Positions 1-64,000 of a stretch of 64,000 bases of DNA are shown piece by piece. Position 1 is the first letter of the stretch. The number at the start of each line of letters is the position of its first letter. The position numbers and the translations under genes are program-made. The stretch comes from Neolewinella persica DSM 23188 (GTDB taxonomy: Bacteria; Bacteroidota; Bacteroidia; Chitinophagales; Saprospiraceae): NCBI RefSeq assembly GCF_000373105.1, contig NZ_KB890447.1, forward strand, positions 123,409 through 187,408, in the 5' to 3' direction. Below the pieces are notes generated by a model that made no database searches, was not told the origin of the DNA, and saw only the letters and a program-made list of their open reading frames with translations.

Positions 1-127
1 GCGGTTTTCTCATCCGATGCATCTTTCAGCCTGACGTAGTCGGCTGAAAGTTCATCGGATGTGTAAAATCGCGATCATTTAGAGCACCGTAAAGATGTGT
101 GCACACCATAGCCCTCCGGGACTAGGC
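1..127. repeat. Long hairpin element, copy B, with conserved tail
   Basis: Bases 2-72 form one long imperfect hairpin: outer arms CGGTTTT/AAAATCG, middle arms ATCCGAT/ATCGGAT, inner arms CTTTCAGCC/GGCTGAAAG, and loop TGACGTAGTC. A tail follows at about 84-127. The same loop and tail occur at 8894-9017 with different but still complementary arms, so pairing is conserved rather than sequence alone. It lies downstream of the minus-strand macroglobulin gene. A terminator or a mobile palindromic element are both possible. Confidence 0.7.
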
Positions 128-153
128 CACTTTTCTCCCATTGACCTTTTCCT

Positions 154-184
154 TGCACCTGCCCCGATAGCTATCGGGGCGCCA
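154..184. repeat. Dispersed 19-bp repeat interrupted by a 20-bp palindrome
   Basis: The sequence begins TGCACCT like the dispersed 19-bp repeat. It then carries the perfect palindrome GCCCCGATAGCTATCGGGGC at 161-180 and ends in CGCC. It sits 8 bases from the stop codon of the minus-strand macroglobulin gene and could act as its terminator hairpin. It is a weak member of the repeat family. Confidence 0.45.
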
Positions 185-191
185 CAAAAAG

Positions 192-3100
192 CTATTCTCC
201 AATCTTCACCTGTGTTAGGCCCCCATTTCCATTAACCACCGCCAAATACTGCATCTCCGCTCTCGCAGGATTCAACGTATAAACCCCAGAAAAGCGAGGA
301 GCTAAAGCAACCTTGTAGGTATAACTCCCCGCCGGTAACCGATCACAGAAGATAGCCACGCGGTCCCGCCGGTACTCCCGGTGGACGGCAAAGGGACCTT
401 GGCGTTCGTTACGGTCGGCATAACTACAGCCCGCAGGGATGGGGATTTCGATCAGCACGTAGTCGGCGTCGGAGGTACTGGTGACGGTTACTTCCAGGTA
501 GGAGGTGGTGCCTCGCTGGAGTTGGTCGAGCGGCCGGTCCCGCGCATCGATCAACTGACTGGTGATTTGGAAACCGTCGTCCTTTACCGTCGGCTCGGTC
601 TCGAACCACCGCTGGTAGAGGGCCACCGGCAGCGGGCCACTGCCCGCCCGTTGCAAACGAAGCCCCGGTACCGCCTCAGAGGCGACCTCCGTTTCGTAAG
701 GGAAGGTTGTCACCTTTGTAGCTACGCCGTCAGATTGTAGAGTCACCACCGGCGGTGCCAGCGCATCATCTTCGGCTAGCAGGGCCGGGAGTAATTCCGC
801 CAACAAGCGGGCAGACTCCAGCGTATTGGTGCCCAGCAGTGGCACGTTGCCCGGTCGGTTCCGCGCGGCAGATTGCCCCAGCAGGTAGTTAATTGTTTCG
901 GCCGCTTCCTGCTTATGGCCGGCATCGGAAAGGATTCGCTGCGCCAGTAAATTACACGCCAGGCGGCCGTCCAGCGGCTGGCGGTAGAAGAAGAAACCGC
1001 GCTCGCCCCAGTAGCGGCCCAGGGCGGCATGGGTGGTGGAACTGTCGAGCAGGCGCTGTACGTCAACCGTATCGCCCCGCAGTTGGTGAAGCCGGGTCAC
1101 GGCCAGCAGTTCATAATCGTTGGGCGCAGAGAAGGTGTCGATCCGAATCATCTCTTCGTCGGTAGGCGGATTACCCTCCTCGGCCAGGGCCAGCAGGATC
1201 TGGAGCTGGTCGCGGGCGGGCAACTCCGGTACCCGACCAAGCAAGTAGCGACGAATGGACGTCAGGTCGGTAACCGTTTGGCCTGCCTTTTCCGCCATCA
1301 CCAGGGCGCGGTAAACGTGCAGACTGATCCAGGGCGTGGAACTTGGCGACGAACCCCACCAGCCAAACCCACCGTCCGGACGGCGCAGCTTTTCGAGGCG
1401 GAGGATCATCTTTGGTACGTCTCCCGCCTGGCCAAACACCTTGCCTTCCGCCTCACGGACAGCCTTCAATTGCAGCAAACCAATCAGCCGACTAGCCGTC
1501 TGTTCGGTGCAAGCATAGGGATAATCAACGATGTGGTTGAGGTCGTTGAGGAGTTGTTGCAGGCGGTTGCCGGGCAACCGCAGGGTCACCGGACCACGCT
1601 CCGGGCGGATGAACGCATCCGGTAACCGGGTGGTCTTGTCGGTCAGCATCAGCAGCTCTCCGCTGACGGTCTCCGTGCCTTTGGGGTAGACGGGCACGGA
1701 ACGGCGTTCGCCATCGGAGATCCCTTTACCGTCCATTGCTTGTACGGTGAACTGGTACGTCATACTGTCCGCACCAACGGCTGTTTCTATGGGGTGCCGC
1801 TCCTCGATGGAACTGACCAACGCTGCATCCTGCGTCCGCGCCGCCTCCTTACCTCCTGAGAAAGTAAGGCGTACATTCTGCGGTTCCGCCTCGCGGTTGA
1901 TGGCCAGCGTTGCCGCTTCGGCCCGGTCGCCTTCCACCAGGAAACGCGGCAGGTAAAGCTGGGCCTGGAGCGGTAAAAAGGCATTGGTTTGCGCCAGCGT
2001 GAAACCGATCCTCCGCTTCCGATCCTGCCCCACCGCAAAGGTGTTCCAGGCCGTGATGTCGTCGGGGAAGGTAATGTCGAAAACGGCTTTGCCCTGCCGG
2101 TCGGTTTGCAATTCGGGGACAAATGCCGCGTAGTCGGAGAAACTTTCGCGAATGGCGGCCGGGGGCAGGTTTCCACCAACGGTACCGGAAGCGGCACCTT
2201 TGGTAGCAATCAAAACCACCCCGTTGGCGCCCCGCGCCCCGTAAATGGCCGTGGCCGAGGCGTCTTTAAGCACATTAACCGTGGCTATTTGTGCTTCGGT
2301 CAGGTCGTCAATATTTTCGACGGGAACCCCATCTACGATGTACAGCGGATTACTTAAGCCTAAACTGCTTATGCCACGAATACGAATATTTGTGGCCGCA
2401 CCGGGTGTGCCCACCCGCACACCATCGATGTAATAATCTACCCCATCGCTCCGGGAGCCGCGCACGTTGATGGCCGCTCCTTCATCTGAAATGGTCACTC
2501 CGGCTACTCTTCCAGCAAGGAAACCGATGTCTCTTCTTGGCAGGTTGCTAATTTCCTCAGAGGAAATGGTACTCACAGAACCACTCAGGCTTCTTTTTAG
2601 CACTGAGCCGTAGCCTACAACCACCACCTCCTGTAACATTTCAACAGATGATTCCATCGTTATTTTAAAGGGGGAAACCGGGAACTGTGTATCGGTGACG
2701 GCAAGTTTTTGCGTAGCATAACCCGTATAACTGAAAACCAGCTTAAAGTCTCCAACTGGCACCTCCAGGCTAAACCTACCGTCGAAATCGGAGACCGTGC
2801 CAACGGTTGTTCCTTCAATCAGGATAGACACACCAATTAGGGGCATTTCGTCTTCATCCGTCACCATTCCGCTCATCCGGTCCCCCGCAAATACCCGTTC
2901 TACATACACTACTTCGGGCTTCGGTGCTTTGGGCGGCTTATTCAATGAGTAGCCTTCAAAACGGTCGAAATTATTGAAATGCTTCACGTCTGCCCGGTGG
3001 AAGGCCAGTAAAGTGAGGCTGTCCTCACCGAGTTCTACCAATTGGTGGAAAACGGAGTCGTTACGGAAATGATAGAGTACGTCGTAGGCTCCGGGATAAA

Positions 3101-6100
3101 CACGGTTGGGTGCGCTGCGGTCGGCATAATAGAATTCGTAGGTTTTGGCCGGCGCAAGGATGACTTTGCCTAACCCAACGGGCAAATTATTGAATTGCAG
3201 CCGCGAAACCGGCTCCATCGGTAGGATTCTGGGGAGCTGACTTGCTTGGGAAATGTAGCGCGGTTGCAGTTTTTGCTTCGGGAATTGATAAGCATATTGC
3301 GGAAGTCCTGGAGCCCGCGGTCCACCGCCCGCGGAACGATTTTGAAAATTCTCTACTGTTTCTTTCTTCAACGGGTACAACCGGTCCCGCTCCTTGCTGA
3401 CCCGGTAAGTTACCCTCGGCTCGAACCGGAAATCAACACTGTCCCCTTCGGGAAACCAAAAACGTAAAAGGTTATTGTCAGAGGCTAGTCCCAGGGGTGC
3501 CCAACCGGAATTACTTACCAGATTAGTGGATTGGATGATATCCCTCCAACTTGCTTGAAAATGAAGGGCACCGCTCGTACGCATGTGCGACAGCGCAAAC
3601 ACCCGCTCATAAATCCGGTCGATTTCTTCTTTGGTGGGTTCCTTTATTTCCCGTCGCGTCCAGCCCGCCGAAACCCATCGTACGGCATCGAAGCTGAGCA
3701 CCAGCTGGCGACAACTCTCAAAGTAAAGGCGCTTTTTGTAAACGTATCCATCAATTCTGAGGCTTATACTGTGGTAGCCGCTGTCGACCGGAATGCTGTA
3801 GGGTGTGGCGATGTTGGGGTGCCACCAGTACACCAATCGATCGTCGACGTAAACGGTCCGGATGGTGACTGGCTTATGGTGTCGGATGATGAAGGGCGAG
3901 AAATGCGCGTGTTGTACGCCCGCGGGTAGCAGGGTGTCGAGGTCCCGCTGGAAGGTGAATTCCGCATTGGGATATCGCAGGCGGTAGGCCAGGGCGGTAT
4001 CGAGGCCATAGTCTTCCACCAGCCAGCGGGGTGGGGTGTCGTTGCGCTTCAACTGGAAGGCTTCTCGTTGGTAGTCTTGCCGTTGGCGACGGCGTTTGGC
4101 GCGCCTATTGTAGGTCGGTGTGGTCACCGGCGTCTTATCGAAACGGGCGTTGAAGGTGCCGGCGGTGAGGCGCACGCCGGACGCGGGGCGGCCCCGTTGA
4201 TCGGTTGCCGTCAGGGCAATGCGGACGGTCTCGCCGGGCGTCACCTTGGCCGGCTGGGTGAGCTGAAGGTCAAGTACGTTTTTGTGCTCGGTCAGCAGGT
4301 CATAGCGTGGGGTGGTGAGGTGGCTGCGTTCGTGCCGCCACTCGCCACCGGCGAGGTAGGTGTAGTGGAGTTCCAGGGTGGTGCCGGGGGCGAAGCCGGA
4401 ACGGATAAATACGGTGCTGTCCTGGTTTCCGGTCGCCAGGGTGCGTTGTTCGGCGTGGAGCGTCCAGCGGAGGGGCTGGGCGTGCGGGTTGGGGAATCGC
4501 AGGAGCAGGGTGTCGCGCGACCAGTAGGCGGGGTTTCCGGTGACTGGTGTCAGGGCTGCCAAAGATTCGGAGGTGCTTTGCCCGCCGTAGAGTAGGCGAT
4601 AAGTGGTTAGGCTATGGTCGATGGGCAGGGTGAGGGGCAGCGTTATTTCCTGCGCCGAGGTGTCCTTTTGGGGGGTGATGGTTTGCAAGATAGCTTTTTT
4701 GGGCGCGGCCGCAGGTGCAAGGAACGCTTGCAGGCTGTCTCCCCGAACCTCCAGCTTGGGGATCAGGGGGTAACGCCGGTCTACTATAAAAGCATTTAAA
4801 GCTTCTTTGTATTCTCCTGAGGGACCGGTCAGCTGCGTCTGAACCCGGATTTTTACCGAATGCCCCCTTGGGAAAAGACTGTCGGGCAGGATGATCCGCC
4901 GGTCCTTGCGGTTGTCGGTGGGTTCGGTGTACGTGTAGAGGGTATCGGGTAAAACGAGGGTGTTCGTATCCTGGCTGGCCACGAAACGTTCCAGCAGGAC
5001 GGTGATTTTTACCTCACCGTTGGGGAGGGGCAGGCCATTGATGTCTTCGGTCTTCACGTCGAGCCAGGCGGAGCCTGGCAGGCGGGCGTCGTCAGTGGCG
5101 GCGGTAGTGAGGGCGTACTCTGCCAACTCGTAATCCTGGAGTTTGAAGCGTATGGTGGGGGAAATATCGCGCCACCGTACGCCCGGCAGGTCGAAGCTGA
5201 CCGTATACTCCTGGTCCAGCGGCCAATCGGCCGGGATGGCCATAACGTGGAGGTACCGCCCCTTCTCGTTGCCGCCCACCCGAGCCCGGTAGCGTTTGCT
5301 TGCGCCACCGCCGTAGGTTTGGATCAGCATATTCACCGAGTCGGGACCCACCGGGCGGCCCTTCGGAAAGGCCAGATAAGCGCTTATCCGCAGCGTATCC
5401 TCCGGACGGTACTTCGGTTGGCTGGTGGAGACGTAACCGGTGATCGGATTAGGGCGAGTGATCCGGTGAATGGTATTTTTCAGGGGGTAGTTCCTTGGCC
5501 AGTGCCAGTACTGCCGGCCGATGCCGTCTTTAAAAACGTGGTAGATGCTTTGACCGTAATAATAGGGCGTTTGCAAGGTCCTGAACGGCTCGATGCCGCG
5601 CAGGTGCCGAACGTCGTTGGAGAACCTGCTTCGTTCGATGTCCTCCCCAACGCGGTAGAACAGGGTATCACCACCAACTATGATTTTTAAGTCGTCGATC
5701 CGCCAGTCGCGCCGCCGGTAGGCCTGGTGTTTTTTGACATAGCAGACCTTTTTGCCGTCCGCCATAACGTTGGCATCCGCCCGTGGCTGACCAGCGGGGT
5801 CGTGAATGCGGAGCTGGAATTTTCCGTCCGCCGCGTTGATCTCTATGTCGTATTGATAGGTGTGAAAATAACTGTAGGTCAGCTGTTCGCCCACCAGCAA
5901 GGCTTCGAGGTAATGGCCTGGCGGTAGTTTGGCTTTCTCCGTGCCGGCAGGGTAGGGCGCGCCCAGCCCCGTTTGATCATCAAGGCTGATTTCCCAATTG
6001 CTGAGCTGCTCCACGGTGGCTGCCGGGATGGCGTAGATTCGTTCGATAGCTTTGGGGAAGGCGAAGGACTGGCCGCTAAGGAACGAGGCTGACGAAAGCA

Positions 6101-6128
6101 GGAGGGCAAGGAGTAATAGGTGCCGCAT
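192..6128 (-). CDS. Alpha-2-macroglobulin family protein with embedded CarboxypepD_reg and TonB-plug module
   Basis: A 1978-residue secreted protein with an N-terminal signal peptide. Residues about 200-1080 hold macroglobulin-type beta domains. Residues about 1083-1160 are a carboxypeptidase-D regulatory-like domain. Residues about 1165-1310 are a SusC-like TonB plug, with VVVGYGS, YYIDGV, LYIVDGVP and GARGANGVVLI. The A2M core resumes near 1327, and the thioester motif C1540-T-E-Q1543 lies in PYACTEQ, followed by a helical thioester domain. Bacterial macroglobulins trap proteases in the envelope. Here the plug module lies where the protease-sensitive bait region is expected. No beta-barrel follows the plug, so this is not a transporter. 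The repeat at 4701-4722 encodes an APAAAP stretch at residues about 470-476. Family assignment is firm; the role of the plug is unknown. Confidence 0.9.
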   Translation of the reverse strand: MRHLLLLALLLSSASFLSGQSFAFPKAIERIYAIPAATVEQLSNWEISLDDQTGLGAPYPAGTEKAKLPPGHYLEALLVGEQLTYSYFHTYQYDIEINAADGKFQLRIHDPAGQPRADANVMADGKKVCYVKKHQAYRRRDWRIDDLKIIVGGDTLFYRVGEDIERSRFSNDVRHLRGIEPFRTLQTPYYYGQSIYHVFKDGIGRQYWHWPRNYPLKNTIHRITRPNPITGYVSTSQPKYRPEDTLRISAYLAFPKGRPVGPDSVNMLIQTYGGGASKRYRARVGGNEKGRYLHVMAIPADWPLDQEYTVSFDLPGVRWRDISPTIRFKLQDYELAEYALTTAATDDARLPGSAWLDVKTEDINGLPLPNGEVKITVLLERFVASQDTNTLVLPDTLYTYTEPTDNRKDRRIILPDSLFPRGHSVKIRVQTQLTGPSGEYKEALNAFIVDRRYPLIPKLEVRGDSLQAFLAPAAAPKKAILQTITPQKDTSAQEITLPLTLPIDHSLTTYRLLYGGQSTSESLAALTPVTGNPAYWSRDTLLLRFPNPHAQPLRWTLHAEQRTLATGNQDSTVFIRSGFAPGTTLELHYTYLAGGEWRHERSHLTTPRYDLLTEHKNVLDLQLTQPAKVTPGETVRIALTATDQRGRPASGVRLTAGTFNARFDKTPVTTPTYNRRAKRRRQRQDYQREAFQLKRNDTPPRWLVEDYGLDTALAYRLRYPNAEFTFQRDLDTLLPAGVQHAHFSPFIIRHHKPVTIRTVYVDDRLVYWWHPNIATPYSIPVDSGYHSISLRIDGYVYKKRLYFESCRQLVLSFDAVRWVSAGWTRREIKEPTKEEIDRIYERVFALSHMRTSGALHFQASWRDIIQSTNLVSNSGWAPLGLASDNNLLRFWFPEGDSVDFRFEPRVTYRVSKERDRLYPLKKETVENFQNRSAGGGPRAPGLPQYAYQFPKQKLQPRYISQASQLPRILPMEPVSRLQFNNLPVGLGKVILAPAKTYEFYYADRSAPNRVYPGAYDVLYHFRNDSVFHQLVELGEDSLTLLAFHRADVKHFNNFDRFEGYSLNKPPKAPKPEVVYVERVFAGDRMSGMVTDEDEMPLIGVSILIEGTTVGTVSDFDGRFSLEVPVGDFKLVFSYTGYATQKLAVTDTQFPVSPFKITMESSVEMLQEVVVVGYGSVLKRSLSGSVSTISSEEISNLPRRDIGFLAGRVAGVTISDEGAAINVRGSRSDGVDYYIDGVRVGTPGAATNIRIRGISSLGLSNPLYIVDGVPVENIDDLTEAQIATVNVLKDASATAIYGARGANGVVLIATKGAASGTVGGNLPPAAIRESFSDYAAFVPELQTDRQGKAVFDITFPDDITAWNTFAVGQDRKRRIGFTLAQTNAFLPLQAQLYLPRFLVEGDRAEAATLAINREAEPQNVRLTFSGGKEAARTQDAALVSSIEERHPIETAVGADSMTYQFTVQAMDGKGISDGERRSVPVYPKGTETVSGELLMLTDKTTRLPDAFIRPERGPVTLRLPGNRLQQLLNDLNHIVDYPYACTEQTASRLIGLLQLKAVREAEGKVFGQAGDVPKMILRLEKLRRPDGGFGWWGSSPSSTPWISLHVYRALVMAEKAGQTVTDLTSIRRYLLGRVPELPARDQLQILLALAEEGNPPTDEEMIRIDTFSAPNDYELLAVTRLHQLRGDTVDVQRLLDSSTTHAALGRYWGERGFFFYRQPLDGRLACNLLAQRILSDAGHKQEAAETINYLLGQSAARNRPGNVPLLGTNTLESARLLAELLPALLAEDDALAPPVVTLQSDGVATKVTTFPYETEVASEAVPGLRLQRAGSGPLPVALYQRWFETEPTVKDDGFQITSQLIDARDRPLDQLQRGTTSYLEVTVTSTSDADYVLIEIPIPAGCSYADRNERQGPFAVHREYRRDRVAIFCDRLPAGSYTYKVALAPRFSGVYTLNPARAEMQYLAVVNGNGGLTQVKIGE
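4701..4722 (-). repeat. Dispersed 19-bp repeat inside the macroglobulin gene
   Basis: An exact consensus copy, read C-rich on the coding (minus) strand. It lies in frame about a quarter of the way into the gene and encodes APAAAP. Confidence 0.75.
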
Positions 6129-6177
6129 AGGGTGATGTTGTGGGTAGGTAGATGCTTAACTTTGGAGACTTACACAA

Positions 6178-6256
6178 AGGGCGAGTGGGTTGTGGCTCGA
6201 GTTTTTACCCTTTGCGGTTAGGAGATTTCTCGGGGCACAGCCCGCTCGCCCTTATC
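6178..6256. repeat. REPIN upstream of RAYT 1
   Basis: Two inverted REP halves: AGGGCGAGTGGGTTGTGGCT at about 6179-6198 and CTCGGGGCACAGCCCGCTCG at about 6231-6250. About 30 bases separate them. The same pair recurs twice just downstream of the transposase gene, the usual arrangement of a RAYT with its cognate REP sequences. Confidence 0.75.
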
Positions 6257-6264
6257 TTAGCAAG

Positions 6265-6921
6265 ATGAATCATCAAAATCGGAAGCATTACCCCATTGGC
6301 CAAAAACCCGTGCATCTAACCTACCGATTGTACGGCAGCATACCAAAAAGCTTTGATGAACACCTTAAAGACAAAAGAGATAGGGCGTTTGCAGTCGCTA
6401 GAGCGAAGTCCTTGAAATACCCTTCCGAGATAGGCGGACATTTTTTGGCTAAGAGTATTTTTGACATTAATGCCCGCTATGAATTAGCGTTGGACAGCTT
6501 TCTTCACGAAAACTCTAACGGACCGTATCATTTGTCAAAATCTGAATTAGCGGCTGAAGTCCTCAAGTCTTATCAGTTTCTTCACGATAAAGGTCAATTG
6601 TATGTCTACGCTGTCTGTGTAATGTCTAACCATGTGCATGCCATTGTAAAGGCGCCCGAAGAATTAGAAGAAGTAGCTTCTGGGCTAATCATGTCCCGTC
6701 ATAAAAGCCATACGGCCCGAAAATGCAACGAACTCCTTGGCTTAACGGGATTACCTTTTTGGGAGGACGATTACTTTGATCGAACGGTTAGGGATGGAAA
6801 GTTTATTACCGTTATGTGGTATGTGTTGAATAATCCCGTAAATGCAGGTTTGGTGGATAACTGGCGAGAATGGCCCAACTGCTGGATAAACCCCGACTAT
6901 GAATTGCTATTCACACGCTAA
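6265..6921 (+). CDS. REP-associated tyrosine transposase (RAYT), IS200/Y1 family
   Basis: A 218-residue protein of the Y1 HUH transposase family. The metal-binding HUH motif is H123-V-H125, in MSNHVHAIVK. A later block, MWYVLNNPVNAGLV, is typical of RAYTs and probably contains the catalytic tyrosine. Such enzymes cut single-stranded REP hairpins through a 5'-phosphotyrosine link. The ATG at 6265 was chosen because the open frame upstream of it runs through the REP element. REP pairs flank the gene at 6178-6256 and 6919-7127. A single-copy domesticated RAYT is more likely than a complete insertion sequence, since no terminal cargo or second ORF is seen. Confidence 0.85.
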   Translation: MNHQNRKHYPIGQKPVHLTYRLYGSIPKSFDEHLKDKRDRAFAVARAKSLKYPSEIGGHFLAKSIFDINARYELALDSFLHENSNGPYHLSKSELAAEVLKSYQFLHDKGQLYVYAVCVMSNHVHAIVKAPEELEEVASGLIMSRHKSHTARKCNELLGLTGLPFWEDDYFDRTVRDGKFITVMWYVLNNPVNAGLVDNWREWPNCWINPDYELLFTR

Positions 6922-7127
6922 GGGCGAACGGTTTATGAACCGAGGTTTATGCTTCCTCTCCGCGAATTTTGACCCTTATACTGTCAGGAGATTTCTCGGG
7001 GCACAGCCCGCTCGCCCTTTATTCATACCTAAGGGCGAGCGGGCTATGCCCCGAGTTTTGCTGTTAACTGGTGCGAATTTTCATTACTGTTACGAGATTT
7101 CTCGGGGCAGAGCCCACTCGCCCTTTA
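6919..7127. repeat. Two consecutive REPINs downstream of RAYT 1
   Basis: The first pair has one arm starting at the transposase stop codon (AAGGGCGAACGG, about 6919) and the other at about 6992-7018. The second pair has arms at about 7031-7055 (AAGGGCGAGCGGGCTATGCC) and 7100-7125. The arms are inverted copies of each other. Together with the upstream copy they give three REPINs around one RAYT. Confidence 0.75.
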
Positions 7128-7160
7128 TGTACAAACCAGGTTTTTCAAAGTCCACAGCCC

Positions 7161-7179
7161 TGCACCTGCGACCGCGCCC
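7161..7179 (+). repeat. Dispersed 19-bp repeat before the EEP gene
   Basis: TGCACCTGCGACCGCGCCC, one mismatch to consensus, C-rich in the direction of the downstream gene and 44 bases upstream of its ATG. Confidence 0.7.
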
Positions 7180-7223
7180 AACACAACTAACATTTGCCCC
7201 TTCTCCCCGGTTACAACAATAAA

Positions 7224-8243
7224 ATGCCCCAGCCAACCATGGAGAAATTACGCAAAATCGTCTATCTCATTCTGTGCGTTATTACCGTTCTGATGATGCT
7301 GTTCTCTGTCCTTTCCGTGTTCCGAAACACCTCGAGTAACTACCTGAAAATGCTCGATTTTCCCCGGATTCAGTTTTTTCTTGGTTCACTCGTTACCCTC
7401 GTATTGTTTGTGATCATGACCCAAAAATGGCGCTGGTATGATTATGCCCTGGTGGTCGGCCTGTTGGGTGGGCTGGTCGTGAACGGAACTTACCTCATTC
7501 ACTATACCCCTTTATTTCCCGACCGTGTACCTGAAGCAGCTGCGGACCATGCTCCGGAAGATAGGGTAAGCCTGTTGCTGACCAACGTGCTGATGAAGAA
7601 CCGTACCGCTCAACCACTGATCGACCTTATCCGGGAGAAGGACCCGGACTTCCTGATCGCATTAGAAGTGGACAGCTGGTGGGATGAACAACTCCGCGGA
7701 ATCGAACAGCAATACCCCTATACTCAGGAAAATACCAACGAGGTTGCCTACGGTATGGCCCTGTATAGTAAGTACCCCTTCAAGAACGTCGAAGTCAATC
7801 GGCTGAATAACAAAAAAGTCCCTTCTTACCGGGCGACTGTCCAGCTTCCCAATGGCCGCGATATTGTACTTAATACCGTCCACCCCGTACCCCCGAAAAG
7901 CTTCGAGGACTTCCCCGACAACAAGGGCCAAAAAGAAGTAGCGCTTCGTAAAGTGGGACAGGACGTGGCGAGCAGTTCACTGCCAAACATTGTCGCCGGT
8001 GACCTCAACGACGTAGTCTGGGGCTACACCGATCTACTGACCGGTACCACGGATCTCCTTTTCGATGTCCGCGTCGGGCGCGGCTTTTATAATAGTTTTG
8101 ACGCCAATTCGTGGTTCATGCGCTGGCCCATTGACCATGTCTTCGTTACCAGACAATTCGCGTTGTCCCGCCTGGAAAGATTATCGAAAATCGGATCAGA
8201 TCACTTCCCGATATATGTGGAATTGGTATTGGAAGACAAGTAA
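7224..8243 (+). CDS. Membrane-anchored endonuclease/exonuclease/phosphatase (EEP) family protein
   Basis: About 339 residues from the ATG at 7224; a second ATG at 7239 is equally possible. The N-terminal third has three hydrophobic segments, roughly residues 10-30, 45-65 and 70-90, predicting a membrane anchor. The remainder is an EEP hydrolase domain with VSLLLTNVLMKN at its start, an acidic ALEVD strand, NTVHPV, AGDLND and the terminal SDHFPI signature. EEP enzymes are metal-dependent phosphodiesterases acting on nucleic acids or phospholipid head groups. The membrane-anchored type is common in Bacteroidota and its substrate is unknown. It stands alone between the RAYT repeats and the cupin gene. 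Confidence 0.8.
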   Translation: MPQPTMEKLRKIVYLILCVITVLMMLFSVLSVFRNTSSNYLKMLDFPRIQFFLGSLVTLVLFVIMTQKWRWYDYALVVGLLGGLVVNGTYLIHYTPLFPDRVPEAAADHAPEDRVSLLLTNVLMKNRTAQPLIDLIREKDPDFLIALEVDSWWDEQLRGIEQQYPYTQENTNEVAYGMALYSKYPFKNVEVNRLNNKKVPSYRATVQLPNGRDIVLNTVHPVPPKSFEDFPDNKGQKEVALRKVGQDVASSSLPNIVAGDLNDVVWGYTDLLTGTTDLLFDVRVGRGFYNSFDANSWFMRWPIDHVFVTRQFALSRLERLSKIGSDHFPIYVELVLEDK

Positions 8244-8312
8244 CGCCAAAGTTGTAAGGCGGCTGATCTCCACTTTCGGGGGTTAAATCAGACCGGTAAG
8301 TAAATTAGCCCC

Positions 8313-8663
8313 ATGAAATACCCTACCAATCCCGCCAAAGAATTCCACACCTCCGAACAATGCCACATCATCGAGGTAATCAATCAACCCGATCATCCGG
8401 ATGTTTCCCTGGCTCAGGCCCGCGTGGAGCCCGGGGTGACCACTCGATGGCATACGGTAGAGGCGCGGGAGATATATTACATCCTTTCGGGCAAAGGTCG
8501 GGCGGAGGTCGGCGAGGCTACCTGGGACGTTGGCCCGGGAGATGCCGTAAGCATTCCACCGCAGGTGCGGCAGCGGATCACCAATACCGGGCCGCAAGAT
8601 CTGGTCTTCCTTTGTGTTTGTACGCCGCGGTTTACGCCGGAGGGGTACCGGGAGGTTGGGTAG
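8313..8663 (+). CDS. Cupin-domain protein
   Basis: A 116-residue single-domain cupin. Motif 1 spans about residues 43-67 (TRWHTVEAREIYYILSGKG) and supplies a histidine and a glutamate for a metal site. Motif 2 covers VGPGDAVSIPPQ and the following RITNTG. It has no signal peptide, so it is cytoplasmic. Its substrate cannot be told from sequence; small cupins of this kind include sugar isomerases and dioxygenase-like proteins. The final codons (GAG GGG TAC CGG GAG GTT GGG) are G-rich, as in many genes here. It converges on the GH20 gene across a hairpin-rich intergenic stretch. Confidence 0.75.
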   Translation: MKYPTNPAKEFHTSEQCHIIEVINQPDHPDVSLAQARVEPGVTTRWHTVEAREIYYILSGKGRAEVGEATWDVGPGDAVSIPPQVRQRITNTGPQDLVFLCVCTPRFTPEGYREVG

Positions 8664-8775
8664 GGGTGAGCTCCTGCTCCGAATGATGGCCAACTGAAAT
8701 CCAACGAAAACCATGGCAACGAAAATGAGGGGATGAATCCCTCCGCTAAGCCGGGCGACCCTCCGGGCTACGGGA
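8664..8775. repeat. Degenerate RAYT-2-type palindromic element
   Basis: About 8717-8774 resembles half of the long REPINs found at 22071 and 25663: GAGGGGATGAATCCCTCCGC, then GCTAAGCCGGGCGACCCTCC. No coding sequence is supported here. Confidence 0.5.
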
Positions 8776-8808
8776 TATACACAAGTTTACATTAGTAATC
8801 CCGACCGT

Positions 8809-9017
8809 CGTTTTACACCTCCGAGGAGCTCGCGGCTGCGCCAGCTCGACGCCTCGGAGGAGAAAACGCCTCTGGTCAAGACAAAAACGTAGTGATTTTC
8901 TCCTCCTAGGCATCTTTTGGCCTGACGTAGTCGGCCAAAAGTTCCTCGGAGGCGTAAAATCGAACTGCGAGGGACCATGTAAAGATGTGTGTATACCGTA
9001 GCCCTCCGGGTCTAAGC
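8809..9017. repeat. Double hairpin element, copy A, with conserved tail
   Basis: Hairpin A1 spans 8809-8868, with arms CGTTTTACACCTCCGAGG and CCTCGGAGGAGAAAACG. Hairpin A2 spans 8894-8962, with outer arms GATTTTCTCCTCC and GGAGGCGTAAAATC, inner arms CTTTTGGCC and GGCCAAAAG (8914-8941), and loop TGACGTAGTC. A tail at about 8973-9017 runs to the stop codon of the GH20 gene and matches 84-127. The element lies between convergent genes, so a bidirectional terminator role is plausible. Confidence 0.7.
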
Positions 9018-11321
9018 CTACTCCACCACTAACTCATCTAAATATATCCGCGCCTTATCCCCCGCCCGATGATGTCCCTCCGGGATGCTGTCGAAGGCTT
9101 TCAGCCGTACTTGTATGGCCGTTACTTCAGTAGGGGAAAAGTTGATGGTGCTGCGGACTTTGTTTCGGCCCTGAACAGCGGCTTCTTCCGCTTGGTCCAA
9201 TTTGGCTAAGGGGAGAAATATCCTTTTCCCCCCGGATGGTGCTCCGAAAACCTGTACGACCTCCGGCGGATAGATCGCTGAAATGGTGTAGCGCAAGGTG
9301 GAGAAGCTAAGGGAACTAATGGTGGTTGGTTCGTCAAAAGTAACGGTGAGGGTGAGGTCGTTGTCAGTTTTATACCAATTTGTATCCACCGGCGTGAGCC
9401 GGCTATACTGGAGGTCGGTAAGCTTGGGAACTGATTGGCCGTTGGTGTCCTTCACTGGCCTGTTCGCTGCCAAATGGACTGGTAAATCCATGAATACTTC
9501 ATACCCGACAGCTACTCCGTTAATAAAGGATCTGGCGACAACTTTTCCAAGAGGGCCTATGGAGAAAGGACCGGTGTATTTAGTAGATTTCATACTTGGT
9601 ACATTACCGTCAAGCGTATACCGGACGTCGAGCCCATTGGCCTCTGTAGTAAAACTGACCTCAATACCGCCGTCCTTGCGAACGTGATGCGGCCAGGGGC
9701 TAAACGCACTCACCGCATAGCGCACGCCCTGGGCATCCAACCGCTGGTAAGCGTGCAAAAGCCGCTTAGTAAAGCCGTCCCAGTCCTTCCGCTCCGGCTG
9801 CGTCCAGGCATTCTCAGCGATGGCGAACAGGCGGGGATAAACCATGTAGGTGAACTTACTCCAATCACTGATCGACTCGGTCCACAGGTTAGCCTGAATA
9901 CCTTTGATCAGGGAACCTTCTTGTGGCGTCAGGTCATCCGGAACGATCTGGTAATTGTAGGCATCGGAGAGCAGGGAGCGGGAGTAGCCGAGGTTGGGCT
10001 CAAAGTCGTCATGGCCCTGTTTAAGGTCGAGGTAACAATACTTGCTGGGCGTCATAATGACTTCATGCCCGGCCCGGGCTGAAGCCAGCCCCCCTTCTTC
10101 CCCGCGCCACGACATGACCACGGCGTTGGGCGCCAGGCCACCCTCCAGGATCTCGTCCCAGCCAATCATTTTCTTATCCCGGGCGTTGATGATTTCTTCC
10201 ATTCGGTGGATGAAATAACTCTGTAATTCCCCCTCGTTTTTCAACCCTTCTGCACGCATTTTTCGCTGGGCGTCTGGGTCGATTTGCCATTGTTCTTTAT
10301 TACACTCATCTCCGCCGATGTGGACGTAGTCGAAGGGAAAGAGGTCCATCACTTCATTGAGCATCGTTTCGGCAAATTGGTAGGTCTCGTCCTTGCCGGG
10401 ATTGATGGTGTTGTATCGGAATACGCCGCCGGTAGCTACCGCAGGAAGTGCCTTTACACCGCCGATCTCCGGGTAGGCGGCGACAGCGGCCTGGGCGTGG
10501 CCCGGCATGTCGATTTCGGGGATGACCTCAATGTTTCGTTGCTTGGCGTAGTCTACCACTTCGCGGATCTGCTCCTGGGTGTAGAAGCCGCCGTAGGTAG
10601 GTTCTTCACCGGGCTGAAGGGGCGCCCGGCCCCACCAGTCGGAGATTTGTTCGTCGGTGTTAATGCGGTCGGCGCGCCAGGCGCCGATTTCGGTTAGTTT
10701 GGGGTAGGCTTTTATCTCTATACGCCAGCCCTGGTCGTCGGTCAGGTGCCAGTGGAAACGGTTGAGTTTTTGGCTGGCCATGATGTCCAGTACGTCTTTC
10801 ACCTGGTCGACGGTAAAGAAGTGGCGGGAGACATCGAGCATAAAACCCCGCCAGCCGAAGGCGGGGGCATCTTTGATGTGGACGGCGGGAATGGCAAGGT
10901 GCGTAGTACCGGGTGCTGGGTTGCTGGGCAACAGCTGCCGCAAGGTTTGGCTGGCGTAGAAGAAACCGGCTTTGTCGGCGGCCTTTATTTCGATCTCTTC
11001 CGGGCTTACGTCAAGGACATAGCCTTCTGCGGACAGGCTGCTGTCGGTGATCAAACGGAAATTAGAGGTGCCGTTTACCATCAAAGTCAGTGGTTGACCT
11101 CCAGCGTCTTCAAAAGCATTCAGAAAGGGTAATAATTGCCCGCCTTGTTCCGTGCTTTCCAGGCTAATGATCAGGTCTTTGTCGAGGACAAAGTAGCCTT
11201 CCTTATCCGTTTGTTCCTGTGGTTGGGGAAGGAGTAGTGCCTTTCCCGTTTGGATGTTTTGGGGGGCGGGGCCGCAGGTGCAAAGGAGAAGTGTAAGGAG
11301 CAGGGGGAGTAGTCTGAGCAT
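9018..11321 (-). CDS. Beta-N-acetylhexosaminidase lipoprotein, GH20
   Basis: A 767-residue enzyme that removes terminal N-acetylhexosamine from chitin or glycan fragments. The lipoprotein signal peptide ends LLLCTCGPAP. The GH20b domain (residues about 30-150) is followed by the catalytic barrel. The HIGGDE motif near residues 334-339 supplies the Asp-Glu pair for substrate-assisted catalysis; earlier landmarks are GWRGFMLDVSRHF and HWHLTDDQGWR. The C-terminus (about 540-620) has the Fn3-associated/chitobiase-like domain and a final beta-rich segment. The coding strand of the dispersed repeat at 11264-11282 forms the lipobox region itself. It probably acts in the periplasm or on the outer surface with the other glycan-active enzymes of the window. 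Confidence 0.93.
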   Translation of the reverse strand: MLRLLPLLLTLLLCTCGPAPQNIQTGKALLLPQPQEQTDKEGYFVLDKDLIISLESTEQGGQLLPFLNAFEDAGGQPLTLMVNGTSNFRLITDSSLSAEGYVLDVSPEEIEIKAADKAGFFYASQTLRQLLPSNPAPGTTHLAIPAVHIKDAPAFGWRGFMLDVSRHFFTVDQVKDVLDIMASQKLNRFHWHLTDDQGWRIEIKAYPKLTEIGAWRADRINTDEQISDWWGRAPLQPGEEPTYGGFYTQEQIREVVDYAKQRNIEVIPEIDMPGHAQAAVAAYPEIGGVKALPAVATGGVFRYNTINPGKDETYQFAETMLNEVMDLFPFDYVHIGGDECNKEQWQIDPDAQRKMRAEGLKNEGELQSYFIHRMEEIINARDKKMIGWDEILEGGLAPNAVVMSWRGEEGGLASARAGHEVIMTPSKYCYLDLKQGHDDFEPNLGYSRSLLSDAYNYQIVPDDLTPQEGSLIKGIQANLWTESISDWSKFTYMVYPRLFAIAENAWTQPERKDWDGFTKRLLHAYQRLDAQGVRYAVSAFSPWPHHVRKDGGIEVSFTTEANGLDVRYTLDGNVPSMKSTKYTGPFSIGPLGKVVARSFINGVAVGYEVFMDLPVHLAANRPVKDTNGQSVPKLTDLQYSRLTPVDTNWYKTDNDLTLTVTFDEPTTISSLSFSTLRYTISAIYPPEVVQVFGAPSGGKRIFLPLAKLDQAEEAAVQGRNKVRSTINFSPTEVTAIQVRLKAFDSIPEGHHRAGDKARIYLDELVVE
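11264..11282 (-). repeat. Dispersed 19-bp repeat forming the GH20 lipobox
   Basis: Read on the minus strand this is TGCACCTGCGGCCCCGCCC, which encodes the Cys-Thr-Cys-Gly-Pro-Ala lipobox and mature N-terminus. One mismatch to consensus. Confidence 0.75.
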
Positions 11322-11345
11322 GGGGATAAAACTAGTGCTTGCCCC

Positions 11346-12704
11346 CTACTTCCGCAAGCAACACTGCTTATACTTCTTCCCGCTCCCGCAGGGACAAGGA
11401 GCATTACGCCCGACTTTCGGCTCCAGGTTGCGCACGGGCGTAGCCGCCCGTTCCTGTTCTTCCTCGTACTCCCGCATCATTACTGCGACTTCCTTCATAC
11501 TCGCTTCAAGGATGGATTTCGTACGCTCAGAGACCGGGGCAAATGGTTCCGGAGCGGCTTTGGTAAGATGGTACTCTCCTTTATGGACCCGATCCATGAT
11601 CACCTCCAGCTGGGCCGCAGCTACAGCCATTGCGGAGTTTTCCACGTCGCCATGCAGGAAGCCGAAGGAGACGAGCCGGTCGAGGCGCTGCCGCGCCTCC
11701 TCCAACTTGTCTTCCAACAAGGCGGCACGGATGGCCATTTCCTCGAAGGCGAGAAATTCCAGGGTGTGGTAGTAGCCGTCGTTCCCTGCGGGATGGTTCC
11801 GAATATCAAGTGGTCGGGGAAACCTTTTAAGCTCCTGCAGGAACTCCCCCTCGTCCTCGGAAGACATAGTGCTGGTGATGTTCAGCTCCAGGTGGTCCGG
11901 GAAGTCTCGCGTTACCCGTTCCATGAGCCTGCGGGCCTTTGGGGCCTTGCCGGTCAGGGCGTAGGCTCCGGCCAGTTCAATGGCCAGCATCGGGTCGTTC
12001 GGATATTTCTTTTGAATTGGCTCGATCCTGCGGAGGTAGTTGCGTGGGTTTTCCAGGTCATCTTCCGTGACGGTGGCGCGGAAAGCCGCTACTTCCAAGG
12101 GGGTGTTCCGGACGTCGTCCTCCCGGACTTTAATACCGTGTTCTTGTTCGAGCCAGGCGAATTGGAAAGGTAAATCGGCGTTGTCGGCGTCGATGTCAAC
12201 ATCGTCCGTATCAAAGTCGTCCAGGTCGTTCTCGTCCTCGTCCCAATCTTCTTCTTCCTCCAGGCTCATCAGGATCTCCCGACGAAATTGTTCCGCCCGC
12301 TGGGCGTCACGATACTGAAACCAATCGATCCGGACGCTGGTATCGTCGACAACATTCTTGAAATTCCGGAATGGTTTATGGCCATTAAGCGCTTGCTCCA
12401 GTGCCGTCCGTTCTTCTCCCGCCGGGAGTTGCTCCACGAAGGCCGCCATGGTACGGAAGCCATCACTGCTGCTGACGTCGTAGATCGGCTCGTAGCGGGC
12501 CTCATCAGCGGCGTAACGCTCCGCCTCGGCGCGGATTTGGTCTTCGCTCTCCTCGTCAAGGGCTCCCCAGTCGTATTCGTCCAAATCCCACGACCTGACG
12601 ACCTTCTCCTCTGCCCGGTCGTAGTAGGCGTTCATGAAGTTGAAGGGGGTATCGACGAGTAATTGCAGGTCTTCCTGGCTGATGTTGGGCATGGCTTTGT
12701 GCAT
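11346..12704 (-). CDS. SEC-C motif protein with acidic middle region
   Basis: A 452-residue cytoplasmic protein. The last 22 residues are a SEC-C zinc motif, [13 protein letters not shown], as in the C-terminus of SecA, where it binds Zn and SecB or ribosomes. Residues about 150-180 are an Asp/Glu-rich stretch ([16 protein letters not shown]). Residues 215-400 look helical and TPR-like ([20 protein letters not shown]). An alternative start is Met 5. Function is unknown; similar proteins are annotated only as SEC-C domain proteins. It lies just beyond the eCIS operon on the same strand, 157 bases after the lipoprotein gene, with repeat sequences between, so it is probably a separate transcription unit. 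Confidence 0.75.
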
Positions 12705-12753
12705 TTGAACACGAAGGTACGGGAGTGCGGGGGATGTGCTGTGCTGGAATAAA

Positions 12754-12832
12754 GAAAACGAGGGGATGAATATTCACGCTAAGCCAGACGACCCTTGCTT
12801 CGTGAACTTCCCCTGCACCTGCGGCCCCGCCC
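12754..12832. repeat. Degenerate palindromic element plus 19-bp repeat
   Basis: About 12754-12804 resembles 8717-8774 (ACGAGGGGATGAATATTCAC, then CTAAGCCAGACGACCC). Bases 12814-12832 are a near-consensus copy of the dispersed repeat. Together they separate the lipoprotein gene from the SEC-C gene. Confidence 0.55.
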
Positions 12833-12861
12833 GTATCCGGAAAAGAAATTACCTGTTATCC

Positions 12862-13671
12862 CTACTCCTTATAAACCTCATAAAACGCAACCACCTTAAG
12901 TTGCAACAAATAGGAGTTGATTGCGTGCTGGTTGGCGTAAGCGAAGTAAAAATGGAAGATGTTTCGGCCTGTATCCTGATCTTGGGAAATGGTGCCGTTC
13001 AAACTTTGGAGCTGCTCCCCACTGACGATACCGAAATTTGGCCAATTAGGGTCGCGGGGAAACAGGGGCGTGTAGTCTTCTTTTTGGGTAAAAGCACCTC
13101 TTCTCAGGAGGTCGACGAAATCAAAACGCACCTGCTCCCGCTGGAACCGTTCTTCACTGAAGCCAAGGCCAGGTAATACTATAGGGTGCTTCAGGACATA
13201 AGCAGCCAGCGGAGCGCTAACACCCGGCTGACTCCATTCCTGGGGTACTTCTTCCACCAGTGCATCATAGGCCACAATGGGTTGTTCCCCGACACCGATC
13301 CAGTAAGCAAAAGCAATGAGTGAATCCTTAGTGTCAGGACCAGTGGTTTTCAGGTTGACGGGGATGTTTACTTTCATACTTCCCTGACGTACTCCCAGTG
13401 GGTTGCGCTGGCCGACCACCGTTGTGGAGAGATCGGCAGCTTGAAAAAGCAGGGTGTCTACCTGCCGTTTGATGGGCACAGTTGTTACGCTGGGTACGGG
13501 TGGGTCGGTGGGCAAAATTACATTCTCCATGGTATCCTGAAGCGTAATGGAAGTATCCACTTTGACCTCAACGCGGTTGTCGTCACTGCCGATAACCTTA
13601 GGTTTTACGGTTTTGCAGGCGTATAGCCCGAAAAGCAAGAGGGATAAGCTAATAAAAGTAATTCTTGTCAT
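12862..13671 (-). CDS. Lipoprotein at the end of the eCIS operon
   Basis: A 269-residue protein with a lipoprotein signal peptide (FISLSLLLFGLYAC, Cys 19). The mature part has no domain I recognise. Residues 25-70 are Thr/Val/Pro-rich and the rest looks mostly beta. It follows the tape-measure gene with a 12-base gap on the same strand, so it is probably co-transcribed. A lipoprotein in an eCIS operon could anchor the particle, act as cargo or protect the producer; the sequence does not decide among these. It could also be an unrelated gene that happens to follow the operon. Confidence 0.65.
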   Translation of the reverse strand: MTRITFISLSLLLFGLYACKTVKPKVIGSDDNRVEVKVDTSITLQDTMENVILPTDPPVPSVTTVPIKRQVDTLLFQAADLSTTVVGQRNPLGVRQGSMKVNIPVNLKTTGPDTKDSLIAFAYWIGVGEQPIVAYDALVEEVPQEWSQPGVSAPLAAYVLKHPIVLPGLGFSEERFQREQVRFDFVDLLRRGAFTQKEDYTPLFPRDPNWPNFGIVSGEQLQSLNGTISQDQDTGRNIFHFYFAYANQHAINSYLLQLKVVAFYEVYKE

Positions 13672-13683
13672 AGTAGCATGGAA

Positions 13684-14202
13684 TTAACTTGTTTGGGTAT
13701 TCCATTCCACCTCCAACCACTTATCGACCCACGGTAGGCTGATGACGGAAATGGTCCACGGAAGAAAACTAAGAATAATATCGTAACCGGCGCTGGTCAC
13801 TTGCAGCGACCAGTGTGCGTCATGTTCCCGCAGCAGCCCTTCCCGCAAGATGAAGGAGCCCCGCAGGTTTTCCACCGTGGAGTTACTCATTTTGTCCCAA
13901 TTCTGCAATATGGCGTTGAGCACCTGTTCAGAGATTTCAACTTCTTGCTCCGTTGGTTCCAACGTTGTCGGGACCGGGGTGGCCACCTCAAGACCGCAAA
14001 GCACTTTGTTGAAGGCCAGCTCGTGCTCCTCAACTTCGGTTCTCCCCGAAGCCAGGTATTCGAGGAGTAAGGCCCCCCGAATGGCGTCTTCTTCGCTGCG
14101 GAAGGTCGCACCGTCCAGCATGTCCAGCAGGCCGAAATAGCGAGGTAGAAAAGCGGCCAGAATGACCAGCCCGGAATTGTGGATGTACATGGAATCTTCC
14201 AT
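13684..14202 (-). CDS. Contractile injection system tape-measure protein, C-terminal domain only
   Basis: A 172-residue protein matching the C-terminal part of CIS tape-measure proteins (CIS_TMP family). Landmarks in order: YIHNSGLVILAAFLPRYF, ALLLEYLASG, EHELAFNKVLCGL, NWDKMSNSTVENLRGSFI, REGLL, and LPWTISVISLPWVDKWLEVE. From family knowledge, full-length members are several hundred to over a thousand residues, with an N-terminal region and a long helical ruler. Both are missing here. The gene starts 3 bases after the preceding stop and no frame upstream holds the missing part. Either the ruler is encoded elsewhere, the particle is very short, or the gene is a remnant. In eCIS generally the tape measure sets sheath and tube length. 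Confidence 0.7.
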   Translation of the reverse strand: MEDSMYIHNSGLVILAAFLPRYFGLLDMLDGATFRSEEDAIRGALLLEYLASGRTEVEEHELAFNKVLCGLEVATPVPTTLEPTEQEVEISEQVLNAILQNWDKMSNSTVENLRGSFILREGLLREHDAHWSLQVTSAGYDIILSFLPWTISVISLPWVDKWLEVEWNTQTS

Positions 14203-14205
14203 CGC

Positions 14206-14637
14206 TTATGAGTTTGTTCCCGATTGTTCAGCCGCCGGACCTTCGGCGAAGAGGCCATCGTCCCAAAGGTTGGTGATGTGAAATTTAATTTGGCTTATTT
14301 TTCCTTCGTCGGCTAAGCCGTAGTGTCGGCGGGTCCGGACTTTTAGGGAGTAGTCCTCAGTATTGCCTGCCCATTTTAGCTCAATTCGGTTCCAGAACCA
14401 ACCATAGTAAGCACGGGTTTTGGTAATCCGGCTCCGGGAGCCTTTGCCTCCGAAGGTGCTTAGGGCAATGGCGTGGGTCATGGCGTATTTGCCACGGCCT
14501 TTGGGGCCATCAATCCTGGCAACGACTTCAAAGGCATTCACCCCATTTAGGTTACTAAGGATGGAATGCCATTCCCCGTCACCGGGTACCTGCCCGTAGT
14601 AGGCATTCGTTTCTACGCTTGCTTTTATTCCCTTCAT
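14206..14637 (-). CDS. Conserved-looking protein of the eCIS operon, function unknown
   Basis: A 143-residue protein without signal peptide. Notable segments are the N-terminal GEWHSILSNLNGVNAFEVVA, KGRGKYAMTHAIALSTFGG, and AYYGWFWNRIELKWAG followed by YSLKVRTRRHYG. This aromatic and glycine-rich beta pattern would suit a tail-fibre or receptor-binding domain. That is inference from character and position, not a recognised family. It lies between the PAAR tip gene and the tape-measure gene with a 3-base gap to the latter, so it is part of the operon. Confidence 0.6.
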   Translation of the reverse strand: MKGIKASVETNAYYGQVPGDGEWHSILSNLNGVNAFEVVARIDGPKGRGKYAMTHAIALSTFGGKGSRSRITKTRAYYGWFWNRIELKWAGNTEDYSLKVRTRRHYGLADEGKISQIKFHITNLWDDGLFAEGPAAEQSGTNS

Positions 14638-14693
14638 GGTAACTCCCGGTTATGTGTCATAATTGTGGTGATTTACGCCTGTAGATCTTATGT

Positions 14694-14993
14694 TTACCCG
14701 CCAATCATTACGGTAGGTAAGCCCAGCACGATGGCGCCGCCGTGGGCGGTGGTGTCTCCCATTCGGGCGGCTGGTTTTCCGCCGATCATTACGGTGGCGG
14801 ACCCCTTCACGATGGAGTCTGGTGGTCCTACGCACACGCACAGATCGCCCATCACTGCGGCGGGCATTTTTCCGATCAATACGGTGGGGATTCCGGGGCC
14901 GACGATGGGACCGCCGACGTGTGGCATCGGTGGTACCCCAGGGGTGACCATCGGGCAAGTGTGCATATCGGTAAGTCTGGCGGCTGGAGGCAT
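14694..14993 (-). CDS. PAAR-domain tip protein
   Basis: A 99-residue PAAR-repeat protein that caps the spike of contractile injection systems. It starts MPPAARLTDMHTC and repeats the turn motif VLIGKMPAAVMGD, VMIGGKPAARMGD and GLPTVMIGG, the expected three-fold beta-hairpin pattern of the conical tip. His and Cys residues (H12, C14, plus DLCVCVG) could bind the usual metal. It lies directly after the VgrG gene in the operon, the common order. The final residues (VMIGG) are followed by a stop at 14694. Confidence 0.88.
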   Translation of the reverse strand: MPPAARLTDMHTCPMVTPGVPPMPHVGGPIVGPGIPTVLIGKMPAAVMGDLCVCVGPPDSIVKGSATVMIGGKPAARMGDTTAHGGAIVLGLPTVMIGG

Positions 14994-15023
14994 GGGTAGT
15001 GAATTTTGAAGGGAATGATTTTT

Positions 15024-15041
15024 GGCGCGGACGCTGGTGCA
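15024..15041 (-). repeat. Dispersed 19-bp repeat before the PAAR gene
   Basis: On the minus strand this reads TGCACCAGCGTCCGCGCC, 30 bases upstream of the PAAR start and C-rich in the gene direction. Confidence 0.65.
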
Positions 15042-15090
15042 AAAAAGGTTAAAAGAGCGGGGGGGGAGGGAGGCGTTTTGTCTTCGTGCA

Positions 15091-16875
15091 TTAGTTGATC
15101 ATGACCATAGCGCCCTTGACGGTCGTTTGTCCACCGGCACTGAGTTCCGCAGTGGCGCCGCCTTTGAGCGTTGCACTTACTTGTCCATTACCGGCTACGT
15201 TTAGCCCTTTCAGGGATACATCGCCGCCAGCCGAAGCAGCGTCGATGTTTTGCTTTGCTTTCAGGATCAGTTTTCCGCCGGCGTCAATGGTAATGTCCTT
15301 AGCACTTTTTATCGTGATGCCTCCACCATCCATGGTCAGGGTGTTGCCGTTCTGGTCCTTTACGGTAATTGATTTGTCCTTGTCGGACAGGGTGAAACTG
15401 TTCTTCCCGGGGGTAGAGATGGTGAGCACTTTGTCCTTATCATTCAGCTCGACCTTGAGGTCGTTCTTGGTCACAAATGCTTTAATCGAATTCTCTTTGT
15501 TGGCGGTATATGGTGGCGCATTCCTCGAACTGTACACGCTACCCAGGATCACGGCGTAGCGAGGGTCGTCGTTAAAAAAGCCGACGATAACTTCATCGCC
15601 TACCTCCGGGAGGAAGAAACTACCTTTTCCTTTGGTGGCATAAAGCCCCGCCTGCCTGGCCCAGATGTCGGTTTCCAGTACGGGTATTGAGGTCAGGATC
15701 CGGTACTCGCCCTCGGGGTCCTCTTCGATCTGTTTCACTACACCGTTCTTTAAGCCACTCACCGAAGGGAGAAAGTTTTGGCTGCCGGTCGGCTGGGGGT
15801 GTTTTTCATGAAACAACTCCGGAGATAAACCGAAGCCCGTTTCTGTTCGCCAGGCTCCTTCTCGAATAGTATGGCGAATGCTGGAGATCAATGCCTCCCC
15901 GTTGAACCGGGCACCAAAACCCTTTAATTCAATGAGGGTGTTCAGCTTTGGTTTGGCGTTGCCGAAAAAGCTGACGTGCCCCCGGATGGCTGCCAGGCGG
16001 GAGCGTAAGAGAATCCCATCGGAAATTCCTTTTAGCTCATCGACTTTCATTGGGCCGGTAAAGGGCAGGGTGACGTCTTTTGCGGCAATAACTTTACCCA
16101 GTGTTTTGCTGTCCAGATTGCCCATTTTGTTGATGGTTGGCTCAGTGGATTTTGCCTCCACAAATTTGGCCGTGGCGAAATCCCAACCCGATGCTGTGAC
16201 CGACGGCAACTGGTACCCTGCGTCGATCTCCGCATCAAAGTCGAAAACATCCCGATCGTAGATGAGTTCCAGCTCCGGGCTGCCGCTGGCCAATGGTTTT
16301 TGTACGAAAACCTTTCCTTCATCAGCGTATACAATCATCCCGCTGGCTTCCGCCCGGGTTACTACAAAGTCCCAGTCTGTGGTTCCAGTCTGCAGTAGCT
16401 GAGGATGTTCATAAGCGGTAGCGGCTACTCCCTTACCAAGGCTATGATCCCCGATGATGCTACTGCAAATGGCACTGTCGGTCTGCTTTGTGAAAGCTTT
16501 TACTTTTCGGCCGATGGTCATTTTCACTGCCTCGTCCTGGCAATGCAGTATTAGGTTGGCTCTTTGCTGCGGCTGGCTTTTCAGGCCATGCCGGATGATT
16601 ATGCCCTTGAAGATTGTCTCCGTTTTGGAGTTGTAACCAGCTTTGATCTCTACCTTTTTGCCTGGTTCAAACTCGTCCGCCTCGCTAATCTCGAATGCTT
16701 TGTTTTCCTCACTCCCAAAGGGTAATAAAATACTAAAAACAGCAGCGGGAATTCCGTTGACGCGGTTGTTTACCTCAATCGACAGCAGGTCGTAGACATC
16801 CTTTATCGGTTTACCTTCTATTCGAATCTCAACCGAGAGGTATTCCATGTTTTCTACGAGGGGAGAAGTGGCCAT
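15091..16875 (-). CDS. VgrG-like spike/hub protein of the eCIS
   Basis: A 594-residue protein of the gp27-gp5 fused spike type (Pvc8/VgrG family). Residues about 1-370 are the gp27-like hub. Residues about 375-450 are the gp5 OB-fold (DIWARQAGLYATKGKGSFF, then LPEVGDEVIVGFFNDDPRYA and LGSVYSS), which is the strongest family signature. Residues about 470-594 are a repetitive beta-helix (ITVKDQNGNTLTMDGGGIT, DITIDAGGKLILKAKQNI) expected to form the trimeric needle. There is no C-terminal effector extension. It lies upstream of the PAAR tip gene and downstream of DUF5908, as in other eCIS loci. Confidence 0.92.
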   Translation of the reverse strand: MATSPLVENMEYLSVEIRIEGKPIKDVYDLLSIEVNNRVNGIPAAVFSILLPFGSEENKAFEISEADEFEPGKKVEIKAGYNSKTETIFKGIIIRHGLKSQPQQRANLILHCQDEAVKMTIGRKVKAFTKQTDSAICSSIIGDHSLGKGVAATAYEHPQLLQTGTTDWDFVVTRAEASGMIVYADEGKVFVQKPLASGSPELELIYDRDVFDFDAEIDAGYQLPSVTASGWDFATAKFVEAKSTEPTINKMGNLDSKTLGKVIAAKDVTLPFTGPMKVDELKGISDGILLRSRLAAIRGHVSFFGNAKPKLNTLIELKGFGARFNGEALISSIRHTIREGAWRTETGFGLSPELFHEKHPQPTGSQNFLPSVSGLKNGVVKQIEEDPEGEYRILTSIPVLETDIWARQAGLYATKGKGSFFLPEVGDEVIVGFFNDDPRYAVILGSVYSSRNAPPYTANKENSIKAFVTKNDLKVELNDKDKVLTISTPGKNSFTLSDKDKSITVKDQNGNTLTMDGGGITIKSAKDITIDAGGKLILKAKQNIDAASAGGDVSLKGLNVAGNGQVSATLKGGATAELSAGGQTTVKGAMVMIN

Positions 16876-17055
16876 TGATGATTAATTTTTTAAAGAATGG
16901 GGAATGTACTTGCGTTGCGGCAAATACAATCTAAGTTTCATGGCCTTATCTGTACCACGCTTTTTCGTTCAGGGCGAGTGGGCCGCCATTGAATGCTGAA
17001 ATCCACCAGTACTTAGGTCGATGTATTTAAGTTGCATTAGTAAGCTTACTTATTA
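16876..17055. repeat. Intergenic gap with an orphan REP half
   Basis: Bases 16971-16984 (AGGGCGAGTGGGCC) match the REP arm of RAYT 1 without its partner. The rest shows no gene. This is the largest gap inside the eCIS operon, so a second promoter could lie here, but none was identified. Confidence 0.4.
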
Positions 17056-17289
17056 CTACCGCCGCCAACGATCATCCATCATTTTCCTGACCTCCCGCAG
17101 GAGGTCGTCCATTAATTGTCGCCGGTCCTCAGGCGCGAGCCTGACGCCTTCGGCATTGAGGGTTTTAATGATGTCCTCCTTCAAGGGACTGATGTCTGCT
17201 TCGGTAAGTACCTGCGTACCTTCCTCCGCTCGGTCTTCGTCACGAGCGAGGCTTCCTTTGATGATTAACTCACGTATTTCTATGGGCAT
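17056..17289 (-). CDS. DUF5908 family protein of the eCIS
   Basis: A 77-residue protein. It starts MPIEIRELIIKG, the typical beginning of DUF5908 proteins, and continues as a charged helical segment (LMDDLLREVRKMMDDRWRR). Proteins of this family sit between tube and spike genes in Bacteroidota eCIS loci; their structural role is not settled. It begins 4 bases after the tube stop, indicating translational coupling. Confidence 0.75.
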   Translation of the reverse strand: MPIEIRELIIKGSLARDEDRAEEGTQVLTEADISPLKEDIIKTLNAEGVRLAPEDRRQLMDDLLREVRKMMDDRWRR

Positions 17290-17293
17290 GGCA

Positions 17294-17743
17294 TTATGCT
17301 TTTTCGAAAGATAAGCCTTCGTGCGCCAGCACGATTTCTTCTACCGCAATTTCACTGTTTTGTGCATTGAGGTCGGTACCGGAGACCTTCATCGGGAAGG
17401 CGTTTTTCAGGGTCCAGGTGAACATCGGGTTGTTCTCCTCGTCGAGCAGCTGAATGGTGACCGTTTGCCGGGCCACCGTATTCATCTTAACCTCGTTGAA
17501 GTAATCGTATAAGGCCGTGTCGTCCTTAAACATACCTTTCTTCAGCGTTACGTCGGATCCTTTGCGTAAACCGGGCATTTTGACGGTGGAGAAATCCACG
17601 CTGTTTCCGGAGCGATACTCAATGATGTCGTACTCCGTGTCGAGTCCAGAGACCTCCTGAAAGGCAATCACCCCCTTATCGCCAATGGTGGCTTTAAAGT
17701 GGAACTTTGGTACGGGCCAGGGCGTGTTGTTGTCATCTGCCAT
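17294..17743 (-). CDS. Tail tube protein of the eCIS
   Basis: A 149-residue phage tail tube protein (gp19/Hcp-like fold). Landmarks are PVPKFHFKATIG, FQEVSGLDTEYDIIEYRSG, the loop MPGLRKGSDVTLKKGMF, and the C-terminal NSEIAVEEIVLAHEGL. Hexameric rings of such proteins stack into the inner tube that the sheath drives out. Only one tube gene is present; many eCIS carry two or three paralogues, one of which initiates at the baseplate. The gene lies 91 bases downstream of the sheath gene, with the dispersed repeat in the gap. Confidence 0.92.
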   Translation of the reverse strand: MADDNNTPWPVPKFHFKATIGDKGVIAFQEVSGLDTEYDIIEYRSGNSVDFSTVKMPGLRKGSDVTLKKGMFKDDTALYDYFNEVKMNTVARQTVTIQLLDEENNPMFTWTLKNAFPMKVSGTDLNAQNSEIAVEEIVLAHEGLSFEKA

Positions 17744-17810
17744 GATGGTAATAATTAAGGGTTAGTTGAAAAACTCGGTTTGGTTCTCTGCTCTTTGGTC
17801 CTTCACTTTT

Positions 17811-17827
17811 CACCTGCGTCCGCGCCC
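17811..17827 (+). repeat. Dispersed 19-bp repeat between sheath and tube genes
   Basis: CACCTGCGTCCGCGCCC on the plus strand. In gene direction (minus) it reads G-rich, just after the sheath stop codon. Confidence 0.65.
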
Positions 17828-17834
17828 AAAAGCG

Positions 17835-19493
17835 CTAAGACTGCTGCATCTTCTGCTCGAAAGTGATTACGATGAACTCCGCCGGGCGGGTAACCGCAAT
17901 TTTTATGCTGATGCGCATGTAGCCGTCCAGAATATCTGCCGGCGTCATCGTAGTTCCGAGGCCTACGTCGACGCTGAAGGCATCTTCTGCCGTAGCACCG
18001 GCAAGGGCGCCGGATTGCCAGACGTTGGTAAGGAAGTTAGTCAGCATGGCCTTCATATTGGACCAGGTGGAAGCTGTATTCGGCTCAAAAACGTACGGCT
18101 CCGCCGCGTACTTGACCGATTGCTCGATGAAGATGACCGTACGGCGAACGCTGATGTAGCGCCAGTCCTGGCTGTTGCCGTCGAGCGTCCGCGCACCCCA
18201 TACCAGCACCCCTTTGCCGGGGAAGAACCGGATAGCGTTGACCGCCTTACCGTTAAGGGGCATATTGAGGTCTTCTTGCTGGTCGTTACTGATGCTGAGC
18301 GCCGGCTTGATGACCGCCCCTACGGAGACGTTTGCGGGAGATTGGAATACGCCAACGCTATTGTCCACCATGGAGTAGATGCCAGCCATGGCCCCACTGG
18401 GTGGCAGTAGGTTGAGTTGTTTACGAAGGTCCGACATCAATGATTTGAACATTGGAGAGACGGTCAGCAGCGTCTGCGTAAGGCTGGTAGCGTCAGCCTC
18501 AGTTACTTCCGCAATTTTTTTCAGTTCAGCCTTGATCTTTATGGCTCGATTCACCGTCTCGTTGCCATCGAATACATCCTGATTTAGCGACTTTTCGAGC
18601 AAGGAGGTCAGGGAGGTCACCTTGGTGGCAAGGAAGGTAGATTTGAATGCTGACCGGTTGAGGATCTCTCCTCGTTCATTGAATTGTTTTGCCGGGCTGT
18701 AGTCCATCACTTCGGTCGCCTCACCAAGGTTGGCAACGTTGAGAACACTGACCTCGGAAGGGGTGAGTATCGTCGTTTCTAACCACGGGTAGTAGGCCGC
18801 ACCCCACTGTAAGTTATTGGTTCCGATACCCTCCCGGAACCAATCAATATCCGACGTCAAATCGTAATCCTGAGCGCTAAGGTTCTCCCGATTCATCCAG
18901 ACGTCCATGATGGCGAACCGGCTGCGCATGTCCATACCACAATGCTTTAACATCTCTTGGTGGAGGCCGTAGATGGCTTTAACACTGTCTTCCAGGTTCC
19001 CTTGATCTACCGTGGCATTAACGGCTTCGGGAATAACGAGCATGGTGGGTTCCAATTCCTTCTGTAGTGGGTCTATGCCCGTCTTTAGCACCGCGATGTC
19101 CACCGTGTTTGGAGATTCAGTACCATCGTCGGCCGTTTTGGTGTACCCACCCACGGAGACGATGTAACAATCATTACCTCCGTTGGAAAAGAATATCTTC
19201 ATCTGGCTGTGCAGCGTGAAGTAACTTTCAGTGATCGCCATTTTATAGGGCACGCCCTTTTCCGTCGAGGCAGCTACAGTTAGCTTTGTAGTGGGCGCAC
19301 CTCCGAAGAACATCAGGTATTCTCCGTAGGAGCTGATTTTCGTTGGTTGGAGGGTGAGTGGTTTCTTATCACGAACGGCTTTTTCCGTGTAGCCGATGAA
19401 GGCGGGTACGGCGGTAGCTACCGGCACGGCTGAATTAGGAAAGGCACTTTTTTCTTCAATGTAGACGCCGGGAGTCTGGTATGTTTTTGCCAT
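17835..19493 (-). CDS. Contractile tail sheath protein of the eCIS
   Basis: A 552-residue sheath protein. The N-terminus, TYQTPGVYIEEKSAFPNSAV with VAVPAFIGYTEKA nearby, is typical. The conserved C-terminal block runs from VWGARTLDGNSQDWRYISVR through YVFEPNTASTWSN and FLTNVWQSGALAG to the final beta strand with TRPAEFIVITFEQ. This block interlocks neighbouring subunits and contracts on firing. The single-polypeptide sheath, unlike TssB/TssC, argues for an eCIS rather than a T6SS. Only one sheath gene is present. Confidence 0.94.
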   Translation of the reverse strand: MAKTYQTPGVYIEEKSAFPNSAVPVATAVPAFIGYTEKAVRDKKPLTLQPTKISSYGEYLMFFGGAPTTKLTVAASTEKGVPYKMAITESYFTLHSQMKIFFSNGGNDCYIVSVGGYTKTADDGTESPNTVDIAVLKTGIDPLQKELEPTMLVIPEAVNATVDQGNLEDSVKAIYGLHQEMLKHCGMDMRSRFAIMDVWMNRENLSAQDYDLTSDIDWFREGIGTNNLQWGAAYYPWLETTILTPSEVSVLNVANLGEATEVMDYSPAKQFNERGEILNRSAFKSTFLATKVTSLTSLLEKSLNQDVFDGNETVNRAIKIKAELKKIAEVTEADATSLTQTLLTVSPMFKSLMSDLRKQLNLLPPSGAMAGIYSMVDNSVGVFQSPANVSVGAVIKPALSISNDQQEDLNMPLNGKAVNAIRFFPGKGVLVWGARTLDGNSQDWRYISVRRTVIFIEQSVKYAAEPYVFEPNTASTWSNMKAMLTNFLTNVWQSGALAGATAEDAFSVDVGLGTTMTPADILDGYMRISIKIAVTRPAEFIVITFEQKMQQS

Positions 19494-19526
19494 GGATAAG
19501 ACTGGGTTTAATGGTGGTGGCCGGAA

Positions 19527-20360
19527 TTAGAGGTAGACGTACATATCGGAATAGAATACGGGGTCTCCTGATGTGTCCGGAGTCGGTGAATCATCTCTAC
19601 TGATGTGGGAAGCATCAGCAGAAGGTAGGTTGATAGTTGTTGGTGTTGTTCTCTCTGTCCCTCCCATTTCCATACTTAGCAAAAAACGAGCGCCAGGGCG
19701 TTGCCGCAGGGGAATGATTTCGGTGGTAAGCAGGACGGCTGTACTACCGTCAGGCATTTGCTTGGTGGACGGTGAATTGGCTGGCGGAGGAATTGGCTGT
19801 CGGGTTTCAATATCCAGGAGTTGAAAATTGGTATAGCCGGTATTGCCGCTGTCAATCAGGTGGTAGCGCCACCTGGTTGATCGTACGGCGAAGGCGATGG
19901 TGTATTCTCCCGGAGTAACCACCCCGTTGTCCAGGATTTTCGTTTCCCCGGATTCCGTTTCTCCGATGTAAATGGTCAGCAATCCAAGATCACCGTCGCG
20001 CCAGTTGCCGGGAAGGTCTATTGCCGGGCCATTGGTTTCCAGGTTGTTGAAGAACCGCGGATCGGTTGCTGATTTTTCATCTTCCGGTAAGGTGTAGTTG
20101 TGGAAGAGTGGATCAGTGGAGCGCAGGATGAAGGAAAGTTGGACCAGGTCCTCTGTTTGTAGTAATTGGCCCCCGGGCATTGACCCTACATTATAGAAGA
20201 GTTCAGTCCCGAAGTCCCTTGCTACCATTCTGATGCCCAGTTTTTGCATTGCCCGTTCTGTTTCCACGGCAGGGACTAGGCTGATCACCGGGCAGTTGCC
20301 ATCCTGGAAGTAGTCGTGCCTGAGCCGTATGCTAGCGAGTGGTTCGTACTGTATTTGCAT
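19527..20360 (-). CDS. Unknown eCIS-operon protein between terminator and sheath
   Basis: A 277-residue, beta-rich protein with no signal peptide and no domain I recognise. The N-terminus (QIQYEPLASIRLRHDYFQDG) is followed by segments such as QLSFILRSTDPLFHNYTLP and YTIAFAVRSTRWRYHLIDSG. The last 60 residues are Ser/Thr/Pro-rich before a hydrophobic end (DPVFYSDMYVYL). It sits between the DUF4255 gene (14-base gap) and the sheath gene (33-base gap), so it is a core operon member. A structural role in the tail is likely by position only. Confidence 0.65.
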   Translation of the reverse strand: MQIQYEPLASIRLRHDYFQDGNCPVISLVPAVETERAMQKLGIRMVARDFGTELFYNVGSMPGGQLLQTEDLVQLSFILRSTDPLFHNYTLPEDEKSATDPRFFNNLETNGPAIDLPGNWRDGDLGLLTIYIGETESGETKILDNGVVTPGEYTIAFAVRSTRWRYHLIDSGNTGYTNFQLLDIETRQPIPPPANSPSTKQMPDGSTAVLLTTEIIPLRQRPGARFLLSMEMGGTERTTPTTINLPSADASHISRDDSPTPDTSGDPVFYSDMYVYL

Positions 20361-20374
20361 GGTTGAAACTGAGG

Positions 20375-20941
20375 TTAATTCTTATCAGGAGTGATGATGG
20401 TATTAATACCCGTGATTTCTGGGATTTCCGTCAGGATCTGATCTGTGGTAATCGGGATCATTCGAAGTTTCATGCTGATGGATGGCATCATCTTAGCGCC
20501 GATGGCGCTCCATAACCGATGTTGAGCCTGCTGGTCCAGGTTGGTTATTTCAACGGTGATCTTGTCAGCCCCGGGCGGCAGGCCGGGGGTGTTTTGTGGC
20601 GTAAAAACCTGCTTGCCCTGGAAAAAGGAGATGACCAGAGAGATGAATTTCAACGACTCTTCGTAACTGCCGGGGAAGTAGGCGGCAAACAACAGGTAGA
20701 TGTTGAGGTAGATGGGTAAATTCCGAAGTGCCGGGCCGGTAGGAAGCTTATTGAAATTGCTCCGCTCCTGCTCAATACCCGTGAGCATGCAGACTACCTT
20801 ATTTTTTCCCGAAAAGGCCACGGAGCCGGTCTGATCTACTATGTCTGATAGCACGATCCAGTCCTCAGGAGTTCTGGAGGTTGCCTGTTTCAGGTAAGCA
20901 TTTAACTCATCAACTATTATGGGCAGTACCTTGTGAATCAT
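20375..20941 (-). CDS. DUF4255 family tail terminator/cap protein (Pvc16-like)
   Basis: A 188-residue protein of DUF4255. It opens IHKVLPIIVDELNAYLKQ and contains VVCMLTGIEQERSNFN, LPIYLNIYLLFAAYFPGSYEESLKFISLVISFFQGKQVF and ITVEITNLDQQAQHRLWSAIGAKMMPSISMKLRMI, presented here in shorter landmarks: PIYLNIYLLFAAYF, LISLVISFFQGK-like, and QHRLWSAIG. In characterised eCIS this family caps the end of the tube and sheath. It is the first gene of the operon; the upstream sequence holds a candidate promoter. Confidence 0.85.
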   Translation of the reverse strand: MIHKVLPIIVDELNAYLKQATSRTPEDWIVLSDIVDQTGSVAFSGKNKVVCMLTGIEQERSNFNKLPTGPALRNLPIYLNIYLLFAAYFPGSYEESLKFISLVISFFQGKQVFTPQNTPGLPPGADKITVEITNLDQQAQHRLWSAIGAKMMPSISMKLRMIPITTDQILTEIPEITGINTIITPDKN

Positions 20942-20992
20942 TGTATTTAGAGGTGTGAGGTTCTATTTGTTGCTACAAAAATGTTAGCCCCC

Positions 20993-21000
20993 CAAATCTA
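20993..21000 (-). promoter_or_regulatory. Candidate minus-7 box for the eCIS operon
   Basis: On the minus strand TAGATTTG fits the Bacteroidota -7 consensus TAnnTTTG, about 52 bases upstream of the DUF4255 start. The expected -33 TTTG is not present at the right spacing, so support is partial. Confidence 0.35.
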
Positions 21001-21080
21001 AATAAAAAGCTTCTAGCATTCCACAGGCCGTGAAAAACAGCGGTCGAGCAGGCGAAAAACAGGTGTTTCTACGTGTTGTT

Positions 21081-21480
21081 GGGGTTATGTCGACGAAAAC
21101 GATGGGTTGGGGGCGATGTTAATGATGGGGTTGTGTTGACGAAAACGATGGGTTGGGGGCGATGTTAATGATGGGGTTGTGTTGACGAAAACGATGGGTT
21201 GGGGGCGATGTTAATGATGGGGTTATGTCGACGAAAACGATGGGTTGGGCGTGATGTTAATGATGGGGTTGTGTTGACGAAAACGATGGGTTGGGGGCGA
21301 TGTTAATGATGGGGTTATGTCGACGAAAACGATGGGTTGGGGGCGATGTTAATGATGGGGTTGTGTTGACGAAAACGATGGGTTGGGCGTGATGTAAATG
21401 ATGGGGTTGTGTTGACGAAAACGATGGGTTGTGGGCGATGTTAATGATGGGGTATCGTCAACGAAAACGATGGGGCAAGC
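21081..21480. repeat. 46-bp tandem repeat array, eight full units plus a partial ninth
   Basis: Units start at 21081, 21127, 21173, 21219, 21265, 21311, 21357 and 21403; a ninth is partial from 21449. Each contains CGAAAACGATGGGTTGG and GATGTTAATGAT. Two variants alternate at the unit start, GGGGTTATGTCGAC (units 1, 4, 6) and GGGGTTGTGTTGAC (units 2, 3, 5, 7, 8). The last unit runs into the REP sequence at the 3' end of RAYT 2, whose ACGAAAACGATGGGGCAAGC resembles the repeat unit. The array probably expanded from one REP arm. There are no spacers, so it is not a CRISPR array. Confidence 0.9.
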
Positions 21481-21515
21481 CCCATCGCTACAAGAGACGG
21501 ACCTCCGGCCCTGGA
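21466..21515. repeat. REP arm overlapping the 3' end of RAYT 2
   Basis: The hairpin GGGGCAAGCCCC with CGCTAC and AGACGGACCTCCGGCCCTGG matches one arm of the REPIN at 22071-22192. It supplies the stop codon and last residues (PEVRLL) of the transposase gene on the minus strand. Confidence 0.7.
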
Positions 21516-21985
21516 ACGTCAGGAAATTGATATTTGGGATTGAAATCCGGATAACCGAAAGCAATCAACATCCTGGTGTATTCCTGTTCGAAGTCCATCA
21601 GCTGGTTGTTCAGGCCATGATGAATTTTCTGTTTCCGTACGTAGGTTAATAGTCCATCCAACTTACGGTAATCGGCCGAAAAGGCACCATACCCATCTTG
21701 CCAACCAAACCATGCGTACTGCTCGCCTTTCGTTTTTATCCAACTGCTGGAGACAGACTTTACGTCGTTGAGAATTGTCGCTAATGCCTTTGTTCTGGGT
21801 AAGGTATGGACGATGTGTACATGATCTGGCGTGCCGTTGATTTCAAGGACAATGGCTCCGTAGTTGGCAAAACAACTAGTCATCACTTTGTGTAACTCCG
21901 GCTCGATGGTCTCGTCGATCCAGGGCTGGCGGTATTTGGTACTAAAGGTGGTGTGGATTATGATGCGGTCATAGGATTGTGGCAT
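21488..21985 (-). CDS. IS200-like/REP-associated Y1 transposase (RAYT 2)
   Basis: A 165-residue Y1 HUH transposase. The HUH motif is H55-V-H57 in GTPDHVHIVH. The tyrosine helix is LLTYVRKQKIHHG, followed by FEQEYTRMLIAFGYP, the usual C-terminal pattern of small IS200-type enzymes. Its C-terminus is encoded by REP sequence. REPIN-like long inverted repeats with the same arm lie at 22071-22192 and 25663-25830, which suggests that this enzyme is their partner. It differs clearly from RAYT 1 in sequence and in cognate repeat. The upstream 85 bases are AT-rich. Confidence 0.85.
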   Translation of the reverse strand: MPQSYDRIIIHTTFSTKYRQPWIDETIEPELHKVMTSCFANYGAIVLEINGTPDHVHIVHTLPRTKALATILNDVKSVSSSWIKTKGEQYAWFGWQDGYGAFSADYRKLDGLLTYVRKQKIHHGLNNQLMDFEQEYTRMLIAFGYPDFNPKYQFPDVPGPEVRLL

Positions 21986-22070
21986 AGGGGGGCGTTTTGT
22001 TTGACAATGTTAAGGGAGTGTAAAATAAAACACAAATAATGTTTAATTTTTCTTTCAAACATTTTTTGCA

Positions 22071-22192
22071 GGGCCGGAGGTCCGTCTCTCGTAGCGAGGG
22101 GATTCATCCCCTCGTATTCGTTGTTGTGCAGGTAGGCCAACGAAACCGATGGGAGCAAGCCCCCTCGCTACGAGAGACGGACCTCCGGCCCT
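22071..22192. repeat. REPIN of RAYT 2
   Basis: A near-perfect long inverted repeat. The left arm begins GGGCCGGAGGTCCGTCTCTC with GTAGCGAGGGG; the right arm is its reverse complement, ending CGGACCTCCGGCCC. About 60 bases in the middle include a nested hairpin, GAGGGGATTCATCCCCTC. It lies upstream of the transposase start. Confidence 0.8.
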
Positions 22193-22289
22193 GCCCCGCA
22201 AACAGACGCAACCCTCGACCAGAATCCATAGTCCTTTGTGAAGGGTCATCCCAATGCCCTATCTTCCCTGCTCCTTAATCACCCCCACT

Positions 22290-25200
22290 ATGCACCAGCG
22301 TCCGCGCCCCCAGAACCTAATACTCGTACTGCTATGTACGCTTTTTATCACCCACCTCTCCGCCCAGGAAGCCCGGCTGCTCCGCCAGCCCAACCTCGGC
22401 ACGGACCGTATCGCCTTCACCTACGGCTCCGACGTATGGACCGCAGAGATGGACGGAAAAGACGTCCGTCGTATCACCAGTACAGCGGCCGTAGAAAGTG
22501 ACCCGCACTTCTCGCCCGATGGCAAATGGCTGGCCTTCAGCTCTAATCGCGACGGCGGCACCTCGGTCTACATCGTAGACGCCATGGGCGGCATGCCCAC
22601 CCGCCTGACCTGGCACCCCAGCGGTGGTGCCGTACGCGGCTGGACGCCCGACGGAAAATCGGTCCTTTTCGCCAGCTCCCGCAACAGTGCGCCGGTGGGC
22701 TTTAATCGCCTGTGGACGATCCCCGCCACCGGCGGGCCAGCCGTGCAACTCACCCACCAGTGGGGTTTTGACGGCAGCTACAGCCCCGACGGTAAAAGCA
22801 TTGCCCTCGACAAAATGAGCCGCTGGGACACCGAATGGCGCGCCTACCGCGGCGGCCAGAACACGCCCCTGATCGTGCTTGATCTGGCCACCAACGACGA
22901 GGTGCTGATCCCCAACGAAAAAACGACGGACATACAGCCTAACTGGCTGAAAGGGGAAGTGTTTTTCCTCTCCGATCGGGACTGGACGATGAACGTCTGG
23001 GCCTATAATGTGAAGACCAGGGCCCTCCGCCAGGTTACCAAATTCAAGAAGACTGACGTGAAATGGCTCGACGCAAATGGCAGCCAACTGATCGTGGAGC
23101 AAGACGGTTACCTGCACACGGTAGACCCCGAAACGGGCAAAGCAAATAAGCTGAACATTAACATCGTGGCCGATTTCCCCTGGGCCGCTACGCAGTGGGA
23201 AGACGTGAGTAATAATGCGGGCTCCATCTCCCTTTCCCCGACGGGTAAACGTGCCGTGATGGAAGCGCGCGGAGACATCTTCACCGTACCCGTCGACAAG
23301 GGCGATTCCCGCAACATCACCCGGAGTTCGGGCACCGCCGACCGCGCACCGCTCTGGTCGCCGAAGGGCGATCAACTGGCCTGGTTCTCCGACGCCGACG
23401 GTAAGGGCTACCGCCTGCACCTGTCCAACCAGGACGGCCGGGGTGAAACAAAAACCCACAGCATCGGCGTCTCCAAAATGGCCTGGGACCCGGCCTGGAG
23501 CCCGGACGGAAAACACATCGCTTTTGTGGACGACGACGTGCGCATCCGCGTGATCACCCTGGCGGATGGAACGATAAAAACCGTGGATTCGGGCGGGACT
23601 AACCTGGATCGTAGCCGGACGGATCCCGAATGGAGTCCGGACAGCAAATACCTGGCCTACGTAAAATCGGCGGAGAATAACTTCCGTCAGATCCTGACCT
23701 GGAACAGCGAAACGGGGGACATTGAAGCGCTGACGAATCGCTTCGCCGACGCCTTCAGCCCCGCCTGGGACCGGGACAAAAAGCACCTCTACTTCCTCGC
23801 TAGTACCGACCTGGCCCTCGGCTCCAGTTGGGCAAACACCAGCGCCATGCAGGCCGACCCGAGCTACGCCGCCTACGTGATCGTGCTGCGCAACGACGAG
23901 GATTCGCCCTTCCTGCCCGAAAGCGATGAGGAGGAAGTGAAGGAAGAAAAGGAAGATAAAGCGGAAGGCGACAAAGAAGAAGGGGACAAGGAAGATAAAG
24001 AAGAAGAGGGCGCGGCCGCAGGTGCCATGGATAAGGACGAGGGAGCAGGCAAGGACGACGCTAAAGACAAGGATAAAGATGAGGGGGTACGCATCGACTT
24101 TGACCGGATTGAGCGACGGACAATTGCGCTCCCCGTCGACAACGGTAACTACTACGCCACCGCTGCCGGCCCGGCCGGCACCCTCTTCCTGGCCCGCCAA
24201 CGGAGTGATAGCCCGGGTGGCCAACTCATGAAATTCACGCTAAAAGACCGTGAGGCCAAGGAATTCGCCGGCGGCCTCCGGCAGTTCTCCGTCTCTGCCG
24301 ACGGGAAGATGATTCTGGTGCAAACGATGGGCGGCTGGTCCGTCGCCAAAACCGGCGGTCCCTCCGCCAAAGGTGGAGAGTCATTAAAACCCAGCCTCCG
24401 CATGAAACTCGACCGGCCGGCCGAGTGGAAACAGATGTTTGAAGAAGCCTGGCGCTACGAACGCGATTACTTCTACGACCCGGGCATGCACGGTCGCGAC
24501 TGGAACGTGGTGTACGAACGCTATGCACCACTGGTGCCACACGTCCGCCACCGCGCAGAGTTGAACTACATTTTGGATCAGATGAACGGCGAACTTTCCG
24601 TGGGCCACAGCTTCGTTCGCGGCGGGGATTACCCGGATGTCGAAAGCTCCCGCGTCGGCCTCCTTGGCGCAGACCTGGTGGCCGAAAACGGTCGTTGGCG
24701 CATCAGCCGCATCTACACGACGGAGAGCTGGAACCCCCGCTTGAGTAGTCCGCTGGACCGCCCCGGTCTGAATGTTAAAGACGGTACCTACCTGGTCGGT
24801 GTCAACGGCCGCGAACTGACCGCCGCCGACAACCCCTACGAATTCCTGGACGGCACCCGAGGCCGGCAGACTACGCTCCACCTCAACGACAGTCCGAGCT
24901 TCGAAGGACAGCGCGAAGAAACGGTGGTCCCCATCTCTAACGAGGGCGCGCTGCGCCAGCGCGCGTGGGTGGAAGACAACCGCCGTAAGGTAGATGAACT
25001 CTCCGGCGGCAAACTCGCCTACATCTGGGTGCCGAATACCGGCGGTTCCGGCTTTGTCAATTTCAACCGCTACTTCTTCGCCCAGCAGGATAAGCTTGGT
25101 GCCGTCATCGACGAGCGCTTCAACGGCGGTGGTAGCCTCGACGATTACATGGTCGACCTGATGACGCGGTCGCTCCGCGCCGCCCTCACCAACGAGGTCC

Positions 25201-25628
25201 CAAATGCCAGGCCGCTGCGCCTGCCCGGCGGTATCCTTGGCCCAAAGGTGCTCCTGATCAACGAACGCGCCGGTTCCGGTGGCGACTTCTTCCCCTGGGC
25301 CTTCCGCCAGCAAAAGGCCGGTAAGCTGATTGGAGCCACCACCTGGGGCGGACTGGTCAAATCCTCTACCCACTACCGCCTCATTGACGGCGGTTCCCTC
25401 ACCGCCCCCGACAACGCCGTCTTCGACCCCATAAACAATGTTTTTGTTGCCGAGAATGAAGGCGTTGCGCCGGACATTGCCGTCCGGCAGGACGCTAAGT
25501 CTTTAGCTGCGGGTAAGGACCCGCAGTTGGAGCGGGGGGTGGCGGAGTTGCTGAAGCAACTTGGGCAGATGAAGCAACAGGAGGTTAAGAATCCTCGGTA
25601 TCCTACGCCTGCGGTTAAGGGGAATTAA
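22290..25628 (+). CDS. Tricorn-type S41 peptidase with WD40-like beta-propeller
   Basis: About 1112 residues from the ATG at 22290, which precedes a clear signal peptide (LILVLLCTLFITHLSAQ). Residues about 25-540 hold TolB/PD40 propeller repeats (SDPHFSPDGKWLAFSSNRDG and similar). Residues about 545-600 are a highly charged Glu/Lys/Asp linker containing the dispersed repeat (EEGAAAGAMDKDEG). Then come a tricorn C1-like helical domain, the SVGHSFVRGGD motif, a PDZ-like domain, and the S41 core with ERAGSGGDFFPW supplying the probable catalytic serine. The family degrades peptides; secreted bacterial versions are common in Bacteroidota. The 5' end is C-rich and the last 45 codons are almost free of C at third positions. 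Confidence 0.92.
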   Translation: MHQRPRPQNLILVLLCTLFITHLSAQEARLLRQPNLGTDRIAFTYGSDVWTAEMDGKDVRRITSTAAVESDPHFSPDGKWLAFSSNRDGGTSVYIVDAMGGMPTRLTWHPSGGAVRGWTPDGKSVLFASSRNSAPVGFNRLWTIPATGGPAVQLTHQWGFDGSYSPDGKSIALDKMSRWDTEWRAYRGGQNTPLIVLDLATNDEVLIPNEKTTDIQPNWLKGEVFFLSDRDWTMNVWAYNVKTRALRQVTKFKKTDVKWLDANGSQLIVEQDGYLHTVDPETGKANKLNINIVADFPWAATQWEDVSNNAGSISLSPTGKRAVMEARGDIFTVPVDKGDSRNITRSSGTADRAPLWSPKGDQLAWFSDADGKGYRLHLSNQDGRGETKTHSIGVSKMAWDPAWSPDGKHIAFVDDDVRIRVITLADGTIKTVDSGGTNLDRSRTDPEWSPDSKYLAYVKSAENNFRQILTWNSETGDIEALTNRFADAFSPAWDRDKKHLYFLASTDLALGSSWANTSAMQADPSYAAYVIVLRNDEDSPFLPESDEEEVKEEKEDKAEGDKEEGDKEDKEEEGAAAGAMDKDEGAGKDDAKDKDKDEGVRIDFDRIERRTIALPVDNGNYYATAAGPAGTLFLARQRSDSPGGQLMKFTLKDREAKEFAGGLRQFSVSADGKMILVQTMGGWSVAKTGGPSAKGGESLKPSLRMKLDRPAEWKQMFEEAWRYERDYFYDPGMHGRDWNVVYERYAPLVPHVRHRAELNYILDQMNGELSVGHSFVRGGDYPDVESSRVGLLGADLVAENGRWRISRIYTTESWNPRLSSPLDRPGLNVKDGTYLVGVNGRELTAADNPYEFLDGTRGRQTTLHLNDSPSFEGQREETVVPISNEGALRQRAWVEDNRRKVDELSGGKLAYIWVPNTGGSGFVNFNRYFFAQQDKLGAVIDERFNGGGSLDDYMVDLMTRSLRAALTNEVPNARPLRLPGGILGPKVLLINERAGSGGDFFPWAFRQQKAGKLIGATTWGGLVKSSTHYRLIDGGSLTAPDNAVFDPINNVFVAENEGVAPDIAVRQDAKSLAAGKDPQLERGVAELLKQLGQMKQQEVKNPRYPTPAVKGN
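22291..22309 (+). repeat. Dispersed 19-bp repeat at the tricorn start codon
   Basis: TGCACCAGCGTCCGCGCCC overlaps the ATG at 22290 and encodes the residues HQRPRP directly after Met 1. Confidence 0.65.
24009..24026 (+). repeat. Dispersed 19-bp repeat inside the tricorn gene
   Basis: GGGCGCGGCCGCAGGTGC, G-rich reading, in frame within the acidic linker and encoding GAAAGA. Confidence 0.75.
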
Positions 25629-25662
25629 AGCCCCGGCCGGGTTCAACAGCATTTATGCTGTA

Positions 25663-25830
25663 GGGCCGGAGGTCCGTCTCTTGTAGCGAGGGGATTCATC
25701 CCCTCGTATTCGTTATTGTTGCGCGGTCCTAGCGAAAGCTAAGCCCGCGCAACAACAAATGCGATGGGTTGGCGAAACAACGAAAACGACGGGGCAGGCC
25801 CCGCCGCTACGAGAGACGGACCTCCGGCCC
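25663..25830. repeat. Second REPIN of RAYT 2, with an internal hairpin
   Basis: The terminal arms GGGCCGGAGGTCCGTCTC and GAGACGGACCTCCGGCCC match the copy at 22071. The interior is longer and contains a separate inverted repeat, TTGTTGCGCGG and CCGCGCAACAA, plus ACGAAAACGACGGGGCAGGC, which resembles the tandem-repeat unit at 21081. It lies between the tricorn and exonuclease genes. Confidence 0.75.
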
Positions 25831-25898
25831 CTGCCCACCACTAAGCAAAATTGGAAACCCGCCATAAATAAATGATTTTGGCCAAAAGTCACCCACCC

Positions 25899-26480
25899 AT
25901 GCACCTCTTCTTCGATACCGAAACCACCGGCCTACCCAAAGACTGGAAGGCCCCCAGCTCCGCCACCAACAATTGGCCCCGGATGGTCCAGATCGCCTGG
26001 GTACTGACGGACGACGCTGGTAATAGCCTGGAAACCTACTCCGCCATCATCAGGCCGGAGGGATTTACCATCCCCAGGGAAGCATCCGATATCCACCGGG
26101 TTACTCAGGAGCGGGCCCTGGCCGAGGGGCTGCCCCTAAGCGAAGTGCTGGAGGCTTTCACTACCACCATGACCAAAGCCCAACAACTGGTGGCCCACAA
26201 TATGGCTTTCGACGAAATGATCCTCGGGTGTGAATATCACCGCATTGCCGGTCGGGACCCGCTGCGGAGCAAGCCGAAGGCTTGCACCATGAAAAACGAC
26301 GACATCATCGAATGGGCGGCCATCCCGCCGCACCGCTACGGTTCCTTCAAATGGCCGACGCTGGAGCAGTTGCACCGCAAGCTGTTCAGGACCGGGGTGC
26401 CCGATGCACACGACGCGCTGGTGGATGTGGAGGCTACCGTTCGGTGTTATTTTGGGTTGCGCGGGCTGGGGGTGATTTGA
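25899..26480 (+). CDS. DnaQ-like 3'-5' exonuclease (DEDDh)
   Basis: A 193-residue single-domain exonuclease from the ATG at 25899. Exo I is FFDTETTGLPK (Asp 5, Glu 7), Exo II is VAHNMAFDEMILG, and Exo III is the terminal HDALVDVEAT, with the catalytic His and Asp of the DEDDh type. It resembles the epsilon proofreading subunit but is not fused to a polymerase. It could serve in repair or nucleotide turnover. Codons near the stop are G/T-ending. Confidence 0.88.
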   Translation: MHLFFDTETTGLPKDWKAPSSATNNWPRMVQIAWVLTDDAGNSLETYSAIIRPEGFTIPREASDIHRVTQERALAEGLPLSEVLEAFTTTMTKAQQLVAHNMAFDEMILGCEYHRIAGRDPLRSKPKACTMKNDDIIEWAAIPPHRYGSFKWPTLEQLHRKLFRTGVPDAHDALVDVEATVRCYFGLRGLGVI

Positions 26481-26524
26481 GGATGTAGCGGAGTTTGGGC
26501 TTTCATTGCTTTAATCCTTTTCGC

Positions 26525-26574
26525 TGCACCTGCGTCCGCGCCCATCTTATAATAGAGGCGCGGACGCAGGTGCA
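26525..26574. terminator. Inverted pair of 19-bp repeats forming a long hairpin
   Basis: A copy at 26525-26543 (TGCACCTGCGTCCGCGCCC) faces its reverse complement at 26557-26574, with a 13-base loop. The perfect stem of about 18 pairs lies 45 bases after the exonuclease stop. It is the only back-to-back pair of this repeat in the window. It could terminate transcription, but no T-tract follows. Confidence 0.6.
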
Positions 26575-26767
26575 AGGAAAGGCTAAGGGAGCAGGGACCT
26601 TTCAACCCGGGGGTGAAACGGGACCGCAGGCTCCCGAAGCGTGTAACCGCCGTAGTTACTACTTTCGAGCCTGAAATTTCCGGTTGTAGGCGGTATCGTT
26701 TTCCAACTAAGTGCGTTGCCTGAGCCTTCATTCGGTATAGCTTCCCAAGATCGACTAAATTCAGAAT

Positions 26768-27622
26768 ATGAAGACCTTCCTAATGTGCAGCTTTGTCCTT
26801 CTAACGGTCCTTTCGTGCCAGGGAAGGGTGACCGCACAGACCAGCCTCGGTGATTATTTTCACGGCGGCAAAAAGCAACGCACCTTAATCTGCGGCCACC
26901 GGGGAGGCAGCGATTCGGCCTTACCCGAAAACAGCCTCTCCCTTTTTACCGCGCTGGCCGGGGCGTTTGGTCAGCAAGCGGTGATGATTGAACTCGACGT
27001 TCGAAAAAGTGCGGACGGGGAGCTCTTCGTGCTCCACGACGCTACGCTGGATCGGACCTCCACCGGAACGGACAGTATCCACATCGTCGAATCGGCCTAC
27101 CTGCAACAACTCCACCTCAAAACCGACGCTGGCGAAGTGACCGAAGAAAGAATTCCCACTTTTCAGGAAGTTCTGACCTGGCTTGTTGCGCAGGAAAACG
27201 TGTTCCTGATGGTCGACGTAAAGGGAGACTGTTGGCGTGAAGTAACCGAAATGATTCGGGATAACGGGCTGACGAACAGGTGCCTGCTGCTCACTTTCTC
27301 CCTGGCCGATACAAAGCAAGCTTATGACCTTTTGCCAAATGCCTGGATCTCAACCCTGGTAAAAGATGCCGCCGATTATGACCAACTGCGCACCCTGAAC
27401 CTGCCTACCAGCCGCCTGTTCGCCTACATCAACGGCAGTACCCCGAAGCGCCTGATAAAGCAGCTGAAGCGAGACGGTATTTTACTGACGACGGACGTTA
27501 GTGAACGGCGGAATGGGCACCCGGCGGCCCTGACCCGACGGTTTTACCGGTCTTTTATACGGAAGTACGGGCTGGGGGTGTTGATTACGGATTATCCGGT
27601 GGGGGTTAGGGAGGTCTTTTGA
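26768..27622 (+). CDS. Glycerophosphodiester phosphodiesterase family protein
   Basis: A 284-residue GDPD-type TIM barrel with a signal peptide (MKTFLMCSFVLLTVLSCQG, possibly a lipoprotein cleaved before Cys 17). Catalytic landmarks are CGHRGGSDSALPENS, ELDVRKSADGELFVLHD and TLDRTSTG, giving the metal ligands and the His pair of this family. The enzyme hydrolyses glycerophosphodiesters to an alcohol and glycerol 3-phosphate. Periplasmic or outer-surface location is predicted. The last 20 codons are strongly G/T-rich. About 285 bases upstream hold the repeat hairpin and a G-rich element at about 26615-26640. Confidence 0.85.
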   Translation: MKTFLMCSFVLLTVLSCQGRVTAQTSLGDYFHGGKKQRTLICGHRGGSDSALPENSLSLFTALAGAFGQQAVMIELDVRKSADGELFVLHDATLDRTSTGTDSIHIVESAYLQQLHLKTDAGEVTEERIPTFQEVLTWLVAQENVFLMVDVKGDCWREVTEMIRDNGLTNRCLLLTFSLADTKQAYDLLPNAWISTLVKDAADYDQLRTLNLPTSRLFAYINGSTPKRLIKQLKRDGILLTTDVSERRNGHPAALTRRFYRSFIRKYGLGVLITDYPVGVREVF

Positions 27623-27674
27623 AGGAGTCGCTATCTTTAGCCATTACCCATACCCATACCCATCCCCATCCCAT

Positions 27675-28550
27675 ATGTCCTCCAACCTGCACCTGTTCTT
27701 CTTTATCGGACCACTACTGGTCAGCCTGGGCGCTTGCGCCCCGCCCCCGGAATCTGGTACGGACAAGGAATTCGTTGGCCGCGAACTACTCTTTGCCGCC
27801 GAGTTCAACGAGCCCGGCCCGGTCGACACTACCCTGTGGATACCGGAGCACGGCCTGGTACGCAACCGCGAATACCAGTGGTACCAGCCCCAAAACGCCG
27901 TGCAGACGGAAGACGGATTGCTCCGCTTCGAAGCCCGGCGGGAGGAGACCGTCAACCCCCGCTATGACCCCGACAGTAAGGACTGGCGCAAAAGCCGCCC
28001 CGCCGCCACCTGGACCTCCGCCTGCTTCAAAACCAAAGGGACGTTCGACTTTAAGTACGGCACCCTGCTCGTCCGCGCCCGCCTGGATACCGCGCTGGGC
28101 GCCTGGCCCGCTATCTGGACCCTCGGCGTAGACCGCCGCTGGCCCGCCAACGGGGAGATCGACGTGATGGAATTCTACCAAAAGCAGGGCGTCTCCAGCA
28201 TCTTAGCCAACACCGCCTATTTGTCGGACGGCCCGGGCAGGAAGGCCAAATGGGATGGCTTCCACCGCCCGCTGCAGGACTTCCTGGACAAAGACCCCGC
28301 CTGGCCCGAAAAATTCCACCTCTGGCGCATGGACTGGACGGCAGAAGCCATCCGCCTCTACCTTGACGGCGAACTGCTCAACGAAACCCTGCTGAAAGAC
28401 ACCGTCAATCCCGACGGCTTTAACCCCTTCCAACAGCCTCACTACCTGCTGCTGAACCTAGCCATCGGCGGCGATAACGGCGGCGAGCCCCGGCCGGGTA
28501 CTGAGCTTATTACTTATGAGGTGGACTGGGTGCGGGTGTATGGGGAGTGA
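27675..28550 (+). CDS. Glycoside hydrolase family 16 lipoprotein
   Basis: A 291-residue enzyme with lipoprotein signal (LLVSLGACAPPP). The GH16 catalytic motif is GEIDVMEF, with nucleophile and acid/base Glu flanking Asp, at about residues 158-165. Aromatic residues around AWPAIWTLGVDRRWPANG and the C-terminal YEVDWVRVYGE are typical. The family includes laminarinases, agarases and carrageenases; substrate cannot be assigned. Upstream sequence is very C-rich with repeated CCCATA units. The last codons (GTG CGG GTG TAT GGG GAG) match the 3' end of the lipoprotein gene ending at 30425. Confidence 0.88.
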   Translation: MSSNLHLFFFIGPLLVSLGACAPPPESGTDKEFVGRELLFAAEFNEPGPVDTTLWIPEHGLVRNREYQWYQPQNAVQTEDGLLRFEARREETVNPRYDPDSKDWRKSRPAATWTSACFKTKGTFDFKYGTLLVRARLDTALGAWPAIWTLGVDRRWPANGEIDVMEFYQKQGVSSILANTAYLSDGPGRKAKWDGFHRPLQDFLDKDPAWPEKFHLWRMDWTAEAIRLYLDGELLNETLLKDTVNPDGFNPFQQPHYLLLNLAIGGDNGGEPRPGTELITYEVDWVRVYGE

Positions 28551-28777
28551 GGGAGCGTGGTGAGCTTTTAGTCTGCCGAAATGTTGTTGTGGAATAACGT
28601 AAACTCCGGGTCTGGGTGGCACAAGAATAGTCCCGTAGCCCTGAAGTTCGATCACAAACGGGGCCGCAGGCTTCCGGAGGGGGTTAACCAACTCCACCAA
28701 AAAAAAATCCCAAAGGAGGTAAGGTTTTCCGCTTACCCGCAATCAGGTGGCAAATTAGTTAACCGAAACAAACTGCC
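28551..28777. repeat. Intergenic stretch with G-rich repeat fragments
   Basis: No gene seen. Bases 28551-28600 resemble the sequence after the stop at 30425. Bases 28655-28680 (AAACGGGGCCGCAGGCTTCC) recur at 26615-26640 and 29481-29510, giving a three-copy short repeat. Confidence 0.45.
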
Positions 28778-29356
28778 ATGAAGTCCTACACCATTTTATT
28801 CACTTTCTTCGCGATCCTGTTTTCCAGCCAATTGGACGCGAAGCTTTTTGACGCGACCATCGTCGACGTTGAAGGAAAGACAATCAAGTGCCAGATCAAG
28901 GCCAATATGATGTTGTTCCGAGATGAAGTCAACCCACTTTTTGTCATCAAACCGATTCGGGCCATTTTGTCCGACGGTTCAAAAGTTAAGTTTCGCCCCG
29001 ACGAAGTGCAGCGGTTGACCCTGCACACTACGCCATCGGGAATGCGGGTTTTCGAAAGTCATCAGGTTAAGAAAAAGCGGTACCTGCTGGAAGTCGTCAG
29101 CACAGGCCCCATCCCGCTATTCAAGAAATATACTCAGCATGGATATGACGGTAGTGTAATGGCCCGTTATGCCCTCAAAGACCCTTACGACACTATCGTG
29201 TTGTTGAATGCAGATAAATGGCGCCGACATTTAACGGAGATCTACCCCCACGTCCCTTATTTCGAGCAAGAATTTGAACAGCGAAATTTCAAGTTCAGGG
29301 ACTTAGAGGAGTTTTTGGCGGGGTATACCTCCGCAGATTTGGCTGGAGACAAATAA
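28778..29356 (+). CDS. Secreted hypothetical protein
   Basis: A 192-residue protein with a signal peptide (SYTILFTFFAILFSSQLDA). The mature part is mostly beta, with segments DATIVDVEGKTIKCQIKANM and LSDGSKVKFRPDEVQRLTL. The C-terminal third is charged (QEFEQRNFKFRDLEEFLAGY). I do not recognise a family. The gene stands alone and has lower GC than its neighbours. Confidence 0.65.
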   Translation: MKSYTILFTFFAILFSSQLDAKLFDATIVDVEGKTIKCQIKANMMLFRDEVNPLFVIKPIRAILSDGSKVKFRPDEVQRLTLHTTPSGMRVFESHQVKKKRYLLEVVSTGPIPLFKKYTQHGYDGSVMARYALKDPYDTIVLLNADKWRRHLTEIYPHVPYFEQEFEQRNFKFRDLEEFLAGYTSADLAGDK

Positions 29357-29480
29357 CGCGCTCTACACAAGACTTCGCCTTTAACTCAAATAGAAAATCT
29401 ATTCCTGACCCGTTGTGCAGCTGTTGCTGTGCGGCGGGTTTGGTGTTTTAGGGGCTGGTCGAGGGCTTGTAGGCCGAGCG

Positions 29481-29862
29481 CGAACGGGGCCGCAGGCTCT
29501 TGGAGTGGGTTGGGCGGGGGACGTGGTAATCGATTTTAGCCCGCCTGGATGGCGTTGCCGGATAACGAACAGGAGAGGGTAGATCCGGAGGGTCGCCCTG
29601 CGTAGCGGTGGGCTTTAGCCCATCGTATTCGTTATTGCATGGGGGCGATTCGGAAAGATTGCCCAACAACTAAAGCCGGAAGCCAACGAGGATTCGGCGG
29701 CGGCTAGTAGCCTTGAATGCGGGGTGTGGGCAAGATCGAAAACAAGGCGGCGTGGCGTAGCCTTGAAGGCGAAGGGGCGCGCACCAACGAATACCAGGGG
29801 CGGCGTTTGGACCTGCGGTCCTGCACTTACCCCTGGCTACGTAGGGTTACCCTCCGGGTCTC
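29481..29862. repeat. Long intergenic repeat, left copy
   Basis: Bases 29584-29862 align closely with 30484-30706 on the same strand. Shared blocks are CCTCGTATTCGTTATTGCAT (CATCG variant here), GGCGATTC, GCGCAACAACTAAA-like sequence, TTCGGCGGCGG, and GGGGCGGCGTTTGGACCT followed by CTTACCCCTGGCTA and CCCTCCGGGTCT. The left copy has roughly 55 extra bases in the middle. Its beginning is a degenerate RAYT-2-type REP arm. No gene is supported before 29928. Confidence 0.7.
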
Positions 29863-29927
29863 AGAATGCCCAGCGGGCAAAACAGCGTACTTCTGCCATC
29901 ACTTGCCGGCCACTATCTTTGTTGCTA

Positions 29928-30425
29928 ATGAAACGCACCTACTATTTCCTTGCTGCCTCCCTGTTCTTGATCGCTGCCTGCGCCGGCCCCTCCGAACCGA
30001 CGACTTCGGAGGTGACCAGCTCCAATGATGACCCAGCCGCCGAGAAGGCCGCTATCCTCCGCGTACTGAACGAGGAGACCATCGCGGCTTTTAGCCGCGA
30101 CTATACCGGTTGGCAGGACAAGTGGGTCCAGACACCCTACGTAACCAAAACCTACATGAACTTTGCCGACAGCAGCCTGACGGAAACCCTGGGCTGGGCC
30201 GAGGTTAACCAGTTTGTCGTCGACTATTTCGCGGAACATCCGGAGCCCGACCCGCTGCCCGCTCCCCTCACCACCATCGACGTGCGCCTGTACGGTACCG
30301 GCGCCTGGGTAAGCTACGAGCAGGACGACCCCGCCCGCGGCCGAAAGCGGGAGACCCGGCTGATGGAACTGATTGAGGGGGAATGGAAAATCGCGGGGAT
30401 GGGGACGGTTATTTATGGGGAGTGA
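29928..30425 (+). CDS. Small lipoprotein with NTF2/SnoaL-like domain
   Basis: A 165-residue protein from the ATG at 29928. A longer open frame extends upstream but only through repeat DNA. The lipoprotein signal is YYFLAASLFLIAACAG. The mature domain resembles SnoaL/NTF2-like proteins: ILRVLNEETIAAFSRDYTGW, then TLGWAEVNQFVVDYF, and a terminal TRLMELIEGEWKIAGMGTV. Such domains bind small ligands or act as accessory domains; function is unknown. Direct repeats flank the gene on both sides. Confidence 0.7.
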   Translation: MKRTYYFLAASLFLIAACAGPSEPTTSEVTSSNDDPAAEKAAILRVLNEETIAAFSRDYTGWQDKWVQTPYVTKTYMNFADSSLTETLGWAEVNQFVVDYFAEHPEPDPLPAPLTTIDVRLYGTGAWVSYEQDDPARGRKRETRLMELIEGEWKIAGMGTVIYGE

Positions 30426-30483
30426 GGGGGTGTGGTGGTGGGCTTTCGCTCACCGAGAAGGTGTTGTCGGGCAAGGATAAGGA

Positions 30484-30706
30484 AGGGCGCGCGGCTTAGC
30501 GAGGGGATTTATCTCCTCGTATTCGTTATTGCATGGAGGCGATTCAGAAAGAATGCGCAACAACTAAAACCGTAGGACAACGAGGGTTCGGCGGCGGCGA
30601 GCAGCATTGAACACCAAGGACCGCGTACCAACGAAAACCAGGGGCGGCGTTTGGACCTCCGGTCCTGTACTTACCCCTGGCTAAGTTGGGCGACCCTCCG
30701 GGTCTG
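30484..30706. repeat. Long intergenic repeat, right copy
   Basis: The second copy of the repeat at 29584-29862, in direct orientation, so the pair brackets the NTF2-like lipoprotein gene. The following 30707-30931 is AT-rich with no gene; it presumably holds the promoter of the defence island, but no clear consensus was found. Confidence 0.7.
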
Positions 30707-30931
30707 GGCTAGGGTTCAAATTTATGTTGTAGCGATAGGATTAGGCTATTAATTTCACCAGTTAGATATAGTCTTTTCAATCAGAACTATACTCTAGAAA
30801 AAATATGGGCTTTGATTAGATGATGATCAGTTGATTTATCCCTTTGTCGAACGCTTAAAAGTAACAGCTTGAAAAATTAATTGAATAATTTACCAATACG
30901 TTCCGCACATATTTTCACGAACTGAGTTAAT

Positions 30932-33043
30932 GTGGAAGTAAGTCTCATTTATACGGCTATTGCCGAAAACCTAAATACCCACTCCTTGAAAGCCACCGAA
31001 TCCAAACTCAATGAGTTTCTAGCCACCCCCAAAACCCGTTTTGTAATCCCTATTTACCAGCGTAACTACGACTGGCAAGACCATCAGTGCAGCCAGTTGT
31101 ACAGCGACATTTGTAGCGTCGCCGAAGATGAAAACAGAGCTTCCCATTTCGTTGGTAGTATCGTCTATTTGCAGGATGGCGTGTATTCCGCTTCAGACGT
31201 AAAAGAACTGGTCGTAATTGATGGTCAACAGCGACTTACCACATTATCATTGGTTTATATCACATTATATCAGTTTGCCGAAGCACATGGATTGGAGGAA
31301 GAAGCTGCGGAATTAAAAGAAACCTACCTGATCAATCGCTTCGTCAAAGACCGACAGGAGAAGCTGTGGCAAACCGAAGAGAATGATCGTATCTACCAAC
31401 GCCTCATCCGGAACCAGTCAGAAGAAGGCGAACCATTCAGCCGGATTCGGGAAAACTTTGCCTACTTCAAGGAATTGATCCGCGATGAGGCAACCTACCG
31501 AATGGTCAAAGAAGGTATGGGGAAGTTGTCCTTCGTAGATATCTCTCTGGAAAGGGGGAAAGACGATCCCCAGCGCATTTTTGAATCGCTTAATAGCACT
31601 GGTTTGGCGCTTTCTCAGGCTGACCTGATTCGCAACTACATCTTGATGGGCCACATCCGCGAAGAACAAGAGCGGCTCTACATTGAGTATTGGAAAGAAA
31701 TAGAAAAAAACGCACGGGATGATGAAAGCAGAACCAATATGGTGTCCGATTTCGCCCGTGACCTGCTCACCTTCAAGAACAAGCGCATCCCACGTAAGAA
31801 CCTAGTTTATGATACCTTCAAAATCCGTTTCCCCGAGCGGGAGAAATCTGAAGTAGAAACTTTGCTTAAAGAAATGCGTCGCTACTCTGAGCATTTTGGC
31901 AAACTCACTAATCCGGCCAGGGAACCAGATGCACAAATCCGCTTAGAGCTAGAGTACATCCGGCAACTGGAAATTAACGTCAGCTATCCATTTCTACTAC
32001 AGGTGTACGATGATTACCAAGCAGAGGTGATTGATAAGGACGGATTAATCAGCGTCCTGCAATTTGTACAGCGCTTTGCCTGGCGACGCTTTTTGGTTAA
32101 CCTGCCAACCAACGCGCTCAATAAAATTTTCATGCGCTTGTATGAAGAAATTCGGCAAGACGATTACATCAATTCTCTTGAAAGGGCCATTGTGCGTAAG
32201 AAAGGAACACAACGGATTCCTACGGATACCGAAGTAAAGTCCAGCCTGCGGGAAAGAGACTTCTACAATATAAGGTCTAAGAACAGGAGCTATTTCCTCG
32301 ACCGCCTTGAGAATTATAATAATCGGGAACGCGTAGCCATCGATCACCTCACCATTGAGCACATCTTCCCGCAAAAGCCGACCCCTGCTTGGAAAAAAAC
32401 GTTGACGGTGGAAGACTACGAGGCTTTCCAAGACAAGCACCTCCACCAACTCGGTAATCTCACCCTCTCCGGTAACAACGGCAGCCTTTCCAACCGCGCC
32501 TTCAAAGAAAAGAAAACCCTCAATACCGGAGGGAAAGAACAAGGCTATGAATTTAGCAGACTATGGCTTAACCGGGACCTGATGAAGCTTGACGCATGGA
32601 CCGTTGCAGACTTCAAAGCCCGGCACAATCGCCTAATCAAGCGAACCCTGGAAATATGGCCTTACCCCGAAGTTGAAATCGTGGAAGACTTAGGCACCCG
32701 GGATGAAATGACCATCTTCGAAATAGACGACCCTACCGGTTTCAAGGTGAAATATGCCAAAATTGGTAACGAAACGATCGAGCCACGCTCCGTAAAAGAG
32801 TTCTATGTTACGGTACTTTCTAAGCTATTCGCCGATAACCCGAACCCAATGATGCAACCCGAGGTGTCGAAGACAATTCTTTTAGAAAGAAATGATCCGA
32901 ATGCCGCTGATAACGAGCACATCGGAAGAGGCTACAGCGTGGATGCCGCCAATTCCTCGTGGGTGAAATTTAAGCGGTTGGAGACGGTACTTACGGCGTA
33001 TGATCTGGAGGATTTTGTGCGGGTTCGGTTGGTGGAGGCTTAA
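30932..33043 (+). CDS. DUF262-DUF1524 fused nuclease (GmrSD-like)
   Basis: A 703-residue cytoplasmic protein. The DUF262 domain (residues about 20-260) has FVIPIYQRNYDWQ, HFVGSIVY and VVIDGQQRLTT near residues 95-105, a ParB-like NTP-binding signature. DUF1524 (residues about 420-550) has the His-Me finger nuclease motif IEHIFPQ near residue 475, then HQLGNLTL and LSNRAFKEKK. In GmrSD these domains form a modification-dependent restriction enzyme. Residues about 590-703 form an extra C-terminal domain. GTG at 30932 is the only reasonable start. It heads a same-strand cluster of restriction genes. Target modification cannot be told. Confidence 0.85.
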   Translation: MEVSLIYTAIAENLNTHSLKATESKLNEFLATPKTRFVIPIYQRNYDWQDHQCSQLYSDICSVAEDENRASHFVGSIVYLQDGVYSASDVKELVVIDGQQRLTTLSLVYITLYQFAEAHGLEEEAAELKETYLINRFVKDRQEKLWQTEENDRIYQRLIRNQSEEGEPFSRIRENFAYFKELIRDEATYRMVKEGMGKLSFVDISLERGKDDPQRIFESLNSTGLALSQADLIRNYILMGHIREEQERLYIEYWKEIEKNARDDESRTNMVSDFARDLLTFKNKRIPRKNLVYDTFKIRFPEREKSEVETLLKEMRRYSEHFGKLTNPAREPDAQIRLELEYIRQLEINVSYPFLLQVYDDYQAEVIDKDGLISVLQFVQRFAWRRFLVNLPTNALNKIFMRLYEEIRQDDYINSLERAIVRKKGTQRIPTDTEVKSSLRERDFYNIRSKNRSYFLDRLENYNNRERVAIDHLTIEHIFPQKPTPAWKKTLTVEDYEAFQDKHLHQLGNLTLSGNNGSLSNRAFKEKKTLNTGGKEQGYEFSRLWLNRDLMKLDAWTVADFKARHNRLIKRTLEIWPYPEVEIVEDLGTRDEMTIFEIDDPTGFKVKYAKIGNETIEPRSVKEFYVTVLSKLFADNPNPMMQPEVSKTILLERNDPNAADNEHIGRGYSVDAANSSWVKFKRLETVLTAYDLEDFVRVRLVEA

Positions 33044-33078
33044 GGTTTTATTCGCAAGTATAAATTTAACAAAACCCC

Positions 33079-34143
33079 ATGAAACACCCACCCAACTTCT
33101 TCCGCCTAAACTACAACCACGGCCGCACCCACAGCGGGATGATCGCTTATTTGGTCGAATTATGGAATGCCGGAAAGGAAACCAGAGAACCACTTCGCCA
33201 ATTTCTGGCGGGACTCGGAGTGAAGGATTTTCCTCCACACGAGAGGTACATCGCGCAGCTGGAATACAATAACATTGACCTGGCTATATGGAAATATCCG
33301 TATGATAAGGGAGATAAGCCACTACTCTTACTCGAAATGAAAGTGGACGACCACGAAGGCCGGAAATCATCAAGAAAAAAAGAATGGAAGGGTAAGATTC
33401 GCCAGACGGAGGCTTACCTCCTGCGGAACCGGCACGAAAACTGTAGTTACCTGTTCGTAACCCTTGGACTAGGGGAGCACTATGAGGACTTTGTTTGCCC
33501 GGAAGAGAGCAATAAGCCCGTTTGGCAATGGCTAAAACTCGAACATTTTGCCGCTGCCGCAGCATCTGCCGCTAAGTCTCTTTCCGACGACCAGTTACTT
33601 ACCCAATGGGCCGGTGCCATGGCGGCTACGCTAGAGGATTACCGAAATCCCTGGGGTGAACCCAACACCGACGAGCGCCGTGCGGCGCTCTACCGCCTGG
33701 CGAACCTGCGGAAACTACTGCGAGCACGCTGGCAGCAACGCGACGAACTAAGCGAGGTGACCCCGAGCCTTTACGCCCGGGGACCTAGGGATACCATCCT
33801 GCATTTCCGAATGACAGGCAACGGCCCACTCTTTTGTGAAATCAATAGCAACGGCCGGCTGAATTTTAAGATTGCTTTCCCGGAAAGCATGAAAGACGCA
33901 AACACCAAGATTAGGGCGTACCGAGCATTAGCTGATGCGCTGAAAGATCAAGTACCGGAACTGAAGGTTAAGTCCATCTGTGACACGGCGAAACCCGGGG
34001 CGACAAAGACCTTGGCCTCCTTGGTATTAGGCCTACGGAAAGGGAGCTTACAACTGAGCGATGAAGCTAGCCTGGACTCCGTCATAGACCAGATAACCAT
34101 CGGTGTGAAACTATGCCAAGCCATTAAAAACCAAAGCCCGTAG
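33079..34143 (+). CDS. PD-(D/E)XK nuclease family protein
   Basis: A 354-residue cytoplasmic protein. A PD-(D/E)XK core is visible as D67 in NNIDLAIWKY and E86-M-K88 in LLLLEMKVDD, followed by a basic helix (SSRKKEWKGKIRQTEAYLL). The C-terminal half (about 230-354) looks like a separate alpha/beta domain (TILHFRMTGNGPLFCEIN). It lies 35 bases after the DUF262 gene and 78 before hsdM. It may be a partner of the DUF262 protein or a stand-alone defence nuclease. The family assignment rests on the motif only. Confidence 0.7.
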   Translation: MKHPPNFFRLNYNHGRTHSGMIAYLVELWNAGKETREPLRQFLAGLGVKDFPPHERYIAQLEYNNIDLAIWKYPYDKGDKPLLLLEMKVDDHEGRKSSRKKEWKGKIRQTEAYLLRNRHENCSYLFVTLGLGEHYEDFVCPEESNKPVWQWLKLEHFAAAAASAAKSLSDDQLLTQWAGAMAATLEDYRNPWGEPNTDERRAALYRLANLRKLLRARWQQRDELSEVTPSLYARGPRDTILHFRMTGNGPLFCEINSNGRLNFKIAFPESMKDANTKIRAYRALADALKDQVPELKVKSICDTAKPGATKTLASLVLGLRKGSLQLSDEASLDSVIDQITIGVKLCQAIKNQSP

Positions 34144-34154
34144 CTACTCCCCCC

Positions 34155-34172
34155 GCACCCGCGCCCCCGCCC
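34155..34172 (+). repeat. Dispersed 19-bp repeat upstream of hsdM
   Basis: GCACCCGCGCCCCCGCCC, a diverged C-rich copy in an extremely G-poor leader 50 bases before the hsdM start. Confidence 0.5.
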
Positions 34173-34221
34173 CCCAAATTTTCTCTACATTGCGCCTCCT
34201 AACCTACAAACGCCCCAACCC

Positions 34222-35718
34222 ATGATCACCGGCCAAATAAAATCCCAGGTAGACGCCATCTGGAACCTCTTCGCCAACGGCGGGCTCACCAACGCCCTCA
34301 CCGTCATCGAGCAGTTCACCTACCTGCTGTTTTTGCGGCGGCTGGACGAGCGGCAGATCAACGAAGAAAAGAAAGCCAACCTGCTCGGTCAGCCGCTGAA
34401 GAACCCCATCTACGGCCCCGGCGAAGCAGACCTGCGCTGGCACAACTTCCTCAACTTCGGCCCCGAGCAGAAACTTGAGATCTTCACCCGCGGCATCCAG
34501 GTCAGCAACGACCCGCCCGAATTCCTCAACGCCTTCGATAAAATGAAGACGGTGGGCAAAGCCGGCGGCGTGTTCACCGAACACATGAAGGGGGCCACCT
34601 TCATGGTCAACAAAGCCCGGCTGCTCGATTCGCTGGTGATGAACATCAACGACATCACGATGAGCGACCGCGACACCAAGGGCGACCTCTACGAATACAT
34701 GCTGAGCAAGATCGCCAGCGCCGGCCGCAACGGACAGTTCCGCACCCCCCGCCACATCATCCGCCTGATGGTGGACCTGACGCGGCCCACCAAAGACGAC
34801 GTCATCTGCGACCCCAGCTGTGGCACCGCCGGCTTCCTGGTCAGCGTCGGAGAGTACTTCCACGAGAACCACCCGGACCTATTCCTGGACAAGAACTTCC
34901 GCCAACGCTACAACTCGGAGATGTTCCACGGCGTGGAGATCGACCCCAGCATGCTGCGCATCGGCGCGATGAACCTCCAGCTCCACGGCATCGAAGACCC
35001 CCAGCTGCTGGAACGCGACGCCCTGAGCGAGCAAAATGCCGACCAGCGCGATAAATACACCCTGCTGCTCGCCAACCCGCCCTTCAAAGGCAGCCTCGAT
35101 TACGACAGCGTGGAGGCCAGCCTACTGCAAACGGCCAAGACCAAGAAAACCGAACTCCTCTTCCTCTCCCTGATGCTGCGGATGCTGCAGACCGGTGGCC
35201 GCGCGGCCGTGATCGTGCCCGACGGCGTCCTGTTCGGTAGCTCGAAGGCCCACAAAGCCATCCGCTCTGAGATCATCGAGAAGCACAAACTCACCGCCGT
35301 CATTTCCATGCCCGGCGGCGTGTTCAAACCCTACGCCGGGGTGAGCACCGCCGTCCTGTTCTTTACCAAAACCGGCACCGGCGGCACCGACGACGTCTGG
35401 TTCTACGACATGCAGGCCGACGGCTTCAGCCTCGACGACAAGCGCCAAGCCACCGAAGCCAATGACCTGCCCGATATCGTCACCCGTTTTTGGGCGCGGA
35501 CGCAGGAGCAGGGGAGGGCTCGAACGGAGCAAAGTTTCCTGGTCCCCAAAGCTGAAATCGTCGAAAACGACTACGACCTGAGCATCAACCGCTACAAAGA
35601 AATCATCTACGAAGCCGTGGAATACGACCCGCCCGCCGCCATCATCCAGCGGCTGAAGGATATGGAGCAGGAACGGTTTGAGTTGTTGGAGGAGTTGGAG
35701 AAAATTATGGGGGAATGA
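34222..35718 (+). CDS. hsdM: Type I restriction-modification DNA methyltransferase subunit
   Basis: A 498-residue N6-adenine methyltransferase. The N-terminal HsdM helical domain (about 1-130) is followed by AdoMet motif I, DPSCGTAGF, from residue 197, and the catalytic NPPF at residues 285-288. It methylates adenine in the half-sites read by HsdS and is required in the restriction complex. The repeat at 35492-35510 lies in frame and encodes ARTQEQ at about residue 424, after the catalytic core. Its stop overlaps the hsdS start (ATGA). The last 20 codons contain no C at third positions, while the first 25 are C-rich. Confidence 0.95.
   Translation: MITGQIKSQVDAIWNLFANGGLTNALTVIEQFTYLLFLRRLDERQINEEKKANLLGQPLKNPIYGPGEADLRWHNFLNFGPEQKLEIFTRGIQVSNDPPEFLNAFDKMKTVGKAGGVFTEHMKGATFMVNKARLLDSLVMNINDITMSDRDTKGDLYEYMLSKIASAGRNGQFRTPRHIIRLMVDLTRPTKDDVICDPSCGTAGFLVSVGEYFHENHPDLFLDKNFRQRYNSEMFHGVEIDPSMLRIGAMNLQLHGIEDPQLLERDALSEQNADQRDKYTLLLANPPFKGSLDYDSVEASLLQTAKTKKTELLFLSLMLRMLQTGGRAAVIVPDGVLFGSSKAHKAIRSEIIEKHKLTAVISMPGGVFKPYAGVSTAVLFFTKTGTGGTDDVWFYDMQADGFSLDDKRQATEANDLPDIVTRFWARTQEQGRARTEQSFLVPKAEIVENDYDLSINRYKEIIYEAVEYDPPAAIIQRLKDMEQERFELLEELEKIMGE
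35492..35510 (+). repeat. Dispersed 19-bp repeat inside hsdM
   Basis: GGGCGCGGACGCAGGAGCA, G-rich reading, in the last sixth of hsdM, in a third reading frame relative to the copies in mutS and hsdR. Confidence 0.7.
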
Positions 35719-36839
35719 GCGATTTAAGTATAAAGAAACTGGGAGAGATCACGATTAACCTTGATAGGAAAAGGATACCTTTAAATTCAAAACAAAGAGC
35801 AGAAAAAGAATCTTCCCCTCAATACCCATATATCGGAGCGAATAATATAATGGGATATATTGACGAATACATTTTCGATGACCGAATATTGTGTATTGCA
35901 GAAGATGGAGGGAGTTGGGGAAGGAATGAGAGGTGTGCTAAAATATATGAAGGAAAGGTTTGGGTAAATAACCATGCACATGTACTTACAGAGTGCGAAG
36001 GAATAAGTCTAGATTACCTATGTTATTTTCTGAATTTTGCTGACCTCTCAATGAGTATTACAGGTGCAACACGTGGCAAACTTACGCAAGGTGCACTGAA
36101 CAATATCCTAGTTCCGGTACCTGAATTTGCTAACCAACAAAAAATCGCCCACCGCCTGGACCAAATCGACCGTCTCCGCCAGTCCCTGCGGGCGGAGGTG
36201 GCGGAATATGGGCGTTTGGGGGAGGCTGTTTTTTTGGAGATGTTTGCTAGGGATAAAGCAGTCAATTGGCCAGTTCGTTTATTCGGAGAATTAGCTGACT
36301 CTAGATTAGGGAAAATGCTTGATAAGAAGAAACAACACGGAAAAAGGCAGCGAAAATATCTTCGGAATGCAAATGTGCAGTGGTTCAGATTTGAATTAGA
36401 GGATTTGCATACAATGGATATAGAAGAATCCGAAGAGGAAAAGTATGGTTTAAAAAAAGGGGATGTTTTGATTTGTGAAGGTGGAGATATTGGGCGTGCA
36501 GCTATCTGGGACGATGAGCTTCAGTCTTGCTACTATCAGAAAGCGCTGCATCGTGTTCGGGTAAAGGAATCTCTAATGTCGCCTGATTTCCTAGTTCACT
36601 GGTTATACTTTCAGTCTAAGAATGGAGGCTTTGACGATTATAGTTCTTCAGCAACGATTGCTCATCTAACTGGAGCAAAGCTTAAGAAGATGAAAATAAG
36701 TTTACCCCCAATCAACCTCCAGCACAAATTCGCCGCCCGCATTCGCGCCATTGAGGCGTTGCGGGGGAAGGCGGAGTTGGCGTTATTGGAGGCTGATGGG
36801 TTGTTTGGGGCTACTTTGCAGGGGGTGTTTGGGGGATGA
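35715..36839 (+). CDS. hsdS: Type I restriction-modification specificity subunit
   Basis: A 374-residue HsdS with two target-recognition domains. TRD1 covers residues about 1-140 and ends in the typical VPVPEFANQQKIAHRLDQID, leading into a conserved helix (about 145-175). TRD2 covers about 180-335 and ends SLPPINLQHKFAARIRAIEA before the second helix. It recognises a bipartite DNA site and docks HsdM and HsdR. The TRD codons are AT-rich, whereas the two conserved helical blocks are GC-rich like hsdM. This suggests recent exchange of TRDs. It overlaps hsdM by four bases. Confidence 0.93.
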   Translation: MSDLSIKKLGEITINLDRKRIPLNSKQRAEKESSPQYPYIGANNIMGYIDEYIFDDRILCIAEDGGSWGRNERCAKIYEGKVWVNNHAHVLTECEGISLDYLCYFLNFADLSMSITGATRGKLTQGALNNILVPVPEFANQQKIAHRLDQIDRLRQSLRAEVAEYGRLGEAVFLEMFARDKAVNWPVRLFGELADSRLGKMLDKKKQHGKRQRKYLRNANVQWFRFELEDLHTMDIEESEEEKYGLKKGDVLICEGGDIGRAAIWDDELQSCYYQKALHRVRVKESLMSPDFLVHWLYFQSKNGGFDDYSSSATIAHLTGAKLKKMKISLPPINLQHKFAARIRAIEALRGKAELALLEADGLFGATLQGVFGG

Positions 36840-36987
36840 GAAGGTGTTGCTTGGTGATAAATGTCTATTGTTTTTTGTGAAAGCATATAGACTTGATTAA
36901 CTTTGGTGAAATTCCTTCAAGTATTTTTGAAATGTTTCTCGTGGTTTAAACCCGGATGTTTTACGTGCACCTTTACCGAATGATCTT

Positions 36988-37680
36988 ATGAGACTATCCT
37001 TCCACTTGTTGTTAGCGTGTATTTTTCTAAGTGGCGGTCTTGCTGCGCAGCTGTCCCCCTCGAACTTAGACGAAGACTGGGAGCACTGGTCGGAAACGGT
37101 AAAAATTTCGCTGGGTGTTCGTAAGGGCTTCATGAGCAGCGTGAGTTCTGCACCGGTGAACCTGAATACCTTTTTCGTGTGGAAGCCGGACCGGGAGATA
37201 GAAGAGATATGTGTTTTGGTGCGCACCAATGATGGGCTGTACAATGCCAATATGCGGTTTAATGTTGCGGGGGAAGCTCGGGGCTTCGTCGAGCTTGCCT
37301 GGCCAACGGCCTACAAAAAAGAATTACGGGGCTACAAGCGTGATGAAATAAGTATGATTGGGGCTATTGGTGATAATTGCGACGTCGGGGGGCAGGTGAC
37401 GGCCTGTAGTTTCGTACCGGAAGAGGTTGTAGAGCATCTTACCTTTTTTGTTAAAACCAGCGGGCTCACCGAATTCTCTATTTTAGACCCTGAGACGGGC
37501 AGCAAAAAATCTTTTACTTGTAGTCGGCTGGAGGGGCTTGCGGCATCCAAGGGGGTTAATTGCCGTTGTGAAGTGCCGCTCAGGCATTTTTCAAATGGCC
37601 GGCGATATTTTATTCAGGAGTTTCCTGAAGGAGAAGAGTTGGGGACCAATAATACTTACGAATTGAAAATCCGGCTCTGA
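36988..37680 (+). CDS. Secreted unknown protein, first gene of the module between hsdS and hsdR
   Basis: A 230-residue protein with a signal peptide (LSFHLLLACIFLSGGLAA). The mature part is beta-rich, with segments WKPDREIEEICVLVRTND and FVELAWPTAYKKELRGYKRD. Several cysteines lie in the second half (C133, C143 and C181 by approximate count, then CRC near 197), suggesting disulphides in the periplasm. No family is recognised. Its stop overlaps the next start (TGATG), so the two are translationally coupled. Its position inside the type I R-M locus is striking because it is exported. Confidence 0.7.
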   Translation: MRLSFHLLLACIFLSGGLAAQLSPSNLDEDWEHWSETVKISLGVRKGFMSSVSSAPVNLNTFFVWKPDREIEEICVLVRTNDGLYNANMRFNVAGEARGFVELAWPTAYKKELRGYKRDEISMIGAIGDNCDVGGQVTACSFVPEEVVEHLTFFVKTSGLTEFSILDPETGSKKSFTCSRLEGLAASKGVNCRCEVPLRHFSNGRRYFIQEFPEGEELGTNNTYELKIRL

Positions 37681-38666
37681 TGAGTAATTTTATAGTCATT
37701 GTGCTGGCAGTGGCCTTTTGGGCACTGACTGTGTTTTTCTTCTATTATTTTGCACCTGACCGTCGTGCCCGTTTTCTTCGGCGGGGCTTGGTTTTCTTTT
37801 CACTGGTAGCCTTCACTGCCTTCCTCATTGCCATATACCGGCCAGCCAATGCGCTGTACACCGTGGAGGCTCGCACAGAATACCTGGAGTTTACGAGCAC
37901 AGAGGTGGAAGGGCGTTTAAACCTCACTAACGTAAAATACATCAACCAGAGATCTCCGGTAATAGATTCTGTGTCCGGAAGTATCGCTACAGCACCGGGG
38001 GTGAAAATCCGACTGTTGCGAATTGGGCATGGTGCTTTTAGCATTGAATTAAGTTTTCCCGGTGACGCTCCGGGCCAACTGGGTATTTTTACGCGTACCG
38101 GGATGTCCCCCGATACCCTTATAGACCGCGCGCGCATAGTTTTGGCAAACCCCGATGAAGCGTTCAATGCTGGCAAAGGTCATCTTGTTTATTTTGAGGG
38201 GAAGGATTTGCAGGTAGGAAAGTATATTGCCAAGCCACCATCTTCCGCAAGTAGTGCCGTATTAAAGGAGGGGACGGTAACGGCGAGTGACCGCGAGCTG
38301 TTAGGTGAAGATCGCTATGAGAGCGTTCGTTACGACCTTGGCTACGGTGAAACGTTGACCTTTGAAACCAAGTTGAAGGACGGGCAGGCTTCAGGAGGGA
38401 TTGGCTTCGCGGTTTTAGATGGGGGGGCTGGTTTGAAAATGGCCTATAATATCAATGCTGAAAACGCCCGAATTGGTAAAGCCGGGATGGATAAGTCTGA
38501 TAAACACCTTCTCATCCGGCCAACCTTATTAAACCGGTTCTCTTCGGATGGCTTTTTGCAGGTTATTTCTTTCTTTTTCGCCAGCCTTTTGGTATTGACT
38601 ACGCTTTGGACCTTCTACTACGATACCCGCTCCTACCACGAGCTTAAAAAAAGCATTGACAAATGA
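37680..38666 (+). CDS. Membrane protein with large extracytoplasmic domain, second gene of the module
   Basis: A 328-residue protein. Two N-terminal transmembrane segments (about 4-25 and 36-54) and one near the C-terminus (about 285-307) bracket a roughly 230-residue beta-rich domain predicted outside the cytoplasm. The domain contains VEGRLNLTNVKYINQRSP and SIELSFPGDAPGQLGIFTR. A short charged cytoplasmic tail follows (SYHELKKSIDK). No family is recognised. It overlaps both neighbours by a few bases (TGATG upstream, ATGA downstream), an arrangement typical of subunits of one complex. Confidence 0.7.
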   Translation: MSNFIVIVLAVAFWALTVFFFYYFAPDRRARFLRRGLVFFSLVAFTAFLIAIYRPANALYTVEARTEYLEFTSTEVEGRLNLTNVKYINQRSPVIDSVSGSIATAPGVKIRLLRIGHGAFSIELSFPGDAPGQLGIFTRTGMSPDTLIDRARIVLANPDEAFNAGKGHLVYFEGKDLQVGKYIAKPPSSASSAVLKEGTVTASDRELLGEDRYESVRYDLGYGETLTFETKLKDGQASGGIGFAVLDGGAGLKMAYNINAENARIGKAGMDKSDKHLLIRPTLLNRFSSDGFLQVISFFFASLLVLTTLWTFYYDTRSYHELKKSIDK

Positions 38667-39670
38667 AGAAATACATACTATGTTTATTGGCTTCGACGCT
38701 TTGGTTCCTATCACAAGGAATACAGGGGCAGGCGCTCACTAATGGAGTTCGGGTGGTCAATCTGAAAGTGGATTATGATGAAGAAGGACAAGGGACGGTC
38801 TTTCGTCGGAACGGTGAAAGGCTTGTTGTTACGGCGGGCCATGTGGTTAAAAATGGCGCGGTTGTCGAGGTGGTCTCTGAGTTAAATGGCGCTAAAAGCG
38901 AGGCGTCGGGTGTACATCTTTTTAGCGGGCTCGATCTCGGTACCGTTACTTGGCCAGGACAGGCTTATTTAGAGGAATTACGCCCTTGGAAGGTGGGAGG
39001 AAACTATCGTAAGCTACTTCGGACGGGTAAGGATTTTCGTCTTGTTACGAGGGATAAAGATGGTCGTGAATCCAGGCGGGAAGTCAGAGTGGTCGGGGCA
39101 GAAGACGACAAATTAGATATTCATTTTGTAAGGGACTTTACCTTTGAGGAAGGAGAAAGTGGGGGCGCACTTATCCTTCGCCCCAAGAGTGGAAAGGACA
39201 TCTACATGGGGCTGCTGTACGAGAAATCCGGAGACGGTGCCACCGGCTACGTTTATCCTGCAGATGTTATGGATGACCTGATAAAACGGCGGATGAAGGA
39301 GATTAAATCTAGCTCTGTGCGCAAATTAATTCCTGCTATTGGCTACTTGGGAGCGGTGGTTGCTGTAGGTACAGGCTACCTTTCTACTTATCAGAACGCA
39401 GAAAAGGTTTACGAAGATTACGCGAATAACTTACAGGAAAGCACATATGCAGCGTTGAACACTGGTTTTTCCAGCAGGGGTGCCGCTTATAAAGAGTCGG
39501 AGCGGCTGCGTAAGAAATCATTACGGCTTTATATGGTTGGTGGTGGTTTAGCAGTTGGTTCTGCTTTATATCAACTAGTAACCAAGCCAAGCAAGATTGA
39601 CAAGCCTGTGGATAACGACTTTGAGTTTAAAGTCGAAAGCTCTGGAGTTTCCCTTACCTATACTTTTTAG
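38663..39670 (+). CDS. Trypsin-like serine protease with hydrophobic C-terminal domain
   Basis: A 335-residue protein with a signal peptide (ILCLLASTLWFLSQGIQG). The S1/trypsin-like domain spans about residues 25-220, with catalytic His 60 in VVTAGHVV, Asp 91 in SGLDLGTV and Ser 166 in GESGGAL. Residues about 230-335 hold two hydrophobic segments (LIPAIGYLGAVVAVGTGYLS and LYMVGGGLAVGSALYQLV), suggesting membrane attachment. The arrangement recalls envelope proteases, but no HtrA-type PDZ domain follows. It is the third member of the coupled module. What it cleaves is unknown. Confidence 0.8.
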   Translation: MKKYILCLLASTLWFLSQGIQGQALTNGVRVVNLKVDYDEEGQGTVFRRNGERLVVTAGHVVKNGAVVEVVSELNGAKSEASGVHLFSGLDLGTVTWPGQAYLEELRPWKVGGNYRKLLRTGKDFRLVTRDKDGRESRREVRVVGAEDDKLDIHFVRDFTFEEGESGGALILRPKSGKDIYMGLLYEKSGDGATGYVYPADVMDDLIKRRMKEIKSSSVRKLIPAIGYLGAVVAVGTGYLSTYQNAEKVYEDYANNLQESTYAALNTGFSSRGAAYKESERLRKKSLRLYMVGGGLAVGSALYQLVTKPSKIDKPVDNDFEFKVESSGVSLTYTF

Positions 39671-39688
39671 ACATTTAATCCCTCAATT

Positions 39689-41068
39689 ATGCGTAACTTT
39701 ATAATCCTGATCTCCCTTATCCTGCTTTCTGGTTGCCTTACAGACCCATTTAGTTCATTTGAGGAAATTGAGTCTATTTCAGAACCTGTCCGGATTGATC
39801 GCCAAATTTTGTCTTTTGAAGATTTTGAAGGTATTTCTGCCGGAGATAATAATTCAATTACTCCTTTAGGGGTGGTAACTGATTATACAGTTAGTGAAGA
39901 CCCTGTTACAGGGAATAGTTTCCTGACAGGAAAGGGAGAGGGGAGTATAATAGTGCCAGAGGTAGAGCTTTCCTCTATTGATTCATTTACGTTTACTTGT
40001 TGGATGCGAACGTATTCAAATAATTTTGAACGTATTTTGTCTCAAACAGTTAATGGTGCGGATTCTGCGCGAATCATTATAACTAACGACCGGATCTCAG
40101 TGGGCGTAAATTCCTTGAATGATAGTGCTCCATTAATGGGATTATTGTTTAATGGAGAATGGGCCATGCTGACAGTTACTTCCGCTTCTGTGAATGTTGA
40201 GGTACCTAGTTCGGGCTCCTTAATCTACATCAATGGAGATTTAATAACTTCTTCCAGTGCCGGTCTATTGAAATTCGAACAGGGACCGGTACTTAAACTG
40301 ATGGACCGCTTTACCGGAGATTTCGACGGACTGAAAATATTTGATACTAAACTTAACGAGGCTGAAATTAGAGACCTTTACCTTCAGAGCCGTTCGCGTT
40401 ATCCTGAAAAACAAGAAGAAGCCATAGTGCCAGATGGACTGGCGTCTTATTACAGGTTTGACGATGGAGATGGCTCGCTTGATGCAGTCAGCAGACTGAA
40501 CGGAACTTTTTCAGGAACTCCTACTTTCGGAGAAGACGTAAGTATAGCCTCTGGTCGTTCATTGTCCTTTGACAATACTTCTGGCAATAGGTCTGTTTTA
40601 GAAATTTCCTGCTCCTTATTCGATAATGTTAATGGTTTTTCGCTCTCTTTTTGGGCAAAGAGTACTGCAGCAGTTTATAGCCCGATGATTATTCAAGGAC
40701 CGAATCTATTTGCAGGAACGCACTTAGTCAGTTTTAACAATGGAGAAGTTTTTGCTGGGAATACGGAATATTGTTTTACTTGCCCACCTAACGCGGAGGT
40801 GTATAATGATGGTGAATGGCATCACTTCACTATTACTTGTTTCAGTATAAATACCTCTGCGCCCAACATCCCAATGACACTATATGTAGATGGAGCCTTT
40901 GAGGGCCAATCGCCTAATAGCGAAATAAATTTCCTGTCAGATCATAAGCTTATAATTGGAGGAGATGGTTCCGGTACTTCATTTACAGGTAGTATTGATA
41001 ATATTCGCTTGTACAATCGGCCGATATCAGAAGAAGAAGCACGTGAAATATTTAATAGTGGTTCATAG
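39689..41068 (+). CDS. Lipoprotein with two LamG/concanavalin-like domains
   Basis: A 459-residue lipoprotein (signal FIILISLILLSGCL). Two LamG-like jelly-roll domains are visible at about residues 70-235 and 250-455, each with SFTFTCWMR/FSLSFWAKS type strands and ending in GDFDGLKIFDTKLNEAEIRD or GSIDNIRLYNRPISEEEARE. Such domains bind carbohydrate or protein on the cell surface. It begins 18 bases after the protease gene and is probably in the same operon. Its base composition is clearly more AT-rich than the R-M genes, suggesting separate acquisition. Confidence 0.82.
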   Translation: MRNFIILISLILLSGCLTDPFSSFEEIESISEPVRIDRQILSFEDFEGISAGDNNSITPLGVVTDYTVSEDPVTGNSFLTGKGEGSIIVPEVELSSIDSFTFTCWMRTYSNNFERILSQTVNGADSARIIITNDRISVGVNSLNDSAPLMGLLFNGEWAMLTVTSASVNVEVPSSGSLIYINGDLITSSSAGLLKFEQGPVLKLMDRFTGDFDGLKIFDTKLNEAEIRDLYLQSRSRYPEKQEEAIVPDGLASYYRFDDGDGSLDAVSRLNGTFSGTPTFGEDVSIASGRSLSFDNTSGNRSVLEISCSLFDNVNGFSLSFWAKSTAAVYSPMIIQGPNLFAGTHLVSFNNGEVFAGNTEYCFTCPPNAEVYNDGEWHHFTITCFSINTSAPNIPMTLYVDGAFEGQSPNSEINFLSDHKLIIGGDGSGTSFTGSIDNIRLYNRPISEEEAREIFNSGS

Positions 41069-41220
41069 GTTGAATAATTGCCTGCTAACCTTTACCTGTG
41101 CAGGTAGTGGGGTGAATTTGACTTTGTCGGGTTAATTACCAGAATCTTTCAGAGTGAAGAAACCTTGGTTATTTTACTCTTTTTCCTATCTTATCATATG
41201 TAACTTTAGCTACCTCAGCC
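41069..41220. other. Short intergenic stretch before hsdR
   Basis: AT-rich sequence with no gene. No in-frame ATG precedes the TTG start of hsdR. Confidence 0.4.
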
Positions 41221-44200
41221 TTGTCCAACTTCACCTTCCTAACCCCCGAGTGGCCCACCCTTTATAATAAAGCTCGCCGCTCCGAAACCCGCGCTCGTAC
41301 CGAGCCGGTTTCGTCATTGACCTACGCCCGGCTGGCCATGGAGGAAGCGGTTTACCAGCTATACGACTTGGAGTACCTGGACACGCCATATAATACCGCG
41401 CTTAATAACCTGATGACGGAGCCGGAATTTGTCCGGCTGGTGCCAACTACTCTGCTGAAGGGCCTGCACATCGTCCGGAAAAACGGCAACCAGGCTGCGC
41501 ACTATGGCAATAGAGTGAGTGATCAGGAGGCGATTACGAGTTTGCACTACCTGTTTTCTTTCCTGAAATGGTTTGCGGGCAAATACAGTGAGGCGGAGCC
41601 GGAGTTGCCGGGAGGATTTGACGGCGGGTTCATTCCCCTGGAAGAGGGAGATGCATCGGCAAAGGTCGCCCAGGCAACAGCGCGCGCCCAATTAGAGGAA
41701 GCCATTGCGGCGGGACTGAAACTAGAGGCGGATTTTAAGAAATTGCAGGAAGAGCGGGATGCACTGGCGGCGGAAGCCCAACACAGTAAGGAAGCCCGTG
41801 CCCGGCTGCAGGCACAGATACTGGCCCAGCAAGCAGAGGTGGCGGAGCGCAAGGCAAGCCGCACGGTGGAAGTCGCCTCCGAATTCAGCGAAGCCGAAAC
41901 CCGCAAGCACCTCATCGACGCCAGTTTGGCGGAGGCTGGCTGGCACTTGCTGCGCAATGGACGGGAGCTTGAATTTGAAGTGACGGGGATGCCGGTGTCC
42001 CGGCAAAGCAAGAACGGGCGGGGCTTTGTGGATTACGTTTTGTGGGGAGACGACGGCCAACCGCTCGCGCTGGTAGAGGCAAAACGCACCAGTGCCGACC
42101 CGGAAAAAGGACGCCACCAGGCTTGGCTTTACGCTAATGCCCTGGAGCAAACTTACGGCCGGCGGCCCGTTATTTTCTACACGAACGGCTACGATATTTA
42201 TCTGCTCGACGATGCGTTTTACAGCGCTCCGCGTCAGGTGTCGGGCTTCCTGACCAAGGACACGCTGGTCTGGCGTATCCAGCAACGAGGATTGCGGCAA
42301 GACATCCGGAAGGTTAGCCCTAAAGCGGACATTGCCGGCAGGAGTTACCAGCAGTTAGCGATTCAACGGGTGACGGAAGCCCTGCTCGCGAAACCTTCCC
42401 CTGCACCTGCGGCCGCGCCTACTGCTGAAGCTCCCGTGCTCAATGACGGGCCGACCATAAATACCTATGCGAAACTACGGGGCAGTCGCCGTACCGCGCT
42501 GCTAGTGATGGCGACTGGTTCGGGCAAAACCCGGACAGCGGCGGCCCTGACCGACATATTGCTGAACCATGGCTGGGCACGCCGTATTCTTTTCCTGGCA
42601 GATCGCAATGCGCTGGTCACCCAGGCAAAGGACAGTTTCAACGAACACCTTCCAGAGGTTTCGGCCATCAACCTGACGACCGAAAAGGAGAACGATAAGA
42701 CGAGGCTGGTCTTTAGTACCTACCCCACGATGTTGAACCGGATCGAGGCTTCTTATCGGGGCGCGGCCGCAGGTGCAGGGGAGGGTAAAGGCACCGGGCC
42801 CTACTTCGGCATTGGTCACTTCGATCTCATCATAGTTGACGAGGCCCACCGGAGTGTCTATAATCGATACCAGGCTATCTTCGATTACTTTGATGCCATG
42901 GTACTAGGTCTTACCGCTACCCCTCGCAGCGCCATCGACCGCAATACCTACGAACATTTCGGCTGCGCTGATGACGACCCTACCTTCGAGTATCCACTTG
43001 ATGAGGCCGTTGCGGTCGGTCACCTGGTCAGCTACCAAAACATTGACGTCTCCACCAAATTCATCCGTGAAGGCATCAAGTACGCCGAACTAAACGAACG
43101 GGAGAAAGCGGCTTACGAAGAAGAGTTTCGGGACAACGTCAGCGGCGAACTGCCCGAGGAAATTGCGGCCTCCTCGATGAATAAATGGCTGTTTAACAAA
43201 GACACGGTCAACAAGGTGCTTGACACCCTGATGGCACAGGGCCTGAAGATCGAAGGCGGCGATAAAATCGGGCGAACCATCATTTTTGCCGTGAATAAAA
43301 AGCACGCTGATTTCATTACAGAATGCTTCATTGCTCGCTACCCGGAACTGCCCTCGGGCGCTATTGCCAAGATCTACAACGATATATCCCACGCTGATAC
43401 GCTGATCAAGAGCTTTTGCAATAAGTTCGAGGAGAAATTACCCCAGATCGCTATTTCTGTGGACATGATGGACACCGGGATTGATGCCCCACGGGTACTG
43501 AACCTGGTATTCTTTAAGGTGGTCCGGTCCTTCGCCAAATTCTGGCAGATGATCGGCCGGGGCACCCGTACCTGTCCGGATGTATTCGGGCCAGAGCAAC
43601 CGAAAGAGCAATTTCTGATCTTCGACGTTTGTCAGAATTTCGAGTTTTTTGCGGTGAACCAAAATGGCAGGGACGCAGGTAGCCAGTTGCCGCTCTCCGC
43701 TAAGATTTTCGTTGCCCGCTTACAACTAAGCCAGCTGCTGTTTCAAACCGGCGATGTTGAAAATGCCGGCTACGGTCGCCGCCTGCTGGATTTTCTGCAC
43801 GGGCAATTGTCGGAACTACGTACGGAGGAGCAACAACGTCGTTTCCGGGTCCGTAATGCCCGTCGTTACCTGGATGCCTACGCCGACCGTAAAAAGTGGG
43901 ACCAGCTGAACAACGACCACATTGGAGAATTGAACCGGGAGATTGCCCCATTGGTACTTCCTTCGGCGGACGAAGAGTCTGCCCGCCGGTTCGATTTATT
44001 GATGCTGCAACTACAAATTTTGGGCTTGCAGGGCGGCGGGTCAAAACAGGAACAACTACAGAGTAAATTGATCCAGATCGCGACCGGCCTGAGCAAGAAA
44101 TTCGGCGTGCCGGAAGTATTGGCCAAAGCTGATTTGATTCATGAAATGCAAAACCCGGAATTTTATCCGGACAAAACCTCGGACGATCTGGATCACATCC

Positions 44201-44784
44201 GTACGGAGATCAGGAACCTGCTGATTTACCTTTCTTCAGACGGCCAGAAACCAATCTATACGAATTTTACGGACGGGGAGTTGGCGGGGACAATCGGAGA
44301 ACCACTGCCTGGCGGCGGAAGTGATATCTATCGCCGTAGGGTAGAGGCTTATTTGCGGGAACACCGCCAACACGTCACCATCCGTAAGCTCCGAAATAAC
44401 GAACCCATCACCCCGGCGGAGATGGATGCGCTCAACGACCTCTTGTTTCAGCAGGGCCCACTGAACAGCCGGGAAGAATTTTCCACCGCGTTTCCGGATA
44501 AGCCATTGACGGTTTTTGTCCGCCGCCTGTTGGGGATGGAAGAGTCGGCCGCCCGCGCTGCTTTTGCTGAATTTCTCCACTCCGGTACCTTCTCTGCTGA
44601 TCAGATGACTTTTCTGGAGAACATCATCAGCTACCTGACGAAAAACGGCATCATCGACCCCGGAATGTTGTTTGAGGCTCCATTCACGGATTTACATGAT
44701 AATGGTATCCTGGGGGTGTTTGATGATGCGCAGGCGCAGCGGCTGGTGGCGGTGGTTCGGCGGGTTAATGGGGAGGTAGGGTGA
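41221..44784 (+). CDS. hsdR: Type I restriction enzyme R subunit with DUF4145 N-terminus
   Basis: An 1187-residue restriction and translocation subunit. Residues about 1-120 are a DUF4145 domain. A coiled coil follows (about 150-220). The PD-(D/E)XK nuclease has Asp near 271 and E286-A-K288 in LVEAKRTS. The helicase has Walker A in ATGSGKTRTAAAL from residue 431 and the DEAH box near residue 540 in LIIVDEAHRS, with LTATPR next. Two in-frame copies of the dispersed repeat encode PAPAAAP (about 398-404) and GAAAGAG (about 513-519), the latter just before the DEAH strand. The start is TTG. It lies 4.4 kb from hsdS, separated by the protease module, on the same strand. Confidence 0.92.
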   Translation: MSNFTFLTPEWPTLYNKARRSETRARTEPVSSLTYARLAMEEAVYQLYDLEYLDTPYNTALNNLMTEPEFVRLVPTTLLKGLHIVRKNGNQAAHYGNRVSDQEAITSLHYLFSFLKWFAGKYSEAEPELPGGFDGGFIPLEEGDASAKVAQATARAQLEEAIAAGLKLEADFKKLQEERDALAAEAQHSKEARARLQAQILAQQAEVAERKASRTVEVASEFSEAETRKHLIDASLAEAGWHLLRNGRELEFEVTGMPVSRQSKNGRGFVDYVLWGDDGQPLALVEAKRTSADPEKGRHQAWLYANALEQTYGRRPVIFYTNGYDIYLLDDAFYSAPRQVSGFLTKDTLVWRIQQRGLRQDIRKVSPKADIAGRSYQQLAIQRVTEALLAKPSPAPAAAPTAEAPVLNDGPTINTYAKLRGSRRTALLVMATGSGKTRTAAALTDILLNHGWARRILFLADRNALVTQAKDSFNEHLPEVSAINLTTEKENDKTRLVFSTYPTMLNRIEASYRGAAAGAGEGKGTGPYFGIGHFDLIIVDEAHRSVYNRYQAIFDYFDAMVLGLTATPRSAIDRNTYEHFGCADDDPTFEYPLDEAVAVGHLVSYQNIDVSTKFIREGIKYAELNEREKAAYEEEFRDNVSGELPEEIAASSMNKWLFNKDTVNKVLDTLMAQGLKIEGGDKIGRTIIFAVNKKHADFITECFIARYPELPSGAIAKIYNDISHADTLIKSFCNKFEEKLPQIAISVDMMDTGIDAPRVLNLVFFKVVRSFAKFWQMIGRGTRTCPDVFGPEQPKEQFLIFDVCQNFEFFAVNQNGRDAGSQLPLSAKIFVARLQLSQLLFQTGDVENAGYGRRLLDFLHGQLSELRTEEQQRRFRVRNARRYLDAYADRKKWDQLNNDHIGELNREIAPLVLPSADEESARRFDLLMLQLQILGLQGGGSKQEQLQSKLIQIATGLSKKFGVPEVLAKADLIHEMQNPEFYPDKTSDDLDHIRTEIRNLLIYLSSDGQKPIYTNFTDGELAGTIGEPLPGGGSDIYRRRVEAYLREHRQHVTIRKLRNNEPITPAEMDALNDLLFQQGPLNSREEFSTAFPDKPLTVFVRRLLGMEESAARAAFAEFLHSGTFSADQMTFLENIISYLTKNGIIDPGMLFEAPFTDLHDNGILGVFDDAQAQRLVAVVRRVNGEVG
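42412..42429 (+). repeat. Dispersed 19-bp repeat inside hsdR, C-rich orientation
   Basis: TGCACCTGCGGCCGCGCC, perfect consensus, encoding APAAAP in the linker between nuclease and helicase domains. Confidence 0.8.
42759..42777 (+). repeat. Dispersed 19-bp repeat inside hsdR, G-rich orientation
   Basis: GGGCGCGGCCGCAGGTGCA, perfect inverted consensus, 330 bases after the first copy and in frame within a loop before the DEAH motif. Confidence 0.8.
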
Positions 44785-44873
44785 AAAGTTAGAAAATATT
44801 GGATGAAACATGGATTGTTTTTAAAGCAACTATCTTTCAGGCAAATGTCAAAAAGTAAACCTAAAAGTTTAGA

Positions 44874-45461
44874 ATGTACAACATCGAGACTATATTTGCT
44901 GTTCCAGGGTCAGGCCAATCGGTGTATACCCTTAGGTTCAAAGAAGAAAGTTATGCGAACAGCAATGATAACGAGTTGTACAAAGTTTTCCGTCAGTGGC
45001 AGGATGGAGAATATCTCTCCCGCTTCTTCCGAGCCAACAAAACCAACTTAGAGGCTTATTATGGAAAAGGGATGACTTCGCTACGAGCTATGGAGCGAAC
45101 GCTTGACGAGAGCCACAAGCTCTTTAAGAAGTTGATCGCTGCCCTATCGGATGCCGAGGCAGGCAACTTTTCACCCCTGAGTCAGCTTTTCACCAACGTA
45201 GATGATTCCCCCCGCTTTAGTGACTACGTCGAACAAAAAATAAAACGCTCTTGGCTGCGTCTTTTTGCGGTACGCACGGATGACGGTCTGTTCTTTATCA
45301 CCGGAGGGGCCATTAAACTTACTGCTTCATTACAAGGTGACAACCCCCACGATCCTCCCCAGACAGACAAGGAATTAAAGAAAGCTAGAGCAGTGGCAAA
45401 ATATTTTAGAGAAGTCGTAGACAAGGATAAGTTCTACGAAGTCTACGAGATGATTATTTAA
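44874..45461 (+). CDS. Probable toxin of a toxin-antitoxin-chaperone operon
   Basis: A 195-residue cytoplasmic protein. The C-terminal half contains SWLRLFAVRTDDGLFFITGG followed by AIKLTASLQ and a charged helix, a pattern like HigB/RelE-fold toxins (strand, strand, GGAIKLT). The N-terminal half is helical. It is followed after 9 bases by an HTH protein and then by a SecB-like protein, the gene order of TAC systems. The toxin call rests on this pattern and context; no catalytic residues can be fixed. Another small ORF overlapping its start is judged spurious. Confidence 0.55.
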   Translation: MYNIETIFAVPGSGQSVYTLRFKEESYANSNDNELYKVFRQWQDGEYLSRFFRANKTNLEAYYGKGMTSLRAMERTLDESHKLFKKLIAALSDAEAGNFSPLSQLFTNVDDSPRFSDYVEQKIKRSWLRLFAVRTDDGLFFITGGAIKLTASLQGDNPHDPPQTDKELKKARAVAKYFREVVDKDKFYEVYEMII

Positions 45462-45470
45462 TGCAATCTT

Positions 45471-46034
45471 ATGAAGAACGATAAACTGCGCCAATTCCTT
45501 CAGCAAGAAGCCAAACCTATGGCTGGTTGGGAAGAATTCAAGAACGGAATGCTTAACGCTGACCGTGAGGAGCAACGCTACCGTTTTCGGATTGCGGCGA
45601 AGATTCTGGAATACATTGCGGATAACGACCTGACGCAAAAGGCTTTTGCTGAGCAGATTGGCTGTAAACCTCAGTACCTCGGTCGGGTACTGAAGGGTAA
45701 GCAGGATTTGCGTTTGAGCACCATGTTAAAGATCCAGCGTGCTATGGATACTGACCTGATTCGGGTAGCAGAGGAAAGCTTTGTTGAAACGAAACAGCCT
45801 GTTGTTGAAACTAAGGTGGCCTTCGGGAAAGAGGTGGTTTTCACGCAGGCTGCCCTTCTCAATAAGTTTCCTAAAGGGTATTCTGATGCTGTCAATCCTC
45901 AATTCTTTTCATCATCAAAGTTTCAGTTGCCAGAGATGAGGCAACTCAGTTACCAAAAGCTTGTTCCTGGGAACCCCCGGTACGTTACTGCTGACGATGT
46001 AAACAAGATTCCCGAAGTTATTGCAAACGCCTAA
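45471..46034 (+). CDS. XRE-family antitoxin with C-terminal extension
   Basis: A 187-residue protein. The Cro/C1-type HTH lies at about residues 40-85 (DLTQKAFAEQIGCKPQYLGR, then LSTMLKIQRAMDTDLI). The C-terminal 55 residues (FPKGYSDAVNPQFF to the end) are short of charge clusters and could be the chaperone-addiction segment that TAC antitoxins carry. The HTH would also autoregulate the operon. It lies 9 bases after the putative toxin and 5 bases before the SecB-like gene. Confidence 0.7.
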   Translation: MKNDKLRQFLQQEAKPMAGWEEFKNGMLNADREEQRYRFRIAAKILEYIADNDLTQKAFAEQIGCKPQYLGRVLKGKQDLRLSTMLKIQRAMDTDLIRVAEESFVETKQPVVETKVAFGKEVVFTQAALLNKFPKGYSDAVNPQFFSSSKFQLPEMRQLSYQKLVPGNPRYVTADDVNKIPEVIANA

Positions 46035-46039
46035 TTATT

Positions 46040-46486
46040 ATGAGTGAAGATTTACGGATAGGCTTTCACTTGCTAGACATTAAACGGCTTACGTTTAACC
46101 TAGATGCTGGCGTTGACATCGCTGAATCTGAGTATAAACTGTCCGTCCAACTTGGATTTGGAGCCGCTCCTGGGCTGCAAAGGGTAAAAGCTGTTCCACG
46201 GATAATTTTTGAAGTTGAAGGCGAGGCATTTATTACGCTTGAACTGGCACTGACTTTCGCCATTGCTCCTAATGCGTGGGAAAGGATGATTAATGAGGAT
46301 GGTGATTTAATTCTTCCCGTTGGTTTTGCTCGCCATCTTGGGGTAATTGGGGTAGGAACTGCGCGCGGGTTTCTCAGCGCTAAACTAGAGGGTGATCCAG
46401 ATTACAGTCAGCTGGTTTTGCCTACCGTTGACCTTACTCAAACGGTGACGGAAGACATAGGAATTGCTTTTGCGGAGGAAGAGTAA
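46040..46486 (+). CDS. SecB-like chaperone of the TAC operon
   Basis: A 148-residue cytoplasmic protein. The beta-strand pattern RIIFEVEGEAFITLELALTF and the final GVIGVGTARGFLSAKLEG leading to LVLPTVDLTQ fit the SecB fold (internal strand with a last helix and the L-P-x-[VI]-[DN] end). SecB-like chaperones in TAC systems protect the antitoxin from degradation; loss of the chaperone, for example during phage infection, frees the toxin. The assignment is from fold pattern and gene order. Overall length is close to SecB (about 150). Confidence 0.6.
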   Translation: MSEDLRIGFHLLDIKRLTFNLDAGVDIAESEYKLSVQLGFGAAPGLQRVKAVPRIIFEVEGEAFITLELALTFAIAPNAWERMINEDGDLILPVGFARHLGVIGVGTARGFLSAKLEGDPDYSQLVLPTVDLTQTVTEDIGIAFAEEE

Positions 46487-46501
46487 ATTGATGACAAAAG
46501 T

Positions 46502-46612
46502 ATGGGGGAAACATTTAATAAAATAACCGTTGATGTTGGCACGGGGGCTTTTGCTCACGGGCAGGTATATGTCGCTGTTAGTAGATGTAAATCCTTAGAA
46601 GGAATACCATAG
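46502..46612 (+). pseudogene. C-terminal remnant of a PIF1/AAA helicase
   Basis: A 36-codon open stretch reads MGETFNKITVDVGTG, then AFAHGQVYVAVSRCKSLEGI, then Pro-stop. The second part is the helicase motif VI region typical of PIF1-like and related ATPases (AFAHGQ-Y-A-SR). No upstream helicase sequence exists, so this is the tail of a lost gene, 15 bases after the SecB-like stop. Confidence 0.7.
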
Positions 46613-46884
46613 TTACCCAAAGCCGACAAGCATCAAATTTTAGTCAACACCCATTACGTCAACCAGCATTGAAGGAGGATCAGTTAAATTGTTTTAGGTT
46701 AAATTAACGACAGTTAATTTAATCGCAATGATTGAATTCTCCGAAAGCCACGAATTCTCAAGTCGTTTGATTTTCCCGCTAAGTTTTACCTGGCCCAGCA
46801 GCTCGGCCCAACCCTAAGACCCACTCGGCTAAAGCCAAGGGTACACGTGTACCTCCGGGTGCGCTTCGCGTCTACCTTCGGCGG
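46613..46884. other. Intergenic stretch after the defence island
   Basis: No gene is supported. AT-rich to about 46790, then a GC-rich repeat-like stretch with AGCAGCTCGGCCCAACCC and TACACGTGTACCTCCGGGTG. It marks the border between the low-GC island and ordinary sequence. Confidence 0.4.
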
Positions 46885-47100
46885 TCAGCCGGAATGGTCT
46901 TCCCCCTCCTCCACCAACAACGCACAAACCCCAACCCCCAAAACCCCCGCAATCCGATACAACATCTCCACCCGAGGTTGCATACGGTTCAGGCACCAGC
47001 GCGAGACCGTCTGTGGTGATGTGTCCAGCTTTTCAGCTAGCCATTTGTATTTGATGCCTTTCTCATCCAAGACCTCCTTGATACGGTTGTAACGTTGCAT
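46885..47100 (-). CDS. Small XRE-family transcriptional regulator
   Basis: A 71-residue single HTH protein starting at the ATG at 47100 (MQRYNRIKEVLDEKG). The helix-turn-helix is KWLAEKLDTSPQTVSRWC, followed by a helical end (MLYRIAGVLGVGVCALLVEE). A longer start at 47118 is possible but less likely. It is divergent from the barnase gene. The intergenic region holds two copies of TTAAACGTTCAA, which may be its operator, so it could control the ribonuclease pair. Confidence 0.78.
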   Translation of the reverse strand: MQRYNRIKEVLDEKGIKYKWLAEKLDTSPQTVSRWCLNRMQPRVEMLYRIAGVLGVGVCALLVEEGEDHSG

Positions 47101-47164
47101 GTTTCCAATGAAAGCCACTGGCGGCGCATATCCAAGTAAAACGATAAATGGAATTAAAATGAAC

Positions 47165-47212
47165 TTTAAACGTTCAATTATTTGTACGTTAAACGTTCAA
47201 ACGCTATATTTG
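47165..47212 (+). promoter_or_regulatory. Bacteroidota promoter with paired operator-like repeats
   Basis: TTTG at 47181-47184 and TATATTTG at 47205-47212, 20 bases apart, match the Bacteroidota -33/-7 consensus (TTTG, TAnnTTTG). Two direct copies of TTAAACGTTCAA, at 47166-47177 and 47189-47200, lie just upstream of and within the promoter. They are centred 23 bases apart and are good candidates for repressor sites. The promoter points to the barnase gene. Confidence 0.65.
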
Positions 47213-47284
47213 CTATCGTAACGTAATCATTTCTTTCCACCCGGTTCCACCAAATCAGCTGCCCCAAAGCGGCCGGTCATACCC

Positions 47285-47785
47285 ATGGCCAGTGCGGACC
47301 ATCACCCACACGCCCACATGCTAACCCTACCAAAACCCAGCAGCCACCAGCTGCCCGGAGCACTAATCCTATGCCTACTAACCCTGCTCCTATTCACCTC
47401 CCTCCGCACCTGCGCCCCCGCCCAAATCACCCAACTCCCGGCGGTGAAAACAACGGTCCCCATCCCGAAGCCTCCACGGGGAAACATCGACCCGGCCCTC
47501 CCCGTCCTGGCCCTCGCGCAAAGCCCGCCCCACGTACAGCGCGTGGTGCAGCACCTGCGGACCATCAAAAGCTGGAATCCCCTCGCTGGTTTCCGGGGCG
47601 GCCGTACCTTTCGCAACCTCGAAGGAGTGCTTCCAAAAAGAGCGGTGTACCGCGAATACGACGTCTTGCCCAACCTGGCGGGCGTCCCCCGAGGCGCCGA
47701 ACGCATCGTCGTCGACGCCACCCGCCGCAACTTTTACTATACCTCCGATCATTACACTACATTCACCCAAATCCTCCTCCCATGA
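47285..47785 (+). CDS. Secreted barnase-family ribonuclease
   Basis: A 166-residue protein, or 155 from the ATG at 47318. A hydrophobic segment (LILCLLTLLLFTSLRTC) ends in a lipobox-like Cys whose codons come from the dispersed repeat. The C-terminal 75 residues match barnase: GGRTFRNLEGVLP, YREYDV with Glu 124, GAERIVV with Arg 140, and SDHYTTF with His 156, the expected base, arginine and acid. The enzyme would cut RNA after guanine. Export as a lipoprotein points to a contact- or release-type toxin. It overlaps the barstar gene by ATGA. Confidence 0.88.
   Translation: MASADHHPHAHMLTLPKPSSHQLPGALILCLLTLLLFTSLRTCAPAQITQLPAVKTTVPIPKPPRGNIDPALPVLALAQSPPHVQRVVQHLRTIKSWNPLAGFRGGRTFRNLEGVLPKRAVYREYDVLPNLAGVPRGAERIVVDATRRNFYYTSDHYTTFTQILLP
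47406..47423 (+). repeat. Dispersed 19-bp repeat at the barnase lipobox
   Basis: GCACCTGCGCCCCCGCCC encodes RTCAPA, providing the Cys of the predicted lipobox. Confidence 0.6.
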
Positions 47786-48054
47786 CCAAGACCGAATTCT
47801 TAACCGCCCTGGCCGAAGCCTACGACTTCGCCAAATACGCCGACTACACCGCCGGCAATTTAGACAGCGCCGACGAATGCCTGGCCGACGCCCGCGCCGC
47901 CGCCGGCACCGATAAATTAGACATCCGCCGCTTGTTCGAGGTCTTATTAAAAGACGCCACCCGCACCGAACGGGCGGGGATCATGGTCCTGTTGGACGAT
48001 TACTTGCTGGAGGATTCAACGACTGACCCAGATCCGGAGGGGCGCCCCGCGTAG
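47782..48054 (+). CDS. Barstar-like immunity protein
   Basis: A 90-residue cytoplasmic protein starting in the ATGA overlap with barnase. The segment FAKYADYTAGNLDSADECLA resembles the barstar helix (Y-x-x-NLDALxDCL) that plugs the barnase active site. It is acidic overall. The last residues (DPDPEGRPA) and the stop come from a degenerate REP element at 48031, so the ancestral C-terminus was probably altered. Partner identity is strongly supported by the overlap. Confidence 0.78.
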   Translation: MTKTEFLTALAEAYDFAKYADYTAGNLDSADECLADARAAAGTDKLDIRRLFEVLLKDATRTERAGIMVLLDDYLLEDSTTDPDPEGRPA

Positions 48055-48083
48055 CGGTGGGCTTTAGCCCATCATATTCGTTT
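48031..48083. repeat. Degenerate REP element closing the barstar gene
   Basis: ATCCGGAGGGGCGCCCCGCG, then TAGCGGTGGGCTTTAGCCCA, resembles 29584 and 49854. It covers the stop codon. Confidence 0.6.
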
Positions 48084-48095
48084 CAGCCCAAATAA

Positions 48096-48129
48096 AGATG
48101 GCGGACACCAAAACTGATGTCCGCCATTT
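48096..48129 (+). terminator. Hairpin terminator after barstar
   Basis: A perfect 10-bp stem, ATGGCGGACA (48098-48107) with TGTCCGCCAT (48118-48127), and a 10-base loop. An A-run precedes and a short T-run follows, so it could serve both strands, between the barstar gene and the convergent CHAP gene. Confidence 0.6.
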
Positions 48130-48209
48130 GGTTGGCCGGGTAGCGGCTGTAGAAGGGCGATTGCTGCAATTAACCCATTAAATCACAGAATGGCCTGCAG
48201 GGTGTTGAT

Positions 48210-49655
48210 TTAGTCACTAATAATATGCTTCAGGGAAGTGCTCGTTTTACCTGCCGCATTGGTTATTTGCAGGGTGTAGGTGCCCACAGGCAGGCCGCTT
48301 TTCACGAAGGTGAGTTGCGTGGTGTTTGGCGCTGCCTGCTGCCGGTGTACTTCTTTTCCTATGGCATCCAGCAGCCGAACCGTAACCGGAGCGTTCGAAT
48401 CACCTGGCAGCATCACGGTGAAGACTCCCTGAGAAGGATTAGGGAAGGCAGTGGCCTGGGTGTTCGCAGCTTTGCCCACTGGGGCATTATCTCCAGTGAA
48501 GGACACCGGGGTGGTAAAGGTTTTGGAAGCAGAGTAGGCCGTCCAGGCACTGGTAGAGACGCAGCGACGGCGCATTCTTACTTCGTAAGTCCGGCCAGTC
48601 AGAAGGCCCGTGAGGTTGAAGTAGGCGGCTGCCGTATCCGTTACGTCGACCCAGGTACCATTTTGCAAGCGGTACTGCAGGTCAATGCGGTAGTTCGTAC
48701 CTGCGAGGGAAACACGCGCGCTGTTTTTAGTGAGGTTCGATAGGCTGATCTGGCTGGTGGTTGGGACGGTGCAGGTGGCTACAGGAGCGGAGATATTGAC
48801 GCTGATGGTACTACTGCTACTGGTCTTATGTAACAAAATCCAAGGTGAGCTGGAGGAGGCTCTTGACTCTATCCAGATTTTGTAAGCTCCTGGCACAGAA
48901 CTAATAGTTGACTTTGAGAAGGTCAGTACCTTCGTCTGGTTCGCACTAAAGACTTCACCGTTTCTCAATTGGATTTCTCCAAGGAATTGGTTTGCGCTGG
49001 AATAGAGGGCACATCTGAAATTTGAAGTAATGGAGGAGTTATGATTGTTTTTTACCGTCACCTGGACGGTCAACCCCTGGCCCTGAACAATGGGGTTAGG
49101 GTTCAACGTGGAGCTTTCCAATCTGAAGCGATTGTAGCGAATGTACCTGGGCGCACTTACGTTCCTGGTGCCGAAGGTGCAATTACCCGTTCGGTTATAC
49201 TCAGAGATTGATGCGGAACCATCAGCATTAACGGATTCTACGAACGCTACGTGCCCGTAGGTTGCACTTGCGCCAGGGTCGCCTGCGGTCCAGTGGGCGA
49301 TAGCTCCCGGCGTGGGGACGTTTGACACGAAATATCCCGTGCTTTGCATTCTCATTGCCCACCTGCAGGCATGGCGTAAAGCACCTGAGTTGGAGTTGCA
49401 GTCTTCGGAGCCGCCTGTTCCGGTAATGTCGTTTCTGAACGGATCGTTGGCATCGCCGGGCGAATTGTCAAAGGCTTGATTAAGTTTGAAAGCGACGAAG
49501 GAAGTACACTGCTTTTTGTAAAAAAGCCAAGGATCTGAGCCAGCACTTGTTCCGCAAGTTCCGCCATTTCCATAAGGGTAACCGCTAGTCTGAGCAAGCA
49601 TGAAAAAGCTGGACATTATTACCAGCACGAGGAGGAAAATCTTCTTCATTGACAT
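48210..49655 (-). CDS. CHAP-domain secreted protein with T9SS sorting signal
   Basis: A 481-residue exported protein with a signal peptide (FLLVLVIMSSFFMLAQ). The CHAP amidase domain (about 30-185) has catalytic Cys 50 in QCTSFVAFKLNQ and His in YGHVAFVESVN, followed by SEYN. It probably cuts peptidoglycan. Residues about 190-290 are an adhesion-like beta domain, about 295-390 a fibronectin type III domain, and about 400-481 a T9SS type A sorting domain (ATAFPNPSQGVFTVML, VGTYTLQITNAAGKT). The protein is therefore expected on the cell surface or released. It converges with the barnase/barstar operon. Confidence 0.88.
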   Translation of the reverse strand: MSMKKIFLLVLVIMSSFFMLAQTSGYPYGNGGTCGTSAGSDPWLFYKKQCTSFVAFKLNQAFDNSPGDANDPFRNDITGTGGSEDCNSNSGALRHACRWAMRMQSTGYFVSNVPTPGAIAHWTAGDPGASATYGHVAFVESVNADGSASISEYNRTGNCTFGTRNVSAPRYIRYNRFRLESSTLNPNPIVQGQGLTVQVTVKNNHNSSITSNFRCALYSSANQFLGEIQLRNGEVFSANQTKVLTFSKSTISSVPGAYKIWIESRASSSSPWILLHKTSSSSTISVNISAPVATCTVPTTSQISLSNLTKNSARVSLAGTNYRIDLQYRLQNGTWVDVTDTAAAYFNLTGLLTGRTYEVRMRRRCVSTSAWTAYSASKTFTTPVSFTGDNAPVGKAANTQATAFPNPSQGVFTVMLPGDSNAPVTVRLLDAIGKEVHRQQAAPNTTQLTFVKSGLPVGTYTLQITNAAGKTSTSLKHIISD

Positions 49656-49980
49656 ATAGGGTTTGACCGGTTCCTGGGAACTGGCAAGTGATTGGTAAAG
49701 AAATTAAAGTCAGTATCCGGGCGGTAGAGGAGCGTAATTCTCGCAGCCGGAGCGGTTTGGGAGTGTAGACAAACACTAGCCTTAGTATAGCGTAATCAAG
49801 AGATTAGTGTTCGATACATAAGCGTAAATATTTTTTTAAAAAAGTTGACCTGGACCCGGAGGGTCGACCGGCTTAGCGGTAAGCTTTAGCCCATCGTATT
49901 CGTTGATCCTGCGGGGATCTCATGCTCCTATTAGAAGGTTATTCCTTAACGCCCCACCACCCGCACTCGTTCCGCTCCCG
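49656..49980. repeat. Intergenic stretch with degenerate REP element
   Basis: AT-rich leader of the CHAP gene to about 49845, then a degenerate REP element at 49854-49905 (ACCCGGAGGGTCGACCGGCT, then TAGCGGTAAGCTTTAGCCCA). No gene is seen. Confidence 0.5.
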
Positions 49981-50219
49981 CTACGAGGAAGTACATGCCG
50001 CCTCATTGCTCCAATAACTTTCCCCTGCACCTGCGGCCTCGCCTGAAAATGCTTCGGAAGCTGCTTGGGGATCTGGTGGCAGTACCGACCATTTGGTGCC
50101 GTCAGCAGAACGTTTTACGGAGAAAATGTCATGGTTTTCGGTGGCGGATACAAACCACGATAATTTTACCGCTTTATGCCAGGTCACCTGAGCCGTAAAG
50201 CTTTCCCAGGCCCGGCAGC
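49981..50219 (-). pseudogene. Remnant of a T9SS-exported protein
   Basis: On the minus strand an open stretch reads ESFTAQVTWHKAVKLSWFVS, then ATENHDIFSVKRSADGTKWS. This is the beta-sandwich segment that precedes sorting domains in many T9SS proteins. It is cut off by repeat-derived sequence (EAAGAGES), so the copy at 50026-50043 lies inside the remnant. No start or sorting domain is left. Confidence 0.55.
50026..50043 (+). repeat. Dispersed 19-bp repeat before the AraC gene
   Basis: TGCACCTGCGGCCTCGCC, C-rich towards the AraC gene. Confidence 0.65.
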
Positions 50220-50287
50220 ATGGTTTGGCACTTTATGGCAATTTGCCAACGTTTCGATTTTACCGTTTAACCCCAACCACTCCCAGC

Positions 50288-51331
50288 GTGCACTACATTG
50301 ACCAACTTCTCTTCTTCTTCGGAGCCATCGGTGTCTTTAACAGTTTTATCATTGGGGGCTATTATCTGCTGACGGCGAAGCGGGAGAATTTACCGAAGAT
50401 TATTTTCAGCTTATTCCTGCTGGTTTTTAGCCTGCGGGTAGCAAAGTCCCTGTTGTATTCCTTTTCCACGGTCGAGCCGATCTTCATCCTGCAGTCCGGG
50501 CCGGCATTTTTCCTGCTGATCGGACCGCTGTTCTACGCTTACGTCATCTCCGTTCAGGAAGCACGGGACGGGGCCATCAGGGCCATCAGGTTACACGGTC
50601 TGGTGTGGATGTGCGTGATCGCCTTCCTACTGGTCGTTTTCCCTTTTAGCCACTACGTGGCGACGAATAAGGAAATCATCCTGCCACTGATCAACCTCCA
50701 ACTCCTGGTCTACATAATGGCTTCCTTGTGGCGCATCCGGTCCGTGATCTTTGATTTTCGGCGAACTACGGTGCTTAATAAATGGCTGGTGTTGCTGAGT
50801 ACAAACCTTTTGCTTTTGTGGGCGGTATTTGCGTTCACCACATTCCGGTTCTTTGTTGTTGGGTCAATCATCTACTCAACCCTGTTTTATGGTTGTTTTT
50901 TCCTTCTCCTGAACAACAGGAAACTGCGGTTCGACCTGTTTCAACGAGCTGTTCCCCAAGACCTAACGTCGACATTCACCAGGGGAGGGGAGTTGGAGGA
51001 GGCTCTGATCACCCGCATTACCCAGCACCGCCTTTTTGCGGACCCGGACCTGAAGTTGCCCGACCTCGCTGAACAGATGGACCTATCGCTCCACGATTTG
51101 TCTCGTTTTCTCAACGATGACTTGAAGGTTAATTATCCTGATTTCATAAATTCTTTCCGGGTCGAAGAGGCCAAACGGTTGCTGGAAACTGATTCGGTTT
51201 TTACCGTTGAGGCGCTTGGTAACCATGCCGGGTTCAGGTCAAAGTCGGCGTTCTACCGGGCCTTCAGGAAATGTACGGGAACTACCCCGGCAAGGTACCA
51301 GGCAAGAGGGGCAAAATCGGATGGCGGGTGA
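50288..51331 (+). CDS. Membrane-bound AraC-family transcriptional regulator
   Basis: About 348 residues from GTG at 50288 (an alternative TTG lies at 50225). Seven hydrophobic segments occupy residues about 5-215. The C-terminal HTH_18 DNA-binding domain (about 240-345) includes LKLPDLAEQMDLSLHDLSRF and a second helix pair, FTVEALGNHAGFRSKSAFYR, ending FRKCTGTTPARY. Such membrane-sensor AraC proteins are common in Bacteroidota and respond to unknown envelope signals. Its target genes cannot be told; it is not in an evident operon. Confidence 0.88.
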   Translation: MHYIDQLLFFFGAIGVFNSFIIGGYYLLTAKRENLPKIIFSLFLLVFSLRVAKSLLYSFSTVEPIFILQSGPAFFLLIGPLFYAYVISVQEARDGAIRAIRLHGLVWMCVIAFLLVVFPFSHYVATNKEIILPLINLQLLVYIMASLWRIRSVIFDFRRTTVLNKWLVLLSTNLLLLWAVFAFTTFRFFVVGSIIYSTLFYGCFFLLLNNRKLRFDLFQRAVPQDLTSTFTRGGELEEALITRITQHRLFADPDLKLPDLAEQMDLSLHDLSRFLNDDLKVNYPDFINSFRVEEAKRLLETDSVFTVEALGNHAGFRSKSAFYRAFRKCTGTTPARYQARGAKSDGG

Positions 51332-51719
51332 GTTCGGGCTTTATACTACTGTTGGCCATATGAGATGAAAATTATTAGTAGGCGCCCTTTACGGCTAGCG
51401 TCTACACGCCTCTTTACCTAGTACCTCTCAGGCCATCATTATAGCTCCGCCAGCGGCGTTTTCTCCTCCGAGGCGTCGAGCTGGCGCAGCCGCGAGCACC
51501 TGGGAGGTCTAAAACGACGGGCGGGCGGCTACCACCTGGAGTAACCCGTAGAGGGGGTAAGTTTATTTTACTGTAGCTCCAGGCCTGAAATGTTCTGATC
51601 TATAAATCGGAACAAGAAGGGACCAGCTTTGCTTGCGGGCTGGCAAAATCGACGGTAAGATTGTAGTCGAAAGAGCACTGCCCCAACATTAAGTAATCCT
51701 TTTACCCAAGATATCCCGC
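51332..51719. repeat. Intergenic stretch carrying hairpin element copy C
   Basis: Bases 51457-51516 form a hairpin, CGTTTTCTCCTCCGAGG on the left and CCTGGGAGGTCTAAAACG on the right. It is nearly the exact reverse complement of hairpin A1 (8809-8868), with about three differences in 60. The rest of the gap shows no gene. Confidence 0.65.
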
Positions 51720-53036
51720 ATGAAATTGCCATTCCTACTAGCCGCCACCTTTCTACTGATCTCCAACTGTAATGGACAGCCGGAGGAGAGGTTTTATGCC
51801 GTCTTTCCCAAAATGCAGTACCTGGAGGACCTGGACTCCCTGGCGGCCAAACTGGTCTCCATCCACCCCTCGCCCTTTGAGTTTACCGGGGAGGCGGACT
51901 TTAACGAACGTTACCAGAAATTGAGGGACAGCGTCGATGAGGATACAGCATTCAGGGAGTTTATTTGGATGTGCAGCGAGCTGGTGGCCAGCCTTAATTG
52001 TGGGCATACGTCGTTGGGATGGTTTAATCAGGAGGCCAAAATCCTGCCAAAGAAACTGATGTTTCCGCTGGAGGGGAAGGTGATCGATGGCCGGTTGTAC
52101 GTAACGGATCCATTGGTCAATCGTGAGGTAATCAGGCCAGGGGCGGAGATCTTTTCGATCAATGGGGTAGAGGTGACCACTTTGGTGGATCGGATCTATG
52201 CGCACATCAACTCGCAGGGAGATAACACTACGTATAAAGGATTGCTGATGAGCAGCTATTTGCCTTATTACGTCAGTTATGCGTTGGATTTTCCGGAAAC
52301 GTTCAGTGTGGTTGTTTCCGGGGAGTTGGATCCCGTAAATCTGGCAGCGCTCAGCGAATACCGGCCCAAACCCAGGATTAGCCCGCAGGCGGCTTGCCAG
52401 GACAACTTGTGCCTGGAGATACTGAAAGACCAGCAAACGGCTCTGCTGACCATCCGTTCCTTTGCTTACTATGGGAATAAATTCCCCGAATATGAGGCCT
52501 TCATTGATCGGTCCTTCGCCGAAATAGAAAGCAAGGGGATCGAAAACCTCATCATTGACGTCAGGATGAATGACGGAGGGCCCTCTTATGCGGCCATGCA
52601 TTTACTTAAATACCTATTCGATTCACCGTTCAGGTACTGGTCCAAAACTGCATTTGACGACGAGGCCGTCGAAGTCTACCAGCCTCACGCGAATGCGTTT
52701 GACGGTAAGCTCTTCGTCCTTATGGACGGGAATTGTAGTTCTACCACCCCCCACTTCTTATCGATATTTAAACAGAACAGATTAGGAGTGCTGATCGGTC
52801 AGGAAGCCAACGGGAACCATCTTACCTTCGGAGGGCAAAAATGGCTGGAACTGCCCAATACAAAAATTAAGTACTGCGTGGGCCGGAACACTTACATCTC
52901 CTCAGCGACCAACTTCGATAAGCGACGAGGTATCTTACCCGACCACCACGTCGTACAGGGTATAGGTGATTTGTTGGACGCTAAGGACACCGTACTGGAT
53001 TATGTATTGGAAATGGTTGGGAGTACAGGGGAGTAG
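51720..53036 (+). CDS. S41-family peptidase lipoprotein
   Basis: A 438-residue protein with a lipoprotein signal (LAATFLLISNC). The N-terminal helical domain (about 25-110) contains LVASLNCGHTSL, with a His that recurs in this family. A PDZ-like domain spans about 115-190. The S41 core has IENLIIDVRMNDGGPS and MDGNCSSTTPHFL, the latter with the probable catalytic serine, then LIGQEANGN. It would cleave peptides in the periplasm. Substrate unknown; single gene. Confidence 0.82.
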   Translation: MKLPFLLAATFLLISNCNGQPEERFYAVFPKMQYLEDLDSLAAKLVSIHPSPFEFTGEADFNERYQKLRDSVDEDTAFREFIWMCSELVASLNCGHTSLGWFNQEAKILPKKLMFPLEGKVIDGRLYVTDPLVNREVIRPGAEIFSINGVEVTTLVDRIYAHINSQGDNTTYKGLLMSSYLPYYVSYALDFPETFSVVVSGELDPVNLAALSEYRPKPRISPQAACQDNLCLEILKDQQTALLTIRSFAYYGNKFPEYEAFIDRSFAEIESKGIENLIIDVRMNDGGPSYAAMHLLKYLFDSPFRYWSKTAFDDEAVEVYQPHANAFDGKLFVLMDGNCSSTTPHFLSIFKQNRLGVLIGQEANGNHLTFGGQKWLELPNTKIKYCVGRNTYISSATNFDKRRGILPDHHVVQGIGDLLDAKDTVLDYVLEMVGSTGE

Positions 53037-53107
53037 GTAGGCCATTCGTTAAATTCAGAACCATTCTCCGAATTCAGCCGTTAGGTTTTTAACCAACTTT
53101 TACCGCC

Positions 53108-53320
53108 ATGAAATTGCAAATTATCTCCCGTTCCATCCTCTTTCTAGCCGTCCTGTTGTTAGTACTGACCGGCTTTTTTCCCTCGCCAACCATGATCGCC
53201 CTCACGGCCACCGCTTCGTCGGTACTCGTGCTCTGGCAGGCTTACGCCATTTTGCGGGATGACAGCGGACTGACCCCATATGACAAGCTATCGAAGTATG
53301 ACGGGTACCTGCGTAAGTAG
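53108..53320 (+). CDS. Small two-helix membrane protein
   Basis: A 70-residue protein with two predicted membrane helices (about 8-24 and 30-50) and a polar C-terminal tail (DDSGLTPYDKLSKYDGYLRK). It lies 71 bases after the S41 gene. No family recognised; size and hydrophobicity support a real gene. Confidence 0.6.
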   Translation: MKLQIISRSILFLAVLLLVLTGFFPSPTMIALTATASSVLVLWQAYAILRDDSGLTPYDKLSKYDGYLRK

Positions 53321-53413
53321 GTGCTAAGGGACGCCGTATAAATAACTTACTGGTTTGAAATACATTGGAAGCACCACTTTCGCCATTCAGTTATCTTCGA
53401 TGAGCTACCCGGT

Positions 53414-54625
53414 CTAATATACCACCCGAAATTTTTTCCAGGCAGACCATTCTCCGGTGTCGTCACGCTTTCGGAAGTTACCATCTTTATGCTCATAGAT
53501 GAGCGTATCGTTTTGATCGTAGGTACGAACGGTATAATCGTTTTTTCCAGTGTTCGATAGGACTGTTTGAGGAGCGTGGGTTTCAGTACCATCATATACC
53601 GCCGTTGTTACGCTGCGCGTAACCTGCTTACCATCAGCTTTCTCAATGACTTCTTTCTTTATCTGATTTTGCCAGGCGTCGTAGGTAAAGCTAGTGTGCG
53701 ACTCCTTGAGTACGCCCGTTTGTTTGCCGACCTTCCAAACAGACTCTTTGTCGATCGAGATAATATGGTTGTTTTGATTGAAGGTGTTCTTCGTTGTCCT
53801 TTTAATTTTCGGATCGTCGAATGCTTCTAGCAACATATTTCCCCGGTCGTCGAAGGTCTTGGCGGTGATGCGGTCCCCGTTGAGGTGGGTGGTAAGCGTA
53901 TTTCCTTCAATGGTGTAGGAGTCCGTAAAGCTTCTTTTCTCTTTTCCTTTTTTTCCTTTCTTGGAAGCTGTTATCTCTTGCGTGATCTCCATCGTCGCTG
54001 GTGACTTCTGTACGCGGTAAACTACTTTCGACGTCGATATGCTCGTGGGAGGCGTAGGTCGGATCGACTTTGGGCTGATGTACGATTCCTTTTGGGTTTC
54101 AATTTTACTGATGAGGCCCTGCTCATTGTAGGAAAAATTATGTATCGGTCGGTAGAAGATGTAATCCTTTTTCTTTGCTTTACTGCCTCGGTAAAAACCA
54201 ACCTTGGTTAGCTTAGTAACTCTTCCGTTTTCAAACTCGGGGATGAACGTTGATCCCCGGTCTATCTTGGTGATCTTTCCATCCTTGTCGGTAAAAACGG
54301 AGGCCATTTTAAATTTCCCATGGTAAAGATCAAGCCTTTCGGGAGTTACCTGGTGAAGGGACAGGACTACTGCCGGTTCGGCCTTCAGTAAATTAGATTT
54401 TGGGCCCATTAAAGTTTTGTCGTAGTCAACTGACCAACGATTTTCCTCCATCTCTTTCAGAGAGGTAGGGTCCAGGGGTAAAAGGTTTTCTGGGAGCTGG
54501 CCTTCGAGCGGCATGGCGGCATTGAAAGCCGCTAATTTTTGTTCCAGATTGTCTATCGCTTGCCCGCTTAACAGGCCAGTCGTTAATAATAAGGAGACGA
54601 AAATTGAAATGCGTGAAATTGTCAT
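53414..54625 (-). CDS. Secreted hypothetical protein with YD-like repeat character
   Basis: A 403-residue protein from the ATG at 54625; the open frame continues upstream but lacks a plausible start. Signal peptide ISIFVSLLLTTGLLSGQ. The mature part has periodic Tyr-Asp-x-x-G-like units (RPIHNFSYNEQGLISKIETQ; KTFDDRGNMLLEAFDD; RTYDQNDTLIYEHKDGN) reminiscent of RHS/YD repeats, giving a beta structure. No toxin domain follows. Function unknown; it probably acts outside the cytoplasm. Confidence 0.65.
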   Translation of the reverse strand: MTISRISIFVSLLLTTGLLSGQAIDNLEQKLAAFNAAMPLEGQLPENLLPLDPTSLKEMEENRWSVDYDKTLMGPKSNLLKAEPAVVLSLHQVTPERLDLYHGKFKMASVFTDKDGKITKIDRGSTFIPEFENGRVTKLTKVGFYRGSKAKKKDYIFYRPIHNFSYNEQGLISKIETQKESYISPKSIRPTPPTSISTSKVVYRVQKSPATMEITQEITASKKGKKGKEKRSFTDSYTIEGNTLTTHLNGDRITAKTFDDRGNMLLEAFDDPKIKRTTKNTFNQNNHIISIDKESVWKVGKQTGVLKESHTSFTYDAWQNQIKKEVIEKADGKQVTRSVTTAVYDGTETHAPQTVLSNTGKNDYTVRTYDQNDTLIYEHKDGNFRKRDDTGEWSAWKKFRVVY

Positions 54626-55031
54626 AGAGGTTTTATTAGGTGAATAAGACGATCTTTCAAAGTGGATGTGTGCTAAAACAAGCATGGCTGGTTTACCACA
54701 CGACATCCAGGTATTTATCAAGAAATGATCAATCGCAGACCCAAAGTGAGTCCTTTTCAGGTAGGTGTATATTCTCTCAAAAGAGCCGCTAAGGTAGGAA
54801 AACGTTTTAATTCGGGACCGTGAAGACCCCATTGCGAAACCAATGCATTGAACCTTTGCTCCAACAACCTCCCCGGCACCCGCGCCCCCGCCCAAAAGAA
54901 GTCAGCCGGTCAAACACGCACCTGACAGCGCACCAGACGCCGTACAGGGAAAGCGAAGAGTCCGAACGACAGCGACTCTCCGGCTCCCTGACTTTGCGAC
55001 TCTCTGACTCCTTGACTATCTTCGCCCACCT
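54626..55031. other. Intergenic stretch between divergent genes, with a 19-bp repeat
   Basis: It holds the promoters of the divergent hypothetical gene and mutS, though neither consensus is clear. Bases 54876-54893 (GCACCCGCGCCCCCGCCC) are a diverged copy of the dispersed repeat, C-rich towards mutS. Bases 54964-55020 contain GACTCT/CTGACT short tandem units. Confidence 0.5.
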
Positions 55032-57752
55032 ATGGCAAAGGCAAAGAAAAAAGGCTCCAAAAAGGTCACCCCCCTAATGCAGCAGTACAACCAGGTGAAG
55101 GCCAAGCACCCGGACTCGCTGCTCCTCTTTCGCGTGGGGGACTTCTACGAAACCTTCGGTGAAGATGCCGTCAAAGCCGCCCAGACCCTGGGCATCGTCC
55201 AGACCAGCCGGAACAACGGTGGGTCCGACGTAGAGCTGGCTGGCTTCCCCTACCACAGCCTCGATACCTACCTGCCCCGGCTCGTAAAAGCCGGCTACCG
55301 CGTCGCCATTTGTGAGCAATTGGAAAAGCCCTCGAAGGAGAAGAAGATCGTCCGCAGAGGTGTCACCGAAATCGTGACGCCCGGCCTGGCCGTCGATGAT
55401 AAATTACTGGAGCACAAGACCAATAATTTCCTTGCCTGTGTCTCCTACGCCGGCGGAAAACAGGACCTCTACGGCCTGAGCTTGCTCGACATCAGCACCG
55501 GCGAGTTCCTCGCCGCCGAGGGCGCCGCCGACTACGTCGATAAGCTGCTGCAAAGCTTCCAACCCAAAGAAGTCCTCATCAATAAGGGCCGGAGCAAAGA
55601 CTTTCTCAAAACTTTCGGCGACCGGTTCTATATGACCACCCGCGACGAGTGGATTTTCACCACCGACTACACCCAGGAAAAACTCCTGCGGCAGTTCAAC
55701 GCCGTTAGCCTCAAAGGCTTCGGTATTGAAAAAATGGAACTGGCCCAAATCGCTGCCGGTGCCATTCTCCACTATCTCGAAACCACCGAGAACAAGAACC
55801 TCCAGCACATCACGCGCATCAACCGGCTGGCCAACGACCGTTACGTTTGGCTCGATCGGTTCACCATCCGCAACCTCGAATTGCTACACTCTCCGCACGA
55901 CAACGGCGTGCCGCTGGTGCAGGTCATGGACCAGACCGTCACCCCAATGGGCGGACGCCTGTTGCGTAAGTGGGTGGTACTGCCGCTCCTCGAAGCCAAG
56001 GCGATCAAAAGTCGGCACACCGTTGTCCGTGCCTTCGTCGAAAACGCCGTTTTGCTGCAGGACCTCGACGAGCACCTCCGCAAAATCGGCGACCTCGAAC
56101 GTCTCATCTCCAAGGTGCCACTGGGCAAAGTAAACCCGCGCGAAATCCGATCGTTGAGTAACGCGCTTTGCGCCCTCGATCCGATCATAGGTCTGTTGGC
56201 AGATACGGGAAACCCCGTACTGTCCGACATTGCCAATCGCCTTGATCCGCTGCCCGACGTCTGCACCGAAATTGACCGCCAGCTGAAGGAATCACCTGCC
56301 GTGAACCTGCATAAAGGCGGTGTCATCGCTGACGGCTTCGATCCGGAACTGGATGAACTGCGCGACATCACCCGCAACGGTAAAAGCCGCCTTGCCGGCA
56401 TCCAGCAACGCGAAGCCGAGCGGACGGGCATCAGCAGCCTCAAGATCGGCTTCAACAACGTTTTCGGCTACTACCTCGAAGTCACCAATAAGTACAAGGA
56501 CCAGGCACCGGAGGATTGGACGCGTAAGCAGACGCTCACCAACGCCGAACGCTACATCACCGAGGAACTAAAGATCCTGGAAGACAAGATCCTTAACGCC
56601 GAAGACAAGATTCTGCAGCGGGAAGAGGAACTCTACGAAGAGCTCGTCGTCTGGCTCCAACAGTACATCGCGCCGGTACAACGCAACGCCGCTTTGATCG
56701 GCCAACTCGATTGCCTGCTCAGCTTCGCCAAGCTCGCCAACCGCAACCGCTACGTGGAACCGGTATTGGACGACAGCAAAGACATCGAGATCGTACAGGG
56801 CCGCCACCCCGTGATCGAAAAGCAACTTGCGGTGGGGGAGCAGTACGTCCCGAACGACGTGCAACTCGACCCCGACGGCCAGCAAATCATCATGATCACC
56901 GGTCCGAACATGAGCGGTAAATCGGCCCTGCTTCGGCAGACTGCCCTGATCTGCCTCATGGCGCAGATGGGCAGTTTCGTGCCGGCGGAGCGGGTTCGCT
57001 TAGGCCTCATCGACCGGGTATTTACTCGCGTCGGTGCCAGCGACAACATCAGCTCTGGCGAGTCGACCTTCATGGTGGAAATGAACGAGACGGCGTCGAT
57101 TATGAACAACATCACGGACCGTTCGCTGATCCTGCTCGACGAGATCGGTCGGGGTACCTCCACCTTCGACGGCATCAGCATCGCCTGGGCCATCGCCGAG
57201 TACCTGCACAGCAACGGCAACACGCGGCCCAAGACCCTGTTTGCCACGCACTACCACGAGCTCAACGAGCTGGGCGACCGGCTGGAGCGCATCAAGAACT
57301 ACAACGTGGCCATCAAGGAGCACGGCAACAAGATCATCTTCCTGCGTAAACTCGTGCCGGGCGGTTCCAACCACAGCTTCGGTATCCACGTCGCGCAGAT
57401 GGCCGGCATGCCCCGGGAGATCGTGCGGCGGGCTACGGATATTCTGGCGCAGCTGGAGAGCCAGCACATCAATACGCAGCAGGAGGGCGGGGCCGCAGGT
57501 GCAGGGGAGAGCTCGTCGGCCGAGACGGCCGGCAGGCCTGGCTCGTCCGCCGAGCGTTCCGGTGCTCCCGCCGTAAAGCCCATAGCTGCTGCAAATTTCA
57601 GCCAACCCGCCCCCCAGCTCTCTATCTTCGAAACGGTGGACCCCACCGCCGGGGCCATCAAAGCCGCCCTCGAACAGGTGAACATCAACAACATGACGCC
57701 GATTGAGTGTATGATGAAGTTGAATGAGATGTTGGGGTTGTTGGAGGAGTAG
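55032..57752 (+). CDS. mutS: DNA mismatch repair protein MutS
   Basis: A 906-residue MutS. The mismatch-binding Phe 38-Tyr-Glu 40 motif lies in VGDFYETFG. The connector, core and clamp domains follow, then the ATPase with Walker A GPNMSGKS at residues 624-631 and Walker B LLDEIGRGTSTFDG near 700, plus the signature ATHYHEL. It recognises mispairs and recruits MutL. Between the ATPase helix and the C-terminal segment, residues about 815-850 form a low-complexity linker (GGAAGAGESS and following) that contains the dispersed repeat. The last 16 codons have no third-position C. Single gene; its start ATG is clear. Confidence 0.97.
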   Translation: MAKAKKKGSKKVTPLMQQYNQVKAKHPDSLLLFRVGDFYETFGEDAVKAAQTLGIVQTSRNNGGSDVELAGFPYHSLDTYLPRLVKAGYRVAICEQLEKPSKEKKIVRRGVTEIVTPGLAVDDKLLEHKTNNFLACVSYAGGKQDLYGLSLLDISTGEFLAAEGAADYVDKLLQSFQPKEVLINKGRSKDFLKTFGDRFYMTTRDEWIFTTDYTQEKLLRQFNAVSLKGFGIEKMELAQIAAGAILHYLETTENKNLQHITRINRLANDRYVWLDRFTIRNLELLHSPHDNGVPLVQVMDQTVTPMGGRLLRKWVVLPLLEAKAIKSRHTVVRAFVENAVLLQDLDEHLRKIGDLERLISKVPLGKVNPREIRSLSNALCALDPIIGLLADTGNPVLSDIANRLDPLPDVCTEIDRQLKESPAVNLHKGGVIADGFDPELDELRDITRNGKSRLAGIQQREAERTGISSLKIGFNNVFGYYLEVTNKYKDQAPEDWTRKQTLTNAERYITEELKILEDKILNAEDKILQREEELYEELVVWLQQYIAPVQRNAALIGQLDCLLSFAKLANRNRYVEPVLDDSKDIEIVQGRHPVIEKQLAVGEQYVPNDVQLDPDGQQIIMITGPNMSGKSALLRQTALICLMAQMGSFVPAERVRLGLIDRVFTRVGASDNISSGESTFMVEMNETASIMNNITDRSLILLDEIGRGTSTFDGISIAWAIAEYLHSNGNTRPKTLFATHYHELNELGDRLERIKNYNVAIKEHGNKIIFLRKLVPGGSNHSFGIHVAQMAGMPREIVRRATDILAQLESQHINTQQEGGAAGAGESSSAETAGRPGSSAERSGAPAVKPIAAANFSQPAPQLSIFETVDPTAGAIKAALEQVNINNMTPIECMMKLNEMLGLLEE
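57485..57503 (+). repeat. Dispersed 19-bp repeat inside mutS
   Basis: GGGCGGGGCCGCAGGTGCA, G-rich orientation near the 3' end of the gene, encoding GGAAGA in the C-terminal linker. Confidence 0.75.
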
Positions 57753-57816
57753 TTGGTAATTACTTAACAAAGGGTATACCTTAGCATAACTATTAACCAG
57801 CTATTTACCCTCATTA

Positions 57817-60108
57817 ATGAAATATTTCCTACAGTTTCTATTGCTCTTTACGCTATTTTATTCTGCTTGTGCGCAAACCCCGGAAACAGAAGAGCCAACT
57901 ACCTCACCCAGCACTAGCCCGGAGCGCCCTCCTCAGGTAGAAGGGATAACCCTAAATACCGTCTCCTCCCGATTTACGAAAGCGCAAATGGGGCTAACAT
58001 ATAAATTTTCTAAAGACAAGCTACAGGGCATGAAGTATGGTGACAGTATTGTCATCCCATTCATCTATGAAGAGCTCCCTTACCGTTTAAGCCCAATCAT
58101 GATCGCAAAGCTCAACGGGAAATTCGGAATGATCAATGATGAAAACGAGACAATAGTCCCCTTTGAGTACGACAGGATTCGCTATCACCGATCAGGGATA
58201 GTGATTGCCGTGAAAGACGGTAAGCATGGCGCAATTGACTTAGCCGGTGGCCCGCTGATCGCTTTTGATTACGAAGACCTCTCCCTGCCTTATTTCGACG
58301 TTACGTCGAATAAAGTGATCTTTAAAAAAGATGGCAAGATGGGCCTGATGACAAAGAACGAGGAAGTCCTGGTGCCCGCCGAATTTGAAATGTTTTACTG
58401 GGTAGCGCCGAATAGAATTGTATCGGCAGAAAAAAAAGAAGGAAAGTATAGTGTGCTCGATTCCCTCGGTAATATGGTCGCTAAAAATGCTTTTTCATCG
58501 CGTCCCGAATATTGGCATGACGGGCACTTTATCATTAAACAAGACAACTTATACGGTATAGCTTCAGAGAAAGGGAAAACGCTGATAAAGCCTGCTTACA
58601 GGCAACTAAAACGTTTTCCATTGGGCTACGGCTATTTAGGAAAGAACCTGGAGATCAGGGGAGAGAACGGCTACGGGGTATTGAGTACTAACCTAAAAGA
58701 AATCGTTCCTCCGCAGTACGAGAAAGTTGAGGTAAAGCCTAACGGCTTTACCATCGTACAGTCTGGGGATGACTTTGGAGTTTACACGCCTACGGGAGAA
58801 GTACTAATCCCCGTCGGGCTTCATCGTATTCGGAGCATTAATACACTTCACTTTAGGGTATTCGATAAGGAATCTGCCTTGTCAAAAATTATTGACACCT
58901 CGGGAAATGTCATCCTGAAAGATCTTACGCAGAGTTTTATTGCGGGAGCTGGAGAGGTGATTGCACTAAGTGTTAACCGTCCCGGATCACGCATGGTCTC
59001 CGGTTCTCAGATGTATGATAAAGCGGGTAACAAAATCAGTGAGGAAGTATACCGCGAAATTCGGGCCTTTTTACCTTTCCTAAGGCTAGAGAAAGACACT
59101 CCCAGCCGCTACGCAATGTTTACCAGTGACGGAAAACCCCTGACCGACTTCATCTATCAGCGAATGATTCTCGGGAGCGCCGAGGCTGGAGAACCAACGC
59201 TCGATCATTACCGTACACGAGCAGCCAGAGACGGACGTTGGTATGCATTGGATCAGTATGGGCGGGAGCGGGAAAAACTCGGCGTTTTCGTAGATCCGGA
59301 TCAAAAATTTCTTGACGAATTATCGGCAAAAGCAGGAAAGAAAGTTGAGATGAAACCCTACACCGGACTCACCCCACAGCAAGAAAAAATACAGAAAAAG
59401 GTAGGGGAGACCCTTACCGGGTATTGGTACAATTCACATGTCATAGAGGAGGGCAAGGTACTCGAAGAAATTACCATTGATGCCGAAGGCAAGACTACTC
59501 GTATCCTGACGTGGTACGATTCTGAAAAAAAATACCACACCTTCAGGCAGGTTTACTTCGCCCAGTTTCTTGGAAATAGTACGGTCTTAATAAAACCCCA
59601 GTACGATTGGTTTGTCGATACTGGAGGTCGGACTAAACTTCCTGCGGGTCTTGAAAAGATCATTGAAAACCGGCTGGAAATCCAATACAACTACGGCGGG
59701 TCTGATCCCACGTTGGCACATTACGTCATGGGGAAAGATATGGGTATCGAACTGTCCAACAAGTCGGTGCATGAGGTCTTGGTTGATAACCTCATTGCGC
59801 AAAACAAATTGCGCGGAATATCAGAAGGGCGCCCGGGAGGCATAATGGACCCCAAGTACTTTATTGACCTCGACCAGAAGACATTGACCATAGGAACCTG
59901 TTTACCAAGTTATACACTTGGGAAGGTGGCCGAAGATAAGGATGGCCTCTATCTAATACCCACCACATTTCAGGGCAGTCGCACTGGTGCAATCAGCGGT
60001 ATGATCATGCAAGTTCGCTACATCGGGCCAGATGGAAAAATGAAACAAGGTAACCTCCAATTGGAATTGATGAATGGCAGCACCATGGGGATACGAGAAG
60101 TGAATTAA
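57817..60108 (+). CDS. WG-repeat lipoprotein
   Basis: A 763-residue protein with a lipoprotein-like signal (FLQFLLLFTLFYSACAQ). Residues about 70-480 hold WG repeats of roughly 45 residues (for example LNGKFGMINDENETIVPFEY, VKDGKHGAIDLAG, KDGKMGLMTKNEEVLVPAEF). The final 250 residues form a separate domain (about 500-763) with no name I know. WG-repeat proteins are common surface proteins in Bacteroidota; function is poorly known. It follows mutS by 64 bases but is probably a separate unit, with lower GC content. Confidence 0.8.
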   Translation: MKYFLQFLLLFTLFYSACAQTPETEEPTTSPSTSPERPPQVEGITLNTVSSRFTKAQMGLTYKFSKDKLQGMKYGDSIVIPFIYEELPYRLSPIMIAKLNGKFGMINDENETIVPFEYDRIRYHRSGIVIAVKDGKHGAIDLAGGPLIAFDYEDLSLPYFDVTSNKVIFKKDGKMGLMTKNEEVLVPAEFEMFYWVAPNRIVSAEKKEGKYSVLDSLGNMVAKNAFSSRPEYWHDGHFIIKQDNLYGIASEKGKTLIKPAYRQLKRFPLGYGYLGKNLEIRGENGYGVLSTNLKEIVPPQYEKVEVKPNGFTIVQSGDDFGVYTPTGEVLIPVGLHRIRSINTLHFRVFDKESALSKIIDTSGNVILKDLTQSFIAGAGEVIALSVNRPGSRMVSGSQMYDKAGNKISEEVYREIRAFLPFLRLEKDTPSRYAMFTSDGKPLTDFIYQRMILGSAEAGEPTLDHYRTRAARDGRWYALDQYGREREKLGVFVDPDQKFLDELSAKAGKKVEMKPYTGLTPQQEKIQKKVGETLTGYWYNSHVIEEGKVLEEITIDAEGKTTRILTWYDSEKKYHTFRQVYFAQFLGNSTVLIKPQYDWFVDTGGRTKLPAGLEKIIENRLEIQYNYGGSDPTLAHYVMGKDMGIELSNKSVHEVLVDNLIAQNKLRGISEGRPGGIMDPKYFIDLDQKTLTIGTCLPSYTLGKVAEDKDGLYLIPTTFQGSRTGAISGMIMQVRYIGPDGKMKQGNLQLELMNGSTMGIREVN

Positions 60109-60173
60109 TGAAAGAAAGCTCTTATTATTGTCAGTAGCGCGCTATTTGCTTTTCATTTGCGGGCTTAACTTTA

Positions 60174-60911
60174 GTGCCAGACCTATTAACAAATGAAAAG
60201 CCTTTTAACCCTAATGCTCCTTTGTGGGTATCGTCTTACTATTTGCGGCAAACTACCAATTACCTGAACACCCTGGGCAACGGTACGCAGGAACTCACCA
60301 TCATCACTGACTACCTGGTAACGGAAGCCGAGTTCAAGTCCATTGTCCGTGCCGTACAATACCAGGCCCCGGATTGGCCAACTATGGACGGCGAACACGC
60401 CGTTCACGTAAGCTATGAATGGGCCTGCGGCGAGCTGAACGACTTCGACCAAATTTTCCTGGTCACCAGCCCATCCATTTTTCCGGGGGTTAATGCGGGG
60501 GCGGATACCATCGTTTGTTTTCCTGACACCCTCTCCCTGAACGTTGCCAGCCCCCTGGGAACAAACTTCGCCTGGAACAACGGAGATACCTCCCGCATCA
60601 TCACGGTGACGGAGCCAGGGGACTACGCCGTCACCGTCAGTAATTTTTGCGGTGCCGACTCCGCCTTTTTTATGGTAGTAGCTAATCAGGATCCACCGTT
60701 GACGAATGAAAGTTACCTCTTCGAACTGTGCCCCGGAGACAGCGTACGCTTTCGTCCGGAGAGTGACGGTGCCCGAACCCACTGCTGGGAGGACGGCAGC
60801 ATTAATCCCTGGCGAACCTTTGCACGGCGGGAGATTACCGGGTCATACGCGGAGTAAAGGAGCAAGGAGGAGAAGGGGCGTCCGCAGGTCAAAATCCGTT
60901 GCTGGGCAAGC
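60174..60911 (+). pseudogene. Frameshifted remnant of a secreted adhesin-like protein
   Basis: Three frames are needed to read one protein. A typical signal peptide start, MKSLLTLMLL, begins at ATG 60193. A hydrophobic continuation, VGIVLLFAANY, lies in a second frame. The body lies in a third: the ELTIITDYLV region, then two PKD-like units with AGADTIVCFPDTLSLNV and NNGDTSRIITVTEPGDYAVT. Near 60835 the expected GDYRV appears in another frame, which runs to a stop at 60909-60911. The PKD-like repeats are typical of gliding/adhesion proteins with T9SS tails. Sequencing error is possible for one shift but less likely for three. Confidence 0.6.
60875..60890 (+). repeat. Diverged 19-bp repeat at the end of the adhesin remnant
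   Basis: GGGGCGTCCGCAGGTC, G-rich orientation, two or three mismatches to consensus. Confidence 0.4.
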
Positions 60912-60978
60912 CCGCCAGAAAGCTTAAATCGGTTGAATAGAAATTGGGACAAGGGGCGGCTAAAATAGGTAAAAAGAT

Positions 60979-61019
60979 AATTGGTTAACCAATTCTTATA
61001 TTTACGTTCCAAACGTAAA
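60979..61019 (+). promoter_or_regulatory. Two palindromic operators upstream of the PL6 gene
   Basis: AATTGGTTAACCAATT at 60979-60994 is a perfect 16-bp palindrome with the TGGT-ACCA core known for FadR-subfamily GntR regulators. TTTACGTTCCAAACGTAAA at 61001-61019 is a second palindrome with a 3-base centre. TATATTTA at 60997-61004 lies between them and resembles a -7 box. The PL6 start is 23 bases further on. Substrate-controlled expression is likely. Confidence 0.6.
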
Positions 61020-61041
61020 CTTGTCTAATAACCGTCGTATC

Positions 61042-63513
61042 ATGCAAATTGCCATCAAAACAAGAATTAGCAGCGTGTTTGCGCTAGCCCTTCTCCTTTT
61101 CTCCTTTACCCTCTCCGCCACCACCTACCCCATCAACAGCGCCGACGACCTAGACGACCTAACCCTGGCCCCCGGAGACACCGTACTATGGGCCAACGGC
61201 ACCTACGCCAACCAGGAGATCAATTTCATCCGATCCTTTGGTACCGCAGTAGCGCCCATCGTACTGAAAGCAGAGACCCCGGGTGGGGTGATCTTCACTG
61301 GGGAATCTACCATGAACCTCTACGGAACTCACCTGGTCGTCGAAGGATTTTACTGGCGGGAAGGAATAGGGGAGAACAACCACGTCCAGTTTCGCCGCAG
61401 TGGCTCTAACGAAGACCTGTGTACTGATTGTATTATCCGCGATTGTGCCTTCGACAACCTGTTTACCGAGGCCCCCGACAAAAGCCGGTGGGTCGTCCTC
61501 TACGGCCAGCGCAACGTAGTAGAGAACTGTACCTTCCAGAATAAGAACAGCACCGGTGTCGCTATTTTAGTAGAGCTTTCGTATCAGGGGGAAACGACTG
61601 CGGACCACGTCATCCGCAATAACTATTTCTACAACATCACCCCAAAAGACGATTTTGCCTCTAACCAGGGAGACAGCGAAACTATTCGGATCGGCTCCAG
61701 CAGCGAGCAAGCCGTCAATGCCCGGGTGACGGTGGAGCACAACTACTTTCAGGCGACTGACGGTGAGAACGAGATTATCTCCAATAAATCTGCCGGGAAC
61801 CGCTATCTCCGTAATACGTTCCGTGCCAGTCGTGGTTCGCTCGTACTCCGGCACGGTGCCCGTGCCCGCGTAGAAGGGAATTTCTTCCTCGGTGAAGGAA
61901 AATCGAAGTCTGGTGGTATCCGCATCACGGACCGGGACCACGTGGTGGTCAATAACTTCTTTACCGGGCTGAATAACCTTGGCGACCAGTGGAACAATGC
62001 CATCACCATCGTCGCGGGCAACGCCACCTCCGGTGGCAATAGCAACGGCTACCAACAGGTAGACGACATCCTGATCGCCTTCAACACCATCTACAACGCC
62101 GACGACCCGATTTTCTTCAACGACCGGGACAACAACGTTTCTTCCGGAACCATCGCCTATAACCTGGTGTACAGCACCGATGGTCAATTAGTAGCGGGAG
62201 ACTTCGCCAATACCGGTGCCGGCATGACCTACGAAGGGAACATCTTTGGCGGCTCGCCCGTCGGCATCACTAACGCTGGCATTACCGTTGGCGATGAAAC
62301 CTTCGCTGCCGATGGGGAACTTTTTGTTCCCGTAACCGGTGGACTGGTCGATGGTGCGGCCGGGGCAGTCTACACAGACCTGGTTGAATTAGACGTGCGC
62401 GGCCTTACCCGCCCTGCCGTTGGCCGGGATGTCGGCGCTCATGAAGTGTCTGGTGCTACTGGCACCGCAGTGAACCAGCCCATCGTCAATAATGACGTCG
62501 GAAACGGCGTTGGTGCATCCTACCTGAGCGCCGATGGGCACAGTGGCGTGGCCCAGAGCCTGAGTGTTACCCCTACGAACTTATTCGCTGCGAGTGGCGG
62601 TAGCCAGACAATCAACGTTTCGGGCAACGTTGACTGGGAGGCAACGGCCGATGAGGATTGGATCAGTTTGTCACCATCCACCGGCTCAAACAGCGGAGTG
62701 GTCGAGGTCACGGTTTCGGCTAATTCGAGTGGTGGAGAACGCGCTGGCACAGTAACCGTAGCTGGGATGGGTCTCTCGCGGGAAATTGAAGTAGTGCAGG
62801 AGGTTGCGCTTACCCCGGCTAATTGTCCCCAGGGCACGAATATTGCCATCGAAGGAGCGGTCATTGCTTTCAGTACCCAACAGAACGAGGACAATGCCGC
62901 CACGAACGTAATTGATGAAAGTAATAGCAACCGTTGGTCCGCCGAGGGATATCCACAATTCCTGGTCATCGACCTGGGGGCAGCCTTTTCCATCAACACG
63001 GTTAGCCTCATTCCTCATCAGGAGCGGGACTACCAGTTTCTGCTCGAAGGCAGTAATGATGCGGACGATAATTTTGTGACGCTGGTTGACGCCACCGATA
63101 ACGCATCGGGCGGAAGCTCCATTGATCGCAGTTTTGCAGAACAGACCTACCGTTACGTGAAATTGACCGTAACCGGCGCTGCAACTTACGATGGGCCATG
63201 GGTCTCCATCGGAGAACTGAAAGTCGGCTGTTCCGGTACCGCAGTGAGCACCCGTAACCCGGTTACTGCAGCTGCTGCCGCGGCCATTCTACTCCGGCCG
63301 GTGCCTGCCACCAACGTTCTTTACGTTGAGGACGTACCCCGGGAATACACCAACTACGTGCTTCGTGACCTGACGGGGCGCACCATACTGACCGGGCGGT
63401 TAACGGGAGAGGGGCTTGATTTGTCAAGTGTCCAGGCAAGTGGAATGCTGCTGCTTAGCGTCACCGGAACCGGCGTGCCGGTGCTGACTCGTAAGGTGGT
63501 CGTGCAGCGGTAG
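61042..63513 (+). CDS. PL6-family polysaccharide lyase with BACON, F5/8-type and T9SS domains
   Basis: An 823-residue exported enzyme from the ATG at 61042 (signal SVFALALLLFSFTLSA). The N-terminal right-handed beta-helix (about 25-480) matches chondroitinase B/alginate lyase PL6, with catalytic residues visible as Glu 244, Lys 249 (NEIISNK) and Arg 270 (LVLRHG). A BACON-type domain follows (about 510-590: SVTPTNLFAASGGSQTINVS). A discoidin/F5-8 type C domain occupies about 600-730 (VIDESNSNRWSAEGYPQFLV). The T9SS type A tail ends TRKVVVQR. It would cleave alginate or a similar uronan by beta-elimination at the cell surface. Confidence 0.92.
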   Translation: MQIAIKTRISSVFALALLLFSFTLSATTYPINSADDLDDLTLAPGDTVLWANGTYANQEINFIRSFGTAVAPIVLKAETPGGVIFTGESTMNLYGTHLVVEGFYWREGIGENNHVQFRRSGSNEDLCTDCIIRDCAFDNLFTEAPDKSRWVVLYGQRNVVENCTFQNKNSTGVAILVELSYQGETTADHVIRNNYFYNITPKDDFASNQGDSETIRIGSSSEQAVNARVTVEHNYFQATDGENEIISNKSAGNRYLRNTFRASRGSLVLRHGARARVEGNFFLGEGKSKSGGIRITDRDHVVVNNFFTGLNNLGDQWNNAITIVAGNATSGGNSNGYQQVDDILIAFNTIYNADDPIFFNDRDNNVSSGTIAYNLVYSTDGQLVAGDFANTGAGMTYEGNIFGGSPVGITNAGITVGDETFAADGELFVPVTGGLVDGAAGAVYTDLVELDVRGLTRPAVGRDVGAHEVSGATGTAVNQPIVNNDVGNGVGASYLSADGHSGVAQSLSVTPTNLFAASGGSQTINVSGNVDWEATADEDWISLSPSTGSNSGVVEVTVSANSSGGERAGTVTVAGMGLSREIEVVQEVALTPANCPQGTNIAIEGAVIAFSTQQNEDNAATNVIDESNSNRWSAEGYPQFLVIDLGAAFSINTVSLIPHQERDYQFLLEGSNDADDNFVTLVDATDNASGGSSIDRSFAEQTYRYVKLTVTGAATYDGPWVSIGELKVGCSGTAVSTRNPVTAAAAAAILLRPVPATNVLYVEDVPREYTNYVLRDLTGRTILTGRLTGEGLDLSSVQASGMLLLSVTGTGVPVLTRKVVVQR

Positions 63514-63751
63514 GCCTGCCTCACGATTTACGCATCGGAGCAGCTCAAAACGATGGGCTTCGCCCATGACCCGACGCCTCTGATGAGAAATCGTTTCACT
63601 CAAGGACTAAGTGATTTCTCCTCCGAGGTGTCGAGCCAGACGCGAAGCGGATGGTACAAGCTCCTCGGAGGCGTAAATCGAGAAACTGCCGTGGACTAGA
63701 GTAATTAATCGCCCCGCCTCCAAGCGAAGAAGCGGTGCTTTACCGCCTTAC
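63514..63751. repeat. Double hairpin element, copy D
   Basis: Hairpin D1 covers 63523-63594 (arms ACGATTTACGCATC and GATGAGAAATCGT). Hairpin D2 covers 63611-63681 (arms GATTTCTCCTCCGAG and CTCGGAGGCGTAAATC). Layout, arms and spacing follow copy A at 8809-8962. It lies between two convergent genes. No gene is seen. Confidence 0.65.
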
Positions 63752-64000
63752 TCATCGCTCCTCCACCAGCCGATAAGTCCGCACCCAATCCACCAGCATC
63801 CTGTTTTTTGCCGGATTGGCCAGATCTTCGTCTTTAGCAACGATGCCCTGATTTGACCGCCAATGATGGTCTTCCGTATCCAGGATCATGACTAAAGGTT
63901 GGTCCATCACGTATTTTTCCTTATCCATTGGCGTTTTGGTGTAGTCTTTATCGAACATCTCGGACTGGTCCCAGGAGCCGGTGGGAAGTTGCTCCCCGTC
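63752..64000 (-). CDS. GH16-like glycoside hydrolase, C-terminal end (partial)
   Basis: The last 82 residues of a gene that continues beyond the window. The end reads MILDTEDHHWRSNQGIVAKD, then MLVDWVRTYRLVEER; the DTE-x-x-W and VDWVRTY elements are typical of agarase/carrageenase-type GH16 enzymes. The catalytic motif lies outside. Converging on the PL6 gene, it suggests a locus for marine polysaccharide use. Confidence 0.65.
   Translation of the reverse strand, partial: DGEQLPTGSWDQSEMFDKDYTKTPMDKEKYVMDQPLVMILDTEDHHWRSNQGIVAKDEDLANPAKNRMLVDWVRTYRLVEER

Follow-up and report, generated by a model that had tools for sequence, protein, structure and literature searches.

A bipartite ~44-bp motif spelled in species dialects in Neolewinella, a candidate uptake-signal-like word

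A 19-bp word dispersed through the Neolewinella genome analysed here forms the core of a bipartite motif of ~44 bp that carries ~39 bits of information. The motif is abundant on both strands, enriched between genes and evenly spaced on the one stretch measured; it originates by substitution in three genes, is under constraint at the DNA level and is spelled in dialects by different species. Chance, composition and insertion fail as explanations; what is needed is a genome-wide process that favours each copy and whose preference can change. An uptake or recombination signal is favoured as the probable explanation because uptake-biased recombination is the published explanation of like words in Haemophilus and Neisseria (as presented in PMC7811141, PMC12616744 and PMC3630211). 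We infer that the recognition step would be DNA uptake; on balance, the word probably represents a third, independent, uptake-signal-like system.

Abundance, anatomy and placement of the motif

The assembly counted comprises 7,080,844 bases (7.08 Mb) in 84 contigs and holds 1,284 sites at two or fewer mismatches, 643 forward and 641 reverse, with 0 for the reversed-pattern control; the initial annotation, which described a strongly over-represented word dispersed in either direction, is borne out by a genome-wide count far above chance. Site density is about one per 4-5.5 kb. Within the window (the whole 64,000-nt stretch of DNA that was analysed), a scan of both strands with the 19-mer core returns 17 sites at three or fewer mismatches and 0 in 100 dinucleotide shuffles; three-mismatch sites number 3 against 0.05 under a Markov null, and four-mismatch sites 3 against 0.3. 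All 16 main copies first annotated are present, displaced by 0-10 bases (the largest shift being from 42412 to 42402), and Pfam confirms the conserved genes that had been named for six in-gene copies, namely an A2M-type protein, tricorn protease, HsdM, HsdR (two copies) and MutS. The copies are placed as follows.

4701 to 4719, minus strand: exact core, in frame in an alpha-2-macroglobulin-type gene, read as APAAAP
7161 to 7179, plus strand: core with 1 mismatch, intergenic
11264 to 11282, minus strand: core with 1 mismatch, in the N-terminal signal-peptide-like stretch LLLCTCGPAP
12814 to 12832, plus strand: core with 1 mismatch, intergenic
15023 to 15041, minus strand: core with 3 mismatches, outside called genes
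17809 to 17827, plus strand: core with 2 mismatches, outside called genes
22291 to 22309, plus strand: core with 2 mismatches, at the 5' end of the tricorn protease gene, where the start codon is uncertain
24008 to 24026, minus strand: core with 1 mismatch, in frame in tricorn protease, read as GAAAGA
26525 to 26574, both strands: inverted pair of cores (26525 plus, 26556 minus), hairpin predicted
35492 to 35510, minus strand: core with 2 mismatches, in frame in hsdM, read as ARTQEQ
42402 to 42420, plus strand: core with 1 mismatch, in frame in hsdR, read as APAAAP
42759 to 42777, minus strand: exact core, in frame in hsdR, read as GAAAGA
47405 to 47423, plus strand: core with 3 mismatches, in a signal-peptide-like stretch
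50026 to 50044, plus strand: core with 2 mismatches, intergenic
57485 to 57503, minus strand: core with 1 mismatch, in the linker after MutS domain V, read as GGAAGA
34154 to 34172, plus strand: weaker copy with 4 mismatches, two of them at free positions 10 and 13
54875 to 54893, plus strand: weaker copy with 4 mismatches, two of them at free positions 10 and 13
153 to 185, plus strand: apparent copy, its central part taken up by the palindrome CCCGATAGCTATCGGG

A further match at 63267 (3 mismatches) is doubtful. Four weaker copies had also been proposed: those at 34154 and 54875 are probably real; that at 60874 has 5 mismatches; and that at 154 has 8, yet resembles an interrupted copy. Positions 153-185 consist of TTGCACCTGC, the palindrome CCCGATAGCTATCGGG and GCGCCAC, and so look like a copy with an occupied middle.

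The bipartite motif is spelled CCTTGCTCCTT..AACCTTCCC TTGCACCTGCGNCCNCGCCC AAA. Over 464 kb of the genome's own sequence, the 19-base core holds 30.5 bits, the 25 bases upstream 7.5, the next 20 upstream 0.2 and the five bases downstream 1.4. The second box, TGCTYY, lies upstream of the core in 65 of 128 copies, compared to 6 of 128 in a control window (copies taken with positions 10 and 13 free and at two or fewer mismatches), and 61 of 66 first matches to it start 17-23 bases before the core. When copies are selected by the left half of the core (n = 109), variation in the right half falls mainly at core positions 10, 13 and 18, the rest being conserved.

Genes were called with a home-made codon-score caller. 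Among 126 copies with three or fewer mismatches to the full 19-mer, 63 lie inside called genes, 2 cross an edge and 61 lie outside; called genes make up 78% of the sequence, and density is 3.5-fold higher outside them. Nine genomes taken together have 210 of 396 copies in genes at 81% coding. The in-gene copies use mainly three of the six frames, with 16 read as APAAAP, 14 as GAAAGA and 18 as CTxxRAQ (the other three have 7, 7 and 1), and the earlier observation that conserved genes contain the word in linkers or loops and in more than one reading frame is upheld; filtering by tolerance would give such a frame bias. Fourteen of the 18 CTxxRAQ-frame copies lie within the first 50 residues and have a signal-peptide-like reading; a motif of signal peptides only is rejected, as just 14 of the 63 in-gene copies are frame-0 cases in the first 50 residues. 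Spacing is even on the 360-kb stretch measured (95 copies), with a coefficient of variation (CV) of 0.72 against 1.03±0.10 for placements with the same coding split (0/2000), and of 0.54 against 0.91±0.10 when close pairs are collapsed (0/2000). Close pairs are nonetheless more frequent than expected, with 14 gaps shorter than 300 bp against 7.3.

Substitution origin, DNA-level constraint and dialects

The initial annotation took the in-gene copies for a mobilised or templated insert, likened in concept to the Rickettsia palindromic elements. These elements are inserted, ~100-150 bp long, and lie in frame in conserved genes; the Neolewinella word shares the in-frame placement, but no insertion is seen at the orthologous sites compared. 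The HisS and MtaB alignments (18 rows each) are ungapped at the site between word-bearing and word-free species, and the CysS alignment has a short indel in G019 and G010 only (2 of 18 rows); to judge from these alignments, the word in HisS, CysS and MtaB arises by substitution at orthologous positions. An insert is further contradicted by the even spacing of the copies and by a consensus that changes between species. What stands of the earlier proposal is that some mechanism placing the word is needed.

Across 72 site-pair comparisons, which count both directions, 52 partners carry the word, 19 lack it with no large gap and 1 falls in a gap. The 19 ungapped absences comprise 11 in MutS, 3 in HisS and 5 at other sites (two of these near-words); those in MutS are not informative because the MutS linker is length-variable. 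Since many absences are in MutS, are near-words or are double-counted, the case for substitution draws on HisS, CysS, MtaB and about three further sites. Most of the own clade keeps the word, intact or degraded, in a MutS linker that otherwise varies; G003 is without the word there, and the other clade has a shorter, word-free linker. A comparison of the neighbourhoods of mutS mostly matches mutS itself; G002 and G013 each add a single long match. The MtaB site reads GANAGA in eight own-clade and three other-clade genomes and GGNAGA in three more; the site reads instead KLNPQA in G010, KKNPDA in G012, KKNADA in G016 and GVNEEA in G001. The initial annotation considered that sister species might lack the insert; within the genus, the same residues do occur (MtaB), and G010 has no own-type word (the word as spelled in the genome of the window) in any of the four genes compared.

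Codon identity at invariant residues is higher over the word and its flanks than elsewhere (0.71 against 0.49 in MtaB, 0.65 against 0.44 in HisS, 0.72 against 0.50 in CysS), a result that is modest per gene, as 6/184, 5/157 and 12/171 windows are equally extreme. Three MtaB codons in the word, GGC, GCA and GGT, are the same in all eight own-clade genomes. For the codon that covers core position 12, six of these genomes use GCG, G014 uses GCA and G013 uses GCT. This GCT places an A at core position 12, which is the typical letter of the G013 dialect and is seen at 4 of 4 sites in that genome (HisS, CysS, MtaB and MutS); the sample from which this dialect was derived covers the MutS, HisS and MtaB sites themselves. 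The MtaB sites of G004 and G017 agree with their own dialects both at positions 3-5 (TCC, with the T at 3) and at position 13 (C); the HisS site of G019 has its dialect C at position 6. A site shared by orthologues can show the letter preferred in the dialect of its own species. Over 23 site-genome cases with a match of at least 0.8 to the genome's own dialect, that dialect ranks first of 13 (ties included) in 12 and is not first in 11; these 11 cases and the modest codon test are observations against an uptake reading.

The comparison set comprises 59 other genomes, 20 of congeners and 39 of other genera. The own-type word is matched in 20/20 congeners (1 to 1,152 sites each) and in 2/39 genomes of other genera (1-2 sites each), and is absent from four outgroup samples of 27-60 kb used in motif refinement; by these matches the repeat belongs to one genus, Neolewinella. 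An exact 25-base form was found in 18 stretches, from Neolewinella agarilytica, N. lacunae and Lewinella MAGs. Three congeners poor in own-type matches (G010, G001 and G006) use other spellings. The G010 dialect, TTGCTACTTTGNNAGNC, has 926 copies there (control 3) and 0-4 in the other 35 genomes; common ancestry of this word and the own-type word is uncertain. A spacer variant, ACCTGCGCNCCGNCGCC, occurs 668 times in G001 and 470 times in G006 (controls 3 and 3), 74 times in the own genome and 3-243 times in other congeners; elsewhere, G021 (another genus) has 23 copies and the remaining 14 genomes 0-4.

Motif refinement, with 27-120 kb per genome, gives a dialect for each of 16 sampled genomes of the genus at 20-34 bits, against 13-17 bits for null motifs; the weakest are those of G020 and G012 (19.9 bits), and unrelated motifs from AT-rich or local repeats also reach 20-28 bits in the samples of G004, G017, G033 and G035. 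By informal comparison with a MutS tree the dialects are congruent with phylogeny, forms being shared by the sister pairs G001/G006, G004/G017 and G008/G011; G013 and G019 are sisters in this tree, yet their dialects differ.

The exact 19-mer is also present in 9 viral contigs, of which 7 have 2-3 sites at up to 3 mismatches; among those 7, at least two are phage-like. Copies in phage contigs and in hsd genes are individual cases as opposed to a systematic count, and run against an uptake reading: known uptake words are described as scarce in newly acquired DNA (PMC7811141). Scarcity in rRNA genes is another trait expected of DUS/USS-type words.

A proposed recognition step and its alternatives

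It is proposed that a trans-acting DNA-recognition step would favour DNA carrying the ~44-bp bipartite motif, most likely at DNA uptake and ahead of recombination; fragments from relatives would replace resident sequence, with versions closer to the motif being favoured. Copies would thereby be built and kept through point substitution wherever genes tolerate them, that is, between genes, in Ala/Pro/Gly linkers and in signal peptides. If the preference of the recogniser drifts, the sites would follow, and species dialects may result.

A chromosome-maintenance or recombination site, bound by a nucleoid, segregation or recombination-repair protein and involving no DNA uptake, is considered unlikely; it could serve as a Chi-like stop, a loading site or an anti-nuclease self-label, its copies being kept by selection or biased gene conversion. 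Even spacing, substitution origin and DNA-level constraint would also be expected of such a site, and the known uptake apparatus was not found in searches for PF00437 and DUF5689. However, Chi- and KOPS-like words are strand-biased, and the copies here are split 49/46 by strand on one 360-kb stretch of uniform GC-skew sign, by which a Chi-like strand-biased site is rejected. Known nucleoid sites are also far fewer in number than the copies here, and, without a drive, weak selection acting on ~1,000 separate sites could hardly respell the entire set from one related species to another.

A mobile repeat of REP/BIME or MITE type, spread by a transposase and leaving solo copies and inverted pairs as end fragments, is quite improbable. 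It would account for more than 1,000 copies, for the copies in phage contigs and for the pairing: 45 of 49 close pairs (350 bp or less; 1.49 Mb, nine genomes) are inverted, 32 tail to tail and 13 head to head, with 4 in the same direction. Long hairpins are predicted for many of the 23 pairs folded. REP elements likewise have a high copy number and inverted pairs, but are intergenic repeats, whereas the Neolewinella copies are half in genes (63/126), born by substitution and evenly spaced. Such a repeat is contradicted at HisS, CysS and MtaB, where substitution is seen without insertion, and by the pair spacers, which vary in length and sequence; mismatches also cluster at certain core positions. 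A homogeneous MITE is rejected, as interiors differ among the pairs shown, and insertion or a mobile element is rejected on the orthologue alignments, even spacing and dialects at orthologous sites.

A regulatory or transcript element, such as a promoter, terminator or attenuator hairpin, is very improbable; intergenic density peaks where neighbouring genes diverge (21 in 23.8 kb) and is lowest where they converge (6 in 18.9 kb), and strong folding is predicted for some pairs, but genes hold half of the copies, which lie in either orientation and are read in several frames. An artefact of composition or codon use in GC-rich Ala/Pro/Gly coding sequence, suggested by the many in-gene copies that read APAAAP or GAAAGA, has a negligible chance of being the cause and is refuted by 0 sites in the shuffles and in the reversed control, by 61 of 126 copies outside called genes, by a ~39-bit motif and by a G+C of 0.525 in the own sampled sequence.

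Likeness to known uptake words and the competence machinery

The uptake-signal reading is drawn from Pasteurellaceae and Neisseriaceae, the two families described as taking up DNA with a strong preference for sequence (PMC7811141). The uptake words of Haemophilus and Neisseria are described as arising by point mutation, avoiding coding sequence and having dialects that follow phylogeny (PMC7811141, PMC12616744, PMC3630211). The Neolewinella word has the corresponding copy number, both orientations, point-mutation origin, under-representation in coding sequence, dialects and, on the 360-kb stretch measured, even coverage. The DUS of Neisseriaceae is similar in having thousands of copies per genome and phylogeny-following dialects, with two dialects occurring within one genome; one of these dialects, wadDUS, differs by a one-base insertion (PMC3630211). 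The spacer variant of Neolewinella presents a very similar picture. Inverted pairs are common to both (PMC12616744). DUS differ in reaching up to ~13 nt (PMC12616744), compared to a 19-bp core with a box ~17-23 bp upstream and ~39 bits in Neolewinella, which belongs to another phylum and has no full pilus-type ATPase by PF00437 search.

The USS of Pasteurellaceae resembles the Neolewinella word in its core with a discontinuous weaker part, its point-mutation origin and its under-representation in coding sequence (PMC7811141, PMC12616744). USS have a 9-nt core with AT-rich segments downstream, whereas the Neolewinella core is GC-rich, 19 bp long and preceded by a pyrimidine-rich arm upstream; 2,206 USS are given for H. 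influenzae Rd (PMC7811141), against about one site per 4-5.5 kb here. The Neolewinella motif is longer than DUS or USS as described in PMC7811141, PMC12616744 and PMC3630211. Its anatomy matches uptake sequences in the sequence-level traits tested, and differs in length, apparent machinery and phylum; the word most likely works like a DUS or USS. It is not filed as either because the pilus was not found and the uptake step is one that we infer. Among the titles and abstract openings searched, there is no earlier report of such a word in Neolewinella or Lewinella.

ComEC is present in 21/21 genomes of the genus (the own genome and 20/20 congeners) and is uninformative because it is nearly as common outside the genus (16/19). 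PF00437 (pilus/T2SS ATPase) was the only pilus family searched; it gave no full pilus-type ATPase, with fragments near the cut-off in 20/21 genomes of the genus and none in G009. By this search alone, a type IV pilus machine with a minor-pilin receptor (ComP/ComN) was not found, and a ComP-type receptor is unlikely because no full pilus-type ATPase was found. Transformation in Riemerella is described as requiring ComEC, DprA, ComF, RecA and four further proteins; required proteins include a DUF5689 protein and an outer-membrane protein (OMP) with a carboxypeptidase-regulatory-like domain, encoded in the same predicted operon (PMC8459023). DUF5689 has no match in 20/21 genomes of the genus, G010 being the sole exception, and is present in 15/19 outside it. 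The OMP and DUF5689 pair is adjacent in G010 and likewise in G021. A search of 15 other genus genomes with the G010 outer-membrane protein gave nothing beyond short, weak matches. As DUF5689 is in no genus genome but G010, the Riemerella surface pair is rejected as the receptor, and no receptor was found among the pilus-ATPase and DUF5689-pair searches of genus genomes; the genus either relies on a different surface receptor or lacks competence by the Riemerella route. The missing full pilus ATPase, DUF5689 missing in 20/21 genomes, a ComEC that does not discriminate and the longer motif are all observations against an uptake reading. In favour of such a reading, Riemerella columbina, also of the Bacteroidota, is described as preferring its own DNA; over-represented k-mers were sought there at 10 bp or less, and those tabulated include A-rich ones (PMC7965970).

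A more specific proposal, held tentatively, is that the genus has a third self-recognition code, the first in Bacteroidota, comprising a ~40-bp bipartite uptake word, a receptor other than a type IV pilin and many dialects, possibly tied to loss of an older uptake pair, the OMP and DUF5689 protein, that would survive only in G010, the most deviant congener. Should the uptake reading fail, a drive on ~1,000 sites would still be evident, with no cause assigned to it. If the uptake reading is true, the word would be a convergent third case, in another phylum, apparently pilus-free and much longer; the origin of such codes, the joint change of a recogniser and ~1,000 sites, and a part for dialects in setting the borders of species would then become open to test. 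For such questions the genus offers many dialects in ~20 genomes, along with the cultured strains N. agarilytica DSM 24740 and N. lacunae KCTC 42187.

Spacer variant and placement of the element

The 19-bp core of the element also occurs as a spacer variant, ACCTGCGCNCCGNCGCC, which is present alongside the main form in the N. persica genome (74 copies) and in congeners (150 in G002 and 230 in G015); in the congeners G001 and G006, ACCTGCGCNCCGNCGCC is itself the main form of the core. Intergenic copies in N. persica are densest between divergent genes and sparsest between convergent genes, and close pairs of copies point outward in most cases. Several N-terminal signal-peptide-like stretches in the 464 kb N. 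persica sample end in CTSVRAQ or CTCGRAQ because the element sits there in frame 0.

A palindrome within element copies

The 16-bp palindrome CCCGATAGCTATCGGG is found inside copies of the element at the following sites:

Window 163-178
Locus L047, around 13550
Loci L061, L065 and L138 of the congener G019

Both occurrences of CCCGATAGCTATCGGG in the 464 kb of N. persica sequence fall between two halves of the element, as do four of six in G019, judged by eye; a simple script test flagged 3 of 35 related palindromes. The palindrome may be a small insert with a preference for the element.

Phage contigs and a DUF5689 gene pair

The IMG/VR contigs L119-L125, at least two of them phage-like, each carry two to three element sites, at up to three mismatches, in 6-14 kb. 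Phage genes on these contigs include:

L119: terminase and integrase
L125: tape measure

A site spacing of ~3.58 kb is common to L120, L121, L122, L124 and L125, which are probably one phage.

DUF5689 was not found in 20 of 21 genus genomes. Gene pairs encoding an outer-membrane-type protein, then a DUF5689 protein, lie at:

G010 (congener), C115: L275 1673-6601
G021 (another genus), C52: L276 355-5216

In both, the DUF5689 protein has three domains and its gene is directly downstream of that of the outer-membrane-type partner, which has ~930-950 residues and a carboxypeptidase-regulatory-like domain; the arrangement is like that of the predicted Riemerella transformation operon (PMC8459023).
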